Below, in pieces: positions 1 to 64,000 of a stretch of DNA of 64,000 nt. The DNA is from Acidiphilium sp. (GTDB taxonomy: Bacteria > Pseudomonadota > Alphaproteobacteria > Acetobacterales > Acetobacteraceae), in NCBI GenBank assembly GCA_028688905.1, contig JAQTXH010000001.1, positions 1,035,770 to 1,099,769 of the forward strand. Reading direction: 5' to 3'. The first letter of the stretch is position 1. Every line of letters starts with the position of its first letter. The position numbers and the translations under genes are program-made. Below the pieces are notes generated by a model. It was not told the DNA's origin and did not search any database. It saw only the letters and a program-made list of their open reading frames with translations.

Positions 1-246
1 CGCTTCGCCGACGATGCCGCCCCGCTCGATCCAGGTTGCCCCTGCGTGCTCTGCACTCGCCACACCAGCGCCTATCTGCATCATCTGTTCCGCTGCGAGG
101 AAATGCTGGGACCGATGCTGCTGACCGGGCATAATCTGACCTATTATCAAACGCTGATGCAGGACGCGCGCGCGGCGATCGAGCAGCGCCGGTTCGCGAC
201 CTATGCCGACGCGGCGCGAGCCGGATGGAGACAGGCCGATGACTGA
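1..246 (+). CDS. tgt: tRNA-guanine transglycosylase, C-terminal fragment
   Basis: This is the last 81 residues of Tgt, the enzyme that swaps guanine 34 of certain tRNAs for a queuosine precursor base. The reading frame is open at the left edge, so the catalytic barrel lies outside the window. What is visible is the zinc-binding end: CPCVLC followed by a His about 22 residues later and CEE, which fits the CxCxxC...H zinc site of the family. The stop codon overlaps the start of queF by 8 bases, so tgt, queF and queG are very probably one queuosine operon. Confidence 0.93.
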
Positions 247-703
247 CGAGCGTTATGCCGGGCTACACCAGCTTGGAAAATACACCAAAGCACCGGAAAC
301 ACCGGAGCAGGCAGAGTTGGAACGGGTCGCCGCGCCGGCACCCGGGCGTGAGTATGTCATTCGCTTCACCTGCCCGGAATTCACCTCGCTCTGCCCGATG
401 ACCGGGCAACCAGATTTCGCGCATATCGTGATCGACTACATCCCGAAGGCATGGATTGTCGAAAGCAAATCGCTCAAACTGTTCATGGCGTCGTTTCGCA
501 ACCACGGCGCATTTCATGAAGCCTGCACCATGATGATCGCGGAACGGCTGGTCGATCTGCTGGCACCGCGCTGGCTGCGGATTGGGGCGTATTGGTATCC
601 GCGCGGCGGCATTCCGATCGATGTGTTCTGGCAGACCGGCGCACCGCCCGAGGGCGTGTTTTTGCCCGATCAGGGTGTCGCCCCTTTTCGTGGCCGTGGC
701 TGA
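239..703 (+). CDS. queF: NADPH-dependent 7-cyano-7-deazaguanine reductase (preQ1 synthase)
   Basis: QueF reduces the nitrile preQ0 to the amine preQ1 in the cytoplasm, the step before base exchange by Tgt. The 154-residue protein is the short, single-domain type. It shows [14 protein letters not shown], which carries the nucleophilic Cys and the conserved Asp, and [20 protein letters not shown], the QueF signature with the NADPH-binding region. The ATG at 239 was chosen because the protein then begins [13 protein letters not shown], as usual for this family, and overlaps the tgt stop. An in-frame upstream ATG at 203 would sit inside tgt. Confidence 0.95.
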
Positions 704-1736
704 AGCAGCTGCGACCAAGGTAGCAATCGGCGCACGGGCGGCGGCGCTGGGTTTCGATGCGATCGGGTTCACCCGTGCCGCGCTGAGCGCACGGGAACGG
801 GCAGGTTTGCAGGCGTATCTCGCCGCCGGAAATCACGGCACGATGGGGTGGATGGCGTCGCGCGCCGATCAGCGCGGCGACCCCGGCATGCTCTGGCCGG
901 AGGCAGTGAGCGTGATCTCGCTCGGCCTGTCCTACGCACCACCGGGCGATGCCTTGGCGACGATCGCGCGACCGGATCGCGGTAATATTTCGGTCTATGC
1001 CCGTAACCGGGATTACCACGACATCATCAAGGGCAAGCTCAAACATCTGGCGCAATTCATCGCATCGCGCGGCGGTAGCGTGAAGGTGTTCGTCGATACC
1101 GCGCCGGTGATGGAAAAGCCGCTGGCCCACGCGGCAGGGGTGGGTTGGCAGGGCAAGCATACCAATCTGGTCTCGCGAAGCCATGGCTCGTGGTTGCTGC
1201 TTGGCGAGATCATGACCACGCTCGATCTGCCGCCCGACGCGCCGCACGCCGATCGTTGCGGGTCTTGCACGAAATGCCAGACCGCCTGCCCCACGGATGC
1301 GTTTCCTGCTCCCTATCAACTTGATGCGCGGCGCTGCATCTCCTACCTGACGATCGAGCACGAGGGACCGATCCCGCATGAGTTCCGCACCGCGATCGGC
1401 AACCGGATTTATGGTTGCGATGATTGCCTCGCGGTTTGCCCGTGGAACAAATTCGCAGCGGTGGGGCGCGAACACAAACTGGCGGCGCGGGATGATCTGA
1501 CCGCTCCCAGCCTTGCTGCATTGGCGGCACTCGACGACGCCGGATTTCGTACCATGTTCGCGGGCGGTCCGATCAAGCGGATCGGGCGCAACCGCTTCAT
1601 ACGTAATGTTGCCATCGCGATCGGCAATTCCGGCGATGCCCGGTTGCGCCAAAGCGCCGTGGGGCTGGCCTTTGACGCCGATCCCGTCGTTGCCGAGGCT
1701 GGAGATTGGGCGGCAAGCCGCCTGGTTAGTCTTTAA
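690..1736 (+). CDS. queG: Epoxyqueuosine reductase
   Basis: QueG reduces epoxyqueuosine in tRNA to queuosine, the final step of the pathway, using cobalamin and two [4Fe-4S] clusters. The clusters are visible as [13 protein letters not shown] near residue 190 and [12 protein letters not shown] near residue 243. The N-terminal part holds the cobalamin-binding nitroreductase-like fold region ([19 protein letters not shown]). No ATG is available at the right place. The start is given as the GTG at 690, with GTG 675 and 696 as alternatives; all overlap the end of queF. Its need for cobalamin links it to the large cob locus later in the window. Confidence 0.93.
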
Positions 1737-1801
1737 TTTGATGCTGGAAAGCTGCGAAAGAATGATCTACAGCCATGTAACATAACATCCCGGAGGGATC
1801 G

Positions 1802-2260
1802 ATGTCCCAATCATTCCGACCGAAAACACCCGGCTGGGTTGACGAGTTCAAGACCTTTCTGTTGCGGGGCAACGTCGTCGATCTGGCCGTCGCGGTGGTC
1901 ATCGGTGCCGCCTTCACCGGTATCGTGTCCAGCTTGGTGGCGGATATCATCAATCCGGTCATCGGACTGATCACCGGCGGGGTCGATTTTTCCAATCATT
2001 TTATCACGTTGAAGGGCGCTGTGGCCCCCACGCTGGCGGAAGCGAAAAAAACCGGCGCGGTGACGCTGAATTACGGGTTATTCATCAACGCGGTGATCAA
2101 TTTTGTGATCGTCGCCTTCGCGATTTTCTGGATGGTCCGGCTGATTCAAAAGCTGTACCGCTCACCGGCACCGGCACCCGCGGTCGAACCACCCCCCTCA
2201 CCGTCCGAGGTTCTGTTGACCGAAATCCGCGATTTGCTGAAATCACGACCGCTGGTCTGA
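1802..2260 (+). CDS. mscL: Large-conductance mechanosensitive channel
   Basis: MscL forms a homopentameric pore in the inner membrane that opens under membrane tension and releases solutes during osmotic downshift. The 152-residue protein has the expected N-terminal amphipathic helix ([19 protein letters not shown]), a first membrane segment at about residues 20-45 ([18 protein letters not shown]), a periplasmic loop, and a second membrane segment at about 95-118. The tail has a proline-rich stretch and ends in the usual charged helix (LLTEIRDLL). A strong ribosome binding site (GGAGG) lies about 7 bases before the ATG. Its 3' end overlaps the convergent kinase gene by 18 bases. Confidence 0.96.
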
Positions 2261-3682
2261 TGACGATGTTTCCTCGTGAGGGTTTGGCTTGATCTCGGTT
2301 TTCCGGATTGCCTGAGCCCATAGTTTGATCCGCATGGTCGCTTCCGGGTTGAGTGCGCGGCGCGGCAACACCAATACCGCACGCAGACCTGGCCGGTTGT
2401 CATCGAGCCGCAGTGTCCCCCCGTGCAATTGCGCAATGGCCGATACCAGCGCCAGACCCAACCCGGTTCCCGGCGTGGACCGCGCCTGTTCGCCGCGATA
2501 AAACCGCTCGGTGGCACGGGACCGATCGCCTTCGGGAATGCCCGGCCCCTGATCGGCGATGTGGATTTCAATGTGGATGGCATCCATCCGGGCCGACATC
2601 GACACATGATGATCGGGCGGTGAAAACTTGATGGCGTTTTCCAGCAGATTGGCGATGGCTTGCTGGATCATGTCGCGGTCGCCGACCATTGGCAGTTCAC
2701 GCGGCCAGGCAGTATCCAGCGTGATGTGGCGTTCTTCAGCAACCGCCTCGAAAAACTCGGATAGATCGTCCAGCACTGGCGTCAGATTGATGCTGGCGAA
2801 CGCCGAACGCCGCGCTCCCGCCTCGATCTCGGCAATCCGCAGCAGTGCCTGGAACACTTTGACCACACCGTCGAGTTCGCTGGTGGCCCGCTCGATCGCG
2901 CCGCGCAATTCATCCTCGGTGCGGGCATGGGAAGCGGCATCTTCCAGGCGCGCCCGCGCCCGGGTGATCGGTGTGCGCAAATCGTGGGCGATCGCGTTGG
3001 ACACCTCGCGCACACCGTCCATTAGCCGGGTGATGCGATCGAGCATGTCATTGATGGTTTCAGCCAGTTCGTCGAATTCGTCGCCGCTGCCGGATCGGCG
3101 CACGCGTTGCGTCAGGTCGCCGCGGGCGATCGCACGGGTGGTCGCCGAAATATCGGAGAGCGAACGTTTGAACAAACCACGAACGACCAGGGCACCGAGC
3201 GCTCCGAGCAATAGCATCGCCGTCAACGCCCAGATTAACCCATCGCGCAGCACGCGGCGCAGTTGCGAGCGGGTGCTGACATCGCGGCCCACGAGAAGCT
3301 GAAATCCGCCCGGCAGTTCATAGTAGCGCATCAGCGCGTGCGAGCGCTTTCCGGCGCGCTCCACCGGCACCTGATACCAAACGTGCGGTGCGTCGATCCC
3401 CTGCGGCCAGCGGCTCATGTTGCCGGCGATGCGGTTGCCCAGCGGATCGACCAGGAGGTAGATCGCGTTCTCGTTGAGGTCTTCGTTGATCCTGCTATCC
3501 AGCGTGAGCACCAGAGCGGGCAGGCCGCCGGCGGTGAAATGCGCCGCCAGACCCCGCGCGTCGGCCCTGATCGCTTCATGGGTCTGACGGTCGAGCAATC
3601 CGATTGTCGAATAGCGCAACGACGCCGCGAGAATGGCGGTCGAAATGCCAAAAACCAGGGCATACAGCACAGCGAAACGCAC
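2243..3682 (-). CDS. Two-component sensor histidine kinase with HAMP domain
   Basis: This is an inner-membrane sensor kinase of the EnvZ/BaeS-like class, cotranscribed with the response regulator before it. Order of parts: membrane segment about 3-24, periplasmic domain about 25-147, second membrane segment about 148-169, HAMP about 170-225, dimerisation helix with phospho-acceptor His 233 (HDLRTP rather than HELRTP), then the ATPase domain with N box [11 protein letters not shown]1 [10 protein letters not shown] and G2 GTGLGLALV. The listed start is a GTG at the very edge of the first membrane segment. The frame stays open upstream and reads K-R-R-R-L-L-R-S just before it, a typical cytoplasmic N-terminus, so a non-ATG start such as the CTG near 3769 is possible. 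The signal sensed is unknown. Confidence 0.9.
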
Positions 3683-3765
3683 GCCCGCCGAGCGCAGCAG
3701 ACGACGCCGCTTGGCGGGCCTGGCACCGGCGGGCTTTGCATTGGACGACGATGGCGCAGCCGCGC

Positions 3766-4449
3766 TCAGGGTTCTTCGACCCTGAGCATGTAGCCGGCGT
3801 TCCGTACCGTGTGCAGCAAGGGCACATCGAACGGTTTGTCGATCTTTTGGCGCAACCGCGAAATATGCACGTCGATCACATTGGTTTGCGGGTCAAAATG
3901 GTAGTCCCACACGCCTTCCAGCAGCATGGTGCGGGTCACCACCTGACCGGCGTGGCGCATCAGATATTCCAGCAGGCGGAACTCGCGCGGTTGCAGATCG
4001 ACCTTCTGGCCGGCTCGCCTCACCCCGCGGGACAGCAGATCCATCTCCAGATCGCCGACCAGAAGCCGCGTGGTCGGCCCCTCGCCTTTGCCGCGGCGCG
4101 ACATCGCTTCGACCCGCGCCAGAAGTTCGGCGAAGGCGAAAGGTTTGGTCAGGTAGTCATCGCCGCCCGCCTTCAGCCCTTTCACCCGGTCATCGACTTG
4201 ACCCAGCGCCGAGAGGAACATCACCGGCGTGGTATTGTCCTGCGCGCGTAGGGTTTCCAGCAGGCGCAACCCGTCGATCCCGCCGGGCAGCATTCGGTCG
4301 AGAATGATCGCATCGAAATTTTCCGACGCGGCCATGAACAGCCCGTCGCGGCCATTGTCGGCGTGTTCGACGGTATGGCCCGCCTCACGCAGGCCCTTGA
4401 CCACAAAACCGGCGACATCCCTGTCGTCTTCCACGATAAGTATACGCAT
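3766..4449 (-). CDS. OmpR-family response regulator
   Basis: This 227-residue DNA-binding regulator has a receiver domain at about 1-115 with the acidic pocket EDD at 7-9, phospho-acceptor Asp 51, and the conserved Lys in LTKPF. A winged-helix domain at about 130-225 shows the OmpR pattern (REFRLLEYL, VIDVHISRLRQKI, TVRNAGYML). The start codon overlaps the stop of the protease gene (TGATG) and the kinase follows directly, so protease, regulator and kinase form one operon. The layout suggests envelope-stress or envelope-quality control, but the target genes are not shown by the sequence. Confidence 0.94.
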   Translation of the reverse strand: MRILIVEDDRDVAGFVVKGLREAGHTVEHADNGRDGLFMAASENFDAIILDRMLPGGIDGLRLLETLRAQDNTTPVMFLSALGQVDDRVKGLKAGGDDYLTKPFAFAELLARVEAMSRRGKGEGPTTRLLVGDLEMDLLSRGVRRAGQKVDLQPREFRLLEYLMRHAGQVVTRTMLLEGVWDYHFDPQTNVIDVHISRLRQKIDKPFDVPLLHTVRNAGYMLRVEEP

Positions 4450-5501
4450 CAGTCACTCCCCAATTCCGCCGGCCTGCGGCCGACCGTTACGGAAAGGTCG
4501 AAAATCCGACCATCCCGATCCATTCGCAAAAGTTCGTTCGTCCCTGGCGGTACCGATGCAATGGCACGGATCAAGGCGCTGGCATCGTTCACCGGCAGGT
4601 GGTTGATGGCGAGCACAACGTCGCCCGGCTCCAGACCCGCCCGTCCCGCCGGACCGGAGGTATCGACGCCGGTAAGTCGCACTCCCGCCTCACCGCTTGG
4701 CAGGTCGGTCACCGATACGCCGAGCCAGCCGCGCGGAATGCTGCCGTGGGCGATCAGGGCAGTGACGATGCGGCGTGCCATGTTCGAGGGAATGGCAAAA
4801 CCAATTCCCACCGAACCACCGGAAGGCGAGACGATGGCGGTGTTGACCCCGATGACGTGACCGGCCATGTCGAATGATGGGCCGCCGGAATTACCGGGAT
4901 TGATCGGCGCGTCGAGCTGCAAAAAATGATCGAACGGGCCGTCGCCGATTTCCCGGCCCCGCGCCGAGATGATCCCGGCGGTGAACGAGGTGCCGAGATC
5001 GAACGGGTTGCCGGCGGCCAGAATCCAGTCGCCCACTGCCATATGAGCGGAATTGCCCCAGATTGCGAACGGCAGTTCGTGGCCGGCATCGACCTTGATG
5101 ATTGCAAGATCGGTCAACTGATCGGCACCAACGACTCGAGCGGACAGCCTTTGGCCGTCATCCAGCGTGACGATGATGCGCTCGGCATCGCCCACCACGT
5201 GGTTGTTGGTCACGATGATGCCCGATCGGGTAACGATGAACCCTGAGCCAGCCGCTTTGCTGACTTCGGCGGCCCCGGCGTAGTCCTGTTGGCGGGGTGC
5301 CGGTTCTCCTGGCACCGGAAGCGTGGGAGGTGCCGGTCGGTTGGTCCCGTTGAACTGGGTTACCGATACGCCCACGATCGCTGGGGCAACGCTGCGGACC
5401 AGTGGCGCGAAACTCGACGGCACCGCCCAAGCAGCACGGGGCCGCAGCACCCAGGGTGCGACGGCAAGAGCAGCGATGACCGCGCGGCGTTGGGCCGGCA
5501 T
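4449..5501 (-). CDS. Periplasmic trypsin-like serine protease with one PDZ domain (DegP/DegS-like)
   Basis: This is a 350-residue HtrA-family protease. An N-terminal signal sequence ends near AWA at residue 26, placing the enzyme in the periplasm. The catalytic triad is visible as His 101 in TNNHVVGD, Asp 131 in TDLAIIKVD and Ser 205 in NPGNSGGP. A single PDZ domain occupies roughly residues 250-335 (GWLGVSVTDL, GLEPGDVVLAINHLPV). DegP proper usually has two PDZ domains, so this is closer to DegS or an unassigned HtrA protein, although DegS is membrane anchored. It heads an operon with a response regulator and kinase; a plausible role is envelope protein quality control, inferred from context. 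Confidence 0.93.
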   Translation of the reverse strand: MPAQRRAVIAALAVAPWVLRPRAAWAVPSSFAPLVRSVAPAIVGVSVTQFNGTNRPAPPTLPVPGEPAPRQQDYAGAAEVSKAAGSGFIVTRSGIIVTNNHVVGDAERIIVTLDDGQRLSARVVGADQLTDLAIIKVDAGHELPFAIWGNSAHMAVGDWILAAGNPFDLGTSFTAGIISARGREIGDGPFDHFLQLDAPINPGNSGGPSFDMAGHVIGVNTAIVSPSGGSVGIGFAIPSNMARRIVTALIAHGSIPRGWLGVSVTDLPSGEAGVRLTGVDTSGPAGRAGLEPGDVVLAINHLPVNDASALIRAIASVPPGTNELLRMDRDGRIFDLSVTVGRRPAELGSD

Positions 5502-5624
5502 TCACGATTCCTATTGTTAAGCCGGCAGCAGACATGACAGTCTGCCCCATTGGGTGCAAGATTTCACCAATCGGCTTTGCTTGAGCGTTACGGCGACGTT
5601 ACGAGCTTGGCATGTTGCGGATCG

Positions 5625-6767
5625 CTAGCTTTGCGTGGCCAGCCAGCGGCGTGCCGAGGCAAGGGACTGATTGATGACCTGGTCCATATCCAAATACTGA
5701 TAGGTGCCACAGCGGCCGATAAATGATATTTCAGTTGAGAGTTTTTCAGCTAAAGACTGATATTTAACATAAATTTCTTGAAATCGGTTGTCGGCGGTCT
5801 TCACCGGGTAATAGCGCTCCCGATTGTTGTCGCGGTAGTCGCATGGTTCCTCGGCGGTGACGGTTCGGCGGCCCGTTTCGTTCACGATATGGTGTGGCAG
5901 GCAATCCCAGCGGGTTTCGCGGGTTTGCGGTCCGGAGTCGGTGAAATTGGTGACGCTCCAGCCCTGGGCCTGCGCATCGGTGGCGGTTCGGGTATGAAAC
6001 CGGATCGAGCGATAGGGCAGCTCACCCTCGGCATAGTCGAAAAAGGCGTCGATCGGCATCGCATTGAAACAGAAACGATAATCCGCCAGCATCGCGGTAT
6101 CGAACGCCGTGTTCAGGGTGACGGTAATACCAGGGTGGTCGAACAGCCGCTGAAACACCGCCGTGTAGCCATCGCGCGGCATCATCTGAATCTCATCATC
6201 GGCAAAATACGTGTCGGTCCGGTCGCTGCGGAGCGGGATGCGCTTCACCACCGACGTCGCCATGTCTTCAAGATCGAATTGCCACATTTTTTTGGTGTAG
6301 GGCCGAAAAAACAGGTCGGTCAGGTCACGGCCGATGTTGGCGTACAGGTATTCCGCCGCATTCGCCGGGTTGGCGATCGGCAGGGCGACGCGGGCAAGAT
6401 GTGCTGCGACCTGTTCGGCGGTTTCATAATGAGTGCCGAACACCAGATTAACGGTGTCCAGATTGATCGGCAGTGGTGCCATCGCGCCCGAAGGCAGACG
6501 CGCCCGCACTTTATGGGTGTACGCGACAAAGTCGCCAAAACCGCGCAGCCAGTCCGCGACCGCGCGATTTTTGGTGTGAAACAAATGCGGCCCGTAGGCA
6601 TGCACCCTTATGCCGTTGGCATCGACGTAGTCATAGGCATTACCGCCAATATGCGGGCGGACATCGATGACGTCGACATGAAATCCGGCCTCGGCCAGGA
6701 TGCGGGCGTGAACCGTGCCGGAAAACCCGGCACCGACGATCAGAACCGGCTTCGATGGCACCACCAT
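5625..6767 (-). CDS. glf: UDP-galactopyranose mutase
   Basis: Glf interconverts UDP-galactopyranose and UDP-galactofuranose, supplying galactofuranose for surface polysaccharide. The 380-residue flavoprotein opens with the FAD-binding motif VLIVGAGFSG and then shows HIGGNAYDY, YGPHLFHT and the conserved NFTDS and CDYRDNNRERYYPVKT regions typical of the family. The start was set at the ATG ending at 6767 because a very strong ribosome binding site (GAGGAGG) sits just upstream; the frame continues further but without family similarity. No other polysaccharide gene is next to it. It is divergent from hprK. Confidence 0.95.
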   Translation of the reverse strand: MVVPSKPVLIVGAGFSGTVHARILAEAGFHVDVIDVRPHIGGNAYDYVDANGIRVHAYGPHLFHTKNRAVADWLRGFGDFVAYTHKVRARLPSGAMAPLPINLDTVNLVFGTHYETAEQVAAHLARVALPIANPANAAEYLYANIGRDLTDLFFRPYTKKMWQFDLEDMATSVVKRIPLRSDRTDTYFADDEIQMMPRDGYTAVFQRLFDHPGITVTLNTAFDTAMLADYRFCFNAMPIDAFFDYAEGELPYRSIRFHTRTATDAQAQGWSVTNFTDSGPQTRETRWDCLPHHIVNETGRRTVTAEEPCDYRDNNRERYYPVKTADNRFQEIYVKYQSLAEKLSTEISFIGRCGTYQYLDMDQVINQSLASARRWLATQS

Positions 6768-7004
6768 AACCTCCTCAATCTCATGTGAAGCACCGATATG
6801 ACTTGGGAAACGCCTCCGGCGCAAGCGGACTGTGGTGCCCGGTTTCGTCGCGATGGGGCCGACAATCCAGCGTTGATATCGGCGGTAGTGGCTGATCGCA
6901 TTGCAGCACACAGGGGGAACATCTTACAAAATCATAAAGATTCGGACTTATCTTTGTCACCTCCCCTTTTGTTTCAGCCTGAAACTTGCCACAATCCCGG
7001 TACG
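6768..7004. promoter_or_regulatory. Divergent glf/hprK intergenic region
   Basis: This 237-bp gap must hold promoters for glf (minus) and the hprK operon (plus). The half near hprK is AT-richer. An odd 15-base palindrome, GTTTCAGCCTGAAAC, lies at 6971-6985, about 20 bases before the hprK start; it is too short-looped for a hairpin and could be a protein binding site. I could not assign a regulator. Confidence 0.4.
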
Positions 7005-7427
7005 ATGGCTTTTCACGGTTCTTGTGCTGCGTTTGGCGATGATGCGGTTTTGCTGCTCGGTCCCCCGAGTTCTGGCAAGTCGGATCTGTTGTTGCGGCTC
7101 CTCGATCGTGGATTTGAACTGGTTGGAGACGACCAGCTCGTCGTCGAAAACGGGCGAATCCGGTCGGCAGCGGCGCTGTCAGGGCTGATCGAACTCCACG
7201 GACTGGGCATTTTTCAGATTCCCTACCGCACCTCTGCGATGCTGCGACTGGCAGTGGCGCTGAGCGATCCGGCTGAACGATTGCCAATGCCGGGTGTCGA
7301 TGCGGCGCTGGGGGTGCCGGCGATTGTGATCGCGCCGGAGACGGCCTCCGCCGCGATCAGGGTCCATTGGGCACTCGACGCTGCCTGCGGGCGAAAAATG
7401 CAGCATTGCGGTGCCTTCGCGGCATGA
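7005..7427 (+). CDS. hprK: HPr kinase/phosphorylase, short alphaproteobacterial form
   Basis: HprK phosphorylates and dephosphorylates HPr on a regulatory serine. At 140 residues it consists only of the catalytic domain; the N-terminal domain of the Gram-positive enzyme is absent, as is usual in alphaproteobacteria. The P-loop GPPSSGKS is at residues 19-26, followed by the VGDDQ motif and the HprK signature region IELHGLGIFQIPY. The start at 7005 places MAFHGSCAAFG at the N-terminus; the frame extends upstream but without similarity. It overlaps rapZ by ATGA and heads a five-gene relay cluster. Confidence 0.93.
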   Translation: MAFHGSCAAFGDDAVLLLGPPSSGKSDLLLRLLDRGFELVGDDQLVVENGRIRSAAALSGLIELHGLGIFQIPYRTSAMLRLAVALSDPAERLPMPGVDAALGVPAIVIAPETASAAIRVHWALDAACGRKMQHCGAFAA

Positions 7428-8431
7428 ATATACTCCCATCCCGGCTGGTCGTCGTCAGCGGCCTCTCGGGAGCCGGCAAAAATTCGACGCTGCGTGCCCT
7501 TGAGGATTTGGGCTATGAAGCGGTCGATAACCCACCTTTGCGTATGGTCGAAATCCTGATTGGGGCCGACAAACCACTCGCCGTCGGGATCGACGCGCGC
7601 ACCAGGGATTTTTCCGCCGCCGAAATCATCGAAACTCTCACGAGACTACGCCATACCGGCATAGCGCAGCCGGAGCTGATATTCGCAATCGCCTCGGACG
7701 ACGTGCTGCAACGTCGCTTCACCGAAACCAGACGGCGGCATCCGCTGGCCTTGCAGGGTACGGTCAGCGAGGGCATCGCCACTGAAAAGGAACTGACCCG
7801 CCCGCTGCGGGACGCGGCGGATTGGGTGATCGATACTTCGGACCTGCCACTGGCCGCTTTACGCCAGGTCATCGAGCGCCGGTTCGGCGGCCACGGCCCC
7901 GGACTCGCGATCACCCTGGCCTCGTTCGCCTTTCCCGCCGGCATCCCGCGCGAGGCCGATCTGGTATTTGACGCGCGGTTTCTGCGTAACCCGCATTACA
8001 TACCCGATCTGCGTCCGCTGACCGGACTCGATGCGCCGGTTCGTGCCTATATTGAGGCTGATCCGGACTATCCCGAGTTCCGTGAACGACTCGTCGGTCT
8101 GGTAGGATTTTTGCTCCCCCGGTTCATCCGGGAAGGCAAAAAATACGCAATGATCGCAATCGGATGTACCGGCGGACGGCATCGATCAGTAACCCTGATC
8201 GAGGCGCTCGCCGCCGTATTGCGGTCACAGAACTGGGTGATCCAAATTGATCACCGCGCCATCGGTATGGAAACCCGTGGCGTCGGTTCGGAACCGCAAA
8301 TGCCTGCGCCGGACCCGGCAGATAGAGGGCCGGAAGCTGAATCGGTTCAGCGGTCGACCTTATCAGTTACGTCTGGACCCGAAAAATCGGGCGATGTTCG
8401 GAGTTTTTTTATGAGTGGAGCGTCTAAATGA
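7424..8431 (+). CDS. rapZ: RapZ/YvcJ-family P-loop RNA-binding adapter protein
   Basis: RapZ-family proteins bind small RNAs and nucleotides; in E. coli RapZ guides RNase E to GlmZ and senses glucosamine-6-phosphate. This 335-residue protein has an N-terminal P-loop (GLSGAGKN at 13-20), the LRALEDLGYEAVDN block right after it, and a C-terminal RNA-binding domain with IGCTGGRHRSV. About 35 extra residues follow the conserved end. The residue after the P-loop lysine is Asn rather than Ser/Thr, which is unusual. Start and stop overlap hprK and the EIIA gene by ATGA. Its RNA target in this organism is not known. Confidence 0.93.
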   Translation: MNILPSRLVVVSGLSGAGKNSTLRALEDLGYEAVDNPPLRMVEILIGADKPLAVGIDARTRDFSAAEIIETLTRLRHTGIAQPELIFAIASDDVLQRRFTETRRRHPLALQGTVSEGIATEKELTRPLRDAADWVIDTSDLPLAALRQVIERRFGGHGPGLAITLASFAFPAGIPREADLVFDARFLRNPHYIPDLRPLTGLDAPVRAYIEADPDYPEFRERLVGLVGFLLPRFIREGKKYAMIAIGCTGGRHRSVTLIEALAAVLRSQNWVIQIDHRAIGMETRGVGSEPQMPAPDPADRGPEAESVQRSTLSVTSGPEKSGDVRSFFMSGASK

Positions 8432-8850
8432 TCGGGCTCGTCCTGGTTAGCCATGGTAACCTCGGTGTCGCGTTGCGCGACGCGATGGAACATGTTGTCG
8501 GCCCGCAGCGCAATGTTGCGACCGTTTCGATCGAGGCAGACGCCGATATCGAAACCCAGCGACAGGAAATTGCGGCGCGCGTGGCCGAGGTCGATACCGG
8601 CGACGGCGTGGTCGTGCTGACCGATATGTTCGGCGGCACGCCATGCAATCTGTCGATGTCGATGTTGGACCGCAAGGATGTCGAGGTGATCGCGGGGGTA
8701 AATTTGCCGATGCTGGTCAAGCTCGCCAAAATCCGAGGTAGCCACACGCTGGCCGACGCCGTGCATTGTGCTGAAGAAGCCGGGCGCAAGTATATCGCTT
8801 GCGGTTCCGAAGTGGTTCACAGCATCACACCCCGCCGCGCGTGCGGATGA
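8428..8850 (+). CDS. PTS mannose-family EIIA component
   Basis: This 140-residue domain accepts a phosphoryl group from HPr. Active-site His 9 lies in LVSHG at the very N-terminus, and VLTDMFGGTPCN and NLPML match the EIIA-Man fold. No EIIB, EIIC or EIID partner is encoded nearby, so it most likely has a regulatory output rather than a transport role; in other alphaproteobacteria such proteins (ManX/EIIA-Man) belong to a regulatory PTS. It overlaps rapZ and the HPr gene by ATGA. Confidence 0.93.
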   Translation: MIGLVLVSHGNLGVALRDAMEHVVGPQRNVATVSIEADADIETQRQEIAARVAEVDTGDGVVVLTDMFGGTPCNLSMSMLDRKDVEVIAGVNLPMLVKLAKIRGSHTLADAVHCAEEAGRKYIACGSEVVHSITPRRACG

Positions 8851-9146
8851 GCGACGACAGCGGCGCATCGTCTACCCGGCTGGTGCAGCAGGCGGTGATC
8901 CGCAACACCCGCGGGCTGCACGCGCGCGCCGCCGCGAAACTGGTGACGCTGGCCGAGAAATTCAGTGCCTCGGTCGAGATTTCGCGTGATGGCCAGTCGG
9001 TTTCGGCGCAGTCGATCATGGGGCTGATGATGCTCGGTGCCGGCCAAGGCTCGACGATCGAGATCGCTGCCGACGGGTGGGATGCGAAGGAAGCACTGGC
9101 AGCGGTAGCCGGTTTGGTCGAAGCAGGTTTTTACGAAACCGGCTAA
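8847..9146 (+). CDS. ptsH: Phosphocarrier protein HPr
   Basis: HPr carries phosphate from EI to EIIA. The 99-residue protein has the active His 25 in NTRGLHARAAAKL and the regulatory serine at about 56 in AQSIMGLMML, the site acted on by the HprK encoded three genes upstream. The N-terminus has a 10-residue extension compared with classic HPr. The start at 8847 overlaps the EIIA stop (ATGA). EI follows after a short AT-rich gap. Confidence 0.95.
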   Translation: MSDDSGASSTRLVQQAVIRNTRGLHARAAAKLVTLAEKFSASVEISRDGQSVSAQSIMGLMMLGAGQGSTIEIAADGWDAKEALAAVAGLVEAGFYETG

Positions 9147-9213
9147 TCATGCAAGATGTGATATATTTGATATATAATATTGATTTTGCAAAAAAAATTA
9201 GTTTACAAATGCG
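9147..9213 (+). promoter_or_regulatory. AT-rich spacer before the EI gene
   Basis: This 67-base gap is strikingly AT-rich (runs such as TATATTTGATATATAATATTG and an A8 tract) inside a GC-rich cluster where the other genes overlap. It may hold an extra promoter for EI or act as an unstructured translation enhancer, since no good Shine-Dalgarno sequence precedes the EI start. No definite -35/-10 pair can be named. Confidence 0.35.
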
Positions 9214-10998
9214 ATGAACTCCACCCCAACCCGCCCCCGGACGCGCCGGCAGACCCGTCTTAGCGGGATTGCCATTGTCCCTGGTATTGGTATCGGCCCG
9301 GTCACTTTCGCCGAGGAACCGGCGTTGGCGGTGTCGCGCCATAAAATCGCCGCGACCGACATCGCCGCCGAACTTCATCAGTTCGAAGCCGCGGCCGCGA
9401 TGTCGCGCCGCCAACTTGACAAGCTGAACGCCCGTCTCGCGATTTTGCCCGAAGCCGCCCAGGTCGAAATCGCGCCTCTGATCGAGGCGCATATTCATAT
9501 GCTCGGGCAGTCACGCCTGATGCGCGCGATTCGCGCCGCTATTGCCGAACGTCTGGTGTCGGCGGCAACCGCGGTGAGCGACGTCGCCGAGGATCAGGCG
9601 ACGGCCATGCTCGTGGCACGACGCGGCACCGACGATGGGGCGATGAAACGCCAAGCCGAGGAAATCCGCGAGATCGGGCGGCGTCTGCTGCGCAACCTGA
9701 CCCAATTGCCGTTTCGCAGCTTCGCCGATCTGCCGCAGGGCGGCATACTGGTGGTGGAGCGGCTGCGGCCGTCGGACGCGGCGCTGATCAATCCCGCACA
9801 ATTCGCCGGCATCGCGACCGAGGACGGTGCCGCCGACGATCATACCGCGGTGATGCTGCGCGCAATCGGCGTGCCGGCGGTATTGGGTGTCACCGGCTTA
9901 GTCGCCGCCGCTCGCCAGACTGCAACGATCGTTCTCGATGGCGAGACCGGCATGGTTCTCCTCAACCCCAGTGCCGACAGCCTGAACGAGGCGGCACGGC
10001 TGCGCACCGGATTTACGCGCGCCCAACGCAGCTTGGCACGGCTCAAGCGGCTGACGTCCGAAACCACCGATCATGTCGGCATCGAGCTTCAAACCAATCT
10101 GGAACTGCCGTTCGAACTGCCGATGGTCGCGCAGTCGGGGGCCAGCGGCATCGGGCTGATGCGCACCGAGTTTCTGTTCATGAACCGCGAGGTTCTGCCC
10201 GACGAAGACGTCCAATTCGAGACCTATCGCGAGGCGGTGCTGGCGATGGACGGCGATCCGGTCACGATCCGTCTGCTCGACTGGGGCGGCGACAAGCAAT
10301 CCGACACTTCCAGCGTCAGCGAACTGATCCCCGGCGGTCACGAGACCAACCCGGCGCTGGGCCTACGCGGGGTGCGGTTATTGTTACAGCACCCCGCACT
10401 GCTCGACACCCAGTTGGCCGCGATGTTGCGCGCGGCGGCGTTCGGTTCGGTGCGGATCATGATCCCGATGGTCAGCCGGCTGAGCGAGGTAACGCAGGTC
10501 CGCCAGGCGATGGACCGGATCTGGCGGCAACTGGCGGCACGGCAGATCCGCCTGCCCGCCCTGCCCCCACCGCTGGGCGTGATGATCGAAACGCCGGCTG
10601 CCGCGATCAATGCCGGTATTCTGGCGCGCGAGGCCGCATTTTTTGCGATCGGCACCAACGATCTGACCATGTATACACTGGCGATCGACCGCGCGAAATC
10701 CTCGGAGACCGCTCTTTACGACCCGCTCGACCCGGCGGTGTTGCGCCTGATCGCCATGACGATCGCGGCGGGGCGCGAGGCCGGAGTGCCGGTTTCGCTG
10801 TGCGGCGAACTCGCCAGCCGCGCCGAAACCGTTCCGCTGTTGATCGGGTTGGGATTGCGGCAGTTTTCGATGCACGGGGGCGCGGTACTCCGGATCAAAC
10901 GCGCCGTGCGGGCGACGGATACGCGAGACTGTGGCGATCTGGCTGCCGCAGCCCTCGCGGCTCCTGGGGCCGAGGCGGTTCACGCCCTCATCGGCTGA
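9214..10998 (+). CDS. ptsI: Phosphoenolpyruvate-protein phosphotransferase (PTS enzyme I)
   Basis: EI takes phosphate from phosphoenolpyruvate and passes it to HPr. The 594-residue protein has the N-terminal HPr-binding and phospho-histidine domain with His 210 in GAADDHTAVMLRAIG, and the C-terminal PEP-binding barrel with GLMRTEFLFM, LLDWGGDKQ, FFAIGTNDLTMY and the active Cys in SLCGELAS. There is no N-terminal GAF domain, so it is standard EI length rather than the EI-Ntr type. The segment before the active His reads ADDH rather than the classic RTSH. With HprK, EIIA and HPr it forms a relay from PEP without a transporter. Confidence 0.94.
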   Translation: MNSTPTRPRTRRQTRLSGIAIVPGIGIGPVTFAEEPALAVSRHKIAATDIAAELHQFEAAAAMSRRQLDKLNARLAILPEAAQVEIAPLIEAHIHMLGQSRLMRAIRAAIAERLVSAATAVSDVAEDQATAMLVARRGTDDGAMKRQAEEIREIGRRLLRNLTQLPFRSFADLPQGGILVVERLRPSDAALINPAQFAGIATEDGAADDHTAVMLRAIGVPAVLGVTGLVAAARQTATIVLDGETGMVLLNPSADSLNEAARLRTGFTRAQRSLARLKRLTSETTDHVGIELQTNLELPFELPMVAQSGASGIGLMRTEFLFMNREVLPDEDVQFETYREAVLAMDGDPVTIRLLDWGGDKQSDTSSVSELIPGGHETNPALGLRGVRLLLQHPALLDTQLAAMLRAAAFGSVRIMIPMVSRLSEVTQVRQAMDRIWRQLAARQIRLPALPPPLGVMIETPAAAINAGILAREAAFFAIGTNDLTMYTLAIDRAKSSETALYDPLDPAVLRLIAMTIAAGREAGVPVSLCGELASRAETVPLLIGLGLRQFSMHGGAVLRIKRAVRATDTRDCGDLAAAALAAPGAEAVHALIG

Positions 10999-11018
10999 CG
11001 CCGGCCCGCGCAGGTTTT

Positions 11019-11048
11019 CACGATTACAGAGTACACGATTACAGAGTA
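11019..11048. repeat. Tandem 15-bp repeat at the hutF 3' end
   Basis: CACGATTACAGAGTA occurs twice head to tail at 11019-11033 and 11034-11048. The second unit contains the last codons and stop of hutF (minus strand), the first lies just beyond it. It looks like a local duplication at the 3' end and supplies a second in-frame-like stop motif. Function unknown. Confidence 0.85.
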
Positions 11049-12406
11049 TCGGCCAGCCGCCGCAGCACCGTGCGAAACCGCGCCGCCACCGTCGCACGGG
11101 CGAAGTGCTGGCCGCCACTCACCACCAGATGACCGCCGGCGTACACGCGGTCGATCAGGCGGCTACCACCGACGAACACCAGATGATCGAACCAGCGCGG
11201 CGGCGGCAGCGCTGCAAGGTCCGAATTCGCCTGATCGAGAACTATGATGTCGGCGCGGTATCCTGGCCCGATCACCCCGACCTTCTGGCCGGTTGCCTGC
11301 GCCCCGCCTCGCAACGCGCCACGGACGAGGATTTCACCCGCCGAGTCATGCGGGCTGAGGACTACGCGTTGCTGGTCCCGCAGGCGCTGCGAGGTATCGA
11401 ACTGCCGCAGCTCCTCTGCAGCGTCGATTCGGATGAGCGAATCGCTGCCGATCCCGAAGTGGCCACCCGCTACCAAAAACGGCGGACCCGGAAACATACC
11501 GTCCCCCAGATCGGCCTCGGTCAGCGGGCACAAGCCCGCCACCGCACCGCGTGTTGCCAGTGCCGTGGTTTCCTCGGTGGTCATGTGGGTGGCGTGGATC
11601 AGGCACCAACGGGAATCGACGCCGGCGTTGTCCAGCAGCCAGGTCACCGGCCGGGCACCGAGGGCGGCGCTGCATTCATTCACCTCCGCGATTTGTTCAG
11701 CGGCGTGGATATGGATGGGACCGGCAGGAAACAACCGGGCGATTGCAGCCACATCGGCGGGCCGGGCCGCACGCAACGAATGAGGGGCGACGCCCAGTAC
11801 GGCCTGCGGCATTTCACGCCGCAGTAGCGCATCGGTCGCCTCGTGAAGGCGACAGAATGCGGCAATATCGTTGATGAAACGCCGCTGCCCAGCTTCCGCC
11901 GCGCGCCCGAGGCCGCCGGCGCTGTATAAACACGGCAATAAACTCAGGCCAATCCCCGAGGTTTGCGCCGCGGCGATGACCCGCCCCGCGAGTTCTTCCG
12001 GCTGGGCATAGGCAGCACCCGCCGGATCGTGATGCAAGTAATGAAACTCGGCGACCGTGGTGAACCCTGCTTCAAGCATTTCGATATAGGCCATGGCGGT
12101 CACGGCTTCAATTTCATCGGGGCCGAGTGAGTTGGCGACCTGATACATGACATGCCGCCACGACCAAAAATCCTCGCCGGGGCGGCTCCCCCGTTCCGCC
12201 AACCCCGCCATGGCACGCTGGAACCCGTGGCAATGCAGATTGGCGATGCCTGGCATGGCAATTCCGCCGACATTGTCGTACCCGCCCTGCCCTGCTGCCC
12301 GGGCAACATGCGTGATCATGCCGGCGTCATCGATGGTCACCGCCACGTCTGGCAGCCACGCCTCGCCCACCCAGGCCCAAGCAAACCGAAGGCATTGCGC
12401 CATCAT
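11039..12406 (-). CDS. hutF: Formimidoylglutamate deiminase
   Basis: HutF removes ammonia from N-formimino-L-glutamate to give N-formyl-L-glutamate, which HutG then hydrolyses. It is a 455-residue metal-dependent amidohydrolase: metal ligands in NLHCHGFQRAMAG, then IHIHAAEQ, CLIHATHM and GSDS in the order expected for the superfamily. The start is the ATG ending at 12406, preceded by AAGGA at good spacing; a TTG at 12436 is possible but would leave almost no leader behind the predicted promoter. It is transcribed divergently from hutIHGU across the HutC operator. Confidence 0.93.
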   Translation of the reverse strand: MMAQCLRFAWAWVGEAWLPDVAVTIDDAGMITHVARAAGQGGYDNVGGIAMPGIANLHCHGFQRAMAGLAERGSRPGEDFWSWRHVMYQVANSLGPDEIEAVTAMAYIEMLEAGFTTVAEFHYLHHDPAGAAYAQPEELAGRVIAAAQTSGIGLSLLPCLYSAGGLGRAAEAGQRRFINDIAAFCRLHEATDALLRREMPQAVLGVAPHSLRAARPADVAAIARLFPAGPIHIHAAEQIAEVNECSAALGARPVTWLLDNAGVDSRWCLIHATHMTTEETTALATRGAVAGLCPLTEADLGDGMFPGPPFLVAGGHFGIGSDSLIRIDAAEELRQFDTSQRLRDQQRVVLSPHDSAGEILVRGALRGGAQATGQKVGVIGPGYRADIIVLDQANSDLAALPPPRWFDHLVFVGGSRLIDRVYAGGHLVVSGGQHFARATVAARFRTVLRRLADTL

Positions 12407-12428
12407 TATCGTCCTTCCGTACGCAGGC

Positions 12429-12481
12429 TTGAACAACTACTCAACCAAGTTGTATATACAACGTGCCTTCGATCTTGTCAG
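12429..12481. promoter_or_regulatory. Face-to-face promoters for hutF and hutIHGU
   Basis: On the plus strand TTGAAC (12429-12434) is followed after 18 bases by TATATA (12453-12458). On the minus strand CTGACA (12476-12481) is followed after 17 bases by the same TATATA, which is self-complementary. Thus both arms can use one -10 hexamer, located inside the HutC palindrome. Predicted from sequence only. Confidence 0.5.
12449..12462. promoter_or_regulatory. HutC operator, perfect 14-bp palindrome
   Basis: GTTGTATATACAAC is a perfect palindrome between hutF and hutI. Its core TGTA-TA-TACA matches the type of dyad recognised by GntR/HutC repressors of histidine utilisation in Pseudomonas. A HutC homologue is encoded at 17729-18481. 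Binding here would cover the shared -10 element and shut both transcription directions until urocanate accumulates. Confidence 0.8.
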
Positions 12482-12491
12482 GAGCCAACGC

Positions 12492-13700
12492 GTGAAGTGC
12501 GATCGCCTCTGGACCAACGCCCGCATCGCGACCTGTTCGCCCTCGCTGGCTGGACTCGGTGTCGTCGAAGATGGTGTGGTGGCCACTTCGGCCGGCAGGA
12601 TCGTCTGGTGCGGTCCGCGCATGGCGTTCGATCACGCCGTAACCGCCGATGAAACCATCGACTGCGGTGGCCGCTGGATCACGCCTGGGTTGATCGACTG
12701 CCACACCCATTTGATCTTCGCCGGCGACCGCTCCGATGAGTTTGCTCGCAGGTTAACCGGGGAGACCTATGCCGATATCGCGCGCGGTGGCGGCGGGATT
12801 GTTGCGAGCATGCGGGCGACGCGCGCGGCCCGTCCCGCCGATCTCCATGATATGGCAGAGCGGCGCTTGAGGGCGTGGCGGGCGGAAGGGGTGACGACAG
12901 TTGAAATCAAATCCGGCTATGGACTCGATGCTGTGACCGAATGTTCAATTCTAGCGACCGCGCGCGCATTAGGGGCGCACGGCGCGATGCGGGTGATGAG
13001 CACGTACCTCGGGGCCCACGCGGTACCGCCGGATCAGGGTCGGGCCAGTTATCTCGATCTGGTATGCGATCACATGATCCCCCGGATCGCGCAAGAAAAC
13101 CTTGCCGACGCGGTCGATGGATTTTGCGAGACCATCGCCTTCACCGCTACCGAGATCGATCGGGTGTTGACCGCGGCGCGCGCCCAGCATCTGCCGGTCA
13201 AACTCCATGCCGATCAGTTGAGCGATAGCGGCGGCGCTGCCCTCGCGGCGCGGTTCACCGCACTTTCCGCCGACCATCTGGAATACGCGGCGGACGCGGG
13301 ACTCGAAGCGATGGCCGCGGTTGGAACCGTCGCTGTCGTGCTGCCGGGTGCCTATTACGTGTTGCGCGAGTCCAAGGCACCGCCGATCGCCTCGATGCGC
13401 CGCGCGGGTTGCACGATCGCGATCGCTACCGATTGCAATCCTGGTACTTCGCCTATCATGTCACTCCGGCTTGCGGCACACATGGCCTGCGTTTTTTTTG
13501 GCCTTACCTTTGATGAGGCCTGGCGCGGCATTACGCTGAACGCGGCGGCGGCCCTGGGCATTGCCGCTGAAACCGGGTCGATCGAGATCGGCAAATCCTG
13601 TGATCTGGCGATCTGGGATGCTGAAAATCTGGCAGAAATTCTGGCCTGGATCGGTCCGGCCCCCTTGCACCAACGTGTTTTGAAAGGCCGTGATGTATGA
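12492..13700 (+). CDS. hutI: Imidazolonepropionase
   Basis: HutI opens the ring of 4-imidazolone-5-propanoate to give N-formimino-L-glutamate. The 402-residue amidohydrolase shows the metal motif [39 protein letters not shown] and [10 protein letters not shown], all characteristic of HutI. The start is the GTG at 12492 preceded by AGGAG at 12480-12484; the open frame extends upstream but through the promoter region. It is first gene of the plus-strand arm hutI-hutH-hutG-hutU and overlaps hutH by ATGA. Confidence 0.95.
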
Positions 13701-15232
13701 TCACCCTAACGCCCGGCACCATGCACTACGCCGACTGGCGCGCCCTGTACGGCGGCGCTGACGTCGAACTGACGTCCGATTGCCGTGCGGCGGTTGCCGC
13801 CAGTGCGGCTACCGTCGCCATGATCGTGGAGCGCGATGACGCGGTTTACGGCATCAACACCGGGTTCGGCTTGCTGGCGTCCACCCGGATCGACCGCGCC
13901 GATCTCGCAAAATTGCAGCGTAATTTAGTGTTGTCGCACGCCGCCGGCGTGGGCGATCCCTTGCCCCCCCGAATCGTCCGGCTGATTATGCTGTTGAAAA
14001 TTGCCAGTCTGGCACAGGGGGCCTCGGGTATCAGGCCTGAAACACTTGACGCGTTGATGGCCCTGGTCGCGCACGATATCATGCCCGTTATTCCGGCGCA
14101 GGGTTCGGTCGGGGCATCGGGTGACCTCGCACCGCTCGCGCATCTAACGTGTTGTTTGTTAGGGATTGGGGACGCATTCGTCCACGGTATTCGCATGCCG
14201 GCTGCGCAAGCCCTCGCCGAAGCGGGTCTTAGTGTTGTCACTCTCGGCCCCAAAGAGGGGCTGGCACTCCTCAACGGCACCCAGGTCTCCACCGGAATTG
14301 CGCTTGCCGCCTTGTTCGAAGCCGAGGATTTATGCCGTGCGGCGCTCGTCACCGGGGCAATCAGTACGGATGCGGCACGCGGATCTGACGCGCCGTTCGA
14401 TCCGCGAATTCATGCCTTGCGGGGTCACGCTGGGCAGATTGCGATCGCCCGCGCGTTGCGCAGCCTGATGGCGTCAAGCCCCATCCGCGAGTCGCACCGG
14501 ATCGGCGATCCACGCGTGCAGGACCCCTATTGCCTGCGCTGCCAACCTCAGGTGATGGGCGCGATATTCGACCTTCTGGTACAAATCGAGCACACACTGA
14601 CAATCGAAGCCAACGGCGTTTCAGATAATCCGCTGGTTTTTGCAGCCGAAGGTGAGGTTATCTCCGGCGGCAATTTCCACGCCGAACCGGTGGCGTTTGC
14701 CGCTGATATGCTGGCGCTGGCCATCGCCGAAGCCGGGTCGATCGCGGAACGCCGGATTGCGATGCTGGTCGATCCCGCGCATTCTGGTCTTCCGGCATTT
14801 CTGACCCAGAGGCCGGGACTGAACTCGGGGTACATGATCGCACACGTCACCGCGGCGGCGCTGACCTCGGAAAACCGGATGATGACCCATCCGGCAAGCG
14901 TTGATTCCATCCCGACATCGGCCAATCAGGAGGATCACGTTTCGATGGCGACCCACGGCGCGCTCCGCAGCCTGCGAATGGCCGGGAATCTGGCCTCGAT
15001 TCTGGGAATAGAATATCTGGTAGGCTGTCAGGCACTCGATTGCCTCGCACCCCTTCACACCAGCGCAGCCCTGGGCCGCGCTCACGCTCTGTTGCGCGCG
15101 CAAGTGCCAATGCTGGGCGATGACCGTTTACTGTCCCCCGACATTGCGGTCGCGCGATCGTTGATCGCCGATAATGCCGTTGTCAGTGCCGTTGACTGCC
15201 CCGATCTTCCGGCACTGGGACGCCCATTGTGA
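13697..15232 (+). CDS. hutH: Histidine ammonia-lyase
   Basis: HutH converts L-histidine to urocanate and ammonia, the entry step of the pathway. The 511-residue protein has the autocatalytic MIO prosthetic group precursor Ala-Ser-Gly at about 140-142 ([12 protein letters not shown]), plus YGINTGFG near the N-terminus and NQEDHVSM near residue 411. Length is normal for the family. It overlaps hutI (ATGA) and hutG (GTGA). Confidence 0.97.
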
Positions 15233-16056
15233 TAACCGGCAACGATTTTCTGCATATTCGGCGCGGTTCGTCCCGGCTTTTGTTGAGCCTTCCGCATACC
15301 GGAACCGAAATTCCCGATGCCATAGCTTCACGTTACGTGTCGCGCTGGCAAGCTCTGGCCGATACCGATTGGTGGGTGGAAAAACTATACGATTTTGCTT
15401 ATGCTTACGATATCACGATCATTCGTACTGCCATGTCGCGCAGTGTTATCGACGTCAACCGCGATCCGTCGGGTGCCTCGTTGTATCCGGGCATCGCGAC
15501 CACCTCGCTCTGCCCGATTCTCGATTTCGATGGCAATCGACTGTATAAAGCCGAGTGCGAGCCAGACAATGCTGAAATCGAGCGCCGTCTGACCGATTAC
15601 TTTCTACCTTACCACGCGACCGTTGCCGCCGAAATCAGGCGTCTGCGCACAATACATGACAACATCGTGTTATTCGACGCCCACTCGATCCGGTCGCGCA
15701 TTCCGCGCCTGTTCGATGGCACACTGCCGATCTGCAATTTTGGTACCTACGATGGCGCGTCGGCGTCGTCGCAACTCATGGACAGGCTTAAGGGTCTTTG
15801 TGCGGCCCGCCGCTTCGACCACGTCCTGAACGGACGATTCAAAGGCGGCTACATCACGAGGCACTACGGTACACCTGCTAACGGTATTCACGCGATTCAG
15901 CTTGAACTTGCGTGTCGCGCTTATATTGATGAACCCGAAAGCTGCATCAGTCCCGAAAACTGGCCGCCAGCCTATAGCACCGAACGCGCGGCGCAAATTC
16001 GCTCGTTGCTGATCGAGTGTATCGAAATCTGTATGACCCATTCCCTCCTTCACTAA
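15229..16056 (+). CDS. hutG: N-formylglutamate deformylase
   Basis: HutG hydrolyses N-formyl-L-glutamate to glutamate and formate, completing the five-step route with HutF. The 275-residue protein shows the family blocks [40 protein letters not shown] and [10 protein letters not shown]. The GTG start overlaps the hutH stop. Base composition here is slightly lower in GC than the cob genes but similar to the rest of the hut cluster. Confidence 0.95.
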
Positions 16057-16068
16057 CGGAGTTTTCCC

Positions 16069-17739
16069 ATGCGCACGCGCATCGACAATGCCCGAACCAT
16101 CCACGCGCCACGTGGTACAGCATTGAGCGCAAAATCCTGGCTCACCGAAGCGCCGTTGCGGATGCTGATGAACAATCTGGACCCCGATGTCGCCGAGCGC
16201 CCTGAAGAACTCATCGTGTATGGCGGAATAGGCCGCGCCGCGCGCGACTGGGAAAGTTTCGACCGCATTGTTACGACGTTGCGCAAGTTGGAAGCCGACC
16301 AGACGCTGCTGGTGCAATCGGGCAAACCGGTGGGCGTGTTCACCACCCACCCGGACGCGCCACGGGTTTTGATTGCCAATTCGAATCTGGTCCCCCACTG
16401 GGCGACTTGGGAGCATTTCAACGAACTCGATCGCAAAGGCCTGATGATGTATGGTCAGATGACGGCGGGATCTTGGATTTACATTGGTTCGCAGGGCATC
16501 GTTCAGGGCACCTACGAGACCTTTATTGAAGCGGGTCGCCAGCACTACAAGGGTGATCTGTCCGGTCGCTGGATCCTGACAGGCGGTCTGGGCGGAATGG
16601 GTGGCGCGCAACCATTAGCCGCGACGATGGCTGGCGCTTCCATGCTTGCGGTGGAATGCTCGCCCTCACGCATCGAAATGCGGTTGCGAACTCGCTACCT
16701 CGACGCGCAGGCGACGAGCCTCGATGAAGCGCTCACCATGATGGATCATGCGCGCGAGAGTAAAAAGCCGATTTCGATTGGACTGCTCGGCAACGCTGCG
16801 ATTATTTTTCCCGAGATTCTGGCGCGGGGTATTCGACCGGATATGGTCACCGACCAGACGTCGGCGCACGACCCGGTCAACGGCTATCTGCCTGCCGGTT
16901 GGACCCTCGATGAATGGGAAAGACGCCGAGCCACCCATCCGCAGGAGGTCGCAGCGGCCGCCAAGATCTCGATGGCCGCTCAAGTCCGCGCCATGCTGGG
17001 GTTCTGGCAACGCGGGGTACCCGTGTTCGATTACGGCAACAATATACGTGCCATGGCAAAAGATGTCGGTGTAACCGATGCATTTGAATTTCCGGGGTTC
17101 GTCCCGGCGTATATCCGGCCGTTGTTCTGCCGCGGTATCGGTCCGTTTCGGTGGGCCGCTCTGTCGGGTGATCCCGAAGACATATTTCGCACCGACGCGA
17201 AAGTGAAGGAACTCATTCCCGATAACGCACAACTGCACCACTGGCTCGATCTGGCACGCGCCCGCATTGCGTTTCAAGGGTTGCCGGCGCGTATCTGCTG
17301 GGTTGGCCTTGGTGATCGGCATCGGCTTGGGCTGGCATTCAATGAAATGGTCGCATCCGGGGAACTAACGGCACCGATCGTGATCGGGCGCGATCACCTC
17401 GACGCCGGTTCGGTCGCCAGCCCTAATCGCGAGACCGAAGCGATGCGCGACGGATCGGATGCTGTGTCAGACTGGCCTCTACTCAATGCCCTTCTGAACT
17501 GTGCATCGGGTGCCACCTGGGTGTCGTTGCATCACGGTGGCGGCGTCGGCATGGGCTATTCGCAGCACGCCGGCATGGTGATTGTGGCCGACGGCACCGA
17601 TGCTGCGGCACAACGCCTGGCACGGGTACTCTGGAACGACCCGGCCACCGGCGTCATGCGCTACGCGGATGCGGGTTACAAACTCGCGATTGACTGCGCG
17701 CGTGCCCATCGGCTCGATCTGCCGTCCCTCAAGGATTGA
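16069..17739 (+). CDS. hutU: Urocanate hydratase
   Basis: HutU converts urocanate to 4-imidazolone-5-propanoate using tightly bound NAD as an electrophile. The 556-residue protein has the expected length and motifs: [23 protein letters not shown] near the NAD site, DQTSAHDP and [15 protein letters not shown] with the conserved region near the C-terminus. A ribosome binding site (ACGGAG) precedes the ATG by about 7 bases. Its 3' end overlaps that of the convergent hutC by 11 bases. Confidence 0.97.
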
Positions 17740-18481
17740 CGTCAAGCAGTGACTGGCTGCCAAGGCTGTAGCGTGAGCCTGGATAGATGAATTCACTCTG
17801 GGTTGCAGCGATGCCGTTGCTCCAGGTCCGGCGCAGGAGCACAAGGCAGGCACGGTCGTCAGTGTTGCCGAATTCCAGCAACTCGCAAATATTTTGACCT
17901 GGCGTCATCGCGTATGCGGTGTGCTCAATGGCGGTCGCCGGACCCAGCCGCATCAGATAACGCGCCGTGGTCTCGCTGGTGAAATCCGCTTGCAAATAGT
18001 CCGGCGCAAATCGAGGCGAGATGAAGCGATCCTCTAATTGCACCGGCACATCATCCTCGAAATGCAGCACCGTCGAATGAAATATTTTGGAACCAGGGCG
18101 CAGATTGAAGCCCAGAGCCTGGTTTGGCAACGCGCGGACCGCCTCCAACACGATCAGGCGCATCCGGTGGCAATGGCCGCGCGCCGTGATATCATCGGCG
18201 ATATCGTGAATTCGCAAAAACTCCTGTCGTGGCCTCCGTTCCGCGACAAACGTACCCACGCCCTGAATGCGGGACACAATCCCCTCGGCCGACAATTCGC
18301 GGAGGGCGCGATGCACCGTCATGCGTGAGACGCCGAACGCGGCAGTCAATTCGTGTTCGGAAGGCATGCGCCCAGCCTTACCCCAGTCACCCGCCGCAAC
18401 ACGGGCTGCAATATCATCTTTCACCCGCTGGTAAAGCGGACGCGGCTTGCCTGATGCCCGGCGGCCATTATCGTTGGGCAT
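17729..18481 (-). CDS. hutC: GntR-family histidine utilisation repressor
   Basis: This 250-residue regulator has an N-terminal winged-helix DNA-binding domain at about 15-80 ([21 protein letters not shown]) and a C-terminal UTRA effector domain at about 95-240, the HutC subfamily architecture. It presumably binds the palindrome at 12449-12462 and releases it on urocanate, as known for HutC. It lies on the opposite strand at the far end of the hut genes and is the last member of a minus-strand run behind aspA and a glycosyltransferase, so it could also be reached by readthrough from there. Confidence 0.92.
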
Positions 18482-18526
18482 CGGCCGTTGTTCCTATATT
18501 TAATGTTATCTCAAAATTATAAATCA

Positions 18527-19387
18527 TTAAAATATACTTGCAAACCGATCCGGCACAAGCCACAAATTTTGACTGTGAATATTTAAATCAATGCGATAGC
18601 ACTCATGTTCGCGGCCCTTACGGCTCGCCACAACCGCATCGAGGCAGTCTCGCATCACCGCCGATGCCGGATCTGCTTCATGCGTACTCAATCGGGCGAC
18701 CGCGCCATACCCTGCCAGAGTGGCGAGCCATGTTTCATCGCTGACGCGTTGGTGTGATGCCTGATCCGGATGCGACCACGGCTGGCTGCGGGAACGTTGC
18801 AACCGGCGCAGCCCGATGTCGCGATCGACATGGCACAGGTGAAACAAGTAAAGGTCATCAAATACAGTGTCGGACGACATGCAGTGAAATCCCGGCGACC
18901 AGTCGAGCGGGCCATTCGTTAATGCTGGTTTGCACATGGCGCTATTGAACCAGACATGACGCCGCTGGCTCAGCACGGCTTCGTCGGGCGAAAGGTTCGG
19001 TTCCCGACCGACTACGTGCTGCAACTCAAAACCGAACATCGACACCACCGGGTGCCGATTTTGTGCCGCATAAGCCGCAAGCGACGGGTAACGCGCCGGA
19101 TCGGCAACCACAAATTCATCCATATCGACATGCAGAACATAATGGTAACGCTTCAGTAATTCGCTCGTAAACAGGACGATCAAGTCACGATGCCGATAGT
19201 CGTTCTGCGGCGAACGTAACAGACGGACAACGTTCGCACCACCCACCGCGCCCTGTGAGCCATCGTCGCTTCCGTGGTCGAGAAGGTAACAATTCTCGAT
19301 GCCAGCCTGACGCCCGTAGTGGTGCCCCCATAGCGGCAAATACGCAGGTTCATTGTAAAACTTGCAGAGTACAGCGAGAGGTTTCAT
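18527..19387 (-). CDS. Glycosyltransferase family 2-like protein
   Basis: This 286-residue cytoplasmic protein resembles the Glyco_tranf_2_4/DUF23-like group. It starts LAVLCKFYNEPAYLPLWGHHY, has DHGSDDGS for nucleotide-sugar binding and the metal-binding VLHVDMDEFVV motif near residue 92. No membrane segment is seen. The donor and acceptor are unknown. Its ATG overlaps the aspA stop codon, an odd partner, and no polysaccharide genes surround it. Confidence 0.72.
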   Translation of the reverse strand: MKPLAVLCKFYNEPAYLPLWGHHYGRQAGIENCYLLDHGSDDGSQGAVGGANVVRLLRSPQNDYRHRDLIVLFTSELLKRYHYVLHVDMDEFVVADPARYPSLAAYAAQNRHPVVSMFGFELQHVVGREPNLSPDEAVLSQRRHVWFNSAMCKPALTNGPLDWSPGFHCMSSDTVFDDLYLFHLCHVDRDIGLRRLQRSRSQPWSHPDQASHQRVSDETWLATLAGYGAVARLSTHEADPASAVMRDCLDAVVASRKGREHECYRIDLNIHSQNLWLVPDRFASIF

Positions 19388-20787
19388 GGCACCAATGCTT
19401 GGCTTCGAATAACTTCCCCTACCAGCGTTTTTGGGTCCAAAATGCTGTCCAGATCGGCACCGGGCAGCGCCTCGGTGGCCAGTTCCCGAACCGTGCGGCC
19501 CGTTGCGAGAGCCGTTTTTGCTAACGCGGTTGCACGTTCATAACCCAAATAGGGAACCAGGGCAGTGAGTGTCGCGGTGCTGGCTTCGAGATGCTTCAGG
19601 CAGTTTTCGGGGTTTGCAACAATTCCATCCACGCACAAAGTTGCAAATACCGCGGCAGAATTGCGGATCAGCTTCATGCTGGTCAGGATATTATGGGCAA
19701 TCAGCGGTTCAAACGCGTTCAACTGCAATTGGCCGCCCTCCGCTGCCATAGTAATCGCCAAGTCATACCCGACCACTTGGTAGCAAACGATGCTGATCAT
19801 TTCAGGAATGACCGGATTGACCTTGCCCGGCATGATCGATGATCCGGGTTGGAGTGCCGGCAGGCTGATCTCACCGAAGCCGCCACGCGGCCCGGAGGAT
19901 AACAAGCGTAAGTCGTTGGCAATCTTTGAAAGTTTGGTCGCGATCCGTTTCAGAACCGCGGAGAACATGATGAAGCCCCCCATGTCCCAGCTCGCTTCGA
20001 GCAGGTTGGATGACTGCACGAAGTCAATTCCACTGATCCGCGACAACGACTGGATTGCGAACGGACCGTACGCAGGATCGGCATTGATCCCGGTGCCGAT
20101 CGCGGTGCCGCCAAGATTGATTTCGGTCAGAAGTTTTGCCGCTTCGCCGAGCCTGAGAATATCTTCGCGAATGGTGCTGGCGAACGCCCCGAACTCCTGC
20201 CCCAGCGTCATCGGAACCGCGTCCTGCATCTCGGTGCGTCCGAGTTTCACGACATCGGCGAATTCGCTCGCCTTGCGCTCGAATGACGTGGCCAGGCGAT
20301 CAAGGCGTCCGGCGAGCGCATCCTTGCCGAGCAACACCGAAAGGCGCACCGCCGTGGGGTAAGTGTCGTTGGTGGATTGCGACATGTTGACGTGGTCGTT
20401 CGGATGAACTTGGAAATCGCCACGCGCGCCACCCAGCAATTCCGAAGCGCGGTTCGCCAATACCTCGTTCATGTTCATATTAGTCGAAGTACCGGCCCCG
20501 CCCTGGATCACGTCGACGGGAAACTGATCATGCCAGTGCCCATCAATGACTTCCTGCGCGGCCTTGTCGATCGCCTCCGCAATCAGCGGGTCTATTTTAC
20601 CCAGCCGCGCGTTAGCCCGCGCCGCCGCTATTTTGACCATGGCGAGTGCGGTCAGCAGGTGCTGATGCTGCCCGATCGCCACATCCGAGATGGGAAAATT
20701 GCGCAGCGCCCGCGCCGTCGATGCACCCCAGTAAACGTCATCGGGAACGGTGATTGTTCCAAGACTATCGTGATCGGTGCGAGACAT
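19384..20787 (-). CDS. aspA: Aspartate ammonia-lyase
   Basis: AspA converts L-aspartate to fumarate and ammonia. The 467-residue protein belongs to the fumarase/aspartase superfamily, with the catalytic loop GSSIMPGKVNP near residue 315. Features favour aspartase over class II fumarase: GRTEMQDAVPMTLGQEF (fumarases have GRTHTQDA) and IGTGINADP. A ribosome binding site (GGGGAAG) precedes the ATG. Like hutH, it releases ammonia from an amino acid, and it sits just upstream of hutC on the same strand. Confidence 0.88.
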   Translation of the reverse strand: MSRTDHDSLGTITVPDDVYWGASTARALRNFPISDVAIGQHQHLLTALAMVKIAAARANARLGKIDPLIAEAIDKAAQEVIDGHWHDQFPVDVIQGGAGTSTNMNMNEVLANRASELLGGARGDFQVHPNDHVNMSQSTNDTYPTAVRLSVLLGKDALAGRLDRLATSFERKASEFADVVKLGRTEMQDAVPMTLGQEFGAFASTIREDILRLGEAAKLLTEINLGGTAIGTGINADPAYGPFAIQSLSRISGIDFVQSSNLLEASWDMGGFIMFSAVLKRIATKLSKIANDLRLLSSGPRGGFGEISLPALQPGSSIMPGKVNPVIPEMISIVCYQVVGYDLAITMAAEGGQLQLNAFEPLIAHNILTSMKLIRNSAAVFATLCVDGIVANPENCLKHLEASTATLTALVPYLGYERATALAKTALATGRTVRELATEALPGADLDSILDPKTLVGEVIRSQALVP

Positions 20788-20820
20788 TCTCTTCCCCAGT
20801 ATTCTGTGCGGTTGTTTATT

Positions 20821-21489
20821 TTAGTTCAATTTCGTGTTTTGCAGATCCGTGCGCTGTAGTCTGGCATAGCTAAACCGCTGAGCCACCCCACTCGGCGTCT
20901 GGTGGGTATGCACGCGCTGCTCACGCAGAACAAAGTCAGGTCTCAACAAGGCCGCGATGTCGTCGGCCGCATAGCGCATGACCGGCAGACCACTACAGCG
21001 TTCGGGGCCGTCCGGCGCAAAGGTCGCCAGAACAAGATAGCCACCGGGTGCCAGGGTTCTGCGGATCGTTTCAATGTAACGCAAGCGATCGGCGGGATCG
21101 ACCAGGAAATGAAAGACCGCACGGTCGTGCCAAAGATCGAATGTCAGGTGCGGCTGCCACTGCGTCACGTCGGCACAGATCCAGTTGATGCGGGATGCGC
21201 CGGGTCCCGCTGCCTCGCGCGCAGCATCGAGCGCGGTTTGAGCGATGTCGAGCACGGTCACCGTTTGATAGCCAGCCGCTAACAAATTTGCCGCCAGTTT
21301 GGATGCGCCGCCCCCGATGTCAATGATGCGGGCGTCACGCGGCAGCGCGCAGGCCTCGATCATTGCAAGCGAAATCGTCGGCCGCGCCTCATACCAGCTG
21401 ACTTTGTCGGTGGCGTTGCGCTGATAGGCGGCATTCCAATGGGTCTGAAGCTGGCTGGATACCGGCGATCTGGCGTGGTCGTCAGTCAT
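20821..21489 (-). CDS. Class I SAM-dependent methyltransferase
   Basis: This 222-residue protein carries a Rossmann-type methyltransferase domain: motif I IIDIGGGASKLA, VTVLDIAQTALDAAR, ICADVTQW and YIETIRRTLAPGGYLVLATF. The N-terminal HWNAAYQRNATDKVSWYE is shared by a common family of small uncharacterised methyltransferases (thiopurine methyltransferase-like). Start chosen at 21489, which overlaps the trmJ end by 8 bases; an ATG at 21525 is also possible. Substrate unknown. Confidence 0.8.
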   Translation of the reverse strand: MTDDHARSPVSSQLQTHWNAAYQRNATDKVSWYEARPTISLAMIEACALPRDARIIDIGGGASKLAANLLAAGYQTVTVLDIAQTALDAAREAAGPGASRINWICADVTQWQPHLTFDLWHDRAVFHFLVDPADRLRYIETIRRTLAPGGYLVLATFAPDGPERCSGLPVMRYAADDIAALLRPDFVLREQRVHTHQTPSGVAQRFSYARLQRTDLQNTKLN

Positions 21490-22276
21490 GGGCGGGGCCT
21501 TGTAGTCGAGCATCGTACCGGCCATGCGCCAGTTCGGTGACGATGCCGTGCAACGTACGCAATTCCTGCTCGGTCACTTCGCCGCGCTGGAAGAAATGGC
21601 GGATGGTGCGCACCATGCCGGGGCGCTTCGGCGCGTTGCGCAGAAAGCCCGAAGCATCGCATTCGGTGATCAGATGGGTGAGAAAATTTTCAAGCTCGCC
21701 CTTGGTTGCAACATGGGTTTTATGGGTCACCATGTCGCGCGCCGGTGTTGCATCGCGCGCCATCCACCATTCATGTGCCATGACCATCACCGCCTGCGCG
21801 AGATTGAGCGACATGAAGCCGGGATTGAGCGGATAGCGGATCAGGCTGTCGGCATGGGCAATGTCGTCATTATCGAGGCCGGCGCGTTCCGGGCCGAATA
21901 ACAACCCCATACGCAGGCCGCGATTGCCGATCTCGTGCAGTTCGGCAGCCGCCCCCCGCGCTGTTAGCAACGGCTTGATGATATGACGCGGGCGCGGACA
22001 AGTCGCAAATACCCGGTGCAGGTCGGCAACGGCATCGGCCACGGTTTCATGCACGGTGGCGGCCTCGAGAATCCGGTATGCCCCCGAAGCGGTACGAATC
22101 GCCCGGTCTTGCGGCCAGCCGTCACGCGGGCTGACAAGGCGAAGGTAGAACAGGCCGCCATTGCCCATCGCACGGGCGACCGAGCCGATGTTTTCGGCAA
22201 GCTGCGGTCGCACCAGGATGACGACCGGTGATGGGTCGATTGGGCGGAGATCGGCACCTTCGTCACGCGCGGTCAT
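21482..22276 (-). CDS. trmJ: tRNA (cytidine/uridine-2'-O)-methyltransferase TrmJ
   Basis: TrmJ methylates the 2'-OH of residue 32 in several tRNAs. The 264-residue SpoU/TrmD-fold protein shows the knot motifs LVRPQLAENIGSVARAMGN, LLFGPERAGL and NPGFMSLNLAQAVMVM. A C-terminal extension of about 90 residues fits TrmJ rather than TrmL. It overlaps cysS upstream by ATGA, so two tRNA-related genes are coupled. Confidence 0.9.
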   Translation of the reverse strand: MTARDEGADLRPIDPSPVVILVRPQLAENIGSVARAMGNGGLFYLRLVSPRDGWPQDRAIRTASGAYRILEAATVHETVADAVADLHRVFATCPRPRHIIKPLLTARGAAAELHEIGNRGLRMGLLFGPERAGLDNDDIAHADSLIRYPLNPGFMSLNLAQAVMVMAHEWWMARDATPARDMVTHKTHVATKGELENFLTHLITECDASGFLRNAPKRPGMVRTIRHFFQRGEVTEQELRTLHGIVTELAHGRYDARLQGPAHD

Positions 22277-23631
22277 GCACGCCGCCAGGTGGTGCCAGTG
22301 GCGCTGTCTTCCAGGATGATGCCGGATTCCGCGAGTTCGGCGCGAATGGCATCGGCGCGGGTAAAATCACGTGATTTCCGTGCGGCAAGACGAGCGGCAA
22401 TCGAGGCCTTGATCCGCCCGGCGTCGTCCTCATCGCCACGGAACCAGTCTGATGCGGAAGAGTTGAAAATCCCCAACAGATTTCCTGCTGTCATCATGGA
22501 CGCAGCCGCACTTTCATCTCCCCCCAGCGCCGCATCTGCCAGAGCATGCAACCCCGTGATCGCGGCTGGTGTATTCAGGTCGTCGGTTAATGTATCTAAT
22601 ACACAGTCGGGAACCCCGTTTGCCGGCGACACATTGGGGTGTTTGCCCAGCGCCCGATAAAACCGATCCAGCTCCCGTTTTGCCTCCGCCAGTGCCGCTT
22701 CGGTAAAGTCCAGCGTGCTGCGATAATGCGTCTTCAATAGTAAAAATCGCAGCGCCTCGCCCGGTGTCCTGGCCAGCACCTGCTCGACGGTGACATAATT
22801 GCCGAGCGATTTCGACATCTTCTCGCCGTTCACCTGCAACATGTGAACATGCATCCAGATGCGCGCAAAACCGGACTCCGGAAACGCGCAGGTCGATTGT
22901 GCGATCTCGTTTTCATGGTGCGGAAAAATCAGATCGTCGCCCCCACCGTGAATATCGAAATCCGTGCCTAAATGTCGGTGAATCATCGCCGAGCATTCGA
23001 TGTGCCAGCCTGGCCTGCCACGCCCCCAAGGGCTTTCCCAGCCCGGCAGTGCGTCAGGTGACGGTTTCCACAGCACGAAGTCACCCGGATCGCGCTTATA
23101 GGTTGCGACATCCACCCTGGCACCGGCAAGCAGTTCGTCGGGGCTTCGTCCGGAAAATGCTCCGTAATCGGCGTCCGATCGCACCGCGAACAGCACATGC
23201 CCGTCGGCCTCATAGGCATGGCCACCGGCGATCAACCGCTCGATCATCGAGATGATCTCGCCCATATGTGCGGTCGCCCTCGGCTCGATATCGGGCAGGA
23301 CGGCAAATAAGGCGGCCATATCGCGGTGATACCACGCCGTCGTGCGCGCGGTGATCGTCGCGATCGGCTCGCCGGTCTCGGCTGACTTTGCGTTGATCTT
23401 GTCGTCCACATCGGTGATGTTGCGTACATAGGTCACGCGCGGATACACATGCCGTAGCAGCCGCACCAGCACATCGAACACTACCACCGGCCGGGCGTTG
23501 CCGATATGGGCGTGGTCATACACCGTCGGCCCACACACATAGAGCTTCACGTGATCAGGATCGATCGGCATGAACAGTTCACGCCGCCTTGATTTAGTGT
23601 TGTGTAGCCTGATCTGGATCATGGTCCGCAT
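22273..23631 (-). CDS. cysS: Cysteinyl-tRNA synthetase
   Basis: CysS charges tRNA-Cys. The 452-residue class I synthetase has the zinc-site Cys at VCGPTVYDHAHIGNAR, which also contains the HIGH motif, and the KMSKS loop in GEKMSKSLGN. Further zinc ligands lie around HIECSAM and HGGGDDLIFPHHENE. A start nine bases further in (ATG, giving MIQIRLHN) is equally possible. It is the first gene of the minus-strand run that continues through trmJ, a methyltransferase, aspA, a glycosyltransferase and hutC. Confidence 0.96.
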   Translation of the reverse strand: MRTMIQIRLHNTKSRRRELFMPIDPDHVKLYVCGPTVYDHAHIGNARPVVVFDVLVRLLRHVYPRVTYVRNITDVDDKINAKSAETGEPIATITARTTAWYHRDMAALFAVLPDIEPRATAHMGEIISMIERLIAGGHAYEADGHVLFAVRSDADYGAFSGRSPDELLAGARVDVATYKRDPGDFVLWKPSPDALPGWESPWGRGRPGWHIECSAMIHRHLGTDFDIHGGGDDLIFPHHENEIAQSTCAFPESGFARIWMHVHMLQVNGEKMSKSLGNYVTVEQVLARTPGEALRFLLLKTHYRSTLDFTEAALAEAKRELDRFYRALGKHPNVSPANGVPDCVLDTLTDDLNTPAAITGLHALADAALGGDESAAASMMTAGNLLGIFNSSASDWFRGDEDDAGRIKASIAARLAARKSRDFTRADAIRAELAESGIILEDSATGTTWRRA

Positions 23632-23709
23632 TTCCGCCGCGCGCTCTACGATGTCAACCGGATGAGATTGACGCGGTCGGATCAGTCCTGTAAGGCTAAA
23701 AACATAAAT

Positions 23710-23730
23710 TGCGAATAGTTCTCATTCGCA
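23710..23730. promoter_or_regulatory. Fur-family operator upstream of the NRAMP gene
   Basis: TGCGAATAGTTCTCATTCGCA spans 21 bases with perfectly complementary 7-base arms (TGCGAAT/ATTCGCA). The pattern, including the central TTCTCA, is the classic Fur box type seen upstream of proteobacterial iron-responsive genes. It ends about 18 bases before the TTG start of the transporter, so a repressor bound here would block transcription. Mur or Irr relatives cannot be excluded. Confidence 0.72.
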
Positions 23731-23748
23731 TAAAATTTGGAGGATGTC

Positions 23749-24999
23749 TTGTCCCAGACCACAACAAGCCCGGTGCGCCGCTCATCCCGCTTACGGTTTC
23801 TCGCCGTATTCGGGCCTGGTCTAGTGGTCATGCTGGCGGATACCGATGTCGGCAGCGTCATCACGGCGGCGCAGTCCGGGGTTGCCTGGGGCTACCGGCT
23901 GTTGCTGTTGCAATTTCTGCTGATGCCGATCCTTTACGTGGTACAGGAGCTGACGGTTCGGCTCGGCATTTTCACCGGCAAGGGTCATGGCGAACTGATC
24001 CGCGATACATTCGGCCCGGCCTGGGCCTGGCTGTCGGCGGCGGGGCTTACGGTGGCGACGATCGGTGCCTTGCTGACCGAGTTTTCGGGTGTCGCTGGCG
24101 TTGGTGAGTTGTACGGCGTGCCGCGGCTGGTCTCGGTCAGTCTGGCAGCAGCATTTCTGCTGATCGTGGCGTTCACCGGGTCGTACCGGCGGGTTGAGCG
24201 GGTTGCGATTGCGCTCGGCCTGTTCGAATTGGTGTTTTTCGTGGTGGCCTACCTGGCGCACCCTGATCTGCACAGCATCGCGATTCAGACGTTTAAGCCC
24301 GCACTCGGCAATTCAGCCTATCTTTACCTGGTTGCCGCTAATATTGGCGCGGTGATCATGCCGTGGATGATTTTTTATCAGCAGTCGGCGGTCGCGGATA
24401 AAAAGCTGACGCCGGCCGATTTCAAATACGCGCGGTGGGATACCGCGATCGGTGCGGTCCTCACTCAACTCGTCATGGCCGCTGTGCTGGTTGCGGCCGC
24501 CGCGACCATCGGGTTACGCAACCATCAGGCCAGCCTGAATTCGGTGGGCGACATTGCCCATGCATTGACGCCGTTTCTCGGTGAAACCGTCGGCAAGCTG
24601 GTGTTCGGCGTTGGCGTGCTCGGGGCGGGGCTGATCGCCGCCATCGTCGCCTCGCTGGCGCTCGCCTGGGGCTTGGGCGAAGTAACCGGATATCGCCGGT
24701 CGCTCGAGGATCATCCGCTGCAGGCTAAATGGTTCTATGGTGTCTATGCATTCTGCTTGATTGCCGGCGCGGTACTGGTGGCGTTCGTGCCCAACCTGGT
24801 GTTTCTCAACATCGCGGTCGAGGTGATGAACGCGCTGTTGCTGCCACTGGTGCTGGGCTTCTTGATCGCACTCGCCATGCACGCGCTGCCGGCGCATATC
24901 AGGCTGCGGGGTTGGTATTTATGGCTGACGTTGTTTCTGTCCACATTGACGGCTGGCCTCGGCGTCTATGGTGGTCTATCAGGTGCCGGACTGTTCTGA
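23749..24999 (+). CDS. Divergent NRAMP-family divalent metal transporter
   Basis: This is a 416-residue polytopic inner-membrane protein with about 11 membrane segments and NRAMP-like layout. In segment 1 the canonical DPGN metal motif reads DVGS (MLADTDVGSVITAAQSG), keeping the Asp but losing Pro and Asn. In segment 6 the canonical MPH reads MPW (GAVIMPWMIFYQQS), keeping the Met but losing the His. Metal choice is therefore uncertain: Mn, Fe or Mg are possible. The start is set at the TTG at 23749 because GGAGG at 23739-23743 is spaced correctly for it; a TTG at 23737 is in frame but has no such site. A Fur box lies directly upstream. Confidence 0.85.
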   Translation: MSQTTTSPVRRSSRLRFLAVFGPGLVVMLADTDVGSVITAAQSGVAWGYRLLLLQFLLMPILYVVQELTVRLGIFTGKGHGELIRDTFGPAWAWLSAAGLTVATIGALLTEFSGVAGVGELYGVPRLVSVSLAAAFLLIVAFTGSYRRVERVAIALGLFELVFFVVAYLAHPDLHSIAIQTFKPALGNSAYLYLVAANIGAVIMPWMIFYQQSAVADKKLTPADFKYARWDTAIGAVLTQLVMAAVLVAAAATIGLRNHQASLNSVGDIAHALTPFLGETVGKLVFGVGVLGAGLIAAIVASLALAWGLGEVTGYRRSLEDHPLQAKWFYGVYAFCLIAGAVLVAFVPNLVFLNIAVEVMNALLLPLVLGFLIALAMHALPAHIRLRGWYLWLTLFLSTLTAGLGVYGGLSGAGLF

Positions 25000-25030
25000 T
25001 CGTAGAGAGTTTTTTGGCTTTTGTCGGCAC

Positions 25031-25050
25031 AAAGGAACGTCCTTTCTTTC
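25031..25050 (+). terminator. Possible weak terminator after the NRAMP gene
   Basis: AAAGGA-ACG-TCCTTT is a perfect 6-bp inverted repeat with a 3-base loop followed by a C/T-rich tract (CTTTC). The stem is weak, so termination would be partial at best. It precedes the next gene by 13 bases. Confidence 0.35.
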
Positions 25051-25062
25051 TGAAAGCCGCCC

Positions 25063-25815
25063 ATGCCCAAGCTGCGCGCCCTGATTTTCGACGTTGACGG
25101 CACCCTGGCCGAAACCGAGGAACTGCACCGGATCAGTTTCAACGCTACCTTCGCCGAGGTTGGGCTGGATTGGGACTGGGACCGCGCGCTGTACCGCGAA
25201 TTGCTGGCGGTGACCGGCGGCAAGGAGCGCATCCGGTATTACATCGATGAATTCGACGGCAGCGTCGATATTCCGCCCGAAGGCATCCGCGTCCTGCATG
25301 AGCGCAAAACCGCGATCTATGCCGCCCGCATGGCCGAGGGCGCGCTGGGGCCGCGCCCGGGGATTTTGCGGCTGATCCACGAAGCGCGGCAGGCCGGCGT
25401 CTTATGCGCCATCGCCACCACGACCAGCCGCCCGAATATCGATGCGCTGCTGCAATCCGCCTTCGCGCCGGACGCGGTGTCATGGTTTGCCGCGATCGCG
25501 GCGGGAGACGAGGTGGCGCGCAAGAAACCCGCTCCCGACGTCTATGTGCTGGCGCTGGAACGGCTGGGCTTGGCGGCCGATGAGTGCCTGGCGATCGAGG
25601 ATTCCCGCAACGGGCTGGAATCGGCGCGCGCGGCCGGGCTGGGCTGCGTCATCACCGTCAGCCCCTACACCGAGGATCAGGATTTTACGGCGGCGCTGAA
25701 AATCGTGGCGCATATGGGCGATTTCGAGACGCGCAATCCCACGATCGAGGGCGGCATGGTAACGTTGCCGATGCTACAATCATGGCATAGCGCCGGCATC
25801 AGCCGATCAGCGTAA
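25063..25815 (+). CDS. HAD-superfamily phosphatase, CbbY-like
   Basis: This 250-residue soluble hydrolase has the HAD motifs: DVDGTLAETEELH (nucleophile and acid Asp pair), TTTSRP for motif II, the Lys in RKKPAPDVY and motif IV IEDSRNG. The sequence after motif I (ISFNATFAEVGLDWDWD) is typical of CbbY, which in autotrophs removes the inhibitor xylulose-1,5-bisphosphate. No RuBisCO genes are in the window, so a general sugar-phosphate phosphatase or mutase role is possible. It follows the transporter by 63 bases. Confidence 0.85.
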   Translation: MPKLRALIFDVDGTLAETEELHRISFNATFAEVGLDWDWDRALYRELLAVTGGKERIRYYIDEFDGSVDIPPEGIRVLHERKTAIYAARMAEGALGPRPGILRLIHEARQAGVLCAIATTTSRPNIDALLQSAFAPDAVSWFAAIAAGDEVARKKPAPDVYVLALERLGLAADECLAIEDSRNGLESARAAGLGCVITVSPYTEDQDFTAALKIVAHMGDFETRNPTIEGGMVTLPMLQSWHSAGISRSA

Positions 25816-25914
25816 TGCCACACGCGCCCGGAGCGAAAATCCTGCCACCCCCTGCCCTTCCCTGATCACGCCACCGCGTCTATCTCTGACCCAGCATAAC
25901 CAGGGGAATGAGCA

Positions 25915-27306
25915 ATGAATAACCCATCGATCGACGCGGTTCTCGCCCATATCGACGCCAATCTCGATGCCTCGCGCGCCCGCTGGTTCGATCTGCTGCG
26001 CATCCCCTCGATCAGCGCGCAACCGGCCCGCAAATCCGATTGCATCCGCGCCGCCGCGCACATACGCGATCTGCTCATTGGCATGGGGTTCGAAGCGCGC
26101 CTGTCGGAAACCAAGGGCCTGCCCGGCGTGATCGCGACCCATCACCACGCCGGCGGCAACGCGCCGCGCGTGCTGTTCTATGGCCATTATGATGTGCAGC
26201 CGGTCGATCCGATTGCGTTGTGGGATGCCGACCCGTTCGAGCCGCAACTGGTTGACCAAGCGGACGGGCCGCGCATTGTCGCGCGCGGTGCGGTGGACGA
26301 CAAGGGCCAGGTGATGATGGTGTTCGAGGCGATCCGCGCGCATCTGGCGGTCAATCAGTCCCTGCCGGTCAACCTCACCGTGCTGATCGAAGGCGAGGAG
26401 GAATGCGGCAGCCCCTCGCTCGACGCCATGCTGGAAGCCGAACGCGCGGCACTGGCCGCCGATTTCGTCCTGGTGGCCGACACCAACATGTGGAACCGCG
26501 ACACCCCCGCCATCACCACCAGCCTGCGCGGCCTCGCGGCGATCGAGCTTAAAATCACCGGCCCCAACCGCGACCTGCACTCCGGCCTGTTCGGCGGCCC
26601 GGCGCTCAACCCGATCCGCGCGCTGACCCGGATACTGGGCGATCTGTTCGATGACAACGGCAGCATCCGCATCCCCGGTTTCCACGACGGAATCACGGAT
26701 ATTCCGGCCGATGTTCTGCAATCCTGGCGGGAAACCGGCTTCGATGAAGCGGGCTGGCTGGCGGCGATCGGACTGCATCACGCCAGCGGCGAGCGGGGCC
26801 GAACCGTGCTGGAACAGAACTGGTCGCGCCCGACCGCCGAACTCAACGGCATTTTCGGCGGGTATCAAGGGGCGGGCAGCAAGACCGTCATCCCGGCCGA
26901 AGCAGGGGCCAAACTCACGTTCCGCCTCGTACCGGGTCAGGACCCGGCCAAGGTTATCGATGGGTTCAAGCGCTTCGTCACCGAACGCTTGTTGCCCGAT
27001 GCGCGCGCCCATTTCGAGGTGTTCGGTGCCTCGCCCGGCCTGATGGTGCCGGTCGATGCGCCCTATGTCCGCGCCGCGCGAACCGCACTCGAAGCCGAAT
27101 TCGGCAAACCGCCGGTCCTGGCCGGATGCGGTGCCTCTATCCCGGTGGTCGAAGCGTTCGAGCGGCAGTTGGGCCTGAAAACCCTGCTGGTCGGCTTCGG
27201 CCTCGATGACGATCGCATCCACTCCCCCAACGAGAAATTCGAGATGCACTGCTTTCACCGAGGCATGCGCGCTGAAGCCAGAATGCTGGCAGCCTTCGCC
27301 GCGTGA
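25915..27306 (+). CDS. M20-family metallopeptidase (dipeptidase-like)
   Basis: This 463-residue cytoplasmic enzyme has the M20 two-domain layout: YGHYDVQPVDP with metal-binding His and Asp near residue 85, RGAVDDKGQ with the bridging Asp, EGEEECGS with the catalytic Glu, the dimerisation domain at about 210-350, and a final metal-binding His in HSPNEKFEM. The closest group is the M20 dipeptidases (PepV/CPG2/CNDP type). Its TGA overlaps the GTG start of the fetA-like gene, so translation of the two is coupled, an unexplained pairing. Confidence 0.9.
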   Translation: MNNPSIDAVLAHIDANLDASRARWFDLLRIPSISAQPARKSDCIRAAAHIRDLLIGMGFEARLSETKGLPGVIATHHHAGGNAPRVLFYGHYDVQPVDPIALWDADPFEPQLVDQADGPRIVARGAVDDKGQVMMVFEAIRAHLAVNQSLPVNLTVLIEGEEECGSPSLDAMLEAERAALAADFVLVADTNMWNRDTPAITTSLRGLAAIELKITGPNRDLHSGLFGGPALNPIRALTRILGDLFDDNGSIRIPGFHDGITDIPADVLQSWRETGFDEAGWLAAIGLHHASGERGRTVLEQNWSRPTAELNGIFGGYQGAGSKTVIPAEAGAKLTFRLVPGQDPAKVIDGFKRFVTERLLPDARAHFEVFGASPGLMVPVDAPYVRAARTALEAEFGKPPVLAGCGASIPVVEAFERQLGLKTLLVGFGLDDDRIHSPNEKFEMHCFHRGMRAEARMLAAFAA

Positions 27307-27896
27307 GGCTGGTTGCCTCCGGTCTGACCGGTGCCGCTGGTGGCCCGTTCGATTTTTCGCTCCAACCCGGTGCCGCCATGGCGATCACCGGACCGTCCGG
27401 TGCGGGTAAATCGGTGCTGCTGCGGATGATCGCGGATCTCGACCCGCATGGCGGCACGGTCACGCTCGACGGGGCCGATCGTGCCATCTTCACCGCACCC
27501 GCGTGGCGCAAACGCGTCGCCTATCTCGCCGCCGAGCCGGGCTGGTGGCACGACGACACCGCCCCGCATTTTCCCGACCGCGCCCGCGCCGAGGCGCTGA
27601 TGCCCGGCTTGGCGCTCGACCCGAAACTGCTCGTCCAGCCGGTGCATCGGCTGTCCACCGGCGAGCGGATGCGCCTCGCCCTGATCCGCGTTTTGCTGAA
27701 CGACCCCGCCGTTTTACTGCTCGACGAACCAACCGGCGCACTCGACCCCCATGCCACAAGCCTGGTCGAGACGATCCTTCTGGAGCGCCAACGGACCGGA
27801 ACTGCGCTGATCATTGTGACACACGACATGGATCAGGCCGCCCGCCTCGGTGCCAGACGTTTCCACCTCGAAGCCGGCACGCTCACCCCGCAATGA
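27303..27896 (+). CDS. fetA: ABC transporter ATPase, FetA/YbbL-like
   Basis: This is a 197-residue ATPase with Walker A GPSGAGKS, signature LSTGERMRLAL (a variant of LSGGQ), Walker B VLLLDEPTGALD and the switch His in VTHD. The short length and its overlap with an FetB-type permease match E. coli FetAB, linked there to iron export and peroxide resistance. It starts with GTG overlapping the peptidase stop. Confidence 0.85.
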   Translation: MRLVASGLTGAAGGPFDFSLQPGAAMAITGPSGAGKSVLLRMIADLDPHGGTVTLDGADRAIFTAPAWRKRVAYLAAEPGWWHDDTAPHFPDRARAEALMPGLALDPKLLVQPVHRLSTGERMRLALIRVLLNDPAVLLLDEPTGALDPHATSLVETILLERQRTGTALIIVTHDMDQAARLGARRFHLEAGTLTPQ

Positions 27897-28684
27897 ACCC
27901 GATCCTGCTCACCCCCACCGACCTGATCATCGCCTCATCCCTGGTGGTGCTCGACGCCGTGGTTTCGGTCTGGCTCGGTCTGCGCTTGCACCAGCAGCTA
28001 TTGGTTGCCGCCGTCCGCTGCACCATCCAGTTGCTGCTGGTCGGATATTTGCTCCGTTTCGTCTTCGCGATCGACACCCCAGCCCTCACGCTCGGCCTTG
28101 TCCTGGTGATGGTTGCCATCGCCGGGCGCGAGGTCGCGGCCCGCCCAGAGAAAAAACTCGCCCGCTATGGCAACCAGGTCGCGGGCCTGTCGGCGGTCGC
28201 CCTCGCCACCTTCGTCACCGCGATTTTCGCCCTCGCCACCGCATTGCGCCCGCACCCGTGGTATGCCGCGCGCTATGCGATTCCGCTCGCCGGCATCATG
28301 CTCGGCAACGCGCTGAACGCCGCTTCGCTCTCGCTCGATGCACTGCTGTCGGGCGTCATGCGCGAACGCGCCGCGATCGAGGCGCAACTCGCCCTTGGGG
28401 TGCGGTTTCGCGACGCAACCAAACCGCTGATCCGCGCTTCGGTCCGGCGCGGGATATTGCCGATCATCAACGTGATGTCCGCCGCCGGCATCGTGACGCT
28501 ACCCGGCATCATGACCGGCCAGATCCTCGCCGGGCTGTCGCCGATCGAAGCCGTGAAATACCAGATACTGCTGATGTTTCTATTGGCGGGGGCCGTCGGC
28601 ATCGCCGCCGTTAGCGCCGCCTATTTCGCCATCGCGCGGCTGACTGACGACCGTGAGCGTTTGCGGATCGACCGTCTGGGGTAA
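27893..28684 (+). CDS. fetB: ABC transporter permease, FetB/YbbM-like (UPF0014)
   Basis: This 263-residue inner-membrane protein has about 7 hydrophobic segments and the UPF0014/FetB hallmarks: LLLVGYLLRFVF early on, PLAGIMLGNALNAASL in the middle and INVMSAAGIVTLPGIMTGQI near the C-terminal third. The ATG overlaps the fetA stop. Together they would form a FetAB transporter; metal export is the known role in E. coli and is inferred here. Confidence 0.88.
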   Translation: MNPILLTPTDLIIASSLVVLDAVVSVWLGLRLHQQLLVAAVRCTIQLLLVGYLLRFVFAIDTPALTLGLVLVMVAIAGREVAARPEKKLARYGNQVAGLSAVALATFVTAIFALATALRPHPWYAARYAIPLAGIMLGNALNAASLSLDALLSGVMRERAAIEAQLALGVRFRDATKPLIRASVRRGILPIINVMSAAGIVTLPGIMTGQILAGLSPIEAVKYQILLMFLLAGAVGIAAVSAAYFAIARLTDDRERLRIDRLG

Positions 28685-28813
28685 CGTTTCACCCTGATTG
28701 TTTTTGATCGAACGCGACTTTCGGTGAATAAGTCACGGCCCACGCCAATCTCACGCAAATTTGACCTGAAGCGACCGCTTTCATTTATCATAGTTAGTCA
28801 ATAGGAGAGTTTT

Positions 28814-28933
28814 ATGGACATCCAAGCCGAAATTCACGCCATCCCCCTCATTTCCCATGCCGAACCTTTCGGCCCCGATGCGATCAACCGCTCGACCGCA
28901 CAAATCCTGGAAGGTGCCGACATCCTGTCATGA
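28814..28933 (+). CDS. 39-residue small ORF coupled to a VC0807-like gene
   Basis: This ORF has an ATG with a good ribosome binding site (AGGAGA at 28803-28808, 5-base gap) and a stop that overlaps the ATG of the next gene (ATGA). The 39-residue product (MDIQAEIHAIPLISHAEPFG at its start) has no membrane segment and no motif I recognise. It may be a real small protein or a translated leader that couples translation of the membrane protein. The spacer before it, 28685-28813, has lower GC and probably contains the promoter. Confidence 0.55.
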   Translation: MDIQAEIHAIPLISHAEPFGPDAINRSTAQILEGADILS

Positions 28934-29559
28934 ACGGTTTGATCACCCGCAAGCGCGTGCTGCTCGCGCTCGAAATCCTGTTCAACTTCCTGCTCCCCTG
29001 GGTGGTCTACCGCCTAGTCAAGCCGCATGTCGGCGAGATCCACGCGATCATGGCCTCGGCAGCACCCCCGATGGTCTGGAGCCTCGTGGAATTCGCCCGC
29101 AAACGCCGCGTCGATGCGATCTCGGTCATGGTGCTCGGCGGCATCGGCCTGTCGCTGCTCGGTTTTGCCCTCGGTGGCTCGCCCAAACTGTTGCTGATGC
29201 GGGAATCCCTGATCACCGGGCTGATCGGCATCGTGTTCGTGGGTTCCGCGATCATCGGGAAACCGCTGATGTACGCGCTCGCCAGCGCCAGCCTGAAACG
29301 CCAATCCGCCGAAGACAGCGCCGCGTTCGAAGCCTATAAGGACGATCCCGCCTTCCGCCGCATGATGGGCATTATGACCATTGTCTGGGGCATCGGATTC
29401 GTAGTCGAAACTGCCGTTCGCAGCGTGCTGGTGTTCTCGCTTCCGGTTGGGCGGTTTCTGATCGTCGGCCCGGTCGTCGGATATTCCACGATCGGCGTGC
29501 TCATGATCTGGACCTTTCTGTATGGCCGCACCGCCGAAAAACGCGGCGTGCTGTCGTAA
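28930..29559 (+). CDS. VC0807-family integral membrane protein
   Basis: This 209-residue protein has about six hydrophobic segments and opens with LLALEILFNFLLPWVVYRL. Charged loops such as ARKRRVDAISVMVLGG match the VC0807 family of unknown function. The start at 28930 overlaps the stop of the 39-residue ORF. Its 3' end faces that of bluB with a 29-base gap. No function can be assigned. Confidence 0.75.
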   Translation: MNGLITRKRVLLALEILFNFLLPWVVYRLVKPHVGEIHAIMASAAPPMVWSLVEFARKRRVDAISVMVLGGIGLSLLGFALGGSPKLLLMRESLITGLIGIVFVGSAIIGKPLMYALASASLKRQSAEDSAAFEAYKDDPAFRRMMGIMTIVWGIGFVVETAVRSVLVFSLPVGRFLIVGPVVGYSTIGVLMIWTFLYGRTAEKRGVLS

Positions 29560-29588
29560 AACGGGGTCACGGCATGGAAATAAAAAAC

Positions 29589-30248
29589 TCACCGCCGGAA
29601 AATCGCCGACCGGGCGGGGCGGGGCTGTTCCCATCCGCGTCGCTCGAGTTCAGGTGTGGCATGCACTTCGAGCGGGTAGCCGACGCACAGATACCCGATA
29701 AACTGCCAGGCCTCCGGTACATTGAGGCACGCTTGCACCTGTGCCGGATCGAGGATCGAGACCCAGCCGAGGCCGACCCCCTCGGCGCGGGCCGCAAGCC
29801 ACAAAGTGTGGATTGCCATCACCACGGAATAGGCGATCGTCTCAGGCATGGTCTGGCGACCTAGGCCGTGACCGGTGTCGGGGTCTGGTTCGGCAAAAAC
29901 CGCAATCTGGCAGGGCGCGTCGTCGAGGCCGGCAAGTTTCAGAGCCGCGTAGGCGGCGGCACGGTCATCGGGGTAGGCAACGCGCGCCGCCTCGTTGCAC
30001 GATTTGAAAATCGCGCGGATGCTCTGGCAGATCGCGGGGGTTTCCACGATCACGAAGCGCCAGGGCTGGCTGAACCCGACTGAGGGTGCGTGGCAGGCGA
30101 TGCCGAGCAGACGCTCGATCAGGCCCGGCGGCAACAAATCGCGCCGAAAATGCCGGACATCGCGACGAAGCCGAAACAACTCGTTCAGCTGCGCGACGAA
30201 GGCCGGGCTGAAGGCAGACAAGGGACGCTCTGATAGGGTTTCATGCAT
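29589..30248 (-). CDS. bluB: 5,6-dimethylbenzimidazole synthase
   Basis: BluB breaks down reduced flavin mononucleotide with oxygen to make 5,6-dimethylbenzimidazole, the lower ligand of cobalamin. The 219-residue nitroreductase-fold protein has the family blocks RRDVRHFRRDLLPPGLIERLL, HAPSVGFSQPWRFV, TMPETIAYSVVMAI and GLGWVSILDP. It marks the left edge of the cobalamin locus and means the organism makes its own lower ligand. Its start codon shares two bases with the start codon of the divergent phosphatase gene. Confidence 0.94.
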   Translation of the reverse strand: MHETLSERPLSAFSPAFVAQLNELFRLRRDVRHFRRDLLPPGLIERLLGIACHAPSVGFSQPWRFVIVETPAICQSIRAIFKSCNEAARVAYPDDRAAAYAALKLAGLDDAPCQIAVFAEPDPDTGHGLGRQTMPETIAYSVVMAIHTLWLAARAEGVGLGWVSILDPAQVQACLNVPEAWQFIGYLCVGYPLEVHATPELERRGWEQPRPARSAIFRR

Positions 30249-30798
30249 GGGATCACCAAAGGCAAAGTTTCCGGTCGCCCTGGTACGGCATCCACAACCT
30301 GATATCGCACCTGGCGTCTGCTATGGGCGGCTCGATATGGAACTGACAACCGATGGCTTGCAAGCAGTCGCGACGATTGCCGCGGCGCTGGCCGATTTTG
30401 CTGCCGTCGCAATTTGGTGCAGCCCAGCCCTGCGATGCCGTGCGGTCGCGGACACCTTGGCGACCCTGCACGTCTTGACGCCACGGATCGACGCCCGGTT
30501 GCAGGAACTTGACTTCGGTGACTGGGAAAGACGGGCGTGGAACGGAATACCCCGAACCGCGCTCGATCAATGGGCGGCGTCGCCTCTCGGCTTCGCGCCA
30601 CCTGGGGGCGAAACCGGTGCCGCCCTGCTGGCGCGGGTCACGGCGGTTCACACGGACCTGCTCGCCCGGACCGGGCCGGTCATCATCGTGTCGCACGGCG
30701 GCCCGTTGAAACTTCTGGCGGCTTTGTTGCGCGGTGCGCCGGTCGATTTGCTGGCACCGGCACCGGCGTTGGGATCGATCACCATCATCACGCCCTGA
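30247..30798 (+). CDS. Histidine phosphatase, probable alpha-ribazole phosphatase
   Basis: This 183-residue protein is of the phosphoglycerate-mutase/histidine-phosphatase family. The catalytic motif is VRHPQPD (RHP instead of the common RHG), followed by VCYGRLDMELT, ELDFGDWERRAW and IIVSHGGPLK with the second His. The YGR/DMEL block and the location among cob genes point to CobC (Salmonella naming), which dephosphorylates alpha-ribazole phosphate or the cobalamin phosphate. It overlaps the convergent cobS by 11 bases at its end. The start overlaps that of bluB. Confidence 0.85.
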   Translation: MGSPKAKFPVALVRHPQPDIAPGVCYGRLDMELTTDGLQAVATIAAALADFAAVAIWCSPALRCRAVADTLATLHVLTPRIDARLQELDFGDWERRAWNGIPRTALDQWAASPLGFAPPGGETGAALLARVTAVHTDLLARTGPVIIVSHGGPLKLLAALLRGAPVDLLAPAPALGSITIITP

Positions 30799-31552
30799 AG
30801 AGCCTGATGGCGATCATTGTCAGCACGACACACTCCGTAATCACCTCCACCGCTCCCAGGGTATCGCCGGTATAACCGCCGATCGCGCGACGGATGAAGC
30901 GCGCCCACAACGCCCCGATCAGCCCCGCGATGACGGTAAGCAGAAAGGCCGTGGAAAACGGCATAAGGACCCATGTGCCGAAAGCGGCGATCGCCCCGCC
31001 GACGCGGGCCGGAATACGCCCGATGGTGCCGAGCGATGCCGCCTGACCCTCGGCGCGCGCCGGCATGGTGCGGCGCAAAACGACCACCATGGCAGTACGG
31101 CCCAGCATTCCCGAGACGATCAGGGAAACGACGACGGACCCAGGGTGCGCGATTGCCATGATCGCACAGCCCCGCACCGCCAGGGAAAACACCAGGGCCA
31201 GGGCACCATAGGTGCCGATCCGGCTGTCGCGCATGATCGCGAGCTTACGCGACGGTGTCGCACCACCTCCCAGACCATCAGCGGTGTCGGCGAGGCCATC
31301 CTCGTGCAGGCCGCCGGTCAACAGAACGCCGGCGATCAGGGTCCAGCAGGCGGCAAGCGCCGGGGTCATGCCGATATCGCTCGCGAGGGCATAGACCAGC
31401 CCAGCAAGCGCCCCGATGCAAGCCCCCACGACCGGGTAGGTCCAGACACTCGCGGCCTCATCCACCATGTCGGGCGACGGCAACCACCGGCCGAGCGGCA
31501 ACCGGGTCAGCCGTCCAAAGCCTGCGGCAAGTTGGCATCCGTAGAGGTTCAT
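30788..31552 (-). CDS. cobS: Adenosylcobinamide-GDP ribazoletransferase (cobalamin synthase)
   Basis: This enzyme (CobV in Pseudomonas naming) joins adenosylcobinamide-GDP and alpha-ribazole at the membrane, the final assembly step. The 254-residue protein has several membrane segments and the signature LTGGLHEDGLADTADGLGGG with the Asp-rich active site, then MRDSRIGTYGALAL. The start at 31552 overlaps the cobT stop by ATGA. Confidence 0.93.
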   Translation of the reverse strand: MNLYGCQLAAGFGRLTRLPLGRWLPSPDMVDEAASVWTYPVVGACIGALAGLVYALASDIGMTPALAACWTLIAGVLLTGGLHEDGLADTADGLGGGATPSRKLAIMRDSRIGTYGALALVFSLAVRGCAIMAIAHPGSVVVSLIVSGMLGRTAMVVVLRRTMPARAEGQAASLGTIGRIPARVGGAIAAFGTWVLMPFSTAFLLTVIAGLIGALWARFIRRAIGGYTGDTLGAVEVITECVVLTMIAIRLFRA

Positions 31553-32556
31553 GCCTGATCGGACACTCCAGCTTCGGCAAAACTCGCCATGCCTTGATGA
31601 CACGCCAACCCGGCGCGCAACACCGGCACGGCCACAGCGGCACCCGAAGCCTCGCCCAGCCGCATGCCAAGATCGAGGAGCGCTTGCTTGTGCAATGCCG
31701 CAACCAGCCGGCGATGCCCGGCTTCGGCGGAGACATGGGCGATCACCGCATGATCAAGTCCACCGGGTATGAGGCATGCCAGCGGTGCGGCGGCGGCGGT
31801 GCAGACAAAACCATCGAGCAGCACCGGAATATTATGCTGCCGCGCTGCCAGGGTTGCCCCGAAAATCGCCGCGAGTTCGCGCCCGCCGAGGCATGCCGCC
31901 GCCGCCAGCGGGTCGGAGATCATGCAGGCGTGTCGGGCGAGACCGCGATCGATGACCGATTGCTTGCGTGCCATGCCGGCGTCATCGAGGCCGGTGCCGC
32001 GACCCGCCCAGTCGGACCCGGTGCCGCCAAATAGCGCCGCCGCCAGCGCCGCCGCCGCCGTGGTATTGCCGATGCCCATTTCGCCCAGACACAGCAGATC
32101 GGTATCGGGCGCGACCGCGTCATATCCGGTCGCAACGGCGGCGCAAAATTCCTGTGGCGACATCGCCGGTTTATCGGTGAAGTCGGCGGTGGGCATTTCG
32201 AGCGACAGCGGCACCACGCGAAGCGTCGCCCCCGCCGCCTTGGCGATCTGATTGATCGCTGCCCCGCCAGCCGCAAAATTCCCGACCATCTGTGCGGTCA
32301 CCTCCGGCGGATAGGGTGACACCCCCTGCCCGGTCACGCCGTGATTGCCGGCGAACACCAGGATCGCGACCCGATCGAGCCGTGGCATCGCGCGGTGCTG
32401 CCAGCAAGCCAGCCAGGCAACCAGATCTTCCAACCGGCCAAGGCTGCCCGGCGGCTTGGTGAGGGTCGTCTGCCGCGCCCGCACCGCCGCTTCGGCTCCA
32501 GCATCGCCAGTGGGCAGGGTGCGGCATTGCTCACGAATTGCGGCAAATTCGATCAT
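31549..32556 (-). CDS. cobT: Nicotinate-nucleotide-dimethylbenzimidazole phosphoribosyltransferase
   Basis: CobT (CobU in Pseudomonas naming) transfers phosphoribose from nicotinate mononucleotide to dimethylbenzimidazole to make alpha-ribazole phosphate. The 335-residue protein has TKPPGSLGRLEDL, FAGNHGVTGQGVSPYPPEVT, LCLGEMGIGNTTAAAAL and the C-terminal MRLGEASGAAVAVPVLRA block with the catalytic Glu region. It uses the product of BluB. A GAGG site precedes the start by 8 bases. Confidence 0.95.
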   Translation of the reverse strand: MIEFAAIREQCRTLPTGDAGAEAAVRARQTTLTKPPGSLGRLEDLVAWLACWQHRAMPRLDRVAILVFAGNHGVTGQGVSPYPPEVTAQMVGNFAAGGAAINQIAKAAGATLRVVPLSLEMPTADFTDKPAMSPQEFCAAVATGYDAVAPDTDLLCLGEMGIGNTTAAAALAAALFGGTGSDWAGRGTGLDDAGMARKQSVIDRGLARHACMISDPLAAAACLGGRELAAIFGATLAARQHNIPVLLDGFVCTAAAAPLACLIPGGLDHAVIAHVSAEAGHRRLVAALHKQALLDLGMRLGEASGAAVAVPVLRAGLACHQGMASFAEAGVSDQA

Positions 32557-32566
32557 CGGGTCATCC

Positions 32567-33886
32567 TCATAGGGCGGAAACAGGCGCGATCACATGGAAA
32601 AACGAACCGGAAACCTGACCGCGCCGCGCCCCGGCGGGGCCAAGCGACTGGCCGGCGGCATCCCGCATCAAAGCCAGCGGCGCGTCGGTACCCGGTGCCG
32701 TGACCTGGGCGTAGTGGAATTCGTGACCGCGATATTTCGATCCCGCCGTCCCGAGGCCAGAGTCGGCGCATAGTTCGGCCTCGCGGTAGCCAAGATGCAG
32801 TTTGCGCCGGGCAAAGCTGGTTTCGTGGCTCAGCAATCCGCTCATCGCGTGCGTCGCGCCGCCCGCATCTTCCAATGCCGCGCCGAGCACCATGAAGCCG
32901 CCACACTCGCCGTGGACCGGCCTTGTGGCGGCGAAATCGCGTAAGCCAAACTGAAACCGCGTGGCCGCCGCCAGGTTTCCGGCGTGGAGTTCGGGGTAAC
33001 CACCGGGTAGCCAGCAGGCGTCGCACGCGGCGGGGGGCGGCTCATCGGCAAGCGGCGAAAACGGCGTGATCGTCGCCCCCGCCGCGCGCCAGCCCGCCAG
33101 GATATGCGGGTAGATGAAGCTGAATGCGTCATCCCGTGCCAGGGCAATCCGCTGGCCGGGCGGTCTCAGTGCCGTGGGTGAACCCAGGAGCATTACATTG
33201 AGCGCCGCCGAGGCTTCGAGAATGGCATCGATGGTAAAATCGCGTTCGGCGAGATCGGCCAAGGTGTCAATGTAGGCGTCCAACCCAGCGTGCTCGCCGG
33301 CCTGTACCAGACCGAGGTGACGCTCGGGAAGGGCAAGGGCGGCGTCACGCATCACGCTGCCCAATACCGCGATGCCGGCCCGCGCCATCGCCTCCGCAAT
33401 GCTGTCGCGGTGCCGCACGCTACCTGCCCGGTTGAGCACCACCCCGGCGAGCCGGACATCCGGATCATGCAGGGCAAATCCGCGCGCCACCGCCGCCGCC
33501 GATTGCGACTGGCCGGATACATCGAGCACCAAAAGCACCGGCAGGTTGAACCGCGCCGCCAGATCGGCCGCGGCACCCCGGCGATAGCGTTCATCCCCGA
33601 CACCGTCGAACAGGCCCATGGCCGATTCGATGATCAGCAACGAGGCGTCTTGCGCCTGATCCGCGACAATCGCGCCGAGCAGATCGGGCGGCATCGCCCA
33701 GCTATCGAGGTTCATGCTGGGATGACCGGACGCGGCCTGATGGAACGCCGGATCGATGTAATCCGGTCCCGATTTCGCGGTCCGCACCGCAATACCGCGC
33801 CGCCGCAGGGCTGCGACCAGCGCGATCGTGATGGTGGTCTTGCCGCTGCCCGAACGCGGGGCGGCGATGATCAGGCCCCGGCTCAT
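32567..33886 (-). CDS. cobB: Hydrogenobyrinic acid a,c-diamide synthase
   Basis: CobB amidates side chains a and c of the corrin ring using glutamine and ATP. The 439-residue protein has an N-terminal dethiobiotin-synthetase-like ATPase domain (IIAAPRSGSGKTT) and a C-terminal glutamine amidotransferase domain with the nucleophile region HGECGGFMVLG near residue 325 and GHEFHYAQV near the end. Because the pathway here is oxygen dependent with CobN, the substrate should be hydrogenobyrinate rather than cobyrinate. It overlaps cobA by ATGA. Confidence 0.93.
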   Translation of the reverse strand: MSRGLIIAAPRSGSGKTTITIALVAALRRRGIAVRTAKSGPDYIDPAFHQAASGHPSMNLDSWAMPPDLLGAIVADQAQDASLLIIESAMGLFDGVGDERYRRGAAADLAARFNLPVLLVLDVSGQSQSAAAVARGFALHDPDVRLAGVVLNRAGSVRHRDSIAEAMARAGIAVLGSVMRDAALALPERHLGLVQAGEHAGLDAYIDTLADLAERDFTIDAILEASAALNVMLLGSPTALRPPGQRIALARDDAFSFIYPHILAGWRAAGATITPFSPLADEPPPAACDACWLPGGYPELHAGNLAAATRFQFGLRDFAATRPVHGECGGFMVLGAALEDAGGATHAMSGLLSHETSFARRKLHLGYREAELCADSGLGTAGSKYRGHEFHYAQVTAPGTDAPLALMRDAAGQSLGPAGARRGQVSGSFFHVIAPVSAL

Positions 33887-34695
33887 GACGGTGGAAATTC
33901 CAGTGCCGGCAATAACGCCAGCAACCTGGCGCGGGTTTCGACCACGGCACCGATCACGATGATCGCGGGCGCGGCAATCGCCTCGCGACGGATCGCGTCG
34001 GCCAAGGTCGCCAGGGTGGCGACGACAATACGCTGGTCCGCGAGCGTCGCCGAAGCGATCGCCGCCGCCGCTGTCTCGCCCGGCAGACCGCCGGCGATTA
34101 GCGCGCTGGCGATCACGGCGAGATTGGTGATTGCCATATAAAGCACGATCGGTTGGCCGAGCCGTGCCAGCGCCGCCCAGTCCATGCCATCGGTCCGGTC
34201 GGCACCGTGGCCGGTCGCCAGCACCACCGCCTGATTGACCCCGCGCAGGGTGAGCGGAATCAACGCACTGGCCATGCTGGCGAGGCCGGACGTCAACCCG
34301 GGAATGATACGGAACGGAATGCCGTGCGCCGCCAGCGTCAAAGCCTCCTCGCCGCCGCGCCCGAACATAAACGGATCGCCGCCCTTCAGCCGCAACACCC
34401 GCTTGCCATCCCGCGCGAGGGAGATCAGTTGCGCGGTGATATCTGCCTGGATCGCGGAGGGTTTGCCGCCACGTTTGCCCGCCGGGATGCGCGCGGCAGC
34501 GGGATGGGCGAGGGCCAGCACGGCGGGGTCGACCAGCGCGTCATGCACCACCACGTCGGCCTGATCGAGGCCGGACAGGGTTAGCAACGTCAAGTGCGCC
34601 GGGTCACCTGGCCCGGCACCGGCCAGCCAGACCTGGCCCGCTTGCAATCGCGGCAAAGTTTCCATGATGTGGGCAACCGCGGATGCGACGGTCAT
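33883..34695 (-). CDS. cobA: Uroporphyrinogen-III C-methyltransferase
   Basis: CobA (SUMT) methylates uroporphyrinogen III at C-2 and C-7 to give precorrin-2, the branch into the corrin pathway. The 270-residue single-domain protein has VWLAGAGPGDP for SAM binding, KRGGKPS, LKGGDPFMFGRGGEE and PGLTSGLASMA. There is no siroheme synthase domain. The start at 34695 was chosen for length; the frame extends upstream into the dispersed repeat. It heads the minus-strand group cobA-cobB-cobT-cobS. Confidence 0.94.
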   Translation of the reverse strand: MTVASAVAHIMETLPRLQAGQVWLAGAGPGDPAHLTLLTLSGLDQADVVVHDALVDPAVLALAHPAAARIPAGKRGGKPSAIQADITAQLISLARDGKRVLRLKGGDPFMFGRGGEEALTLAAHGIPFRIIPGLTSGLASMASALIPLTLRGVNQAVVLATGHGADRTDGMDWAALARLGQPIVLYMAITNLAVIASALIAGGLPGETAAAAIASATLADQRIVVATLATLADAIRREAIAAPAIIVIGAVVETRARLLALLPALEFPPS

Positions 34696-34733
34696 GTACG
34701 TGTCCTGTGTGACTTGCGGCCGTCCGCGCGGTA

Positions 34734-34839
34734 TAGAGCATGGTCGTTTGAGGACGAACATGCCCTATCGCTATTTTTGCAAGCAATTTCATTGCATTCG
34801 GTTGCCGCAAGGGCGTCAATTGAGTGCAATATTGCTCTA
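34734..34839 (+). repeat. Dispersed 106-bp element, copy A
   Basis: This is the first of three copies that align without gaps over 106 bases (others at 53681 and 56203). By hand count it matches copy C at 86 and copy B at 82 positions. It begins TAGAGC and ends GCTCTA. The 5' part folds as TAGAGCATG...CATGCCCTA around a TCGT/ACGA inner stem, and the 3' end contains the palindrome GCAATATTGC. It fills most of the gap between divergent cobA and cbiD and ends 9 bases before the cbiD start. Confidence 0.85.
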
Positions 34840-34848
34840 GCCCACATC

Positions 34849-35964
34849 GTGACGAACCGGACGACGTTGCGCCGTGGCTGGACCACGGGTGCTTGTGCGA
34901 CTGCCGCGGCCAAATCCGCCTGTGCGGCGCTGCTGACCGGCGACTTCCTCGATCCAGTGACTATCACTTTGCCAAACGGCACGACGACCGATTTTGCCCT
35001 CGCCGAAACCACACGCACCAACTGCACCGCCTCTGCCGCGATCATCAAGGACGCGGGCGATGACCCGGATGTCACCCATGGCGCTCTGGTCCGAGTCACG
35101 ATCAGCCGCGCCCCCCAAGGCGCGGGCGTGATTTTCCGTGCCGGCGGCGGGGTCGGCACCGTCACGCGGCCGGGTCTGCCGATCCCGCCGGGCGAACCCG
35201 CGATCAACCCGGTCCCCCGTGCGATGATCCGCGCGGCACTCACTGAAATCGCCGGGCCGGATACCGATTTCATCATCGAAATCGCCGTCCCTGGGGGTGA
35301 GATGCTCGCTGAACGCACCCTCAACGGCAGGCTGGGTATCGTCGGCGGATTGTCGATTCTGGGCACCACCGGCATTGTCGTCCCGTTTTCCTGCGCCGCC
35401 TGGATCGACAGTATCCATCGCGGGATCGATGTCGCCCGCGCCTCCGGGTTGACCCACGTTGCAGGCGCGACCGGGCGCACGTCGGAACTGGCGGTGCAGG
35501 CGCTGCACGGGCTGGATGAGGTCGCCTTGATCGAAATGGGTGATTTCGTCGGCGGCATGCTGAAATATCTGCGCCGGCATCCGATCGCCCGGGTCACTAT
35601 CGCTGGTGGGGTCGCAAAAATGGCCAAGCTGGCGCAGGGGCGGCTTGATCTGCATTCCAAACGCCATGAAATCGATCGGGTGGCGCTGGCCGATCTGACG
35701 CTGGGCTGCGGCGGCACGCCCGCGCTGGCAGCACGGATCATGGCGGCGAATACTACCGCCGAGGTGTTCGAGATCGCTGCCGGTGCGGACGTGGCCCTGG
35801 GCGATGCGGTGGCGCGCCAAGCCTGGCGACACGCCGCCGCTGTTCTGGCGGGGGTCGACATCGCGCTGGAGATCGTGTTGTTCGACCGCGCCGGGGCGTT
35901 GGCCGGCCGCGCCGGGTTTCGGCCGGTTCATGATCCCGCTCCGGACCGGAACCGTCGGTCGTAA
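34849..35964 (+). CDS. cbiD: Cobalt-precorrin-5B C1-methyltransferase type protein
   Basis: CbiD methylates C-1 of the contracted ring, classically in the anaerobic route. The 371-residue protein starts [19 protein letters not shown], the CbiD hallmark, and has [39 protein letters not shown] and [14 protein letters not shown]. The route here is otherwise aerobic and no CobF is present, so CbiD presumably does the C-1 methylation/deacylation step. The GTG at 34849 lies just after the repeat element, with no clear ribosome binding site. The 3' end overlaps cobM by 37 bases. Confidence 0.93.
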
Positions 35965-36692
35965 TCGGGATCGTAGAGGGCGCTGTCGCGAAAGTCGGAG
36001 CGTCGCAGGCTGGGACCGACCAGGATCAGGGCGGTGCGCTCCACCGGATCATCGGCGAGTTGTTGCTCGATATTGCCAAGGGTGCCGCGCAGGATCCGCT
36101 GATCCGGCCAGCTTGCCCGCACCACCACGGCAACCGGGCACGCCGCGCCATACAACGGCGTCAGTTCGACGACGACCGTCCCGATCGCGTGGATCGCCAG
36201 ATGGATCGCGAGCATCGCCCTGGTCGCGCCAAACAAGGCCAGGGTTTCGCGGGGTGGCATTACGGAGGCACGGCCGGTCAGCCGGGTGAGCACCAGGCTC
36301 TGGGAGATTTCCGGCACGGTGAGTTCCTGGCCCAGGGCGGCGGCGGCGGCGGCAAAGGCGGGTACGCCGGGAGTGAGCGTGTAGGCGATGTTATGCCGTT
36401 CAAGGCGGCGGATTTGTTCGGCGACCGCGCTGTAGAGCGACAGATCTCCCGAGTGCAGCCGTGCGACATCGGCCCCGGAGGCATCGGCGGCGAGGAATTC
36501 CGCTTCGATGTCATCGAGGCTAAGCGGTGCGGTATCGACGATGCGGGCATCGGCCGGGCAATGGGCCAGAATCGCGCGTGGGATCAGCGAACCCGCGAAC
36601 AGGCACACGCGGCAGCGCGCCAGAATGTCGCGCCCGCGCAGGGTCAGCAGATCGGGCGCACCCGGCCCGGCACCGATGAAATGCACCGTCAT
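35928..36692 (-). CDS. cobM: Precorrin-4 C11-methyltransferase
   Basis: CobM adds a methyl group at C-11 of precorrin-4 to give precorrin-5. The 254-residue protein of the corrin methyltransferase family shows [32 protein letters not shown] (SAM site), [19 protein letters not shown] and [11 protein letters not shown], which together identify CobM/CbiF. It overlaps cobE upstream by ATGA, and its end runs 37 bases into the convergent cbiD. Confidence 0.95.
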
Positions 36693-37060
36693 CCGCCCCG
36701 CCTTTGCGCTATGGCGCAGGTGGCGTTGGTGCCGGTGATGCGCGCTAAAATCAACCGGGAATGCGGTCCGGCCACCGCCAAGGCGCAGCCCTCGGCGACC
36801 GAGGCGACGCCAACCGCCGCTTGCGTACGGGCGGAGAGGGTCAGGCAGCGCGGTTGCGCCGCCGCCATCTCCGCTTCGGTCACGATGATCAGAGGCAGAT
36901 CGAGTGCCGCCGCTGCAACCAATCCGATGTCGTCCGACTTGAAACCGGGTGCCGCGAGTGCGGCCGGCATGCTACCGGCAAGCCTTGCGGCACGCCGGAC
37001 CAGCGCCACGATCTCCCCACTCCCGGCACCGCGCCGGTACCCTATGCCGGCAACGATCAT
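36689..37060 (-). CDS. cobE: Cobalamin biosynthesis protein CobE (CbiG C-terminal-like)
   Basis: CobE is a small protein of the aerobic corrin pathway homologous to the C-terminal domain of CbiG. The exact role is unsettled; binding of corrin intermediates has been proposed. The 123-residue product starts [18 protein letters not shown] and continues [18 protein letters not shown], which fits the family. It is located exactly between cobL and cobM, with ATGA overlaps on both sides, which supports the assignment. Confidence 0.88.
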
Positions 37061-38274
37061 GGCTTGACCCCCCGCCACTGCGTCACTGTCATGGCCGGGC
37101 GAAATCCGTGCAGGTGGCCGAGACTGTCCAGCCGGTCGATTGCGAGGCGGGTCAGCGTACCACCATAGGCTTTGTGCGCGGCAAATAACGCGGCTTCGGT
37201 CTCGATCGTGACCGCATTGACCACGATGCGTCCGCCCGGTCGCAGGGCGTTCCAACCAGCGTCGATCACGTCCGGTATTTGCGCGCCACCGCCGATGAAC
37301 ACCGCATCGGGCCTCGGCCACGCGTCGTCGATTGCACCCGGCGCGGTACCAATCCGCACATCAAGCGACGGTACGCCGAGCAACAGCGCGTTGCCGCGCG
37401 CCCGCACCGCGCGGGTTTCATCACGGTCGAGCGCGATGGCGCGATTGGCCGGATGCGCGAGCAGCCACTCGATCGACACAGAACCCGAACCGCAGCCGAT
37501 GTCCCACAGCAACGCCCTCGGTGTTGGCGCGAGGGCAGCGAGGGTTGCGGCACGGATTTCGTGTTTGGTGATCTGGCCGTCATGCGCGAACATCGAATCC
37601 GGCAAACCTGGGATACAGGGAATGATGACCGCGCCCGGCTCGGCCCTCGCCTCGATCGCAATCAGGTTGAGCGCCGCGATGTCGTCAGGCAGCACATCGG
37701 CGACGGTCAACTGCCGATACCGTTCATCGGGTCCGCCAAGCGCTTCCAGCAGATGCAGCCGCGAGTGGCCGAACCCGCGGCCGCGCAACAATGCCGCCAC
37801 CGCGGGCGGCGTGGTGGCATCGGCCGACAACACCAGCAGCCGCGCGTCCTCGTGCAGATGCGGGATCAGCCGCGCGACCGGCGGACCGCAGCAGGAGATC
37901 ACCGGCGTGTCCTGCAACGCCCAGCCGAGCCGTGCCACGGCGAGCGAGACGCAGGACGGCACCGGCAGGCAGATGAACTCATCACGCCCTACCAGTCGCG
38001 CCAGCGACGATCCGATACCGTGAAAGAACGGGTCACCCGAGGCCAGAACCACCACCGACTCGCCACGGTGCGCCAGAATGGTTGGAAACGCATCGTCGAT
38101 CGGGTTCGGCCACGCCATTGTCTCGCCAGCGATCAACGGAGCCGCGAGCCGGAGATGCCGCGCCCCGCCGACCACCAGCGAGGCACCCGCGATCAGGCCG
38201 CGTGCGATGGCCGACAACCCCTCGACACCGTCTTCACCTATTCCCAGTATGCTCAACCAGTGCGACTGAGTCAT
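37057..38274 (-). CDS. cobL: Precorrin-6B C5,15-methyltransferase (decarboxylating)
   Basis: CobL methylates C-5 and C-15 and removes the acetate carboxyl at C-12. The 405-residue fusion has an N-terminal CbiE-like domain (LSILGIGEDGVEGLSAIAR, LASGDPFFHGIG) and a C-terminal CbiT-like Rossmann methyltransferase domain (LLWDIGCGSGSVSIEWLL, AVFIGGGAQ). Fusion of both activities is the aerobic-type arrangement. It is divergent from cobK with only 23 bases between start codons, so a promoter must lie partly inside coding sequence. Confidence 0.94.
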   Translation of the reverse strand: MTQSHWLSILGIGEDGVEGLSAIARGLIAGASLVVGGARHLRLAAPLIAGETMAWPNPIDDAFPTILAHRGESVVVLASGDPFFHGIGSSLARLVGRDEFICLPVPSCVSLAVARLGWALQDTPVISCCGPPVARLIPHLHEDARLLVLSADATTPPAVAALLRGRGFGHSRLHLLEALGGPDERYRQLTVADVLPDDIAALNLIAIEARAEPGAVIIPCIPGLPDSMFAHDGQITKHEIRAATLAALAPTPRALLWDIGCGSGSVSIEWLLAHPANRAIALDRDETRAVRARGNALLLGVPSLDVRIGTAPGAIDDAWPRPDAVFIGGGAQIPDVIDAGWNALRPGGRIVVNAVTIETEAALFAAHKAYGGTLTRLAIDRLDSLGHLHGFRPAMTVTQWRGVKP

Positions 38275-38297
38275 GACGGCAACCGACCGGAGGCTGC

Positions 38298-39068
38298 GTG
38301 CAACGATTGCGACTCTTGATCCTGGGCGGCACCAGCGAAGCCTCGGCCCTCGCCCGCGCGCTGGTGGGCGACCCGCGGGTCATGCCGACACTGTCGCTGG
38401 CCGGGCGGACCATCGCCCCGGTGCTGCCGCCAATTCCATATCGGATCGGTGGGTTCGGCGGGGTGGCCGGGTTGGTCGATCATTGCCGCTCCCAGGCGAT
38501 CGACGCGTTGATCGATGCGACTCATCCGTTTGCCGCGCAAATGACCGATCACGCGTATCGGGCGACGGCGCAGTGCGGCATCGCCTGTCTGCGGATCGAC
38601 CGGCCGGCGTGGCGACCGGAGGCCGGTGATCGCTGGATCAACGTGGCCGACATGAGCGCGGCGGTGCGCGTTTTGGGCGATGTGCCGCGCCGCGTGTTCC
38701 TGACCATCGGCCAGCAGGAACTGGCCCCGTTCCGCGCCGCGCCCTGGCATCATTACCTGATCCGCAGCGTCGATCCGCCGCCTCCCGAACTGCTGCCGCC
38801 GGATGCGACCATCATTGCGGCGCGCGGGCCATTCGCCGTGGAGGACGAGCGGGCTTTGCTGATCGCGCATCGGATCGCGACCATCGTCACCAAAAATTCT
38901 GGTGCCATCGCGACCGCAGCCAAGCTCGCCGCGGCACGCGATCTGGGCCTGCCGGTCGTGATGATCGACCGCCCCGCATCGCCGCCGATGGCCACCGTGC
39001 CGGACGTCGCGGGCGCGCTGGAATGGCTCGAAGCGCGTCATGCCGCATCGATCCGGCGGGGTGTATAG
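38298..39068 (+). CDS. cobK: Precorrin-6A reductase
   Basis: CobK reduces precorrin-6A to precorrin-6B with NADPH. The 256-residue protein begins LRLLILGGTSEASALARAL and has IDATHPFAAQMTDHAYRA and FLTIGQQEL followed by the conserved TKNSG near residue 196. The start is the GTG at 38298. It is the only plus-strand gene between cobL and cobJ, and its end overlaps convergent cobJ by 31 bases. Confidence 0.94.
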   Translation: MQRLRLLILGGTSEASALARALVGDPRVMPTLSLAGRTIAPVLPPIPYRIGGFGGVAGLVDHCRSQAIDALIDATHPFAAQMTDHAYRATAQCGIACLRIDRPAWRPEAGDRWINVADMSAAVRVLGDVPRRVFLTIGQQELAPFRAAPWHHYLIRSVDPPPPELLPPDATIIAARGPFAVEDERALLIAHRIATIVTKNSGAIATAAKLAAARDLGLPVVMIDRPASPPMATVPDVAGALEWLEARHAASIRRGV

Positions 39069-39802
39069 ACCCAGGACATCGCTCCGGGCCGCTCGATCAC
39101 CCGCGTCGCCGCACTGCCGATCAGCACCAGGGTTCGCATGTCGGCCCGCGCCGGATCTGCATCGGCCAGAGTTGCCAGCGCGATGGATTCATTGGCGCGG
39201 CTGATGGCGGTGGCGAAAATCACTGGAGTCGTCCCCGGCAAAACAGCACGCAGGAGTTCGAAACACCGCCCCATCTGCCACGGTCGGGCGCGCGAGGACG
39301 GATTGTAAAGTGCCAGCACAAACCCTGCCCCGGCGGCCGCGGTCAGGCGCTGTTCCACCACCCCCCAGGGCTTCAGATGATCCGATAGCGAGATCACGCA
39401 GAAATCATGCCCCAGTGGCGCACCGACCCGTGCCGCCACCGCCAGTAGCGCCGAAATACCGGGGATCACGATGACATCGAGGGAACGCAACGCCGGATCG
39501 CCATGATCGATCGCCTCAAACACCGCACTCGCCATCGCGAACACCCCGGCATCGCCCGAGGACACGACTGCAACGCGCTTTCCGGCGGCAGCTAGGTCCA
39601 GCGCATGACGGGCGCGGTCAAGTTCCACCCGGTTGCCGGTGGCGTGATGCATCACGCCGGCTCGTACCGGCACCCGCGCAAGATACGGCCCGTAGCCGAT
39701 CAGATCGGTCGCGGCTTCGAGGGCAGCGGTCGCCTGCGGCGTCTGCATCGCCGGATCGCCGGGGCCAAGCCCGATGATCGTCAGATGTCCCTTCCCGCTC
39801 AC
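39038..39802 (-). CDS. cobJ: Precorrin-3B C17-methyltransferase
   Basis: CobJ methylates C-17 and drives ring contraction. The 254-residue corrin methyltransferase shows LTIIGLGPGDPAMQTPQA, DLIGYGPYLARV, VAVVSSGDAGVFAMASAV and ALYNPSSRAR, the CobJ/CbiH pattern. The GTG at 39802 overlaps the cobI stop (GTGA); the open frame continues upstream inside cobI without similarity. This is the last gene of the riboswitch-led operon. Confidence 0.94.
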   Translation of the reverse strand: MSGKGHLTIIGLGPGDPAMQTPQATAALEAATDLIGYGPYLARVPVRAGVMHHATGNRVELDRARHALDLAAAGKRVAVVSSGDAGVFAMASAVFEAIDHGDPALRSLDVIVIPGISALLAVAARVGAPLGHDFCVISLSDHLKPWGVVEQRLTAAAGAGFVLALYNPSSRARPWQMGRCFELLRAVLPGTTPVIFATAISRANESIALATLADADPARADMRTLVLIGSAATRVIERPGAMSWVYTPRRIDAA

Positions 39803-40530
39803 CGCACCCCCTGCCGGCCGGGGACCAGGATCATTGAAAAATACGGCGCGGTCGGTTCGGTCAGATCGCGCAAGGCGACGATGCGCTCGCCCGCCATCGC
39901 CCCACGCTCGACATAAACCGCCCGCTCGCCCAGCCCCGCCGCCGCCAATGATGTACGGATTTTTGCCAGGTTGCGCCCGACTTTCATGATCACCGCCGCG
40001 TCGGTCCGGCGCAACCGTTCGGTGAGATCGTCGGCGCTCAACGTGCCGGGCAAAATGCTCAGCACGTCGTCGCCATGGGCGATCGGCAGTCCGGCGCTGG
40101 TCCAACAGGCACTCATGCCGGTGATGCCGGGGATGGTTTTATGGCGGTATGACGGACCCAACCGGTCGAACAGATACATCGCCGAGCCATAGAAAAACGG
40201 GTCGCCCTCGCACAGCAAGGCGACGTCCTGCCCGGCGTCGAGCGCTGTGGCGACCGATTCAGCTGATTTGTCGTAAAAACAATCCATTGCAGCGCGATAC
40301 TGCGGATCGTCATGCGGGATTTCGGTAGTGAACGGGTATTCGAACCGCAACTCGGCCACCGCCTTGTTGATATGGGCGTCGGCAATGCAGCGGGCATGGC
40401 CGGTACAACCGCGCTTGGCAAAAAACGCGATGACCGGGCTGGAGCGCAGGATGCGGGCGGCTTTCAGCGTGAGCAGATCGGGATCGCCCGGCCCCATGCC
40501 GACGGTGTAGAGCGTGCCGGGATGACTCAT
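39799..40530 (-). CDS. cobI: Precorrin-2 C20-methyltransferase
   Basis: CobI methylates precorrin-2 at C-20 to give precorrin-3A. The 243-residue protein has LYTVGMGPGDPDLLTLKAARIL, VALLCEGDPFFYGSAMYL and PGITGMSACWTSAGLP, which are CobI/CbiL hallmarks. It overlaps cobH by ATGA and cobJ by GTGA. Confidence 0.95.
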   Translation of the reverse strand: MSHPGTLYTVGMGPGDPDLLTLKAARILRSSPVIAFFAKRGCTGHARCIADAHINKAVAELRFEYPFTTEIPHDDPQYRAAMDCFYDKSAESVATALDAGQDVALLCEGDPFFYGSAMYLFDRLGPSYRHKTIPGITGMSACWTSAGLPIAHGDDVLSILPGTLSADDLTERLRRTDAAVIMKVGRNLAKIRTSLAAAGLGERAVYVERGAMAGERIVALRDLTEPTAPYFSMILVPGRQGVR

Positions 40531-41156
40531 TCCGCCTCGCTGGCCAGAGCATTGACCGCCGCCGCTGCCATCGCACTGCCGCCGCGCCGACCCATGACAA
40601 TGGCGAACGGCACTGCGCCATGATCGGCCAACGCCTGCTTGGATTCGGCGGCCCCGACAAAGCCCACCGGCATGCCGATGATCGCGGCGGGCACCGGTGC
40701 CCCGGCATCGATCAGTTCGAGCAGATGAAACAGCGCGGTCGGTGCATTACCGATCGCGACCACCGCACCCGTCAGGCGATCGCCCCACAACTCCAGCGCC
40801 GCCGCCGAGCGGGTGTTGCCGATGGCGGCGGCATGTGCGGCAACGCCAGGGTCGCGCAGCGTGCAGATCACCTGATTATCCGCCGGCAGGCGCGCGCGGG
40901 TGATGCCCTGCGCGACCATTTCCGAATCGCATAAAATCGACGCCCCGGCCCGCAAGGCCGCCGATGCCGTTTCGGCGAAACCCGACGAAAATCGCAGATC
41001 GCGCGCGATATCGATCATGCCGCAGGCGTGGATTATCCGCACCGCAACCTGTGCCTCGCCCGGTGCCAGACCGGCAAGATCGGCCTCGGCGCGAATGGTG
41101 GCGAAGGAGCGCGCATAAATCGCACCACCGTCGCGGAGGTAGTCGTGAAATGTCAT
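40527..41156 (-). CDS. cobH: Precorrin-8X methylmutase
   Basis: CobH moves the methyl group from C-11 to C-12 to make hydrogenobyrinate. The 209-residue protein has IYARSFATIRAEADL, VAVRIIHACGMIDIARDL with the catalytic His, AIGNAPTALFHLLELI and GMPVGFVGAAESK. All match the family at normal length. It overlaps cobG and cobI by ATGA. Confidence 0.96.
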   Translation of the reverse strand: MTFHDYLRDGGAIYARSFATIRAEADLAGLAPGEAQVAVRIIHACGMIDIARDLRFSSGFAETASAALRAGASILCDSEMVAQGITRARLPADNQVICTLRDPGVAAHAAAIGNTRSAAALELWGDRLTGAVVAIGNAPTALFHLLELIDAGAPVPAAIIGMPVGFVGAAESKQALADHGAVPFAIVMGRRGGSAMAAAAVNALASEAE

Positions 41157-42328
41157 GCAATCGCCTCGGGTGCCTCGGGCCTCACGCCCAGATAATCGGT
41201 AATCGCCGCCAGCGAGAGGCGGGTTCGGACCGGGGTATCGCCCGCCTTGCCATTGCGCACAATGTCGTAACCCCCGTCATTGCCGACCAAGGTGATCGGC
41301 ACCGGCGATGGATGGGCGCAGCCTTTGGCACATCCGGACACATGCAGTCCCGTCAAGCACGACGCGAGAGTGAGCGCATCGGCGCGGGTGTCGGTCGTCG
41401 CCGCCGCACAGAAATTCCGGCCAACACAGGCACTGATGTTGCGGCGCGGGTCGTTCTGGTCGGTGATCAGCGGTGTCACCGCCGCGCTCAGAACATTAAC
41501 CAACTCCGGTGCCAACGCCGGGGCAACGCCAGCCAGCACGATCGCCCGCCACGGCGTCAACCGCAGCACACCATCGCCGAATTGCACCGAAAGGTCGGCC
41601 AGCCGGATCAATGTTGCGGCATCCATGGCTCCGAATGGCAGGCCGACGCCGAATGCGGCGGCGCTGGGGAAAAAGCCAACGACAGGCCAGGGCGTAGCAC
41701 GTATTCGCGTGACGGGGCCGGCGATCCCAGACCCCGGGACTAAGTCGCGCATGCGCGCGACGCCATGCGCGCGATACAATTCAAGCTCCTCGCGCACGCG
41801 GTCCGGCACTGCGGCGCTGTCGCATCGCTCGACCGCATCCGCCCCGTCTCGCCGCAACAACCAGGCCCCCCGATCGGCGCGGATCATGATGTCGGCCCGC
41901 ATATCGCCAATCCCCATCACGCCGCCGCCATCGAGCGTCACGAAAAACTTCTCCGCAGGGCCGGCCAGTGCGGGCAGCGCCGCCAGATCGTCGGCGATCC
42001 GGTTTGCCAGCATCATGGTATCCGGATGCATTGCCGGATCGATCCCCAGCAACGGCCCCGTTAACAGAGTCGGCCGCTGGGCCGGTTGGTCCAGCCGTCC
42101 GATCATCGCGGCGCACAAGGCCGCCGAGGCTCTGGAAAACCCGCGCAATTGCAGATTGCCCCGATTGGTCAGTTCGATCAGCCCGTTGCCATGGCGGCCC
42201 GCCGCCTCGGCGATCAGGCGGGCGTCGTCCGCCGCGACAACCCCGAACCGGGGCCGCAGCCGCACCAGCAGCCCATCCGCCGCCGGCATCGGCGCGGCAA
42301 GGCTTGGGCACCAACCGCGCGTCGTCAT
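41153..42328 (-). CDS. cobG: Precorrin-3B synthase
   Basis: CobG hydroxylates precorrin-3A with molecular oxygen to form precorrin-3B. The 391-residue protein is related to sulfite/nitrite reductases: a ferredoxin-like half domain (GLLVRLRPRFGVV, ELTNRGNLQLRG) and a C-terminal [4Fe-4S] motif CVGRNFCAA ... HVSGCAKGCAHP. Its presence marks the oxygen-dependent route (the alternative CobZ is not seen). The ATG at 42328 overlaps the cobN stop; upstream frame lies inside cobN. Confidence 0.92.
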   Translation of the reverse strand: MTTRGWCPSLAAPMPAADGLLVRLRPRFGVVAADDARLIAEAAGRHGNGLIELTNRGNLQLRGFSRASAALCAAMIGRLDQPAQRPTLLTGPLLGIDPAMHPDTMMLANRIADDLAALPALAGPAEKFFVTLDGGGVMGIGDMRADIMIRADRGAWLLRRDGADAVERCDSAAVPDRVREELELYRAHGVARMRDLVPGSGIAGPVTRIRATPWPVVGFFPSAAAFGVGLPFGAMDAATLIRLADLSVQFGDGVLRLTPWRAIVLAGVAPALAPELVNVLSAAVTPLITDQNDPRRNISACVGRNFCAAATTDTRADALTLASCLTGLHVSGCAKGCAHPSPVPITLVGNDGGYDIVRNGKAGDTPVRTRLSLAAITDYLGVRPEAPEAIA

Positions 42329-45300
42329 GGTGCCGCGTCCAGCACGGTGCCGACATCGTTGCGGTGCGGATGCCACAGGTCGCGGCTTTGGGCATCGGAA
42401 AAATGCGCCGCCATCGCCGCACGGGCGGCCGGGTTTTCCCGGCACAGAAACGCATCCACCGTCGAATCGGCCAAGGTCGCGGCGAACACCAGATCGAACT
42501 GCGCATCGAACCGGGCGGGCATGGTGGCGGCAAAACCGTGCAACGATGCAACACCGCGCGCGATCTCCGATGCACCTCGATAGCCATGCCGCATCATCCC
42601 GGCGATCCAGCGCGGATTGGCGAGGCGGCCGCGCACCACGCGGGCGATTTCCTCGGCGACCAGGCGATTGCGCGGCGCATCCGGGCGCGAGGTGTCCATA
42701 TGATACAACGCGGGGTCGGCACCCAGGGCGGCGGCCGCGGCGGCAAACCCACCTTCATGAGCGGCGTATTCCGGGCTGTCCAGAATATCGGTCTCGGCGT
42801 GGTCCTGCTGGTGGACGAAGGCGTCGGCGGTCGCGACCCGGGCGGCAAAACCGGCGGGATCGGCACTGCCGTCCAGTCCTTTGCCATAAGCGTTGGCGGA
42901 AGCGGCAAGGTAGGCGGTTCCCAGTTCGGCGCGATCGTGCCAATGGCCGCGCGCCAGACGATCGGCGATCGCAGCGCCATAGTCGCCCGGCGCGGCACCG
43001 TAAATGCGGGTGGTGGCGGCGCGCAACGCTTCTCCCTCCAAACCCCGTGCGGTACCGGCCAGCGGGTTCCAGTCGGGCGCTTCGTCGCGCGAGGCAATGG
43101 CGCGCACCGCCGCATCGAACAAAGCAATCTGGGTTTCGAACGCATCGCGGAACAGGCCGGAAATCCGCAAGGTCACATCCACCCGCGGGCGGTCGAGCAG
43201 AGCTAGCGGAATGACCTCGAACCCGCTGACCCGGCCCGAACCCTCATCCCACAAAGGAGCTACACCGAGCAGGACCAGGGCGAGGGCAAAGTCCTCCCCC
43301 CCGGTGCGCAGGCTGGCGCTGCCCCAAAGGTCGATCACGGTTCGGCGAAGATAGTCACCCTGATCCTGCATGTGCCGATCCAGCAGGGATTCCGCCGCCT
43401 TGCGGGCGAACATGACGGCGGAATCGGTGGGCAACAACCGGGGATCGAGCGTGGTGAGATTGCGCCCGGTGGGCAGCACGTCGGCGCGGCCGCGCGTCGG
43501 CGCTCCCGCCGGGCCGGGGACGATGAATTGACCATTGAGGGCGGCGAGCAGGCTTGCCATTTCGGCACCTGCCGAACCATCCAGCCGGTCCGCGAGGATG
43601 TCGGAAGCGATACCGGGACATGATTTTTGCAATGTCGCCAGCAAAGCGTCGCGGCCCTTCGGCGGCCGACCGAACACGTGCAAACCATCCCGGATCTGCA
43701 AGTCCTTGAGGTCGCACAGATACGCATCGAGCCGGGCCAGGGCGACATCGTCGGCGGCACTGGCGGCGACGCCGCATTCGCTTAGCAATCCGATCTCGGC
43801 AGCGCGATCCAGGATTTGGCGGCGAAGGAGTTTGCTCCGCCGCCGGTCCAACCCGTCGGCGGTCGCGTATTCGTCGATCAGGCGTTCGAGTTCGGTGGCA
43901 GCACCATGCGCGCCAGCGTCGATCAGCGGTGGCGTCAGATGACCGATGGCGACCGCACCCAACCGGCGCTTCGCCGCCGCCGCCTCACCGGGGTTGTTGA
44001 CGATGAACGGGTAAATCACCGGCAGCCCGCGCAGCAGCGCCACCGGCAGGCACTGCGCCGACAATGCCGCCGCCTTGCCCGGCAGCCATTCCAGCGTGCC
44101 GTGAGTGCCGAGATGGATCAGCGCATGGATGGTCATCGATCGGCGCAGCCAGAGATAGAAGGCGACATAGGCATGGCGTGGCGGCAAATCAGCGTCGTGG
44201 TAACCGGTTTTGCGGTCGCTTCGGCTGCCGCGATCGGGTTGCACTGCCAGAATGAGGTTTCCCCGCCGGATGTGGCGGACCATGAATGTGCTGTCTTGCA
44301 CGGAAGGGTCGGCGTCCGGTTCATCCCACGCGGCGATCACCCGCGCCTGGGTCTCGGCGGGGAGTTCGGCGAACAGGCTGCGATATTCGGCAAGACCGAG
44401 ACCGGCGGCGGGGGCAGCGTGGCAAAGATCGTGCGCGAGACTTGCCGCCTCGGGCCGATCCTCACCGCACGCGTAGCCCTCTGCATCGAGACAGCGCAGA
44501 ATTTCGGAAATACTGGCGAAACTATCGAGGCCGACGGCGTGAGCGGTCTGCCCGGAGACGGTGCCGAGCGCTCCCGGATAGTCCGAGACCACCAAAGCAA
44601 TCCGGCGTTCGCTGCAATGGGTTGCGGCAAGGCGTGCCCATCCCGCCGCACGATCGGCGGCCAGCGCGATGCCAGCAGGATCGGGGCGGTTGACGATACG
44701 GGCAAATTCCAGGCCGGGCACGGTTTCGGCCTCCGCCTTGAAAGAAATCGCGGTGGTCAACAGCCTGCCGTCAAGCTCCGGCAGCACGACCTGCATCGCG
44801 AGATCGGTCTGTGACACCCCGCGAAACCCTTCCCGCCATGTCTCGATCGATTGGGCCGAAAGCACGACCTGCAGCACCGGCACCCCGGCGGCATCGAGCG
44901 GCGAACCCGCGTTGCCGCGCGCGGAAAACCCGGTGGCGTTCAGGATGATGGTAGGCTTGGCCTCGCGCAGACGCGCGGCGATGCGGTCAGCGGCATCCGG
45001 CTCCTTCAGGCTGGAGACAAACCACGCTTCCACGGCCAAACCACGTTCGCGCAGCGCCGCCGCCAGGGCATCGATCGGCGCGATATCGCCGGACAGCAGA
45101 TGGGAGCGGTAGAAAATGATCATCGCGAGCGGCTGCGCCGAAACTCTCGCCACGATGTGACAACCGGCAACCGGCAACTTCGCGGGCGGCGCGATCCCAT
45201 CCGGCCCCAATCCGCCCAGATGCGCCGCCAGCGCCAATGCCCGCGCGATATTTTCCGGCCCGCTTTCGCGCAGACACGTCGCCATCCGGGCGCGCTGCGC

Positions 45301-45696
45301 ACCGGTGACGGTGGACAACCCGGCCAGCCGCGCGTCGGGCCGCCCGTCGCCTTCGACCATGATCAGCGCGATACGCCGCGCCCGACACATCGCGGCAACC
45401 TCCTCGACCCCGTAGCGCCAGTAGTCGACCCCGCCGAGCAGGCGCACCACCACGGTTTTTGCTTTGGCGATCACCTGCTCGACATAGAGATCGACCGACA
45501 GCGGATGGCGCAGCCGGATCAGATTGGCCAGCCTGAGACTGGGCCGGGGTGTTGCCATTGCTTGCCACGCAGTGGCAATCGCCCCGAGGTCGCTGCCGGA
45601 AAACGACAGGAACACCAGATCGGCCGGACTTTGGCCCAAATCGACCGCCGGTTCCTGATCATCCAGCGTCGCGGTGTCGCGGACCAGGAGATGCAT
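42325..45696 (-). CDS. cobN: Cobaltochelatase large subunit CobN
   Basis: CobN is the ring-binding subunit of the ATP-dependent aerobic cobalt chelatase that acts on hydrogenobyrinate a,c-diamide. At 1123 residues it is somewhat shorter than the roughly 1270 residues of the Pseudomonas protein. Visible family blocks include YWRYGVEEVAAMCR near residue 93, LIHLGTHGTLEWLPGK in the chelatase core, DLKDLQIRDGLHVFGRPP and PDAPRNRLVAEEIARVVRGR near the end. The partner ATPase subunits CobS and CobT (AAA and MIDAS proteins) are not in the window and must be elsewhere. Confidence 0.96.
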   Translation of the reverse strand: MHLLVRDTATLDDQEPAVDLGQSPADLVFLSFSGSDLGAIATAWQAMATPRPSLRLANLIRLRHPLSVDLYVEQVIAKAKTVVVRLLGGVDYWRYGVEEVAAMCRARRIALIMVEGDGRPDARLAGLSTVTGAQRARMATCLRESGPENIARALALAAHLGGLGPDGIAPPAKLPVAGCHIVARVSAQPLAMIIFYRSHLLSGDIAPIDALAAALRERGLAVEAWFVSSLKEPDAADRIAARLREAKPTIILNATGFSARGNAGSPLDAAGVPVLQVVLSAQSIETWREGFRGVSQTDLAMQVVLPELDGRLLTTAISFKAEAETVPGLEFARIVNRPDPAGIALAADRAAGWARLAATHCSERRIALVVSDYPGALGTVSGQTAHAVGLDSFASISEILRCLDAEGYACGEDRPEAASLAHDLCHAAPAAGLGLAEYRSLFAELPAETQARVIAAWDEPDADPSVQDSTFMVRHIRRGNLILAVQPDRGSRSDRKTGYHDADLPPRHAYVAFYLWLRRSMTIHALIHLGTHGTLEWLPGKAAALSAQCLPVALLRGLPVIYPFIVNNPGEAAAAKRRLGAVAIGHLTPPLIDAGAHGAATELERLIDEYATADGLDRRRSKLLRRQILDRAAEIGLLSECGVAASAADDVALARLDAYLCDLKDLQIRDGLHVFGRPPKGRDALLATLQKSCPGIASDILADRLDGSAGAEMASLLAALNGQFIVPGPAGAPTRGRADVLPTGRNLTTLDPRLLPTDSAVMFARKAAESLLDRHMQDQGDYLRRTVIDLWGSASLRTGGEDFALALVLLGVAPLWDEGSGRVSGFEVIPLALLDRPRVDVTLRISGLFRDAFETQIALFDAAVRAIASRDEAPDWNPLAGTARGLEGEALRAATTRIYGAAPGDYGAAIADRLARGHWHDRAELGTAYLAASANAYGKGLDGSADPAGFAARVATADAFVHQQDHAETDILDSPEYAAHEGGFAAAAAALGADPALYHMDTSRPDAPRNRLVAEEIARVVRGRLANPRWIAGMMRHGYRGASEIARGVASLHGFAATMPARFDAQFDLVFAATLADSTVDAFLCRENPAARAAMAAHFSDAQSRDLWHPHRNDVGTVLDAAP

Positions 45697-45699
45697 GGG

Positions 45700-46752
45700 T
45701 CAGACCGCAACCGTCTCGGCGAGGATGATGGCCACGATCGCGGCGCGATCCAGCCCGGTCAGCCCGATGATCACGATATCGCCGGCGCGGCTCTCGCCGC
45801 TCGGCCAAGCCCGGTCGAAATGATGCGAAAACCGCGTGCCGACGCCCTGCACCGCCAGACGCATCGGCTTGCCGGCAACCGCCGCAAATCCCTTGATCCG
45901 CAGAATATCATGCGCCTCGGCCGCCGCACGCAGTCGCGCGATCAGGGTTTCGGGCCGGTCGCATTCGGGGAGGCAGACCGAAAAACTCTCGAAATCATCA
46001 TGTTCATGCGCACCATCCTGGGCGTCGTGATGCGAAGGGCGCGCCGCCAGATCGGTCTCGGCGGCGGCACCGATGCCGAAGACGACGGCGGGGTCGAGTT
46101 TGCCATCGCGCGCCGCGATCAGTTTCACCGCACGCGGAATGACGGCGGTAATCTCGGCCCGCAGCCGGGCGAGTTGCGCGCCGGTCAGCAGATCTTCCTT
46201 GTTCAGCACGATCAGATCCGCCGCCTGCAACTGATCCTCATAAACTTCGGCCAACGGATTGTCGTGATCGAGCGACGGGTCTGCCCCCCGCTGCCGTGCC
46301 ACGCCAGCGGGGTCGTCGGCAAACCGCCCGGCGACAACCGCCGGACCATCGACCACCGCGATGACCCCATCAACGGTCACCCGCGTGCCGATGCCGGGCC
46401 AGTTGAACGCCTTGAGCAGCGGTTTCGGCAGTGCCAAACCCGACGTTTCGATGATGATATGTTCGGGCGGGTTGGCGCGGTTGATCAGCGCTTCCATCGT
46501 GGGAATAAAATCCTCGGCGACCGTGCAGCACAGGCAGCCATTCGCTAGTTCGACGATATCCTCCTCGGTGCAACTTGCGATACCGCAACTGCGCAGCGTG
46601 TCGCCATCGATGCCGAGCGCGCCGAACTCGTTGACAATAATCGCAATCCGCCGCCCACCCGCGTGTTCGAGCAAATGGCGCACCAGCGTGGTTTTGCCGG
46701 CACCGAGGAACCCGGTGATGATGGTGGTCGGGATTTTTGCGGGTTTGCTCAT
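45700..46752 (-). CDS. cobW: CobW-family metal-binding GTPase
   Basis: CobW is a G3E GTPase thought to deliver cobalt to the chelatase. The 350-residue protein has Walker A GFLGAGKTT, the metal-binding CLCC motif (NGCLCCTV), IIETSGLALP, LNKEDLL for guanine recognition, and a His/Asp-rich stretch around 255-270 (SHHDAQDGAHEHDD), a likely second metal site. It lies 3 bases before cobN in the riboswitch operon. Confidence 0.95.
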   Translation of the reverse strand: MSKPAKIPTTIITGFLGAGKTTLVRHLLEHAGGRRIAIIVNEFGALGIDGDTLRSCGIASCTEEDIVELANGCLCCTVAEDFIPTMEALINRANPPEHIIIETSGLALPKPLLKAFNWPGIGTRVTVDGVIAVVDGPAVVAGRFADDPAGVARQRGADPSLDHDNPLAEVYEDQLQAADLIVLNKEDLLTGAQLARLRAEITAVIPRAVKLIAARDGKLDPAVVFGIGAAAETDLAARPSHHDAQDGAHEHDDFESFSVCLPECDRPETLIARLRAAAEAHDILRIKGFAAVAGKPMRLAVQGVGTRFSHHFDRAWPSGESRAGDIVIIGLTGLDRAAIVAIILAETVAV

Positions 46753-47141
46753 TCTGCGGCCTGTTGAATTGAAGTGTCTTGGGCGGGAAAGCGCGCCAGG
46801 ATCATGTCTTTCAACGATTCCGGCCGGCGGGACGGCATGATGGTACCGGTTTTCGACGTGCCGTAGGATCGCGCATAGATCAGCAAGTCGGGTGCCAGAT
46901 CGGGTGACAATCCGCCGAGCAGATAGCTCCATTTCCCCGGCATCGAGATCGTCGCCGTGCAGCCGCGCTCGCAGGCGGCGAGGCAATCGACAGTGCGGAG
47001 TTCGAGCGGCGCAGGTGCTGCTTCGAGCGAGCGGGCCAGCGCGTCGTGCAGATCGGCACCCATCGGCGTCACGCCTGGTTCGATCTTCAGGCCGGCGCGG
47101 CAGGTGATGCAAACGTGCAGGCACGGAACCGGTTCAGTCAT
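46749..47141 (-). CDS. DUF1636-family Cys-rich protein
   Basis: This 130-residue protein resembles the thioredoxin-fold [2Fe-2S] ferredoxin-like DUF1636 family often placed in cobalamin operons. Four cysteines in CITCRAG and CLAACERGC, with an earlier CLHVC, could bind a cluster or a metal. The start at 47141 is supported by GGAGG about 5 bases upstream. It is the first gene behind the cobalamin riboswitch and overlaps cobW by ATGA. A role in cobalt handling or redox supply to corrin synthesis is a guess. Confidence 0.82.
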   Translation of the reverse strand: MTEPVPCLHVCITCRAGLKIEPGVTPMGADLHDALARSLEAAPAPLELRTVDCLAACERGCTATISMPGKWSYLLGGLSPDLAPDLLIYARSYGTSKTGTIMPSRRPESLKDMILARFPAQDTSIQQAAE

Positions 47142-47304
47142 CTTACCTCCGGACGGATGATCCCGTCGTTCATCAGGCAACGATTACTGACCGTCCCGAC
47201 CAAGGCTGACGCGCCCATGGCCGAAAGACGACGTTTTGACGCGTCGTTGTCGCCGGGGCACCCCGCCCGTGACACGTTCAGTTCGGTCCGGCTTGCGCCG
47301 GATC

Positions 47305-47495
47305 GGGGATGGCAGGTCTCCTGGCTCACGGCGTCGGGGAGTTCGATCCCCGTGGTTTTCATCGCCTTCCCGGCGATCCCGCGGGATCGGCCAGTGGCAC
47401 AATGACAAAAACCGCGCCGCTTACAGTTGCGGGGGCAGCCGTGGCGTTACACCACGTTCCCTATTAACCTTCCTCACGGAAGGACCATCTGAACA
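47305..47495 (-). ncRNA. Cobalamin riboswitch
   Basis: Read on the minus strand, the region has the conserved parts of the B12 aptamer in order: AATAGGGAA and GGTG-like 5' segment near 47455-47475, the strongly conserved GGCTGCCCCCGCAACTGTAA at about 47423-47442, GCCACTG near 47390, and the B12 box AGCCAGGAGACCTGCC at 47311-47326. It lies in the leader of DUF1636-cobW-cobN-cobG-cobH-cobI-cobJ. A TCCGGC-GCAA-GCCGGA hairpin (47287-47302) follows the aptamer; without a U tract it suggests translational or Rho control. High adenosylcobalamin should lower expression. Confidence 0.95.
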
Positions 47496-47497
47496 TA

Positions 47498-47527
47498 ATC
47501 ATACAAGCGGGGCCGAGGGTCTGTCAA
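47498..47527 (-). promoter_or_regulatory. Sigma-70 promoter of the riboswitch operon
   Basis: On the minus strand TTGACA (47522-47527) is followed after 18 bases by TATGAT (47498-47503), a near-consensus promoter directly before the riboswitch. The start of transcription would fall at about 47490. The 412-base gap between DUF1636 and cobU holds this promoter, the riboswitch and its expression platform, and presumably an unresolved cobU promoter on the other strand. Confidence 0.65.
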
Positions 47528-47553
47528 AATTTTGCAAAACGAACATAGGAGCC

Positions 47554-48066
47554 ATGCCCATCCACCCCAACCTCACCCTTATTCTCGGCGGCGCGCGTTC
47601 CGGCAAAAGCCTGCATGCCGAGACTCTGCTGACCATTCATCCCGCGCCTTGGATTTACATTGCCACGGCACAGAGTTTTGACGATGAGATGCGCGAGCGG
47701 ATCGCGGCTCATCGGGCGCGGCGGGATGCGGGGTGGCGGACGGTGGAAGCGCCGGTGGATCTGGTCGGGGCTTTGGCGAATACGGGCACCGCACCGGTGT
47801 TGGTCGATTGCCTGACCTTGTGGCTGACCAATCTGCTGCTGGTCGGGGCCGATCTGGCGGCGGAGTCGGCGGCGCTGGAGCACGCCCTGCTCGCCCGCGC
47901 CGCACCGACCATTCTAGCGGCGAGCGAGGTCGGTTTGGGCATCGTTCCGGATAATCCGCTCGCACGGCGATTTCGTGACGCGGCCGGGTTGCTGCATCAA
48001 CGGATCGCGGCACGGGCGGATCGGGTGGTTCTGATGGTCGCCGGGTTGCCGCTGGTGGTGAAATGA
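47554..48066 (+). CDS. cobU: Adenosylcobinamide kinase/guanylyltransferase
   Basis: CobU (CobP in Pseudomonas naming) phosphorylates adenosylcobinamide and transfers GMP to it. The 170-residue protein has the P-loop ILGGARSGKS, YIATAQSFDDEMRERIAAHRARR with the guanylylated His region, and LVDCLTLWLTNLL. ATG at 47554 is preceded by AGGAG, though spacing is short. It starts the plus-strand group cobU-cobO-cobQ, divergent from the riboswitch operon. Confidence 0.95.
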   Translation: MPIHPNLTLILGGARSGKSLHAETLLTIHPAPWIYIATAQSFDDEMRERIAAHRARRDAGWRTVEAPVDLVGALANTGTAPVLVDCLTLWLTNLLLVGADLAAESAALEHALLARAAPTILAASEVGLGIVPDNPLARRFRDAAGLLHQRIAARADRVVLMVAGLPLVVK

Positions 48067-48073
48067 GGCTGCA

Positions 48074-48676
48074 ATGAGCGAAAACGAGGCGCGGCACCGC
48101 GATAAGATGGCCAAGCGGAAAGCCGTGCAGGATGCGGAAGTGGCCGGCAAGACCATCGAAAAGGGTCTGCTGATCGTCCACACCGGCCCCGGCAAGGGTA
48201 AATCGACCGCGGCGTTCGGCTTGGCGCTGCGCATGTTGGGTTACGGGCGGCACGTGGCCGTGGTGCAGTTCATCAAGGGGGTCTGGGCGACCGGCGAGCG
48301 TGCGGCGCTAGCGCGGTTCGATGACCTGATCGAATTTCACACAATGGGCGAGGGTTTCACCTGGGAAACCCAGGACCGGTCGCGCGATGTCGCGTCCTGC
48401 AGCCGCGCGTGGGAAACGGCGCTTGGATTGCTTGCACGGCCCGATATCGCGCTGCTGATCCTCGATGAACTCAACATCGCGCTGCGCTATGATTATATGC
48501 CGCTCGACGAGGTTCTGGACGCCGTGGCGGCGCGGCCTGCGACCATGCACGTCGTCATCACCGGCCGCAACGCCAAACCGGGTCTGATCGCGGCGGCTGA
48601 TCTGGTCACCGAAATGGCGGCGGTCAAACATCATTTCGCCGCCGGGGTAAAAGCGCAGCAGGGCATCGAGTTTTGA
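48074..48676 (+). CDS. cobO: Corrinoid adenosyltransferase
   Basis: CobO (BtuR/CobA type) transfers the adenosyl group from ATP to cob(I)yrinic acid a,c-diamide. The 200-residue protein has a P-loop [20 protein letters not shown], then [17 protein letters not shown] and [14 protein letters not shown]. Length and motifs match the family. It follows cobU by 7 bases, and its stop overlaps the TTG start of cobQ. Confidence 0.96.
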
Positions 48677-50139
48677 GGGCGCGCGCCCTGATGTTCCAAG
48701 GCACCGGCTCCAGCGTCGGCAAATCCACTCTCGTCGCGGGGTTCGCCCGGGCGCTGACCCGGCGCGGCCTGCGCGTGCTGCCGTTCAAGCCGCAGAACAT
48801 GTCGAACAACGCCGCCGTCACACCCGATGGCGGGGAGATCGGGCGCGCTCAGGCGCTCCAGGCGCTGGCCTGCGGCGCGGTGCCGAGCGTTCACATGAAC
48901 CCGGTTTTGCTCAAGCCGCAAAGCGAAACCGGGTCGCAGATTATTGTGCAAGGCCACGTGTTCGGGACGGCCCGGGCGCGCGACTATCAGGTATTCAAGC
49001 CACAACTGATGCCCTACGTGCTGGAGAGTTTCGCCCAACTGCGCGCCGAGGCCGATGTGGTGCTGGTCGAGGGGGCCGGCAGCGCTTCCGAGATCAATCT
49101 GCGCGCCAACGACATCGCCAATATGGGATTCGCCCGCGCCACCAACACCCCGGTGGTACTGATCGGCGATATCGATCGCGGCGGGGTGATCGCCGCCCTG
49201 GTCGGTACCAAAACCGTGCTGGATCCCACCGATGCCTCGCTGATCAAGGGGTTCATCGTCAATAATATGCGCGGCGACAAAACCCTGTTCGCCGATGGCA
49301 TGGCGATGATCGCCGGGCGCACCGGCTGGCAACCGCTAGGATTGGTGCCGTATTTCGCACGGATGCGCGACCTCCCCGCCGAAGACGCCGCCGATCTCGC
49401 GGCCAAAGCGCCGCCGCGCCATCCCGAGGCGAAACTGCGAATCGCAGTGCCGATACTGCCCTTTATCGCCAATTTCGACGATCTTGATCCGCTCGCTGCC
49501 GAACCCGACGTCGATGTCATGTTCCTGCAACGTGGCACGCCGATTCCGGCCAGCATCGACCTGATCATCCTGCCCGGCTCGAAATCGACCATCGCCGATC
49601 TGGCGGCGCTGCGTGACGAGGGCTGGGACGTCGATATTCTGGCGCATCACCGGCGCGGTCTCCATGTGCTCGGCCTGTGCGGCGGTTATCAGATGCTGGG
49701 GCGGACGATTGCCGATCCGGACGGCCTCGAAGGTCCGGTTGGAAGCGTTGCCGGGCTTGGTCTGCTCGAAATTGAAACCGTGCTCACAGGCGGCAAGCGG
49801 CTCTCCGCGACAAACGGCACGCTGATCGCTGATACGGCGGCATTTTCGGGCTACGAAATGCATATTGGTTGCACCACAGGCCCCGCCACCACCCGGCCCG
49901 TGCTGCGCTTCGCCGATGGCCGCCCCGATGGTGCCCAATCGCCCGATGGCCGGGTGAGCGGCACCTATGTTCATGGACTGTTTGCCGCTGACGCCGCCCG
50001 TGGCGCGCTATTGCGCCGGTTCGGCGCGACCCCCGCCGCGCGCGATTACCGGGTGGAGACCGATGCCGTGCTCGATGCGCTGGCGGCACATCTGGAGACC
50101 CATGCCGACATCGACTCCCTGCTCAGCCTGGCAGGATAA
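48673..50139 (+). CDS. cobQ: Cobyric acid synthase
   Basis: CobQ amidates side chains b, d, e and g of adenosylcobyrinate diamide. The 488-residue protein has an N-terminal ATPase domain ([26 protein letters not shown]) and a C-terminal glutamine amidotransferase domain with nucleophile Cys in [12 protein letters not shown] near residue 335 and [10 protein letters not shown]. The TTG start at 48673 keeps the normal RARALM N-terminus; an ATG 18 bases later would trim it. Its end overlaps convergent cobD by 17 bases. Confidence 0.96.
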
Positions 50140-51109
50140 AAATGGCGAACAGCCAGACGACCCCGATCTGCAGCAGCGACGCCAGACGGAATAGCGCCAG
50201 TGCCTTGACGATGTCGGCGGCGTCGGCTTGTGCGCGCCCATCGCCCATCCAGGCGTCGTCAACCCGGATGGCACCGTAAACCCGCGGCCCGGCAAGGCGC
50301 AGCCCAAGCGCGCCCGCTATCGCCGCCTCAGGCCAGCCTGCGTTGGGCGAACGGTGACGGCGGGCGTCGTGCCGCAGCACCCGCAGTGCGGCGCTCCCGC
50401 TGGCATGGGGGTGCAGCACGGCGGCAATCACGATCCAGACCGCCGCCAACCGCGAGGCCGGTAGGTTTAATCCGTCGTCAAGCCGTGCCGCGGCCCAACC
50501 GAAGGCTTCATGGCGCTTGGTGCGATGCCCGACCATGCTGTCTGCTGTGTTCATCGCCTTGTAGATCGCGATCCCCGGCAGACCGAGCAACGCACACCAC
50601 AAGGCGGGGGCCACCACGGCATCGGAAAAATTTTCGGCAAGACTCTCGATTGCGGCCCGGGCCACACCGGCTTCATCAAGGCTGGCCGGGTCGCGCCCGA
50701 CGATATGCGCCACCGCAGCGCGGCCGCCCTCAACCCCACCGGCGCGCAACCCCTCCGCTACCGCGCGAACGTGCTCGGCCAGGGAACGTCCGGCAAGCAA
50801 ACTGCTCGCCACGAACGCCAGAGCGGCCAGTGCGACCAGTCGCGGCAGCAACACAATCAGGGCGATCTGTGCCAGCATTGCCGGCACCCCGGCGGCAAGC
50901 ACGATCGCGATCACCGCGACGATGCCACGTCTCTGCCTTTTGCCGAATGACAATGCGGGATCGTTCAGCCAGGTATCCAGCCCCGCAATCAGCGCCCCCA
51001 CCCACATCACGGGATGTCGGATCGCACGAAATATCGTAGTGGGGTACCCGGCAATGGCTTCGATGGTGAGGGCAAGCGCCGCAACCGGAAGGGTGATCGC
51101 AAAGTTCAT
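50123..51109 (-). CDS. cobD: Adenosylcobinamide-phosphate synthase
   Basis: CobD (CbiB in Salmonella naming) attaches the aminopropanol arm to adenosylcobyrate. The 328-residue membrane protein has several hydrophobic segments and the family blocks [40 protein letters not shown] and [23 protein letters not shown]. The start at 51109 removes an N-terminal run of non-homologous sequence. It is divergent from cobC, the next step in aminopropanol supply. Confidence 0.93.
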
Positions 51110-51133
51110 GGTAGACGGCGTAAAATACCAAGC

Positions 51134-52162
51134 ATGGCCCCGGCTACCATGATCCGGCCGCCGGTGACAGGCGCGGCGATGGTCCACGGCGGCCAACTGG
51201 AAGCAGCGCGGCGGCAATTTCCGGAGGCCCCGCTGCCGTTGATCGACCTTTCCACCGGCATCAATCCGATCGCGTATCCGCTTCCGGCTCTGCCCGCCGC
51301 GTGCTTTACCCGGTTGCCGGAATCCGAAGCCGTTCTATACCTCGAACGCATTGCAGCGGAGGCGTACGGCGCGGCCGATCCGGCCACGGTCGCCGCCGCC
51401 CCGGGCACCCAAATTCTGATCGATCTGCTGCCCCGGCTACTGGCGCTGCCAAGCGTTGCGGTGCTCGGCCCGACCTATGCCGAACATGCCGCCGCCTGGG
51501 CGCGGACCGGCAGTGCGGTGTCCGATATCACATCCCTTGCGGACTTGGGCGATGAACGTGCCCTGGTTGTATGCAACCCGAACAATCCGGACGGACGCAT
51601 CATCGCCCCCGCGGTCCTCCACGCTCTCGCCGATCGCCTGGCATCGCGTGGCGGCTATCTGGTGGTCGATGAGGCCTTCGCCGACCTCATCACGCCGGAC
51701 ATCAGCCTCGCCTCTGCCCTGCCGCACCCGGCGATCGTCGTGCTGCGCTCCTTCGGCAAAACCTACGGCTTGGCCGGAGTCCGGCTCGGGTTCGCAATCG
51801 CATCGTGTCCGCTCACGACAATAATCCGCGCCGCGCTCGGCCCCTGGGCGGTTTCCGGCCCGGCGATCACCATCGGCAGCACCGCCCTCGCCGACCGTAA
51901 CTGGCTGACCCAAACCCGTCAGCGCCTCGACCATGAGGTTCGGATGCTTGATGCGCACCTGGGCCGGGCAGGATTGCCGGTGATCGGCGGCACATCATTG
52001 TTTCGGCTCGCAGCAGCGCCCACGGCCCCGGAGTGGTACGCCCGGCTTGGCCACGCCGGGATTATCATCCGCCGTTTCGAGACGGCACCAGAATGGCTGC
52101 GCTTCGGCATCCCCGGCACCGCGACCGCATGGTCGCGACTGAACCTGGCCTTAAAGGGTTGA
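51134..52162 (+). CDS. cobC: PLP-dependent threonine-phosphate decarboxylase-like enzyme
   Basis: CobC (CobD in Salmonella naming) makes (R)-1-amino-2-propanol phosphate from threonine phosphate. The 342-residue class I aminotransferase-fold protein has HGGQLEAARRQFPEAPLPLIDLSTGINP at its start in pieces, VVCNPNNPDGRI, DEAFADL and the PLP lysine in LRSFGKTYGLAGVRLGF. Starts at 51134 or 51149 are both possible; neither has a clear ribosome binding site. The gene is divergent from cobD with a 24-base gap and overlaps the next gene's end by 12 bases. Confidence 0.9.
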   Translation: MAPATMIRPPVTGAAMVHGGQLEAARRQFPEAPLPLIDLSTGINPIAYPLPALPAACFTRLPESEAVLYLERIAAEAYGAADPATVAAAPGTQILIDLLPRLLALPSVAVLGPTYAEHAAAWARTGSAVSDITSLADLGDERALVVCNPNNPDGRIIAPAVLHALADRLASRGGYLVVDEAFADLITPDISLASALPHPAIVVLRSFGKTYGLAGVRLGFAIASCPLTTIIRAALGPWAVSGPAITIGSTALADRNWLTQTRQRLDHEVRMLDAHLGRAGLPVIGGTSLFRLAAAPTAPEWYARLGHAGIIIRRFETAPEWLRFGIPGTATAWSRLNLALKG

Positions 52163-52882
52163 TTGAAAATGATCTTTCAGGGCGGTGGCAATGACCGCCA
52201 TCCGGTCACCGAGGCCGCGCGGGCGGAGGACATCGCCGCGCCGCAGCCGCGCCAGATCGCGTCGCGCCAGCACTGCGGGCAGCGTCACCGCCAAGGCCGC
52301 ACGGGGCGGATTGCGGGTCAGTAGATTATGAGCGTGGCCGATCAAAACCGTCGGCTCCGTGCCGTCGGCGGGCAACAGGTTACGCCCCACCGCCTGTAAG
52401 GCCGGGGCCGCGCGAAGGATCGATGCGATCGCATAGCCCGCCCCGATATCCTCCAGCGTCGTCAATTCATCCGGATGGGACAGCCCCAGCGCCCGCCCAG
52501 CCACCCGCATCAACCTACCCGCCGTGCCGCGCGTATAGGCCAGAAACGCGGGCAGATCGGCAATAGGCTCGGCTTCCGCCTCCCGCACGTCGATCAATGC
52601 GATCAGGTCTTCGGGGTCGAATACGCCGAGGTGCAACGCGTCGCGCAGCAAATTGGCCACCGGATGCTCACGCGCCGCCCCTTGTACCACCTCCCGCCAC
52701 CAATGTAGCCGGATCAGGACCAACGGCGGCGTGCTGGCCACCTCGCCGGCCCGCGCCAGTTCGTGGTTGAAGGCGTAGAGGGTCAGCAGCGCATGCCGTT
52801 GGGCGGGCGGCGCGAAAATTGCGCCCAGGAACCGGTCCGGATCGGCACGACGGACCAGAGCCGCCAGTTCCCTCTCCGTCAT
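52151..52882 (-). CDS. Squalene/phytoene synthase family protein
   Basis: This 243-residue protein resembles the trans-isoprenyl synthase-like group that includes NDUFAF6 and short phytoene synthase relatives. Motifs: LLTLYAFNHELARAGEVAS near residue 35, LIRLHWWREVV near 58, and IADLPAFLAYTRGTAGRLMR in the middle. The Asp-rich DxxxD metal motifs of true head-to-head synthases are not obvious, so prenyl condensation is doubtful and a complex I assembly-like role is an alternative. It ends inside cobC by 12 bases. Confidence 0.75.
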   Translation of the reverse strand: MTERELAALVRRADPDRFLGAIFAPPAQRHALLTLYAFNHELARAGEVASTPPLVLIRLHWWREVVQGAAREHPVANLLRDALHLGVFDPEDLIALIDVREAEAEPIADLPAFLAYTRGTAGRLMRVAGRALGLSHPDELTTLEDIGAGYAIASILRAAPALQAVGRNLLPADGTEPTVLIGHAHNLLTRNPPRAALAVTLPAVLARRDLARLRRGDVLRPRGLGDRMAVIATALKDHFQSTL

Positions 52883-53002
52883 TGCGGGATGCGATCAAAG
52901 CTTGACGCAGCACCCTCTGGACCATAGCTACGAGGGACGCAACCGGTGCGGTTCGCGCGCCGGCCCGCAGGCAGAATCCCAAACAATATCGGAGGTGCCA
53001 TC

Positions 53003-53608
53003 ATGGCATTCGAACTCCCCACACTACCCTACGCTCATAGCGCACTGGCCGGTCACGGCATGTGTCAGGAAACCCTTGAACTGCATCATGACAAGCATCA
53101 CCAAGCCTATGTGACGGCGCTGAACGGTTTCGTCGAGAAAAATGCCGAATTGCAGGGCAAGAGCCTCGAAGACATCATCAAGCACACCCATGGCAAGGCC
53201 GATATGGCACCGGTGTTCAACAATGCCGGACAGCATTGGAATCATTCACATTTCTGGCCGATGATGTCGCCGACCGATGGCGGCAAGATCCCGGCACGGC
53301 TGGAGAAAAAGCTGACCGAGGATTTCGGTTCGGTGGATAAGTTCAAGGAAGCCTTCAAGACCGCGGCGACCACTCAATTCGGCTCCGGCTGGGCGTGGCT
53401 GGTGCTCCAGCCCGACGGCAAGCTGGCGGTGACCAAGTCGCCGAACGGCTCCAACCCGCTCGCCACCGGCGAAGGCAAGGTGCTGCTCGGCATCGACGTG
53501 TGGGAACACTCCTACTACCTCGATTTCCGCAACCGCCGGCCGGACTATGTAACCAACTGGCTCGACAAAATTGCCCATTATGCTCACGCCGAGCACCTCC
53601 TGGGCTGA
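53003..53608 (+). CDS. sodB: Superoxide dismutase, Fe type
   Basis: SodB dismutes superoxide in the cytoplasm. The 201-residue protein has metal ligands in LELHHDKHHQAYV (His near 27), QHWNHSHFW (His near 75), and GIDVWEHSYYLDF (Asp and His). GQHWNHSHFWPMMSP and FGSGWAWLV fit the iron-type group, although Fe/Mn choice cannot be settled from sequence alone. GGAGG lies 8 bases before the ATG. Two hairpins and a copy of the 106-bp element follow. Confidence 0.95.
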   Translation: MAFELPTLPYAHSALAGHGMCQETLELHHDKHHQAYVTALNGFVEKNAELQGKSLEDIIKHTHGKADMAPVFNNAGQHWNHSHFWPMMSPTDGGKIPARLEKKLTEDFGSVDKFKEAFKTAATTQFGSGWAWLVLQPDGKLAVTKSPNGSNPLATGEGKVLLGIDVWEHSYYLDFRNRRPDYVTNWLDKIAHYAHAEHLLG

Positions 53609-53609
53609 C

Positions 53610-53630
53610 TTATACTCACTTTGAGTATAA
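53610..53630 (+). terminator. Hairpin just after sodB
   Basis: TTATACTCA-CTT-TGAGTATAA is a perfect 9-bp stem with a 3-base loop, starting 2 bases after the sodB stop. It is AT-rich and not followed by a proper T tract, so it may be an RNA stabiliser or a partial terminator. Confidence 0.5.
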
Positions 53631-53636
53631 TATGAT

Positions 53637-53669
53637 ACAATGGCTTCGGTTCATCTCCGGAGCCATTGT
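53637..53669 (+). terminator. Second hairpin after sodB
   Basis: ACAATGGCTTCGG and CCGGAGCCATTGT pair over 13 positions (one G-T wobble) around a 7-base loop. This is a strong structure, but no T tract follows on either strand. It may act with the preceding hairpin as an mRNA 3' end. Confidence 0.5.
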
Positions 53670-53680
53670 CATATGGGGAC

Positions 53681-53786
53681 TCGAGCATGACCGCTTGAGG
53701 ACGAACGGGCTCTATCACCATTTTTGCGAGAAATTTCATTGCCTTCGATTGCCGCGGGTGCGTCAACCTTAAGCAATATTGCTTTG
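53681..53786 (+). repeat. Dispersed 106-bp element, copy B
   Basis: Second copy of the element, in the gap between sodB and yajC. It is the most degraded at the edges (TCGAGC start, GCTTTG end) but keeps the central TTTTTGCGAG, TTTCATTGC and AAGCAATATTGCTT parts. Hand count gives 82 of 106 identities to each of copies A and C. Confidence 0.82.
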
Positions 53787-53867
53787 TGCCCTGTCGCTCA
53801 ACGCCACCAATCGGTCGAGAGTTTGCCCGGCAACGCCATTGCAGGAAAGCGTCACCGTACAACTCCT

Positions 53868-54230
53868 TTATTTTGTGGCTTTTTTGATGTCGGCGATTTT
53901 GGTGTCCGGCTTAGTATCGCTCAGAACCGTGGTGATGGTGCTGCGCAGCACGGTGACGCGCACATTCGGGGCGATATCGACTTCGATTTCCTCGGCCCCG
54001 TCGGTCGCTTTCGCCACCTGGCCGATGAAGCCGCCGCCGGTCACCACCTTGTCCCCCCGCCGGATGGCGGCGAGCCGGGTCTTCAGGGCCTTGGCCTGCT
54101 GCTGCTGTGGCCGGATCAGGAGAAAGTAGAAAACAATGACGATGAGCACGATCGGCGCGAAGCTGATGATGGCCGACATTCCGCCCGAAGCAGATGAGGC
54201 GTCGGCGGCGTAGGCGGTGGCAATGAACAT
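53868..54230 (-). CDS. yajC: Preprotein translocase accessory subunit YajC
   Basis: YajC is a single-span inner-membrane protein that associates with SecDF. The 120-residue protein has one membrane segment at about 20-41 (IISFAPIVLIVIVFYFLLI) followed by RPQQQQAKALKTRLAAIRRGDKVVTGGGFIG, broken here into the usual RPQQQ and GDKVVTGGG blocks, and a small C-terminal domain. It is slightly long at the N-terminus, ending in the AYAADA stretch. secD/secF are not downstream in this window. Divergent from the DUF815 gene. Confidence 0.93.
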   Translation of the reverse strand: MFIATAYAADASSASGGMSAIISFAPIVLIVIVFYFLLIRPQQQQAKALKTRLAAIRRGDKVVTGGGFIGQVAKATDGAEEIEVDIAPNVRVTVLRSTITTVLSDTKPDTKIADIKKATK

Positions 54231-54319
54231 GGGGGTATCCTGATGTGAAACTGTGATGGTTGTCCTTGGTCGCGCGGGACCATAGTTTGCGGGTCCGCCC
54301 CGTCAAGCCAGGAGTCGTA

Positions 54320-55192
54320 ATGGACCAACCGATGACCGAATTACTCACCCGCATCGCGGATGCCCTGGAACGGTTGGCACCGCCGCCGCCTACCCCCGCA
54401 TCGCTTGCGGGGCACGATGCTTTTTTGTGGCATCCGGCGCGGTGGACGCTTGAACCGGTCGATCATGTGTCGCGGGTCGATATCGGGCTGCTCAAGGGTG
54501 TCGAGCGGCAGAAGGGTATTTTGCTAGAGAACACGCTGCGCTTTGCCCGTGGGTTCACCGCCAACAATGCGATGCTGTGGGGTGCCCGGGGAATGGGAAA
54601 ATCGTCGCTGGTGAAGGCGGCGCACGCGGCGGCGAATGCGGCCCACGCGGGTAGCCTGGCGTTGATTGAAATCCAGCGTGAAGATATCGCCACCCTGCCC
54701 GCTCTATTGGATATCGTGCGGCCACAATCGCGCAGAAGCTTGGTGCTATGCGATGATCTTTCCTTCGAACGCGAGGACGCCGACTACAAGGCATTGAAAT
54801 CGGTGCTGGACGGCGGGATCAAGGGGCGGCCGGACAATGTGCTGTTCTATGCGACATCGAACCGGCGACATCTGATGCCGCGCGACATGATCGAAAATGA
54901 GCGCAGCACCGCGATCAACCCGTCGGAGGCGACCGAGGAAAAAGTGTCACTGTCCGACCGTTTCGGCATCTGGATCGGATTTCACAATTGCGACCAGTCG
55001 ACTTTTTTTGCGATGGTGGATGGCTATGCCGCTGCATTCGGACTGCCGATCGCCCCCGAAGCGCTGCATGCCGAGGCGGTGGAGTGGTCGGTCACGCGCG
55101 GCGCACGATCCGGGCGGGTCGCGTGGCAATTCATCAATGATCTGGCGGGGCGTCTCGGGCAAGGTGTTGAGGGTGCCGAGGTCAGTCTCTGA
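54320..55192 (+). CDS. DUF815-family AAA-type ATPase
   Basis: This 290-residue ATPase has Walker A LWGARGMGKSSL near residue 95, Walker B SLVLCDDLSFE near 142 and YATSNRRHLM (sensor-1-like). ALKSVLDGGIKGRPDNVL and SLSDRFGIWIGFHNC are typical of DUF815, a family of unknown function common in proteobacteria. AGGAG precedes the chosen ATG by 6 bases. It is next to yajC in many genomes, but no function can be given. Confidence 0.88.
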   Translation: MDQPMTELLTRIADALERLAPPPPTPASLAGHDAFLWHPARWTLEPVDHVSRVDIGLLKGVERQKGILLENTLRFARGFTANNAMLWGARGMGKSSLVKAAHAAANAAHAGSLALIEIQREDIATLPALLDIVRPQSRRSLVLCDDLSFEREDADYKALKSVLDGGIKGRPDNVLFYATSNRRHLMPRDMIENERSTAINPSEATEEKVSLSDRFGIWIGFHNCDQSTFFAMVDGYAAAFGLPIAPEALHAEAVEWSVTRGARSGRVAWQFINDLAGRLGQGVEGAEVSL

Positions 55193-55447
55193 AAAAATTT
55201 ATCTATTCCGAATCTTGCGGTACAGCGGTTGCCTGCGCAAGTGATGGCAAGTACGGCTGCATTGGCGCGCAATCACCCCGCTGCGAAGGCACCTTGGTTG
55301 CGCCCTACGCGGGGATCGGCGGAAATTCCGGCACGCGCGTTGCTTGACAGTGCCCATGACAACCGGATTACAGACGCTCATATATCATGATGGGGTGCGC
55401 ATGTTGCGGCCCGATCGCAACCGACAAACCGGCTGGAGAGCCTGCTG
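55193..55447 (+). promoter_or_regulatory. Intergenic region before tonB with a candidate promoter
   Basis: In this 255-base gap TTGACA (55344-55349) is followed after 18 bases by TTACAG (55368-55373), a plausible promoter for tonB about 75 bases before its ATG. The part at about 55278-55320 folds as CCCCGC...GCGGGG enclosing an inner AAGG/CCTT stem, which could be a DUF815 terminator or part of a small RNA. No gene was recognised. Confidence 0.4.
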
Positions 55448-56143
55448 ATGCTTGATGGCGCGACCATGAATGGCGGCCTGCCGCCCTGGGAACCTGATGA
55501 ACTCGGCCTGCCGCGTGCGGGTCTTGTTAGTCTTGCGGTGATCGCCGTGGTGTTCGGTGGCATCTATTATGCCGCGACCCATATGCCGCATGTCCAAAAG
55601 CCGTTGGTGCCGACCACGATTGTGCATATGGTTCAATTGCCGAAACACAAGCCACCGCCGCCGCTGCCGAAACCGCCGCCGCCAGTGCCGGTGCCAGTGC
55701 CCAAACCGATCGTTCACCCGATTATTCAGCACGTTTCGCCGCGGCCCACCAAAATTCCGGTGCCGGTGAAGCATGTGGTGATCCATCATGTAAAACCACC
55801 ACCGCCGCTGAAAAAGCCGCCACCGCCTCCGGCCCCGCCGCCGGCACCGTCGTTCAACTTCCAGAGCTACGCGGCGGGGCTGCGCGCGCCGATCCAAAGC
55901 TTGGTCCATGTCAGCCGCGCGATGCGGATGCTCAAGCTGGAGGGGACGGCCTATATCGAGTTCACCCTGACGCCGGCGGGTTCGCTGGTTTCAGCCAGTA
56001 TATACAAAAGCAGCGGCAATCCGCTGATCGACAAGGCCGCGCTGGCGGCGGTGCAGCGCATGCATTTCCCGGGTTTTCCGGGAGGGTCAGACAAGGTGTT
56101 TGCATTGCCGATCGAGATTTTGCCGTATGGCAGCGACGATTAA
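55448..56143 (+). CDS. tonB: TonB family energy-transducing protein
   Basis: TonB spans the periplasm and transmits proton-motive force to outer-membrane receptors. The 231-residue protein has an N-terminal membrane anchor at about 24-43 (AGLVSLAVIAVVFGGIYYA), a long proline/lysine-rich spacer at about 57-138 (PKHKPPPPLPKPPPP and PPPPLKKPPPPPAPPP), and a C-terminal TonB domain (EGTAYIEFTLTPAGSLVSAS, AVQRMHFPGFP). exbB and exbD are not adjacent. A clear terminator follows, so it is its own transcription unit upstream of the receptor gene. Confidence 0.93.
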   Translation: MLDGATMNGGLPPWEPDELGLPRAGLVSLAVIAVVFGGIYYAATHMPHVQKPLVPTTIVHMVQLPKHKPPPPLPKPPPPVPVPVPKPIVHPIIQHVSPRPTKIPVPVKHVVIHHVKPPPPLKKPPPPPAPPPAPSFNFQSYAAGLRAPIQSLVHVSRAMRMLKLEGTAYIEFTLTPAGSLVSASIYKSSGNPLIDKAALAAVQRMHFPGFPGGSDKVFALPIEILPYGSDD

Positions 56144-56170
56144 GCGCATTTTGTAAAAGCACCGAATTGA

Positions 56171-56197
56171 AAAACCCGCCCTCGTGGCGGGTTTTTT
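56171..56197 (+). terminator. Rho-independent terminator after tonB
   Basis: AAAACCCGCC-CTCGT-GGCGGGTTTT forms a perfect 10-bp stem and runs into a T tract (GTTTTTTG). It ends 27 bases downstream of the tonB stop. The third copy of the 106-bp element begins 6 bases after it. Confidence 0.92.
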
Positions 56198-56202
56198 GTG
56201 GC

Positions 56203-56308
56203 TAGAGCCTGATCATTTAAGGATGAACAGGCTCTATCTTTCTTTTTGCGAGCAATTCCATTGCATTCGGTTGCCGCAAGGGCACCAACCTCAAGCAATA
56301 TTGCTCTA
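56203..56308 (+). repeat. Dispersed 106-bp element, copy C
   Basis: This is the best preserved copy: it begins TAGAGC and ends GCTCTA, and the 5' arm is a perfect hairpin TAGAGCCTG...CAGGCTCTA with an inner TCAT/ATGA stem. Compared with copy A the stem has changed from CATG/CATG to CCTG/CAGG with pairing kept. The 3' end is AGCAATATTGCT. Same orientation as A and B. Confidence 0.87.
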
Positions 56309-56813
56309 GCAGTGATTGGCTAACTTGTATACACAATGACGCATTTTTATGCAGATAACGATATATGCAAAGCATGCCGTTGCAAAAATAAAGAGCCGTC
56401 CTGTTGCTGGGGTCGCTGATTTTTAACATCACGTATTTGTGATACAACTTTGCCGTTTCATTAAACAGTAATGAAACGTTATGTTGCTGCCATACATTCG
56501 TATTAATCTAACTTTTTTACGGATGATTACGACAGAAAACCCCAAAACATCCTCATTCGTAAGGGTTTATGGCATCCTGACCGCGATGTCATGATACTGA
56601 AACCAGAGAAGTGTGGCCAAAACGCCCTAGGCAGAAAAATCCATGTCATGCGACATACACGGGTCTGCAATACTTCGGTCACGTGACGGATTCGGCACGG
56701 ATTGGGGTTTGGACTAAATTTTGTGCATCGCGGCACAACGCCGCAAAAAATATGTTCCTGATAGGGACGTTTGGGATCGGTTTCATTTGCTCGAAGGAGC
56801 CTGGGAGTTGTCT
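56309..56813 (+). promoter_or_regulatory. AT-rich upstream region of the TonB-dependent receptor
   Basis: These 505 bases hold no convincing gene. They are much more AT-rich than the surroundings. Visible items: TTGTATACACAA at 56325-56336, one base from the HutC-type palindrome; a perfect 10-bp inverted repeat at 56454-56478; and probable promoter elements for the receptor gene that I could not fix. The long leader suggests regulation, but no known riboswitch consensus was recognised. Confidence 0.5.
56454..56478. promoter_or_regulatory. Perfect inverted repeat in the receptor upstream region
   Basis: CGTTTCATTA-AACAG-TAATGAAACG is a 10-bp perfect inverted repeat with a 5-base spacer, about 340 bases before the receptor start. 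It could be an operator or an RNA hairpin; no T tract follows. Confidence 0.5.
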
Positions 56814-59414
56814 ATGCAAATCGGGTCGACGCGAAAGCGAATTTTACTCCTTACCGCCTGCTCGGTGGCGAGTGGCATGGTATTTTCGGCACGGGTCTGG
56901 GCGCAAAGCGCACCGGCTCCCGTTATCGTGCCGGCAACACCTGACACCGGCACCGGCCCGATCATCCCCGGTGGCCCGGTCACGCCGGAAGCTCAGGCGG
57001 TGCATATCGCGAAGATCAAGAAATTTTATCATGAGCTGCTGTTGAAGGAGAAGAATGTTTCGACTGCGGTTTCTCATATTGACAAGAAGCAGATCGAAGC
57101 GACCGGGCTTCAACAAGGCTCAATCCAATCGGTCCTGAAACAGACCCCATCGGTGAATGAATACCAGCAGAACATCGGTCAGGGTGTGCCTGTGCTCACC
57201 GTTCGCGGCGTCCGCAATTCACAGCTTGCTTCCACCCTGAACGGTCTAATTCCGCTGCAAGATCTGCTCTCCGGCGGGCAGGGCGCGTTTCTGAACAACA
57301 ATCTTGGCTCGCCCATCACTCTCGGTCAATTGGAAAGCACAACGGTCTATCCCGGCGTCGCGCCGCCGGACAAGCAAGGATTTGCGACCATCGGCGGCAC
57401 CATCGCCTACGAATCGAAAAAGCCGACAGCGAAGCCCTATGCTGAAATTTTTGGCGGCATCGGTTCGTTCGATTCCAGCAACGCAGGCTTTGAGATCAAT
57501 ACCGGCGACATTGGCACAGGCATTGATGCTCCACGCGCGATTTTGCGTTACAATCAAAGCTACACGGCTGGCTTCCCGGATAATAACTCAATCCGTTCGG
57601 GCGATATGTATTTCCAGCTTGAAAAGCCCTACGATGAAGGCCTGTCGCATGTTTCGGCCACGGTTATCTATAACCGTGCCGACGGTTACATGGTTACAGC
57701 GCCGCTGCCAGTGCCTTTGCAGCAGGCCAACAGCTATAGTTACAACTTCCCGCATTCATTGACCTATACGCGGGAAAACAACAAATATCTCACGGCGATT
57801 CTGCACGATGAGACTTATATCAATCCACATTTGATCATTGAGGCAAGCCTCTTCTACCTGCGTCAGCCCACGAAGTTCACTAGCCAGCAACAAGGCAATC
57901 AGATTGCCTATAATCCGGCGTTTCCTTATCAGGTGACATTCCAGGTACCCTATTTTGCCTACGGACCGAATTTTGGACCGGGCAATTTCTATAATCTGCC
58001 GGGTTATTTTTCATACGACCCGCTCAAGACCTTTGGCAGTTACACCGCTGGCGAGTCGGCGGAAATTAATTATGGTGGCACCCAGACGATCGGCTTCACC
58101 CCCCGCGCCAACATCTTCCTGCCGCACAACGACATCACTATTGGTGGCCTTTTCACCAAGGAAATGGCTTTGAGCGCCGAAAACTTTGTCTATGGCTCAA
58201 TTCCGATGCCGCAAGTCACTGGCTACAACTCGTTCTCTTTTGGCGGCGGTTCACAACGCACGATTTACACAGTGTTTGCGCAGGACAAGGTCAACCTGTT
58301 GGGCAACAAGCTGCATATCGAGCCTGGCGTTCAGCTGACGGGCGTATATAGCAGTGCAATCAACGCGTTCTCCTATTCGCAGGCAAGTGCTACCAACCCG
58401 ACCGGCAATTATAAGCTACAGAATTACGGCAAGCAGGCCGATCCCTATCTCGGTGTCACCTATGATTTCCCACATGATTTCGTGGGTTATGCCGAGTACG
58501 GCAAAGGTGCGCGCTATGCACCAATCCTGGATTATGGTCTGGGCACTCCAAACGCTCAGGGCATTGCTAGCAGCACGACCGCACCTAAACCTGAAGTCGT
58601 TCACGCCTACACTGCTGGTGTGCGTTACGATACACCGCGGTTCTATTTGAATCTCGACACGTTTTACCAGAAAGTCACGAGCCAGTTTTCGTTCTACACC
58701 AACTATCAGACCGGCACATCGACTTATGCCAATACCGGTGCCTCATCCTATCACGGCTATGAGATGTCAACGAAGTACCGTTTGACCCAAGACATCGAGT
58801 TGTTCGGCAATGCGTCTTATACTCAGGCACAATATCTCAACAGCTTCTATGCTAACGTCACTCCGTTTGAAGGGCAGTTTGGCTATGCCTTCAAGGGAGA
58901 ACCACTCGCCGGGATTCCGAACTGGCTGGGAAATTTCGGCGTCGAATACGATCACGGTCCGATCACAGCCCGTCTGAGCGCATCCTACACTGGCCAGCAG
59001 TTCATTACTTATGATTTCGCACCGCAACTGCCGGCCAATCCTCTCATCGCGCCACCGAACCCGAACTCCACGCTGGCACTTGCCACCACGCCGTTTTATT
59101 CGGTGCCGCAATCCGAATTGGGTAACAAACTCAGCGGATTCGCGCCGATCCCACAAAACTTCAAACTGCCAGCGTATTTCCTGGCCAATGTTTATCTGAG
59201 CTACAAATTGCCGATGCATGGCTATGATCACTTGCAGTATCTGAAGTTTTCGCTGAACGTGCAGAATCTGCTTGGTCTGCATTATTACCAGCATTACTTC
59301 CTGGCACCGGCTGAACTGCCGCAGAACGGCGGTTTTACGCTTACGCCGACCTATGCTTCGTCCTACGTTGGCCTGCCGCGCTCGATCTTCTTCAACGTTA
59401 CCGCGCGGTTCTGA
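56814..59414 (+). CDS. TonB-dependent outer-membrane receptor
   Basis: This is an 866-residue outer-membrane active transporter. A signal peptide (MQIGSTRKRILLLTACSVAS, cleaved near VWAQS) is followed by a plug domain at about 70-195 (LKQTPSVNEYQQNIGQG, VPVLTVRGVRNSQL) and a beta-barrel ending in the typical terminal aromatic NVTARF. The start at 56814 gives the signal peptide directly; an in-frame ATG 93 bases earlier adds a charged stretch that would not fit. GC content is visibly lower than in the cob genes. An ABC transporter follows; the ligand is unknown. Confidence 0.92.
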   Translation: MQIGSTRKRILLLTACSVASGMVFSARVWAQSAPAPVIVPATPDTGTGPIIPGGPVTPEAQAVHIAKIKKFYHELLLKEKNVSTAVSHIDKKQIEATGLQQGSIQSVLKQTPSVNEYQQNIGQGVPVLTVRGVRNSQLASTLNGLIPLQDLLSGGQGAFLNNNLGSPITLGQLESTTVYPGVAPPDKQGFATIGGTIAYESKKPTAKPYAEIFGGIGSFDSSNAGFEINTGDIGTGIDAPRAILRYNQSYTAGFPDNNSIRSGDMYFQLEKPYDEGLSHVSATVIYNRADGYMVTAPLPVPLQQANSYSYNFPHSLTYTRENNKYLTAILHDETYINPHLIIEASLFYLRQPTKFTSQQQGNQIAYNPAFPYQVTFQVPYFAYGPNFGPGNFYNLPGYFSYDPLKTFGSYTAGESAEINYGGTQTIGFTPRANIFLPHNDITIGGLFTKEMALSAENFVYGSIPMPQVTGYNSFSFGGGSQRTIYTVFAQDKVNLLGNKLHIEPGVQLTGVYSSAINAFSYSQASATNPTGNYKLQNYGKQADPYLGVTYDFPHDFVGYAEYGKGARYAPILDYGLGTPNAQGIASSTTAPKPEVVHAYTAGVRYDTPRFYLNLDTFYQKVTSQFSFYTNYQTGTSTYANTGASSYHGYEMSTKYRLTQDIELFGNASYTQAQYLNSFYANVTPFEGQFGYAFKGEPLAGIPNWLGNFGVEYDHGPITARLSASYTGQQFITYDFAPQLPANPLIAPPNPNSTLALATTPFYSVPQSELGNKLSGFAPIPQNFKLPAYFLANVYLSYKLPMHGYDHLQYLKFSLNVQNLLGLHYYQHYFLAPAELPQNGGFTLTPTYASSYVGLPRSIFFNVTARF

Positions 59415-59433
59415 TCGGCTGATTTGATCGCCG

Positions 59434-59463
59434 ACGGGGTGGCGCGGTGCGTCGCCCCGTTTT
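59434..59463 (+). terminator. Terminator after the receptor gene
   Basis: ACGGGGTGGCG and CGTCGCCCCGT pair over 11 positions (two G-T wobbles) around CGGTG, followed by TTT. It lies 20 bases after the receptor stop, so receptor and ABC genes are probably separate transcription units or linked by readthrough. Confidence 0.75.
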
Positions 59464-59622
59464 GCGATTCTAGATGAACTTTCGGTGAATATGCGTTGAA
59501 TATTTCAATTGCGGACGCAACTTGGAAATACATTTTCCACGCGAACTTTATTTATCTTTTACGCTTTGCAAGCCAGAGCATTTCTGCTTGACGAGCGTTC
59601 CATGGATCGGCGAGAGCAAAGA

Positions 59623-61326
59623 ATGACCATGATGGCAGCACTTGTGCAGACAGGTATCAACAATCGGCTGACCCGTTTGCGTCGCTGTCTGCTAGCCGCA
59701 ATGGTGACCCTGCCCCTTCCCGCCCTCGCCGCCGCGCCGCAAACCTGTGGCACCGTCATCGTCCCGCCCGGCGTCGGTCTTGGCACGCCGCCGGCCTCGG
59801 TCCAATCGCTCAGCCCGCTGCTCACACAGTCGTTATACGATTCCGAAGCCGCCGGGCTGCTGTATTACGGGCTGCTTTGGGTCAATCGCGCGCACAAAAT
59901 CGACTGGTCGCGCAGTCTGGCGACCAAGATCGATGTCTCGAATAACAACACGACCTTCACCGTCACCATGAAGCCCTGGAGCTGGTCGGACGGCCGGCCG
60001 GTGACCAGCAAGGATGTCGCGTTCACCTATCATCTGATCAAGCGCCTCGGCCCGACCTATCTGAACTATGGCACCGGCGGCATCCCTACCCTGATCAAGC
60101 ATTTCAAAGTGCTTGGCCCCGAGCAATTCCAGGTCGTTATGAAACACCCGGTCAACCCGAACTGGTTCGAAATCGAAGGTCTGCCCGGCCTCACGCCCTA
60201 TCCCGCGCATGCCTGGGGCAAATACACCATCAATCAAATGTACCGGCGTCAATCGACTCCCTCTTTTTTCAAGGTCGTCGACGGCCCTTATCAGGTCCAG
60301 ACCTTCAAAATGGGGCGCTATGTCAGCTTCGTGCCGAACCCGGCCTACCAGGGCCACAAATCGCAGATCAGTCGATTCGTGATGGACTTTCTGCATTCAT
60401 CCGGTGCCGAAATCGAGGCCATTCGCGCTGGCGCAATCGATGTCAGCAACGTGCCGTTCTCACTCTGGACCGTCGGCCATTCACTCAAAGGCGTCAGACT
60501 GATCAAAATGCCGCCGAATTTCGGTTTCGACTACATCCAGTTGAACTACCGCAACCCGAAAGTGGCGTTTTTTCACGAGCTCCGGGTACGGCAGGCCATC
60601 GCCGATGCGATTGATCAGAAAGCCGAGATTGCGCTGCTGTTTCATGGGCAGTCGCATGAACAATACGGCCCGGTGCCGGTCGATCCCCCGCTGTTTTTGT
60701 CGCCCTCGGCCAAGGCGGGGAAGTACCCGGTTGGATACGATCCGGCCAAGGCGCGCAAGCTGCTCGATGAAGCGGGGTGGAAGCTGGGGCCGGACGGGTT
60801 TCGAACCAAGAATGGCAAACTCCTGGCATTCACCTATCTGCAATATTCCGGCGGAACGACAGCGGCGCTGCGCAACCAAATGATCCAACAGAATCTGCGC
60901 GCGATCGGGATCGACATGAAAATCCGTCAGGTGACCTTCAATCAGTTGCTGGCATTGCAGCAACGACCGCTCGCCTGGGAGGCGATGGCGTTCGGCTGGT
61001 CGCTCGGTTCCTATCCGTCGGACAGTGGCCAGCTGAAGACCGGCGGTTCGTATAATCAGGCGGGCTACAGCGACAAGAAACTCGATCGATTGATGGAAGA
61101 CATAAGGGTCAAGTCAGGTAACGAGGCGCTCTACAAATATCAGGACTATGCCAGCGAGCAACAGCCAGAAATTTTCATGCCCAACCCCGGTTCGGTCGTC
61201 ATCGCGCGCGACGGTCTGCGCGGCATTCGCAAAACCTTCTCGCCCACAGGATCGTGGTCGCCGCAATATCTGCACTTTACCACGCCACCGTGCAGCCCGA
61301 CCGTCGCGGACAACACCGCGCCATGA
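59623..61326 (+). CDS. ABC transporter substrate-binding protein, family 5
   Basis: This 567-residue periplasmic binding protein of the DppA/OppA/NikA type has a signal peptide (RCLLAAMVTLPLPALAAAPQT) and family-5 blocks: KPWSWSDGRPVTSKDVAFTY, FSLWTVGH and the ELRVRQAIADAIDQ region near residue 320, then GYDPAKARKLLDEAGW. A single Cys follows the cleavage site (AAPQTCGT), too late for a lipobox. Several in-frame starts exist (59602, 59623, 59632). Ligand could be a peptide, nickel chelate or siderophore-like compound. Confidence 0.9.
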   Translation: MTMMAALVQTGINNRLTRLRRCLLAAMVTLPLPALAAAPQTCGTVIVPPGVGLGTPPASVQSLSPLLTQSLYDSEAAGLLYYGLLWVNRAHKIDWSRSLATKIDVSNNNTTFTVTMKPWSWSDGRPVTSKDVAFTYHLIKRLGPTYLNYGTGGIPTLIKHFKVLGPEQFQVVMKHPVNPNWFEIEGLPGLTPYPAHAWGKYTINQMYRRQSTPSFFKVVDGPYQVQTFKMGRYVSFVPNPAYQGHKSQISRFVMDFLHSSGAEIEAIRAGAIDVSNVPFSLWTVGHSLKGVRLIKMPPNFGFDYIQLNYRNPKVAFFHELRVRQAIADAIDQKAEIALLFHGQSHEQYGPVPVDPPLFLSPSAKAGKYPVGYDPAKARKLLDEAGWKLGPDGFRTKNGKLLAFTYLQYSGGTTAALRNQMIQQNLRAIGIDMKIRQVTFNQLLALQQRPLAWEAMAFGWSLGSYPSDSGQLKTGGSYNQAGYSDKKLDRLMEDIRVKSGNEALYKYQDYASEQQPEIFMPNPGSVVIARDGLRGIRKTFSPTGSWSPQYLHFTTPPCSPTVADNTAP

Positions 61327-61369
61327 GCCGCAACGGGATTTGCAGCGGCGAACCGGACGGAGCCACGTC

Positions 61370-62323
61370 ATGCTACGGATGATCACCCAGCGGCTCGCCA
61401 CCGCGACACTATCGCTGGTCATTCTGGTCACCATCGTCTTCTTCATGACCCATGCGACGCCCGGCGGCCCGGCGTTTTCGATCCTGGGCCAGAAGGCGAC
61501 ACCCGCCGCGGTGAACGCCCTCAACCAGCGCCTCGGCCTCACGGCCCCGTTATGGCTGCAATATGCCATCTGGTGGTGGCATCTGCTGCAGGGCAAGTTG
61601 GGTTATTCCTATCTCCTCAACCGCCCGGTCACCCAGTTGATCGGCGACTACATGATGAACACCCTGGCCCTCTATATTGGCGCGATCCTGCTTGCCCTGG
61701 TGCTCTCGATCGGGCTGGGGCTGGTCCAGGGCGTCACCTACGGGCGCTGGCCGGCGCGGCTGATCGGGGCGCTGCAACTCTCGCTCTACGCGCTGCCGAC
61801 ATTTTTCGTCGGCACCATGTTCATCCTGTATTTCGGGGTGAAATGGCCGATTTTGCCCACCGGCGGCATCAGCAATCTGCGGATCGAACACCCCGGCCTG
61901 CTCGACTACGCGCACCATCTGGTCCTGCCGATCCTGACCGTCGGGCTGCTCGGGGTGGCGGCGCTGTCGCGCTATTTCGGCACCTCGGTGCATGAGGAAC
62001 TCGGCAAGGATTACGTCCGCACCGCGCTGGCCAAGGGCCTCACCTTCCGCGCGGTCCTGTTCAGGCACGTGCTGCGCAACGCGCTGCGGCCGCTGGTGAC
62101 CATTCTCGGCCTGTCGTTCCCCGGCATTTTCGCCGGATCGGTGCTGGTCGAAACCGTGTTCAACTACCCCGGCCTCGGCTACCTGCTCTGGCGCTCCGCG
62201 CTCTCGCAGGACTACCCGGTCATTTCCGCCATCGTCCTGCTGATCGGCGTGCTCACCGTGATCGGAAATCTGCTGGCGGATCTGGTCAACGGCCTGCTCG
62301 ACCCCAGGGAGCGCTACGAATGA
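61370..62323 (+). CDS. ABC transporter permease, DppB-like
   Basis: This 317-residue inner-membrane permease has about six membrane segments, an N-terminal TM with HATPGGPAF as in DppB/OppB/NikB, and the cytoplasmic EAA-type loop DYVRTALAKGLTFRAVLFRH. GGAG precedes the ATG. It starts 43 bases after the binding protein and overlaps the next permease by ATGA. Confidence 0.93.
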   Translation: MLRMITQRLATATLSLVILVTIVFFMTHATPGGPAFSILGQKATPAAVNALNQRLGLTAPLWLQYAIWWWHLLQGKLGYSYLLNRPVTQLIGDYMMNTLALYIGAILLALVLSIGLGLVQGVTYGRWPARLIGALQLSLYALPTFFVGTMFILYFGVKWPILPTGGISNLRIEHPGLLDYAHHLVLPILTVGLLGVAALSRYFGTSVHEELGKDYVRTALAKGLTFRAVLFRHVLRNALRPLVTILGLSFPGIFAGSVLVETVFNYPGLGYLLWRSALSQDYPVISAIVLLIGVLTVIGNLLADLVNGLLDPRERYE

Positions 62324-63207
62324 GCCATTCACTCGCGCAATCGATCACCGCCCCCGGTGGCGCGCTGCGCCGCTCCGCCGCCGAACGCGCGGCATTGTGG
62401 CTGGGCGATCGCGGCACCCTGGTCGCCGGGGTGGCGCTCGCGGTGTTCGTGGTCGGGTTCAGCCTGCTCGGGCCGTATATCTACACCGCCAACCCCTATG
62501 CGATCCACGGTCGTTATGCGCTGCAAGGGCCGAGTGCGGCGTTTCCGCTCGGCACCGACCAGATCGGCCGTAACGAATTGGCTCGGCTGATCGCGGGCGG
62601 CTATGCCACCCTCATCGTCAGCATCCCGGCGGCGCTGCTGACCTTCATGCTGGGCATCGTCTATGGGCTGGCGGCGGCACTCAGTCCGTCCTGGCTCGAC
62701 AAAGTGCTGATGCGCGTGCTCGATGCGATCCTCGCCCTGCCCGGCCTCGTCGTGTTGATTTTTTTCTCGGCCCTGTTCACGCCGGGTACCTTCGAATTGA
62801 TCCTGCTGCTCGGCCTGACCTCATGGCCCGGCCTTGCGCGGATTGTGCGCAATGAGGCGATTTCACAACGCGGGCGCGATTTCATCCTGGCAACGCGGCA
62901 GTTTGGCGGTGGCACCTGGTATATCGCGCGGGTGCATATTCTGCGGGTGTTGGCCCCGATTCTGGTAGTGAACGCGACGTTTCTGATCGGTGATTCAGTG
63001 CTGGCGCTGTCGGGCCTGAGCTTCCTCGGCCTTGGTGTGCAGCCGCCCTACACCAGTTGGGGCGGGTTGCTCGAGACCGGGCTGAACCTGATCGCGCTCG
63101 ATCCGTGGTGGATGATATTGCCGGCAGGGTTGATGATTTTCCTGGCGATCATGGCGGCCAATCTGATCGGCCAGGGGCTGCTCGCGCGGTTCGGGCAGGC
63201 CCGATGA
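62320..63207 (+). CDS. ABC transporter permease, DppC-like
   Basis: This 295-residue permease is the second membrane subunit. It shows FPLGTDQIGRNELARLI, typical of DppC/OppC/NikC, and the EAA loop near RGRDFILATRQFGGGTWYIA. GLSFLGLGVQPPYTSWG near the C-terminus is the family signature. It overlaps its neighbours by ATGA on both sides. Confidence 0.94.
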   Translation: MSHSLAQSITAPGGALRRSAAERAALWLGDRGTLVAGVALAVFVVGFSLLGPYIYTANPYAIHGRYALQGPSAAFPLGTDQIGRNELARLIAGGYATLIVSIPAALLTFMLGIVYGLAAALSPSWLDKVLMRVLDAILALPGLVVLIFFSALFTPGTFELILLLGLTSWPGLARIVRNEAISQRGRDFILATRQFGGGTWYIARVHILRVLAPILVVNATFLIGDSVLALSGLSFLGLGVQPPYTSWGGLLETGLNLIALDPWWMILPAGLMIFLAIMAANLIGQGLLARFGQAR

Positions 63208-64000
63208 GTATCGTGCTGGAACTCGATCATCTCTCGGTGGCGCTCAAGCGCGGTCGGGGCAAGCCGATTGCGGTGCTCGACGATATCAATCTGACCGTGA
63301 ATGCCGGCGAGATGACCGCACTGGTGGGTGAGAGCGGGTCGGGTAAAACCATTGCATCGCTTGGGGTGATCCGCTTGCTGCCACGCAGCGCCGAAATTGC
63401 CGGGCAGGTGTTGCTGGCCGGAACCGACCTGACCCGGCTGACCGAGTCCGAGATGCGCCGAGTGCGCGGCCGCGATATCGGGATGGTGTTTCAGAACCCG
63501 CTGTCGGCGCTGAACCCGACCACGCGGGTCGGCAATCAGATTGCCGAAGTGTATCGGCTGCATACCGGTGAGACCGATCGTGCGGCGCGGGCGCGGGCGC
63601 TGGATTTGCTGGGCGAGGTTGGCATCCCCGACCCCGCCGACCGGCTCGACGACTACCCGCACCAGTTTTCTGGCGGCATGCGCCAGCGGGTGATGATCGC
63701 GATGGCGCTCGCCTGCTCGCCGAAACTGCTGATCGCCGACGAACCGACCACCGGACTCGATCTGCTGGTGGCACGCCAGATTCTCGCCCTGCTGTCGCGG
63801 CTGCGCCACGAGCACCGGATGGGCGTGCTGTTCATCACCCATGATCTTTCGATCGTCGAGGAACACGCCGATCAGGTCCATGTGCTTTACGCCGGCAAAT
63901 CGGTCGAATGGGGCACGTCGCGGTCGTTTTTCGCCCAGCCGCGCCACCCCTACAGCCAGGCGTTGCTGGCGGCGGTGCCGCGCCTGGGGCAGCGGCGATT
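63204..64000 (+). CDS. ABC transporter ATPase, DppD-like, cut by window end
   Basis: The frame starting at the ATG at 63204 (overlapping the permease stop) is open to the end of the window, giving 265 residues of an oligopeptide/nickel-type ATPase. Walker A is VGESGSGKT near residue 37, the Q-loop [14 protein letters not shown], signature [15 protein letters not shown], Walker [13 protein letters not shown] and switch His in ITHDLS. The C-terminal part [13 protein letters not shown] is the start of the oligopeptide-binding extension, so only a short end is missing. A second ATPase (DppF type) may follow outside. Confidence 0.93.

Follow-up and report, generated by a model that had tools for sequence, protein, structure and literature searches.

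The window, a 64,000-nucleotide stretch of an Acidiphilium sp. contig, carries three copies (A, B and C) of a 106-bp element. Their positions and parts are as follows.

34734..34839, + strand: copy A, full 106-bp element (family model 99.9 bits, E 9e-19)
34734..34767, + strand: copy A, hairpin 1 (fold and covariation)
34781..34837, + strand: copy A, hairpin 2 with a 3-nt bulge; the right end, IS630-like, is formed by the 3' strand of this hairpin (fold, covariation and IS-end comparison)
53681..53786, + strand: copy B, decayed 106-bp element (family model 75.5 bits, E 1e-13)
56203..56308, + strand: copy C, top-scoring 106-bp element (family model 100.8 bits, E 6e-19)
56203..56236, + strand: copy C, hairpin 1 (fold and covariation)
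56237..56249, + strand: copy C, linker of 13 nt with a T run (linker analysis)
56250..56306, + strand: copy C, hairpin 2 with a 3-nt bulge (fold and covariation)
56307-56308, + strand: copy C, terminal TA, directly 3' of hairpin 2

The first-pass annotation had described three copies that align without gaps, and we obtained the same identities: 86 of 106 for A and C, and 82 of 106 for both A with B and B with C. The two copies that it reported to run from TAGAGC to GCTCTA are A and C; copy B has TCGAGC and GCTTTG instead. Scanning the window with the family model returned these three full copies, all on the + strand, together with four weaker matches (E 0.0025 to 0.39) on the opposite strand that lie wholly or partly atop the same three copies. 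The single orientation that had been noted thus holds within the window but not genome-wide, where hits to the hairpin-1 pattern number 29 in the forward and 18 in the reverse direction. Placement in intergenic gaps is plain for two copies. Copy B is flanked by a Fe/Mn superoxide dismutase gene (+) and yajC (-), whose 3' ends both face it, and copy C by a tonB-like gene (+) on one side and a gene for a TonB-dependent receptor (+) on the other. Copy A, however, is overlapped by the listed ORFs of its two flanking genes, cbiD (+, ORF 34594-35964) and a TP_methylase (tetrapyrrole methylase) gene (-, ORF 33883-34761). Because the Pfam domains of these ORFs begin outside copy A, at residues 92 and 44, we infer that it sits between the domain-coding parts of the two genes and is intergenic as well.

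Are these the only copies, as the first-pass annotation had allowed? Counting with a covariance model, which it had suggested, gave at least 84 matches at E <= 1e-4 in the 3.4-Mb genome. This was R1, the first of two models, built from 31 copies of the window's genome; the other, R2, was built from 52 sequences of this and other genomes. R2 found at least 65 matches in the window's genome at E <= 1e-6, and single copies used as queries gave at least 40 scored matches each. All genome counts are lower bounds, with about 100 first-look candidates scored per genome. Elsewhere, R2 had matches in 10 of 38 other genomes. The 12 of the same genus included three rich ones (G001 with 31, G009 with 24 and G010 with 25), three with one match each and six with none; beyond the genus, G016 had seven, and G014, G017 and G022 one each. 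R1 counted 18, 16 and 18 in G001, G009 and G010 and missed four of the 10 R2-positive genomes.

A pattern scan of named genomes returned at least 110 stretches. Apart from L116 and L121, the 80 titles listed were of Acetobacteraceae, Rhodospirillales, Acidiphilium, Acidocella, Acidisphaera, Alphaproteobacteria or plain Proteobacteria. L116 (Erysipelotrichaceae) and L121 (Thermoproteota) do not have the element's anatomy, and we treated them as chance. In an even draw of 190 genomes of the class, the window's own included, seven had matches, six of them outside the bacterial family. These gave 16 loci, two of which (L248 and L255) are truncated at contig ends and were left out; most of the 14 read by eye have two hairpins and TA-bounded ends, and some are 134-140 bp long. 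A 250-kb stretch of Sinorhizobium (S.) meliloti pSymB contains seven copies (E <= 1.5e-8) of an element of similar plan, TAGAGC...GATCTA and up to 117 bp, two of which R2 finds unaided; the pSymB record showed no repeat annotation where we looked for it. Copy C had no match at E <= 1e-5 in a plasmid collection.

For anatomy, we placed 239 of 241 matches and kept 159 by end and length filters, leaving 151 distinct elements after removal of duplicates; 33 of these come from the window's genome, against its 84 matches. The plan is a TA and a GAGC hairpin 1 (34 nt in the window's copies), a 13-nt T-run linker, a hairpin 2 with a 3-nt bulge, and a final TA. Lengths are 103-108 bp after a 98-112 filter, and the terminal inverted repeats are TAGAGC with GCTCTA or GATCTA. 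TA stands at both ends in 117 of 151 elements, a count that the end filter favours. No gene lies inside, transposase included: open frames running across the element number zero in 74 of the 151, one in 62, two in 12 and three in 3. The palindrome that had been reported at the 3' end, GCAATATTGC, is indeed present at position 93 in all three window copies, but it is only the base of a long hairpin that spans positions 48-104. Nine shortened forms occurred among 40 further loci of the window's genome. Those of 63 or 66 bp lack the inner part of hairpin 2 (two have extra sequence in the matched stretch), and those of 83 or 86 bp lack the interior of hairpin 1. Their junctions would be consistent with slippage between short repeats (GCAAT and ATTGC, for instance).

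The hairpins are strongly conserved as pairings. Copies A and C fold much better than shuffled sequences (z -4.9 and -5.2); copy B folds no better than its shuffles (z -1.0). The claim that stem pairing survives base change was borne out: among 31 copies of the window's genome, column pair 7/29 is C-G in 17, A-U in 7, U-G in 2 and unpaired in 5. We then have the larger alignment of 52 sequences (13 from the window's genome and 39 others), chosen for diversity and not as a random draw, in which 87.3% of cells are paired. Changes on both sides affect 28 of 39 pairs and 250 cells, compared with 16-25 pairs and 40-84 cells when the pairing is slid, and the covariation score is 0.324 against 0.040-0.080. 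None of 500 shuffles attained any of five covariation measures. The excess of paired substitutions, whose absence would have spoken against the first reading, is therefore large.

Perhaps the family is a mobile or regulatory structured RNA, kept for its fold as a terminator, mRNA stabiliser or attenuator and spread as RNA or by selection? Strong covariation in hairpins lying between genes is what such an RNA would give. Mismatches on the + strand, however, show no excess of G-T over A-C: 37 vs 63 in the 31 copies of the window's genome and 52 vs 71 in the 52-sequence alignment. The surplus of A-C in the first set would amount to a wobble excess for an RNA with the sequence of the minus strand (p 0.012, from copies that are not independent), but the 39 sequences of other genomes are symmetric (35 vs 41, p 0.57). 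The lack of a G-T skew on the + strand is as expected if the palindrome matters as DNA, and on this wobble test we rejected a mobile RNA. At the gathering threshold, no Rfam family matched the element, and the only match in the window was a cobalamin riboswitch elsewhere. At a permissive threshold, the surroundings of copy C gave only sub-threshold leader and sRNA hairpins, the best being Leu_leader with 27 bits vs 50. A structured RNA would also leave the flanking bases and the insertion sequence-like ends described below unexplained. We consider this explanation improbable.

The flanks of the 151 distinct elements point to a specific target. Since the base before the element (-1) is C or T in 131 of 150 and the base after it (+1) is G or A in 142 of 151, the insertion target is YTAR. 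A search with joined flanks gave 186 junction-spanning hits, those listed being mostly other copies of the element, and three pairs were analysed further. The element at L111, in an assembly other than the window's genome, has an uninterrupted paralogue, L115, in the same assembly. Joined by one TA, the L111 flanks align with L115 without gaps over 69 columns (81%); joined with none or two TAs, they need two gaps. The empty site in L115 itself reads CA where TA is expected. A second paralogue, L198, needs two gaps with one TA and four each with none or two. Aligning L002 with L111 (68% over 264 columns) also scores best with one TA, yet leaves a 1-nt gap at the junction. The paralogous empty site, reading CA as it does, and the YTAR flanks together fit duplication of a TA. 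For copy C, no orthologous empty site was found in the best relatives of the same genus, where alignments stop in the neighbouring genes, because those genes are only 74-81% identical and the intergenic gap does not align. The element at L158 lies in the loop of a terminator-like hairpin whose reconstructed loop is CTAA, the clearest of three such cases. Terminator loops as a preferred target were rejected: the flanks pair at a score of at least 8 in only 3 of 149 elements (0.42 expected), which makes no rule.

Which transposase could have moved the element? In two genomes of the set, G005 and G007, IS630-type (DDE_3) genes belong to ISs some 1.05 kb long that have TAGAGC at each end; the genus also contains IS630-type ISs whose ends are TACTCA or TAGTGG. 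A query with half of the transposase matched 40 of 80 genomes of the bacterial family. We took one IS630-type locus from each of 30 genomes: GCTCTA follows the transposase match within 70 nt in 21 of these loci (at +13 to +22 in 20 of the 21) and is missing there in nine. Where TA-bounded end pairs are clear, nine of 10 ISs begin TAGAGC. The likeness continues inward. When the 18 nt inward of TAGAGC are compared with six IS ends, the best of the six agrees at no fewer than 12 positions with 74 of 151 right ends of the elements (1.5 expected from shuffles) and with 49 of 151 left ends (0.16 expected). The IS ends resembled by both element ends, far above shuffles, are those of L214, L218 and L225. 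Such autonomous ISs with matching ends were found in other genomes and none in the window's own. There, the L218 OrfB query gave no match at E <= 1e-15, and the DDE_3 search gave one full-length gene and a second match that is a short fragment, so that neither search found a cognate transposase. We rejected the full-length gene as the driver: its IS has TACTCA ends, not TAGAGC. The converse also occurs, as G005 has two ISs with the best-matching ends, yet no element. In G016, with its near-identical copies, a related transposase stands without adjoining TAGAGC.

The ISs and the elements share a further, unexpected feature, a GANTC (CcrM) site at a fixed place. We collected 15 ISs with both TAGAGC ends known, 12 by script (3 + 9) and three by eye; the ISs cannot be counted as independent, and nor can the copies within one genome. 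Counted from the end on the orfA side, GANTC starts at offset 22 in 14 of the 15; counted from the other end, it does so in none. IS interiors predict 0.056 GANTC per 45 nt. A further GANTC lies at offset 54-60 in 13 of the 15, at 70 in one and is missing in one, and the first 90 nt of the opposite end are GANTC-free in 14 of 15. The 118 elements from other genomes have GANTC at offset 22 of the right end in 84 cases and of the left end in none, and 91 of the 118 have it anywhere (53.9 expected from shuffles). The window genome's copies differ: 4 of 33 have GANTC anywhere (11.0 expected) and none at offset 22, where 20 of 33 read GACGC. Class-wide, 6 of 14 loci have GANTC at offset 22 of one end. 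A 378-aa frame with a RAMA domain, which we take to be a probable CcrM, is present in the window's genome, and RAMA matches occur in 11 of 12 other genomes of the genus, those in three of them containing one stop codon. Among 14 control genomes, only Caulobacter has one. The fixed offset in ISs and in relatives' elements hints, with less force, at methylation control of transposition.

Perhaps the elements are ancient relics with no living driver, which came to resemble IS630 ends by converging on TAGAGC palindromes? The state of the family in the window's genome would suit this: the 33 copies average 80% identity (203 same-length pairs) and the genome has no transposase for them. The likeness, however, goes on for 18 nt past TAGAGC at each end, GANTC with its identical offset included, and copies elsewhere are far more alike. 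Because the copies examined, a part of each genome's total, are 97.5% identical in G016 (4 copies) and 94% in BP5.bin5 (18 copies), spread appears to have been more recent there. We regard the relic explanation as slightly less probable than the structured RNA. REP/BIME-type repeats moved by a RAYT (Y1) transposase, likewise palindromic, intergenic and numerous, are scarcely credible here, as the 106-bp size, TA-bounded inverted ends, YTAR target and IS630-like ends do not fit them.

We conclude, with a probability of roughly 0.85, that the repeats are a MITE family of the IS630/Tc1 group; the figure is 0.85 and not 0.87 on account of the CA at the empty site and the gaps that the second paralogue needs. 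Of the alternatives first offered (REP-like, MITE-like or mobile RNA), the MITE is the one upheld: many copies are dispersed, their inverted ends are bounded by TA, the target is TA, and IS630-type ISs of related genomes share their ends. The repeat is a real DNA element, in all probability once mobile. It consists of two palindromes, each a transposon-like end with its fold-back copy, joined by the 13-nt linker. The DDE transposase of an IS630-type IS, the likely mover, would bind both element ends and cut at the bounding TA, and the element would insert at YTAR with duplication of the TA. The family in the window's genome looks old and orphaned, because no cognate transposase was found there and the copies average 80% identity; presumably it is immobile there because its driver is gone.

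Among known repeats, the closest in anatomy are the CIR (CcrM-associated intergenic repeats) of Caulobacter, Brucella and other alphaproteobacteria. A 2007 review describes about 110 bp, two long inverted-repeat arms, a linker and TA termini, with no terminal inverted repeat, an unknown target duplication and a mobility mechanism needing more work (PMC2229807). By that description, the present element shares the size, the two arms with linker and the TA termini, and differs in its TAGAGC ends, YTAR target and IS630-like ends (PMC2229807). The elements of other genomes also resemble CIR in carrying GANTC (91/118), whereas the window genome's copies do not have the GANTC at a terminal loop that is expected of CIR (4/33 anywhere, 0/33 at offset 22). 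RIME (Rhizobium intergenic mosaic elements) and Bru-RS, the latter compared by description, are likewise alphaproteobacterial intergenic repeats. RIME are similar to the present element in size and in having two palindromes. The pSymB element, a possible RIME, has a plan similar to that of the present family. Bru-RS are given as 103-105 bp, or 118 in a later survey (PMC2267715). RUP of Streptococcus pneumoniae, found with IS630-Spn1, is described as 107 bp long, with TA in its target and IS630-family-like ends, on indirect evidence (PMC2229807). It thus matches our family in size, TA target and IS630-family ends, and the evidence is indirect in both; it differs in host and, like the repeats other than CIR in that description, forms a stem-loop of its 5' and 3' ends and not two arms with a linker (PMC2229807). 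Correia/NEMIS and ERIC are also small MITEs with TA at the termini and as target duplication, but with paired-end stem-loops and in other hosts (PMC2229807). Two S. meliloti sRNA papers set aside, as noise, repeats that may be of the present kind (PMC2573895, PMC2245857). The literature considered also included PMC1273637, PMC2873474, PMC10969869 and PMC3925955. Among the literature matches listed (titles and abstract openings, with most subscription literature outside the scope), none linked two-arm repeats, or CcrM, to IS630, which is weak evidence of absence.

A wider proposal is tentative and on balance somewhat doubtful. The two-arm alphaproteobacterial repeats (CIR, probably RIME and Bru-RS) may be MITEs of one TAGAGC-ended IS630 lineage, their CcrM sites inherited from its transposase-promoter end. 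There, GANTC at offset 22 and a second near 54-60 could tie the expression of the transposase, or the binding of the ends, to replication by way of hemimethylation, and the site would have been lost in the window's genome. This would be an alphaproteobacterial counterpart of Dam methylation of transposase promoters, which, in work cited in PMC9296519, confines IS10, IS50 and IS903 to the period after replication.

The family is ordinary in kind, an IS630-type MITE family with CIR-like anatomy; what is unusual is that both a parent type and the position of the CcrM site can be specified. The mobility of two-arm alphaproteobacterial repeats and the role of their CcrM sites were questions that the 2007 review did not settle (PMC2229807). 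The resemblance of the ends to a known transposon class suggests how such repeats move. The present family points to a definite kind of parent, namely IS630-type ISs that have similar ends, with YTAR as target, and it places a CcrM site at one base offset shared by parent and derivative; both questions, of mobility and of the CcrM site, are therefore directly testable.

Three elements of the family (L158, L146 and L104) have the loop of inverted repeats as their insertion point, and a terminator-like hairpin is split by the first of these. Another such hairpin, which includes a T run, adjoins copy C in the window:

56173-56197: hairpin read from the sequence, directly upstream of copy C and 3' of a tonB-like gene.

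The window also carries a cobalamin riboswitch alongside cobalamin-pathway genes, for example cbiD:

47294-47502, minus strand: cobalamin riboswitch (Rfam search, 119 bits).

In copies L147, L153 and L154, judged by eye, a hairpin 2 end from a different subfamily seems to have taken the place of hairpin 1, and these copies look like mosaics. Among the hits of the hairpin-1 pattern in the window's genome are two palindromes, possibly solo hairpins, that are absent from its list of family-model matches:

C18:309721-309754: hairpin-1-like palindrome.
C11:270958-270991: hairpin-1-like palindrome.

We observed that 13 of the 15 ISs with both TAGAGC ends have a GANTC (CcrM site) 54-60 nt in from the orfA-side end (L214, L218, L225, L258, L261, L262, L264, L268, L269, L271, L281, L282 and L285). 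All but one of these 13 also have the GANTC at offset 22; the two sites form a paired arrangement close to the transposase frame starts.

The window's genome carries an IS630-type IS with an end type (TACTCA) different from that of the MITEs:

L209, 925-2031, contig C26: IS630-type IS with TACTCA ends.

This IS matches one in the same-genus genome G003 over 1109 bp at 97% identity, a likeness that points to recent transfer or activity.
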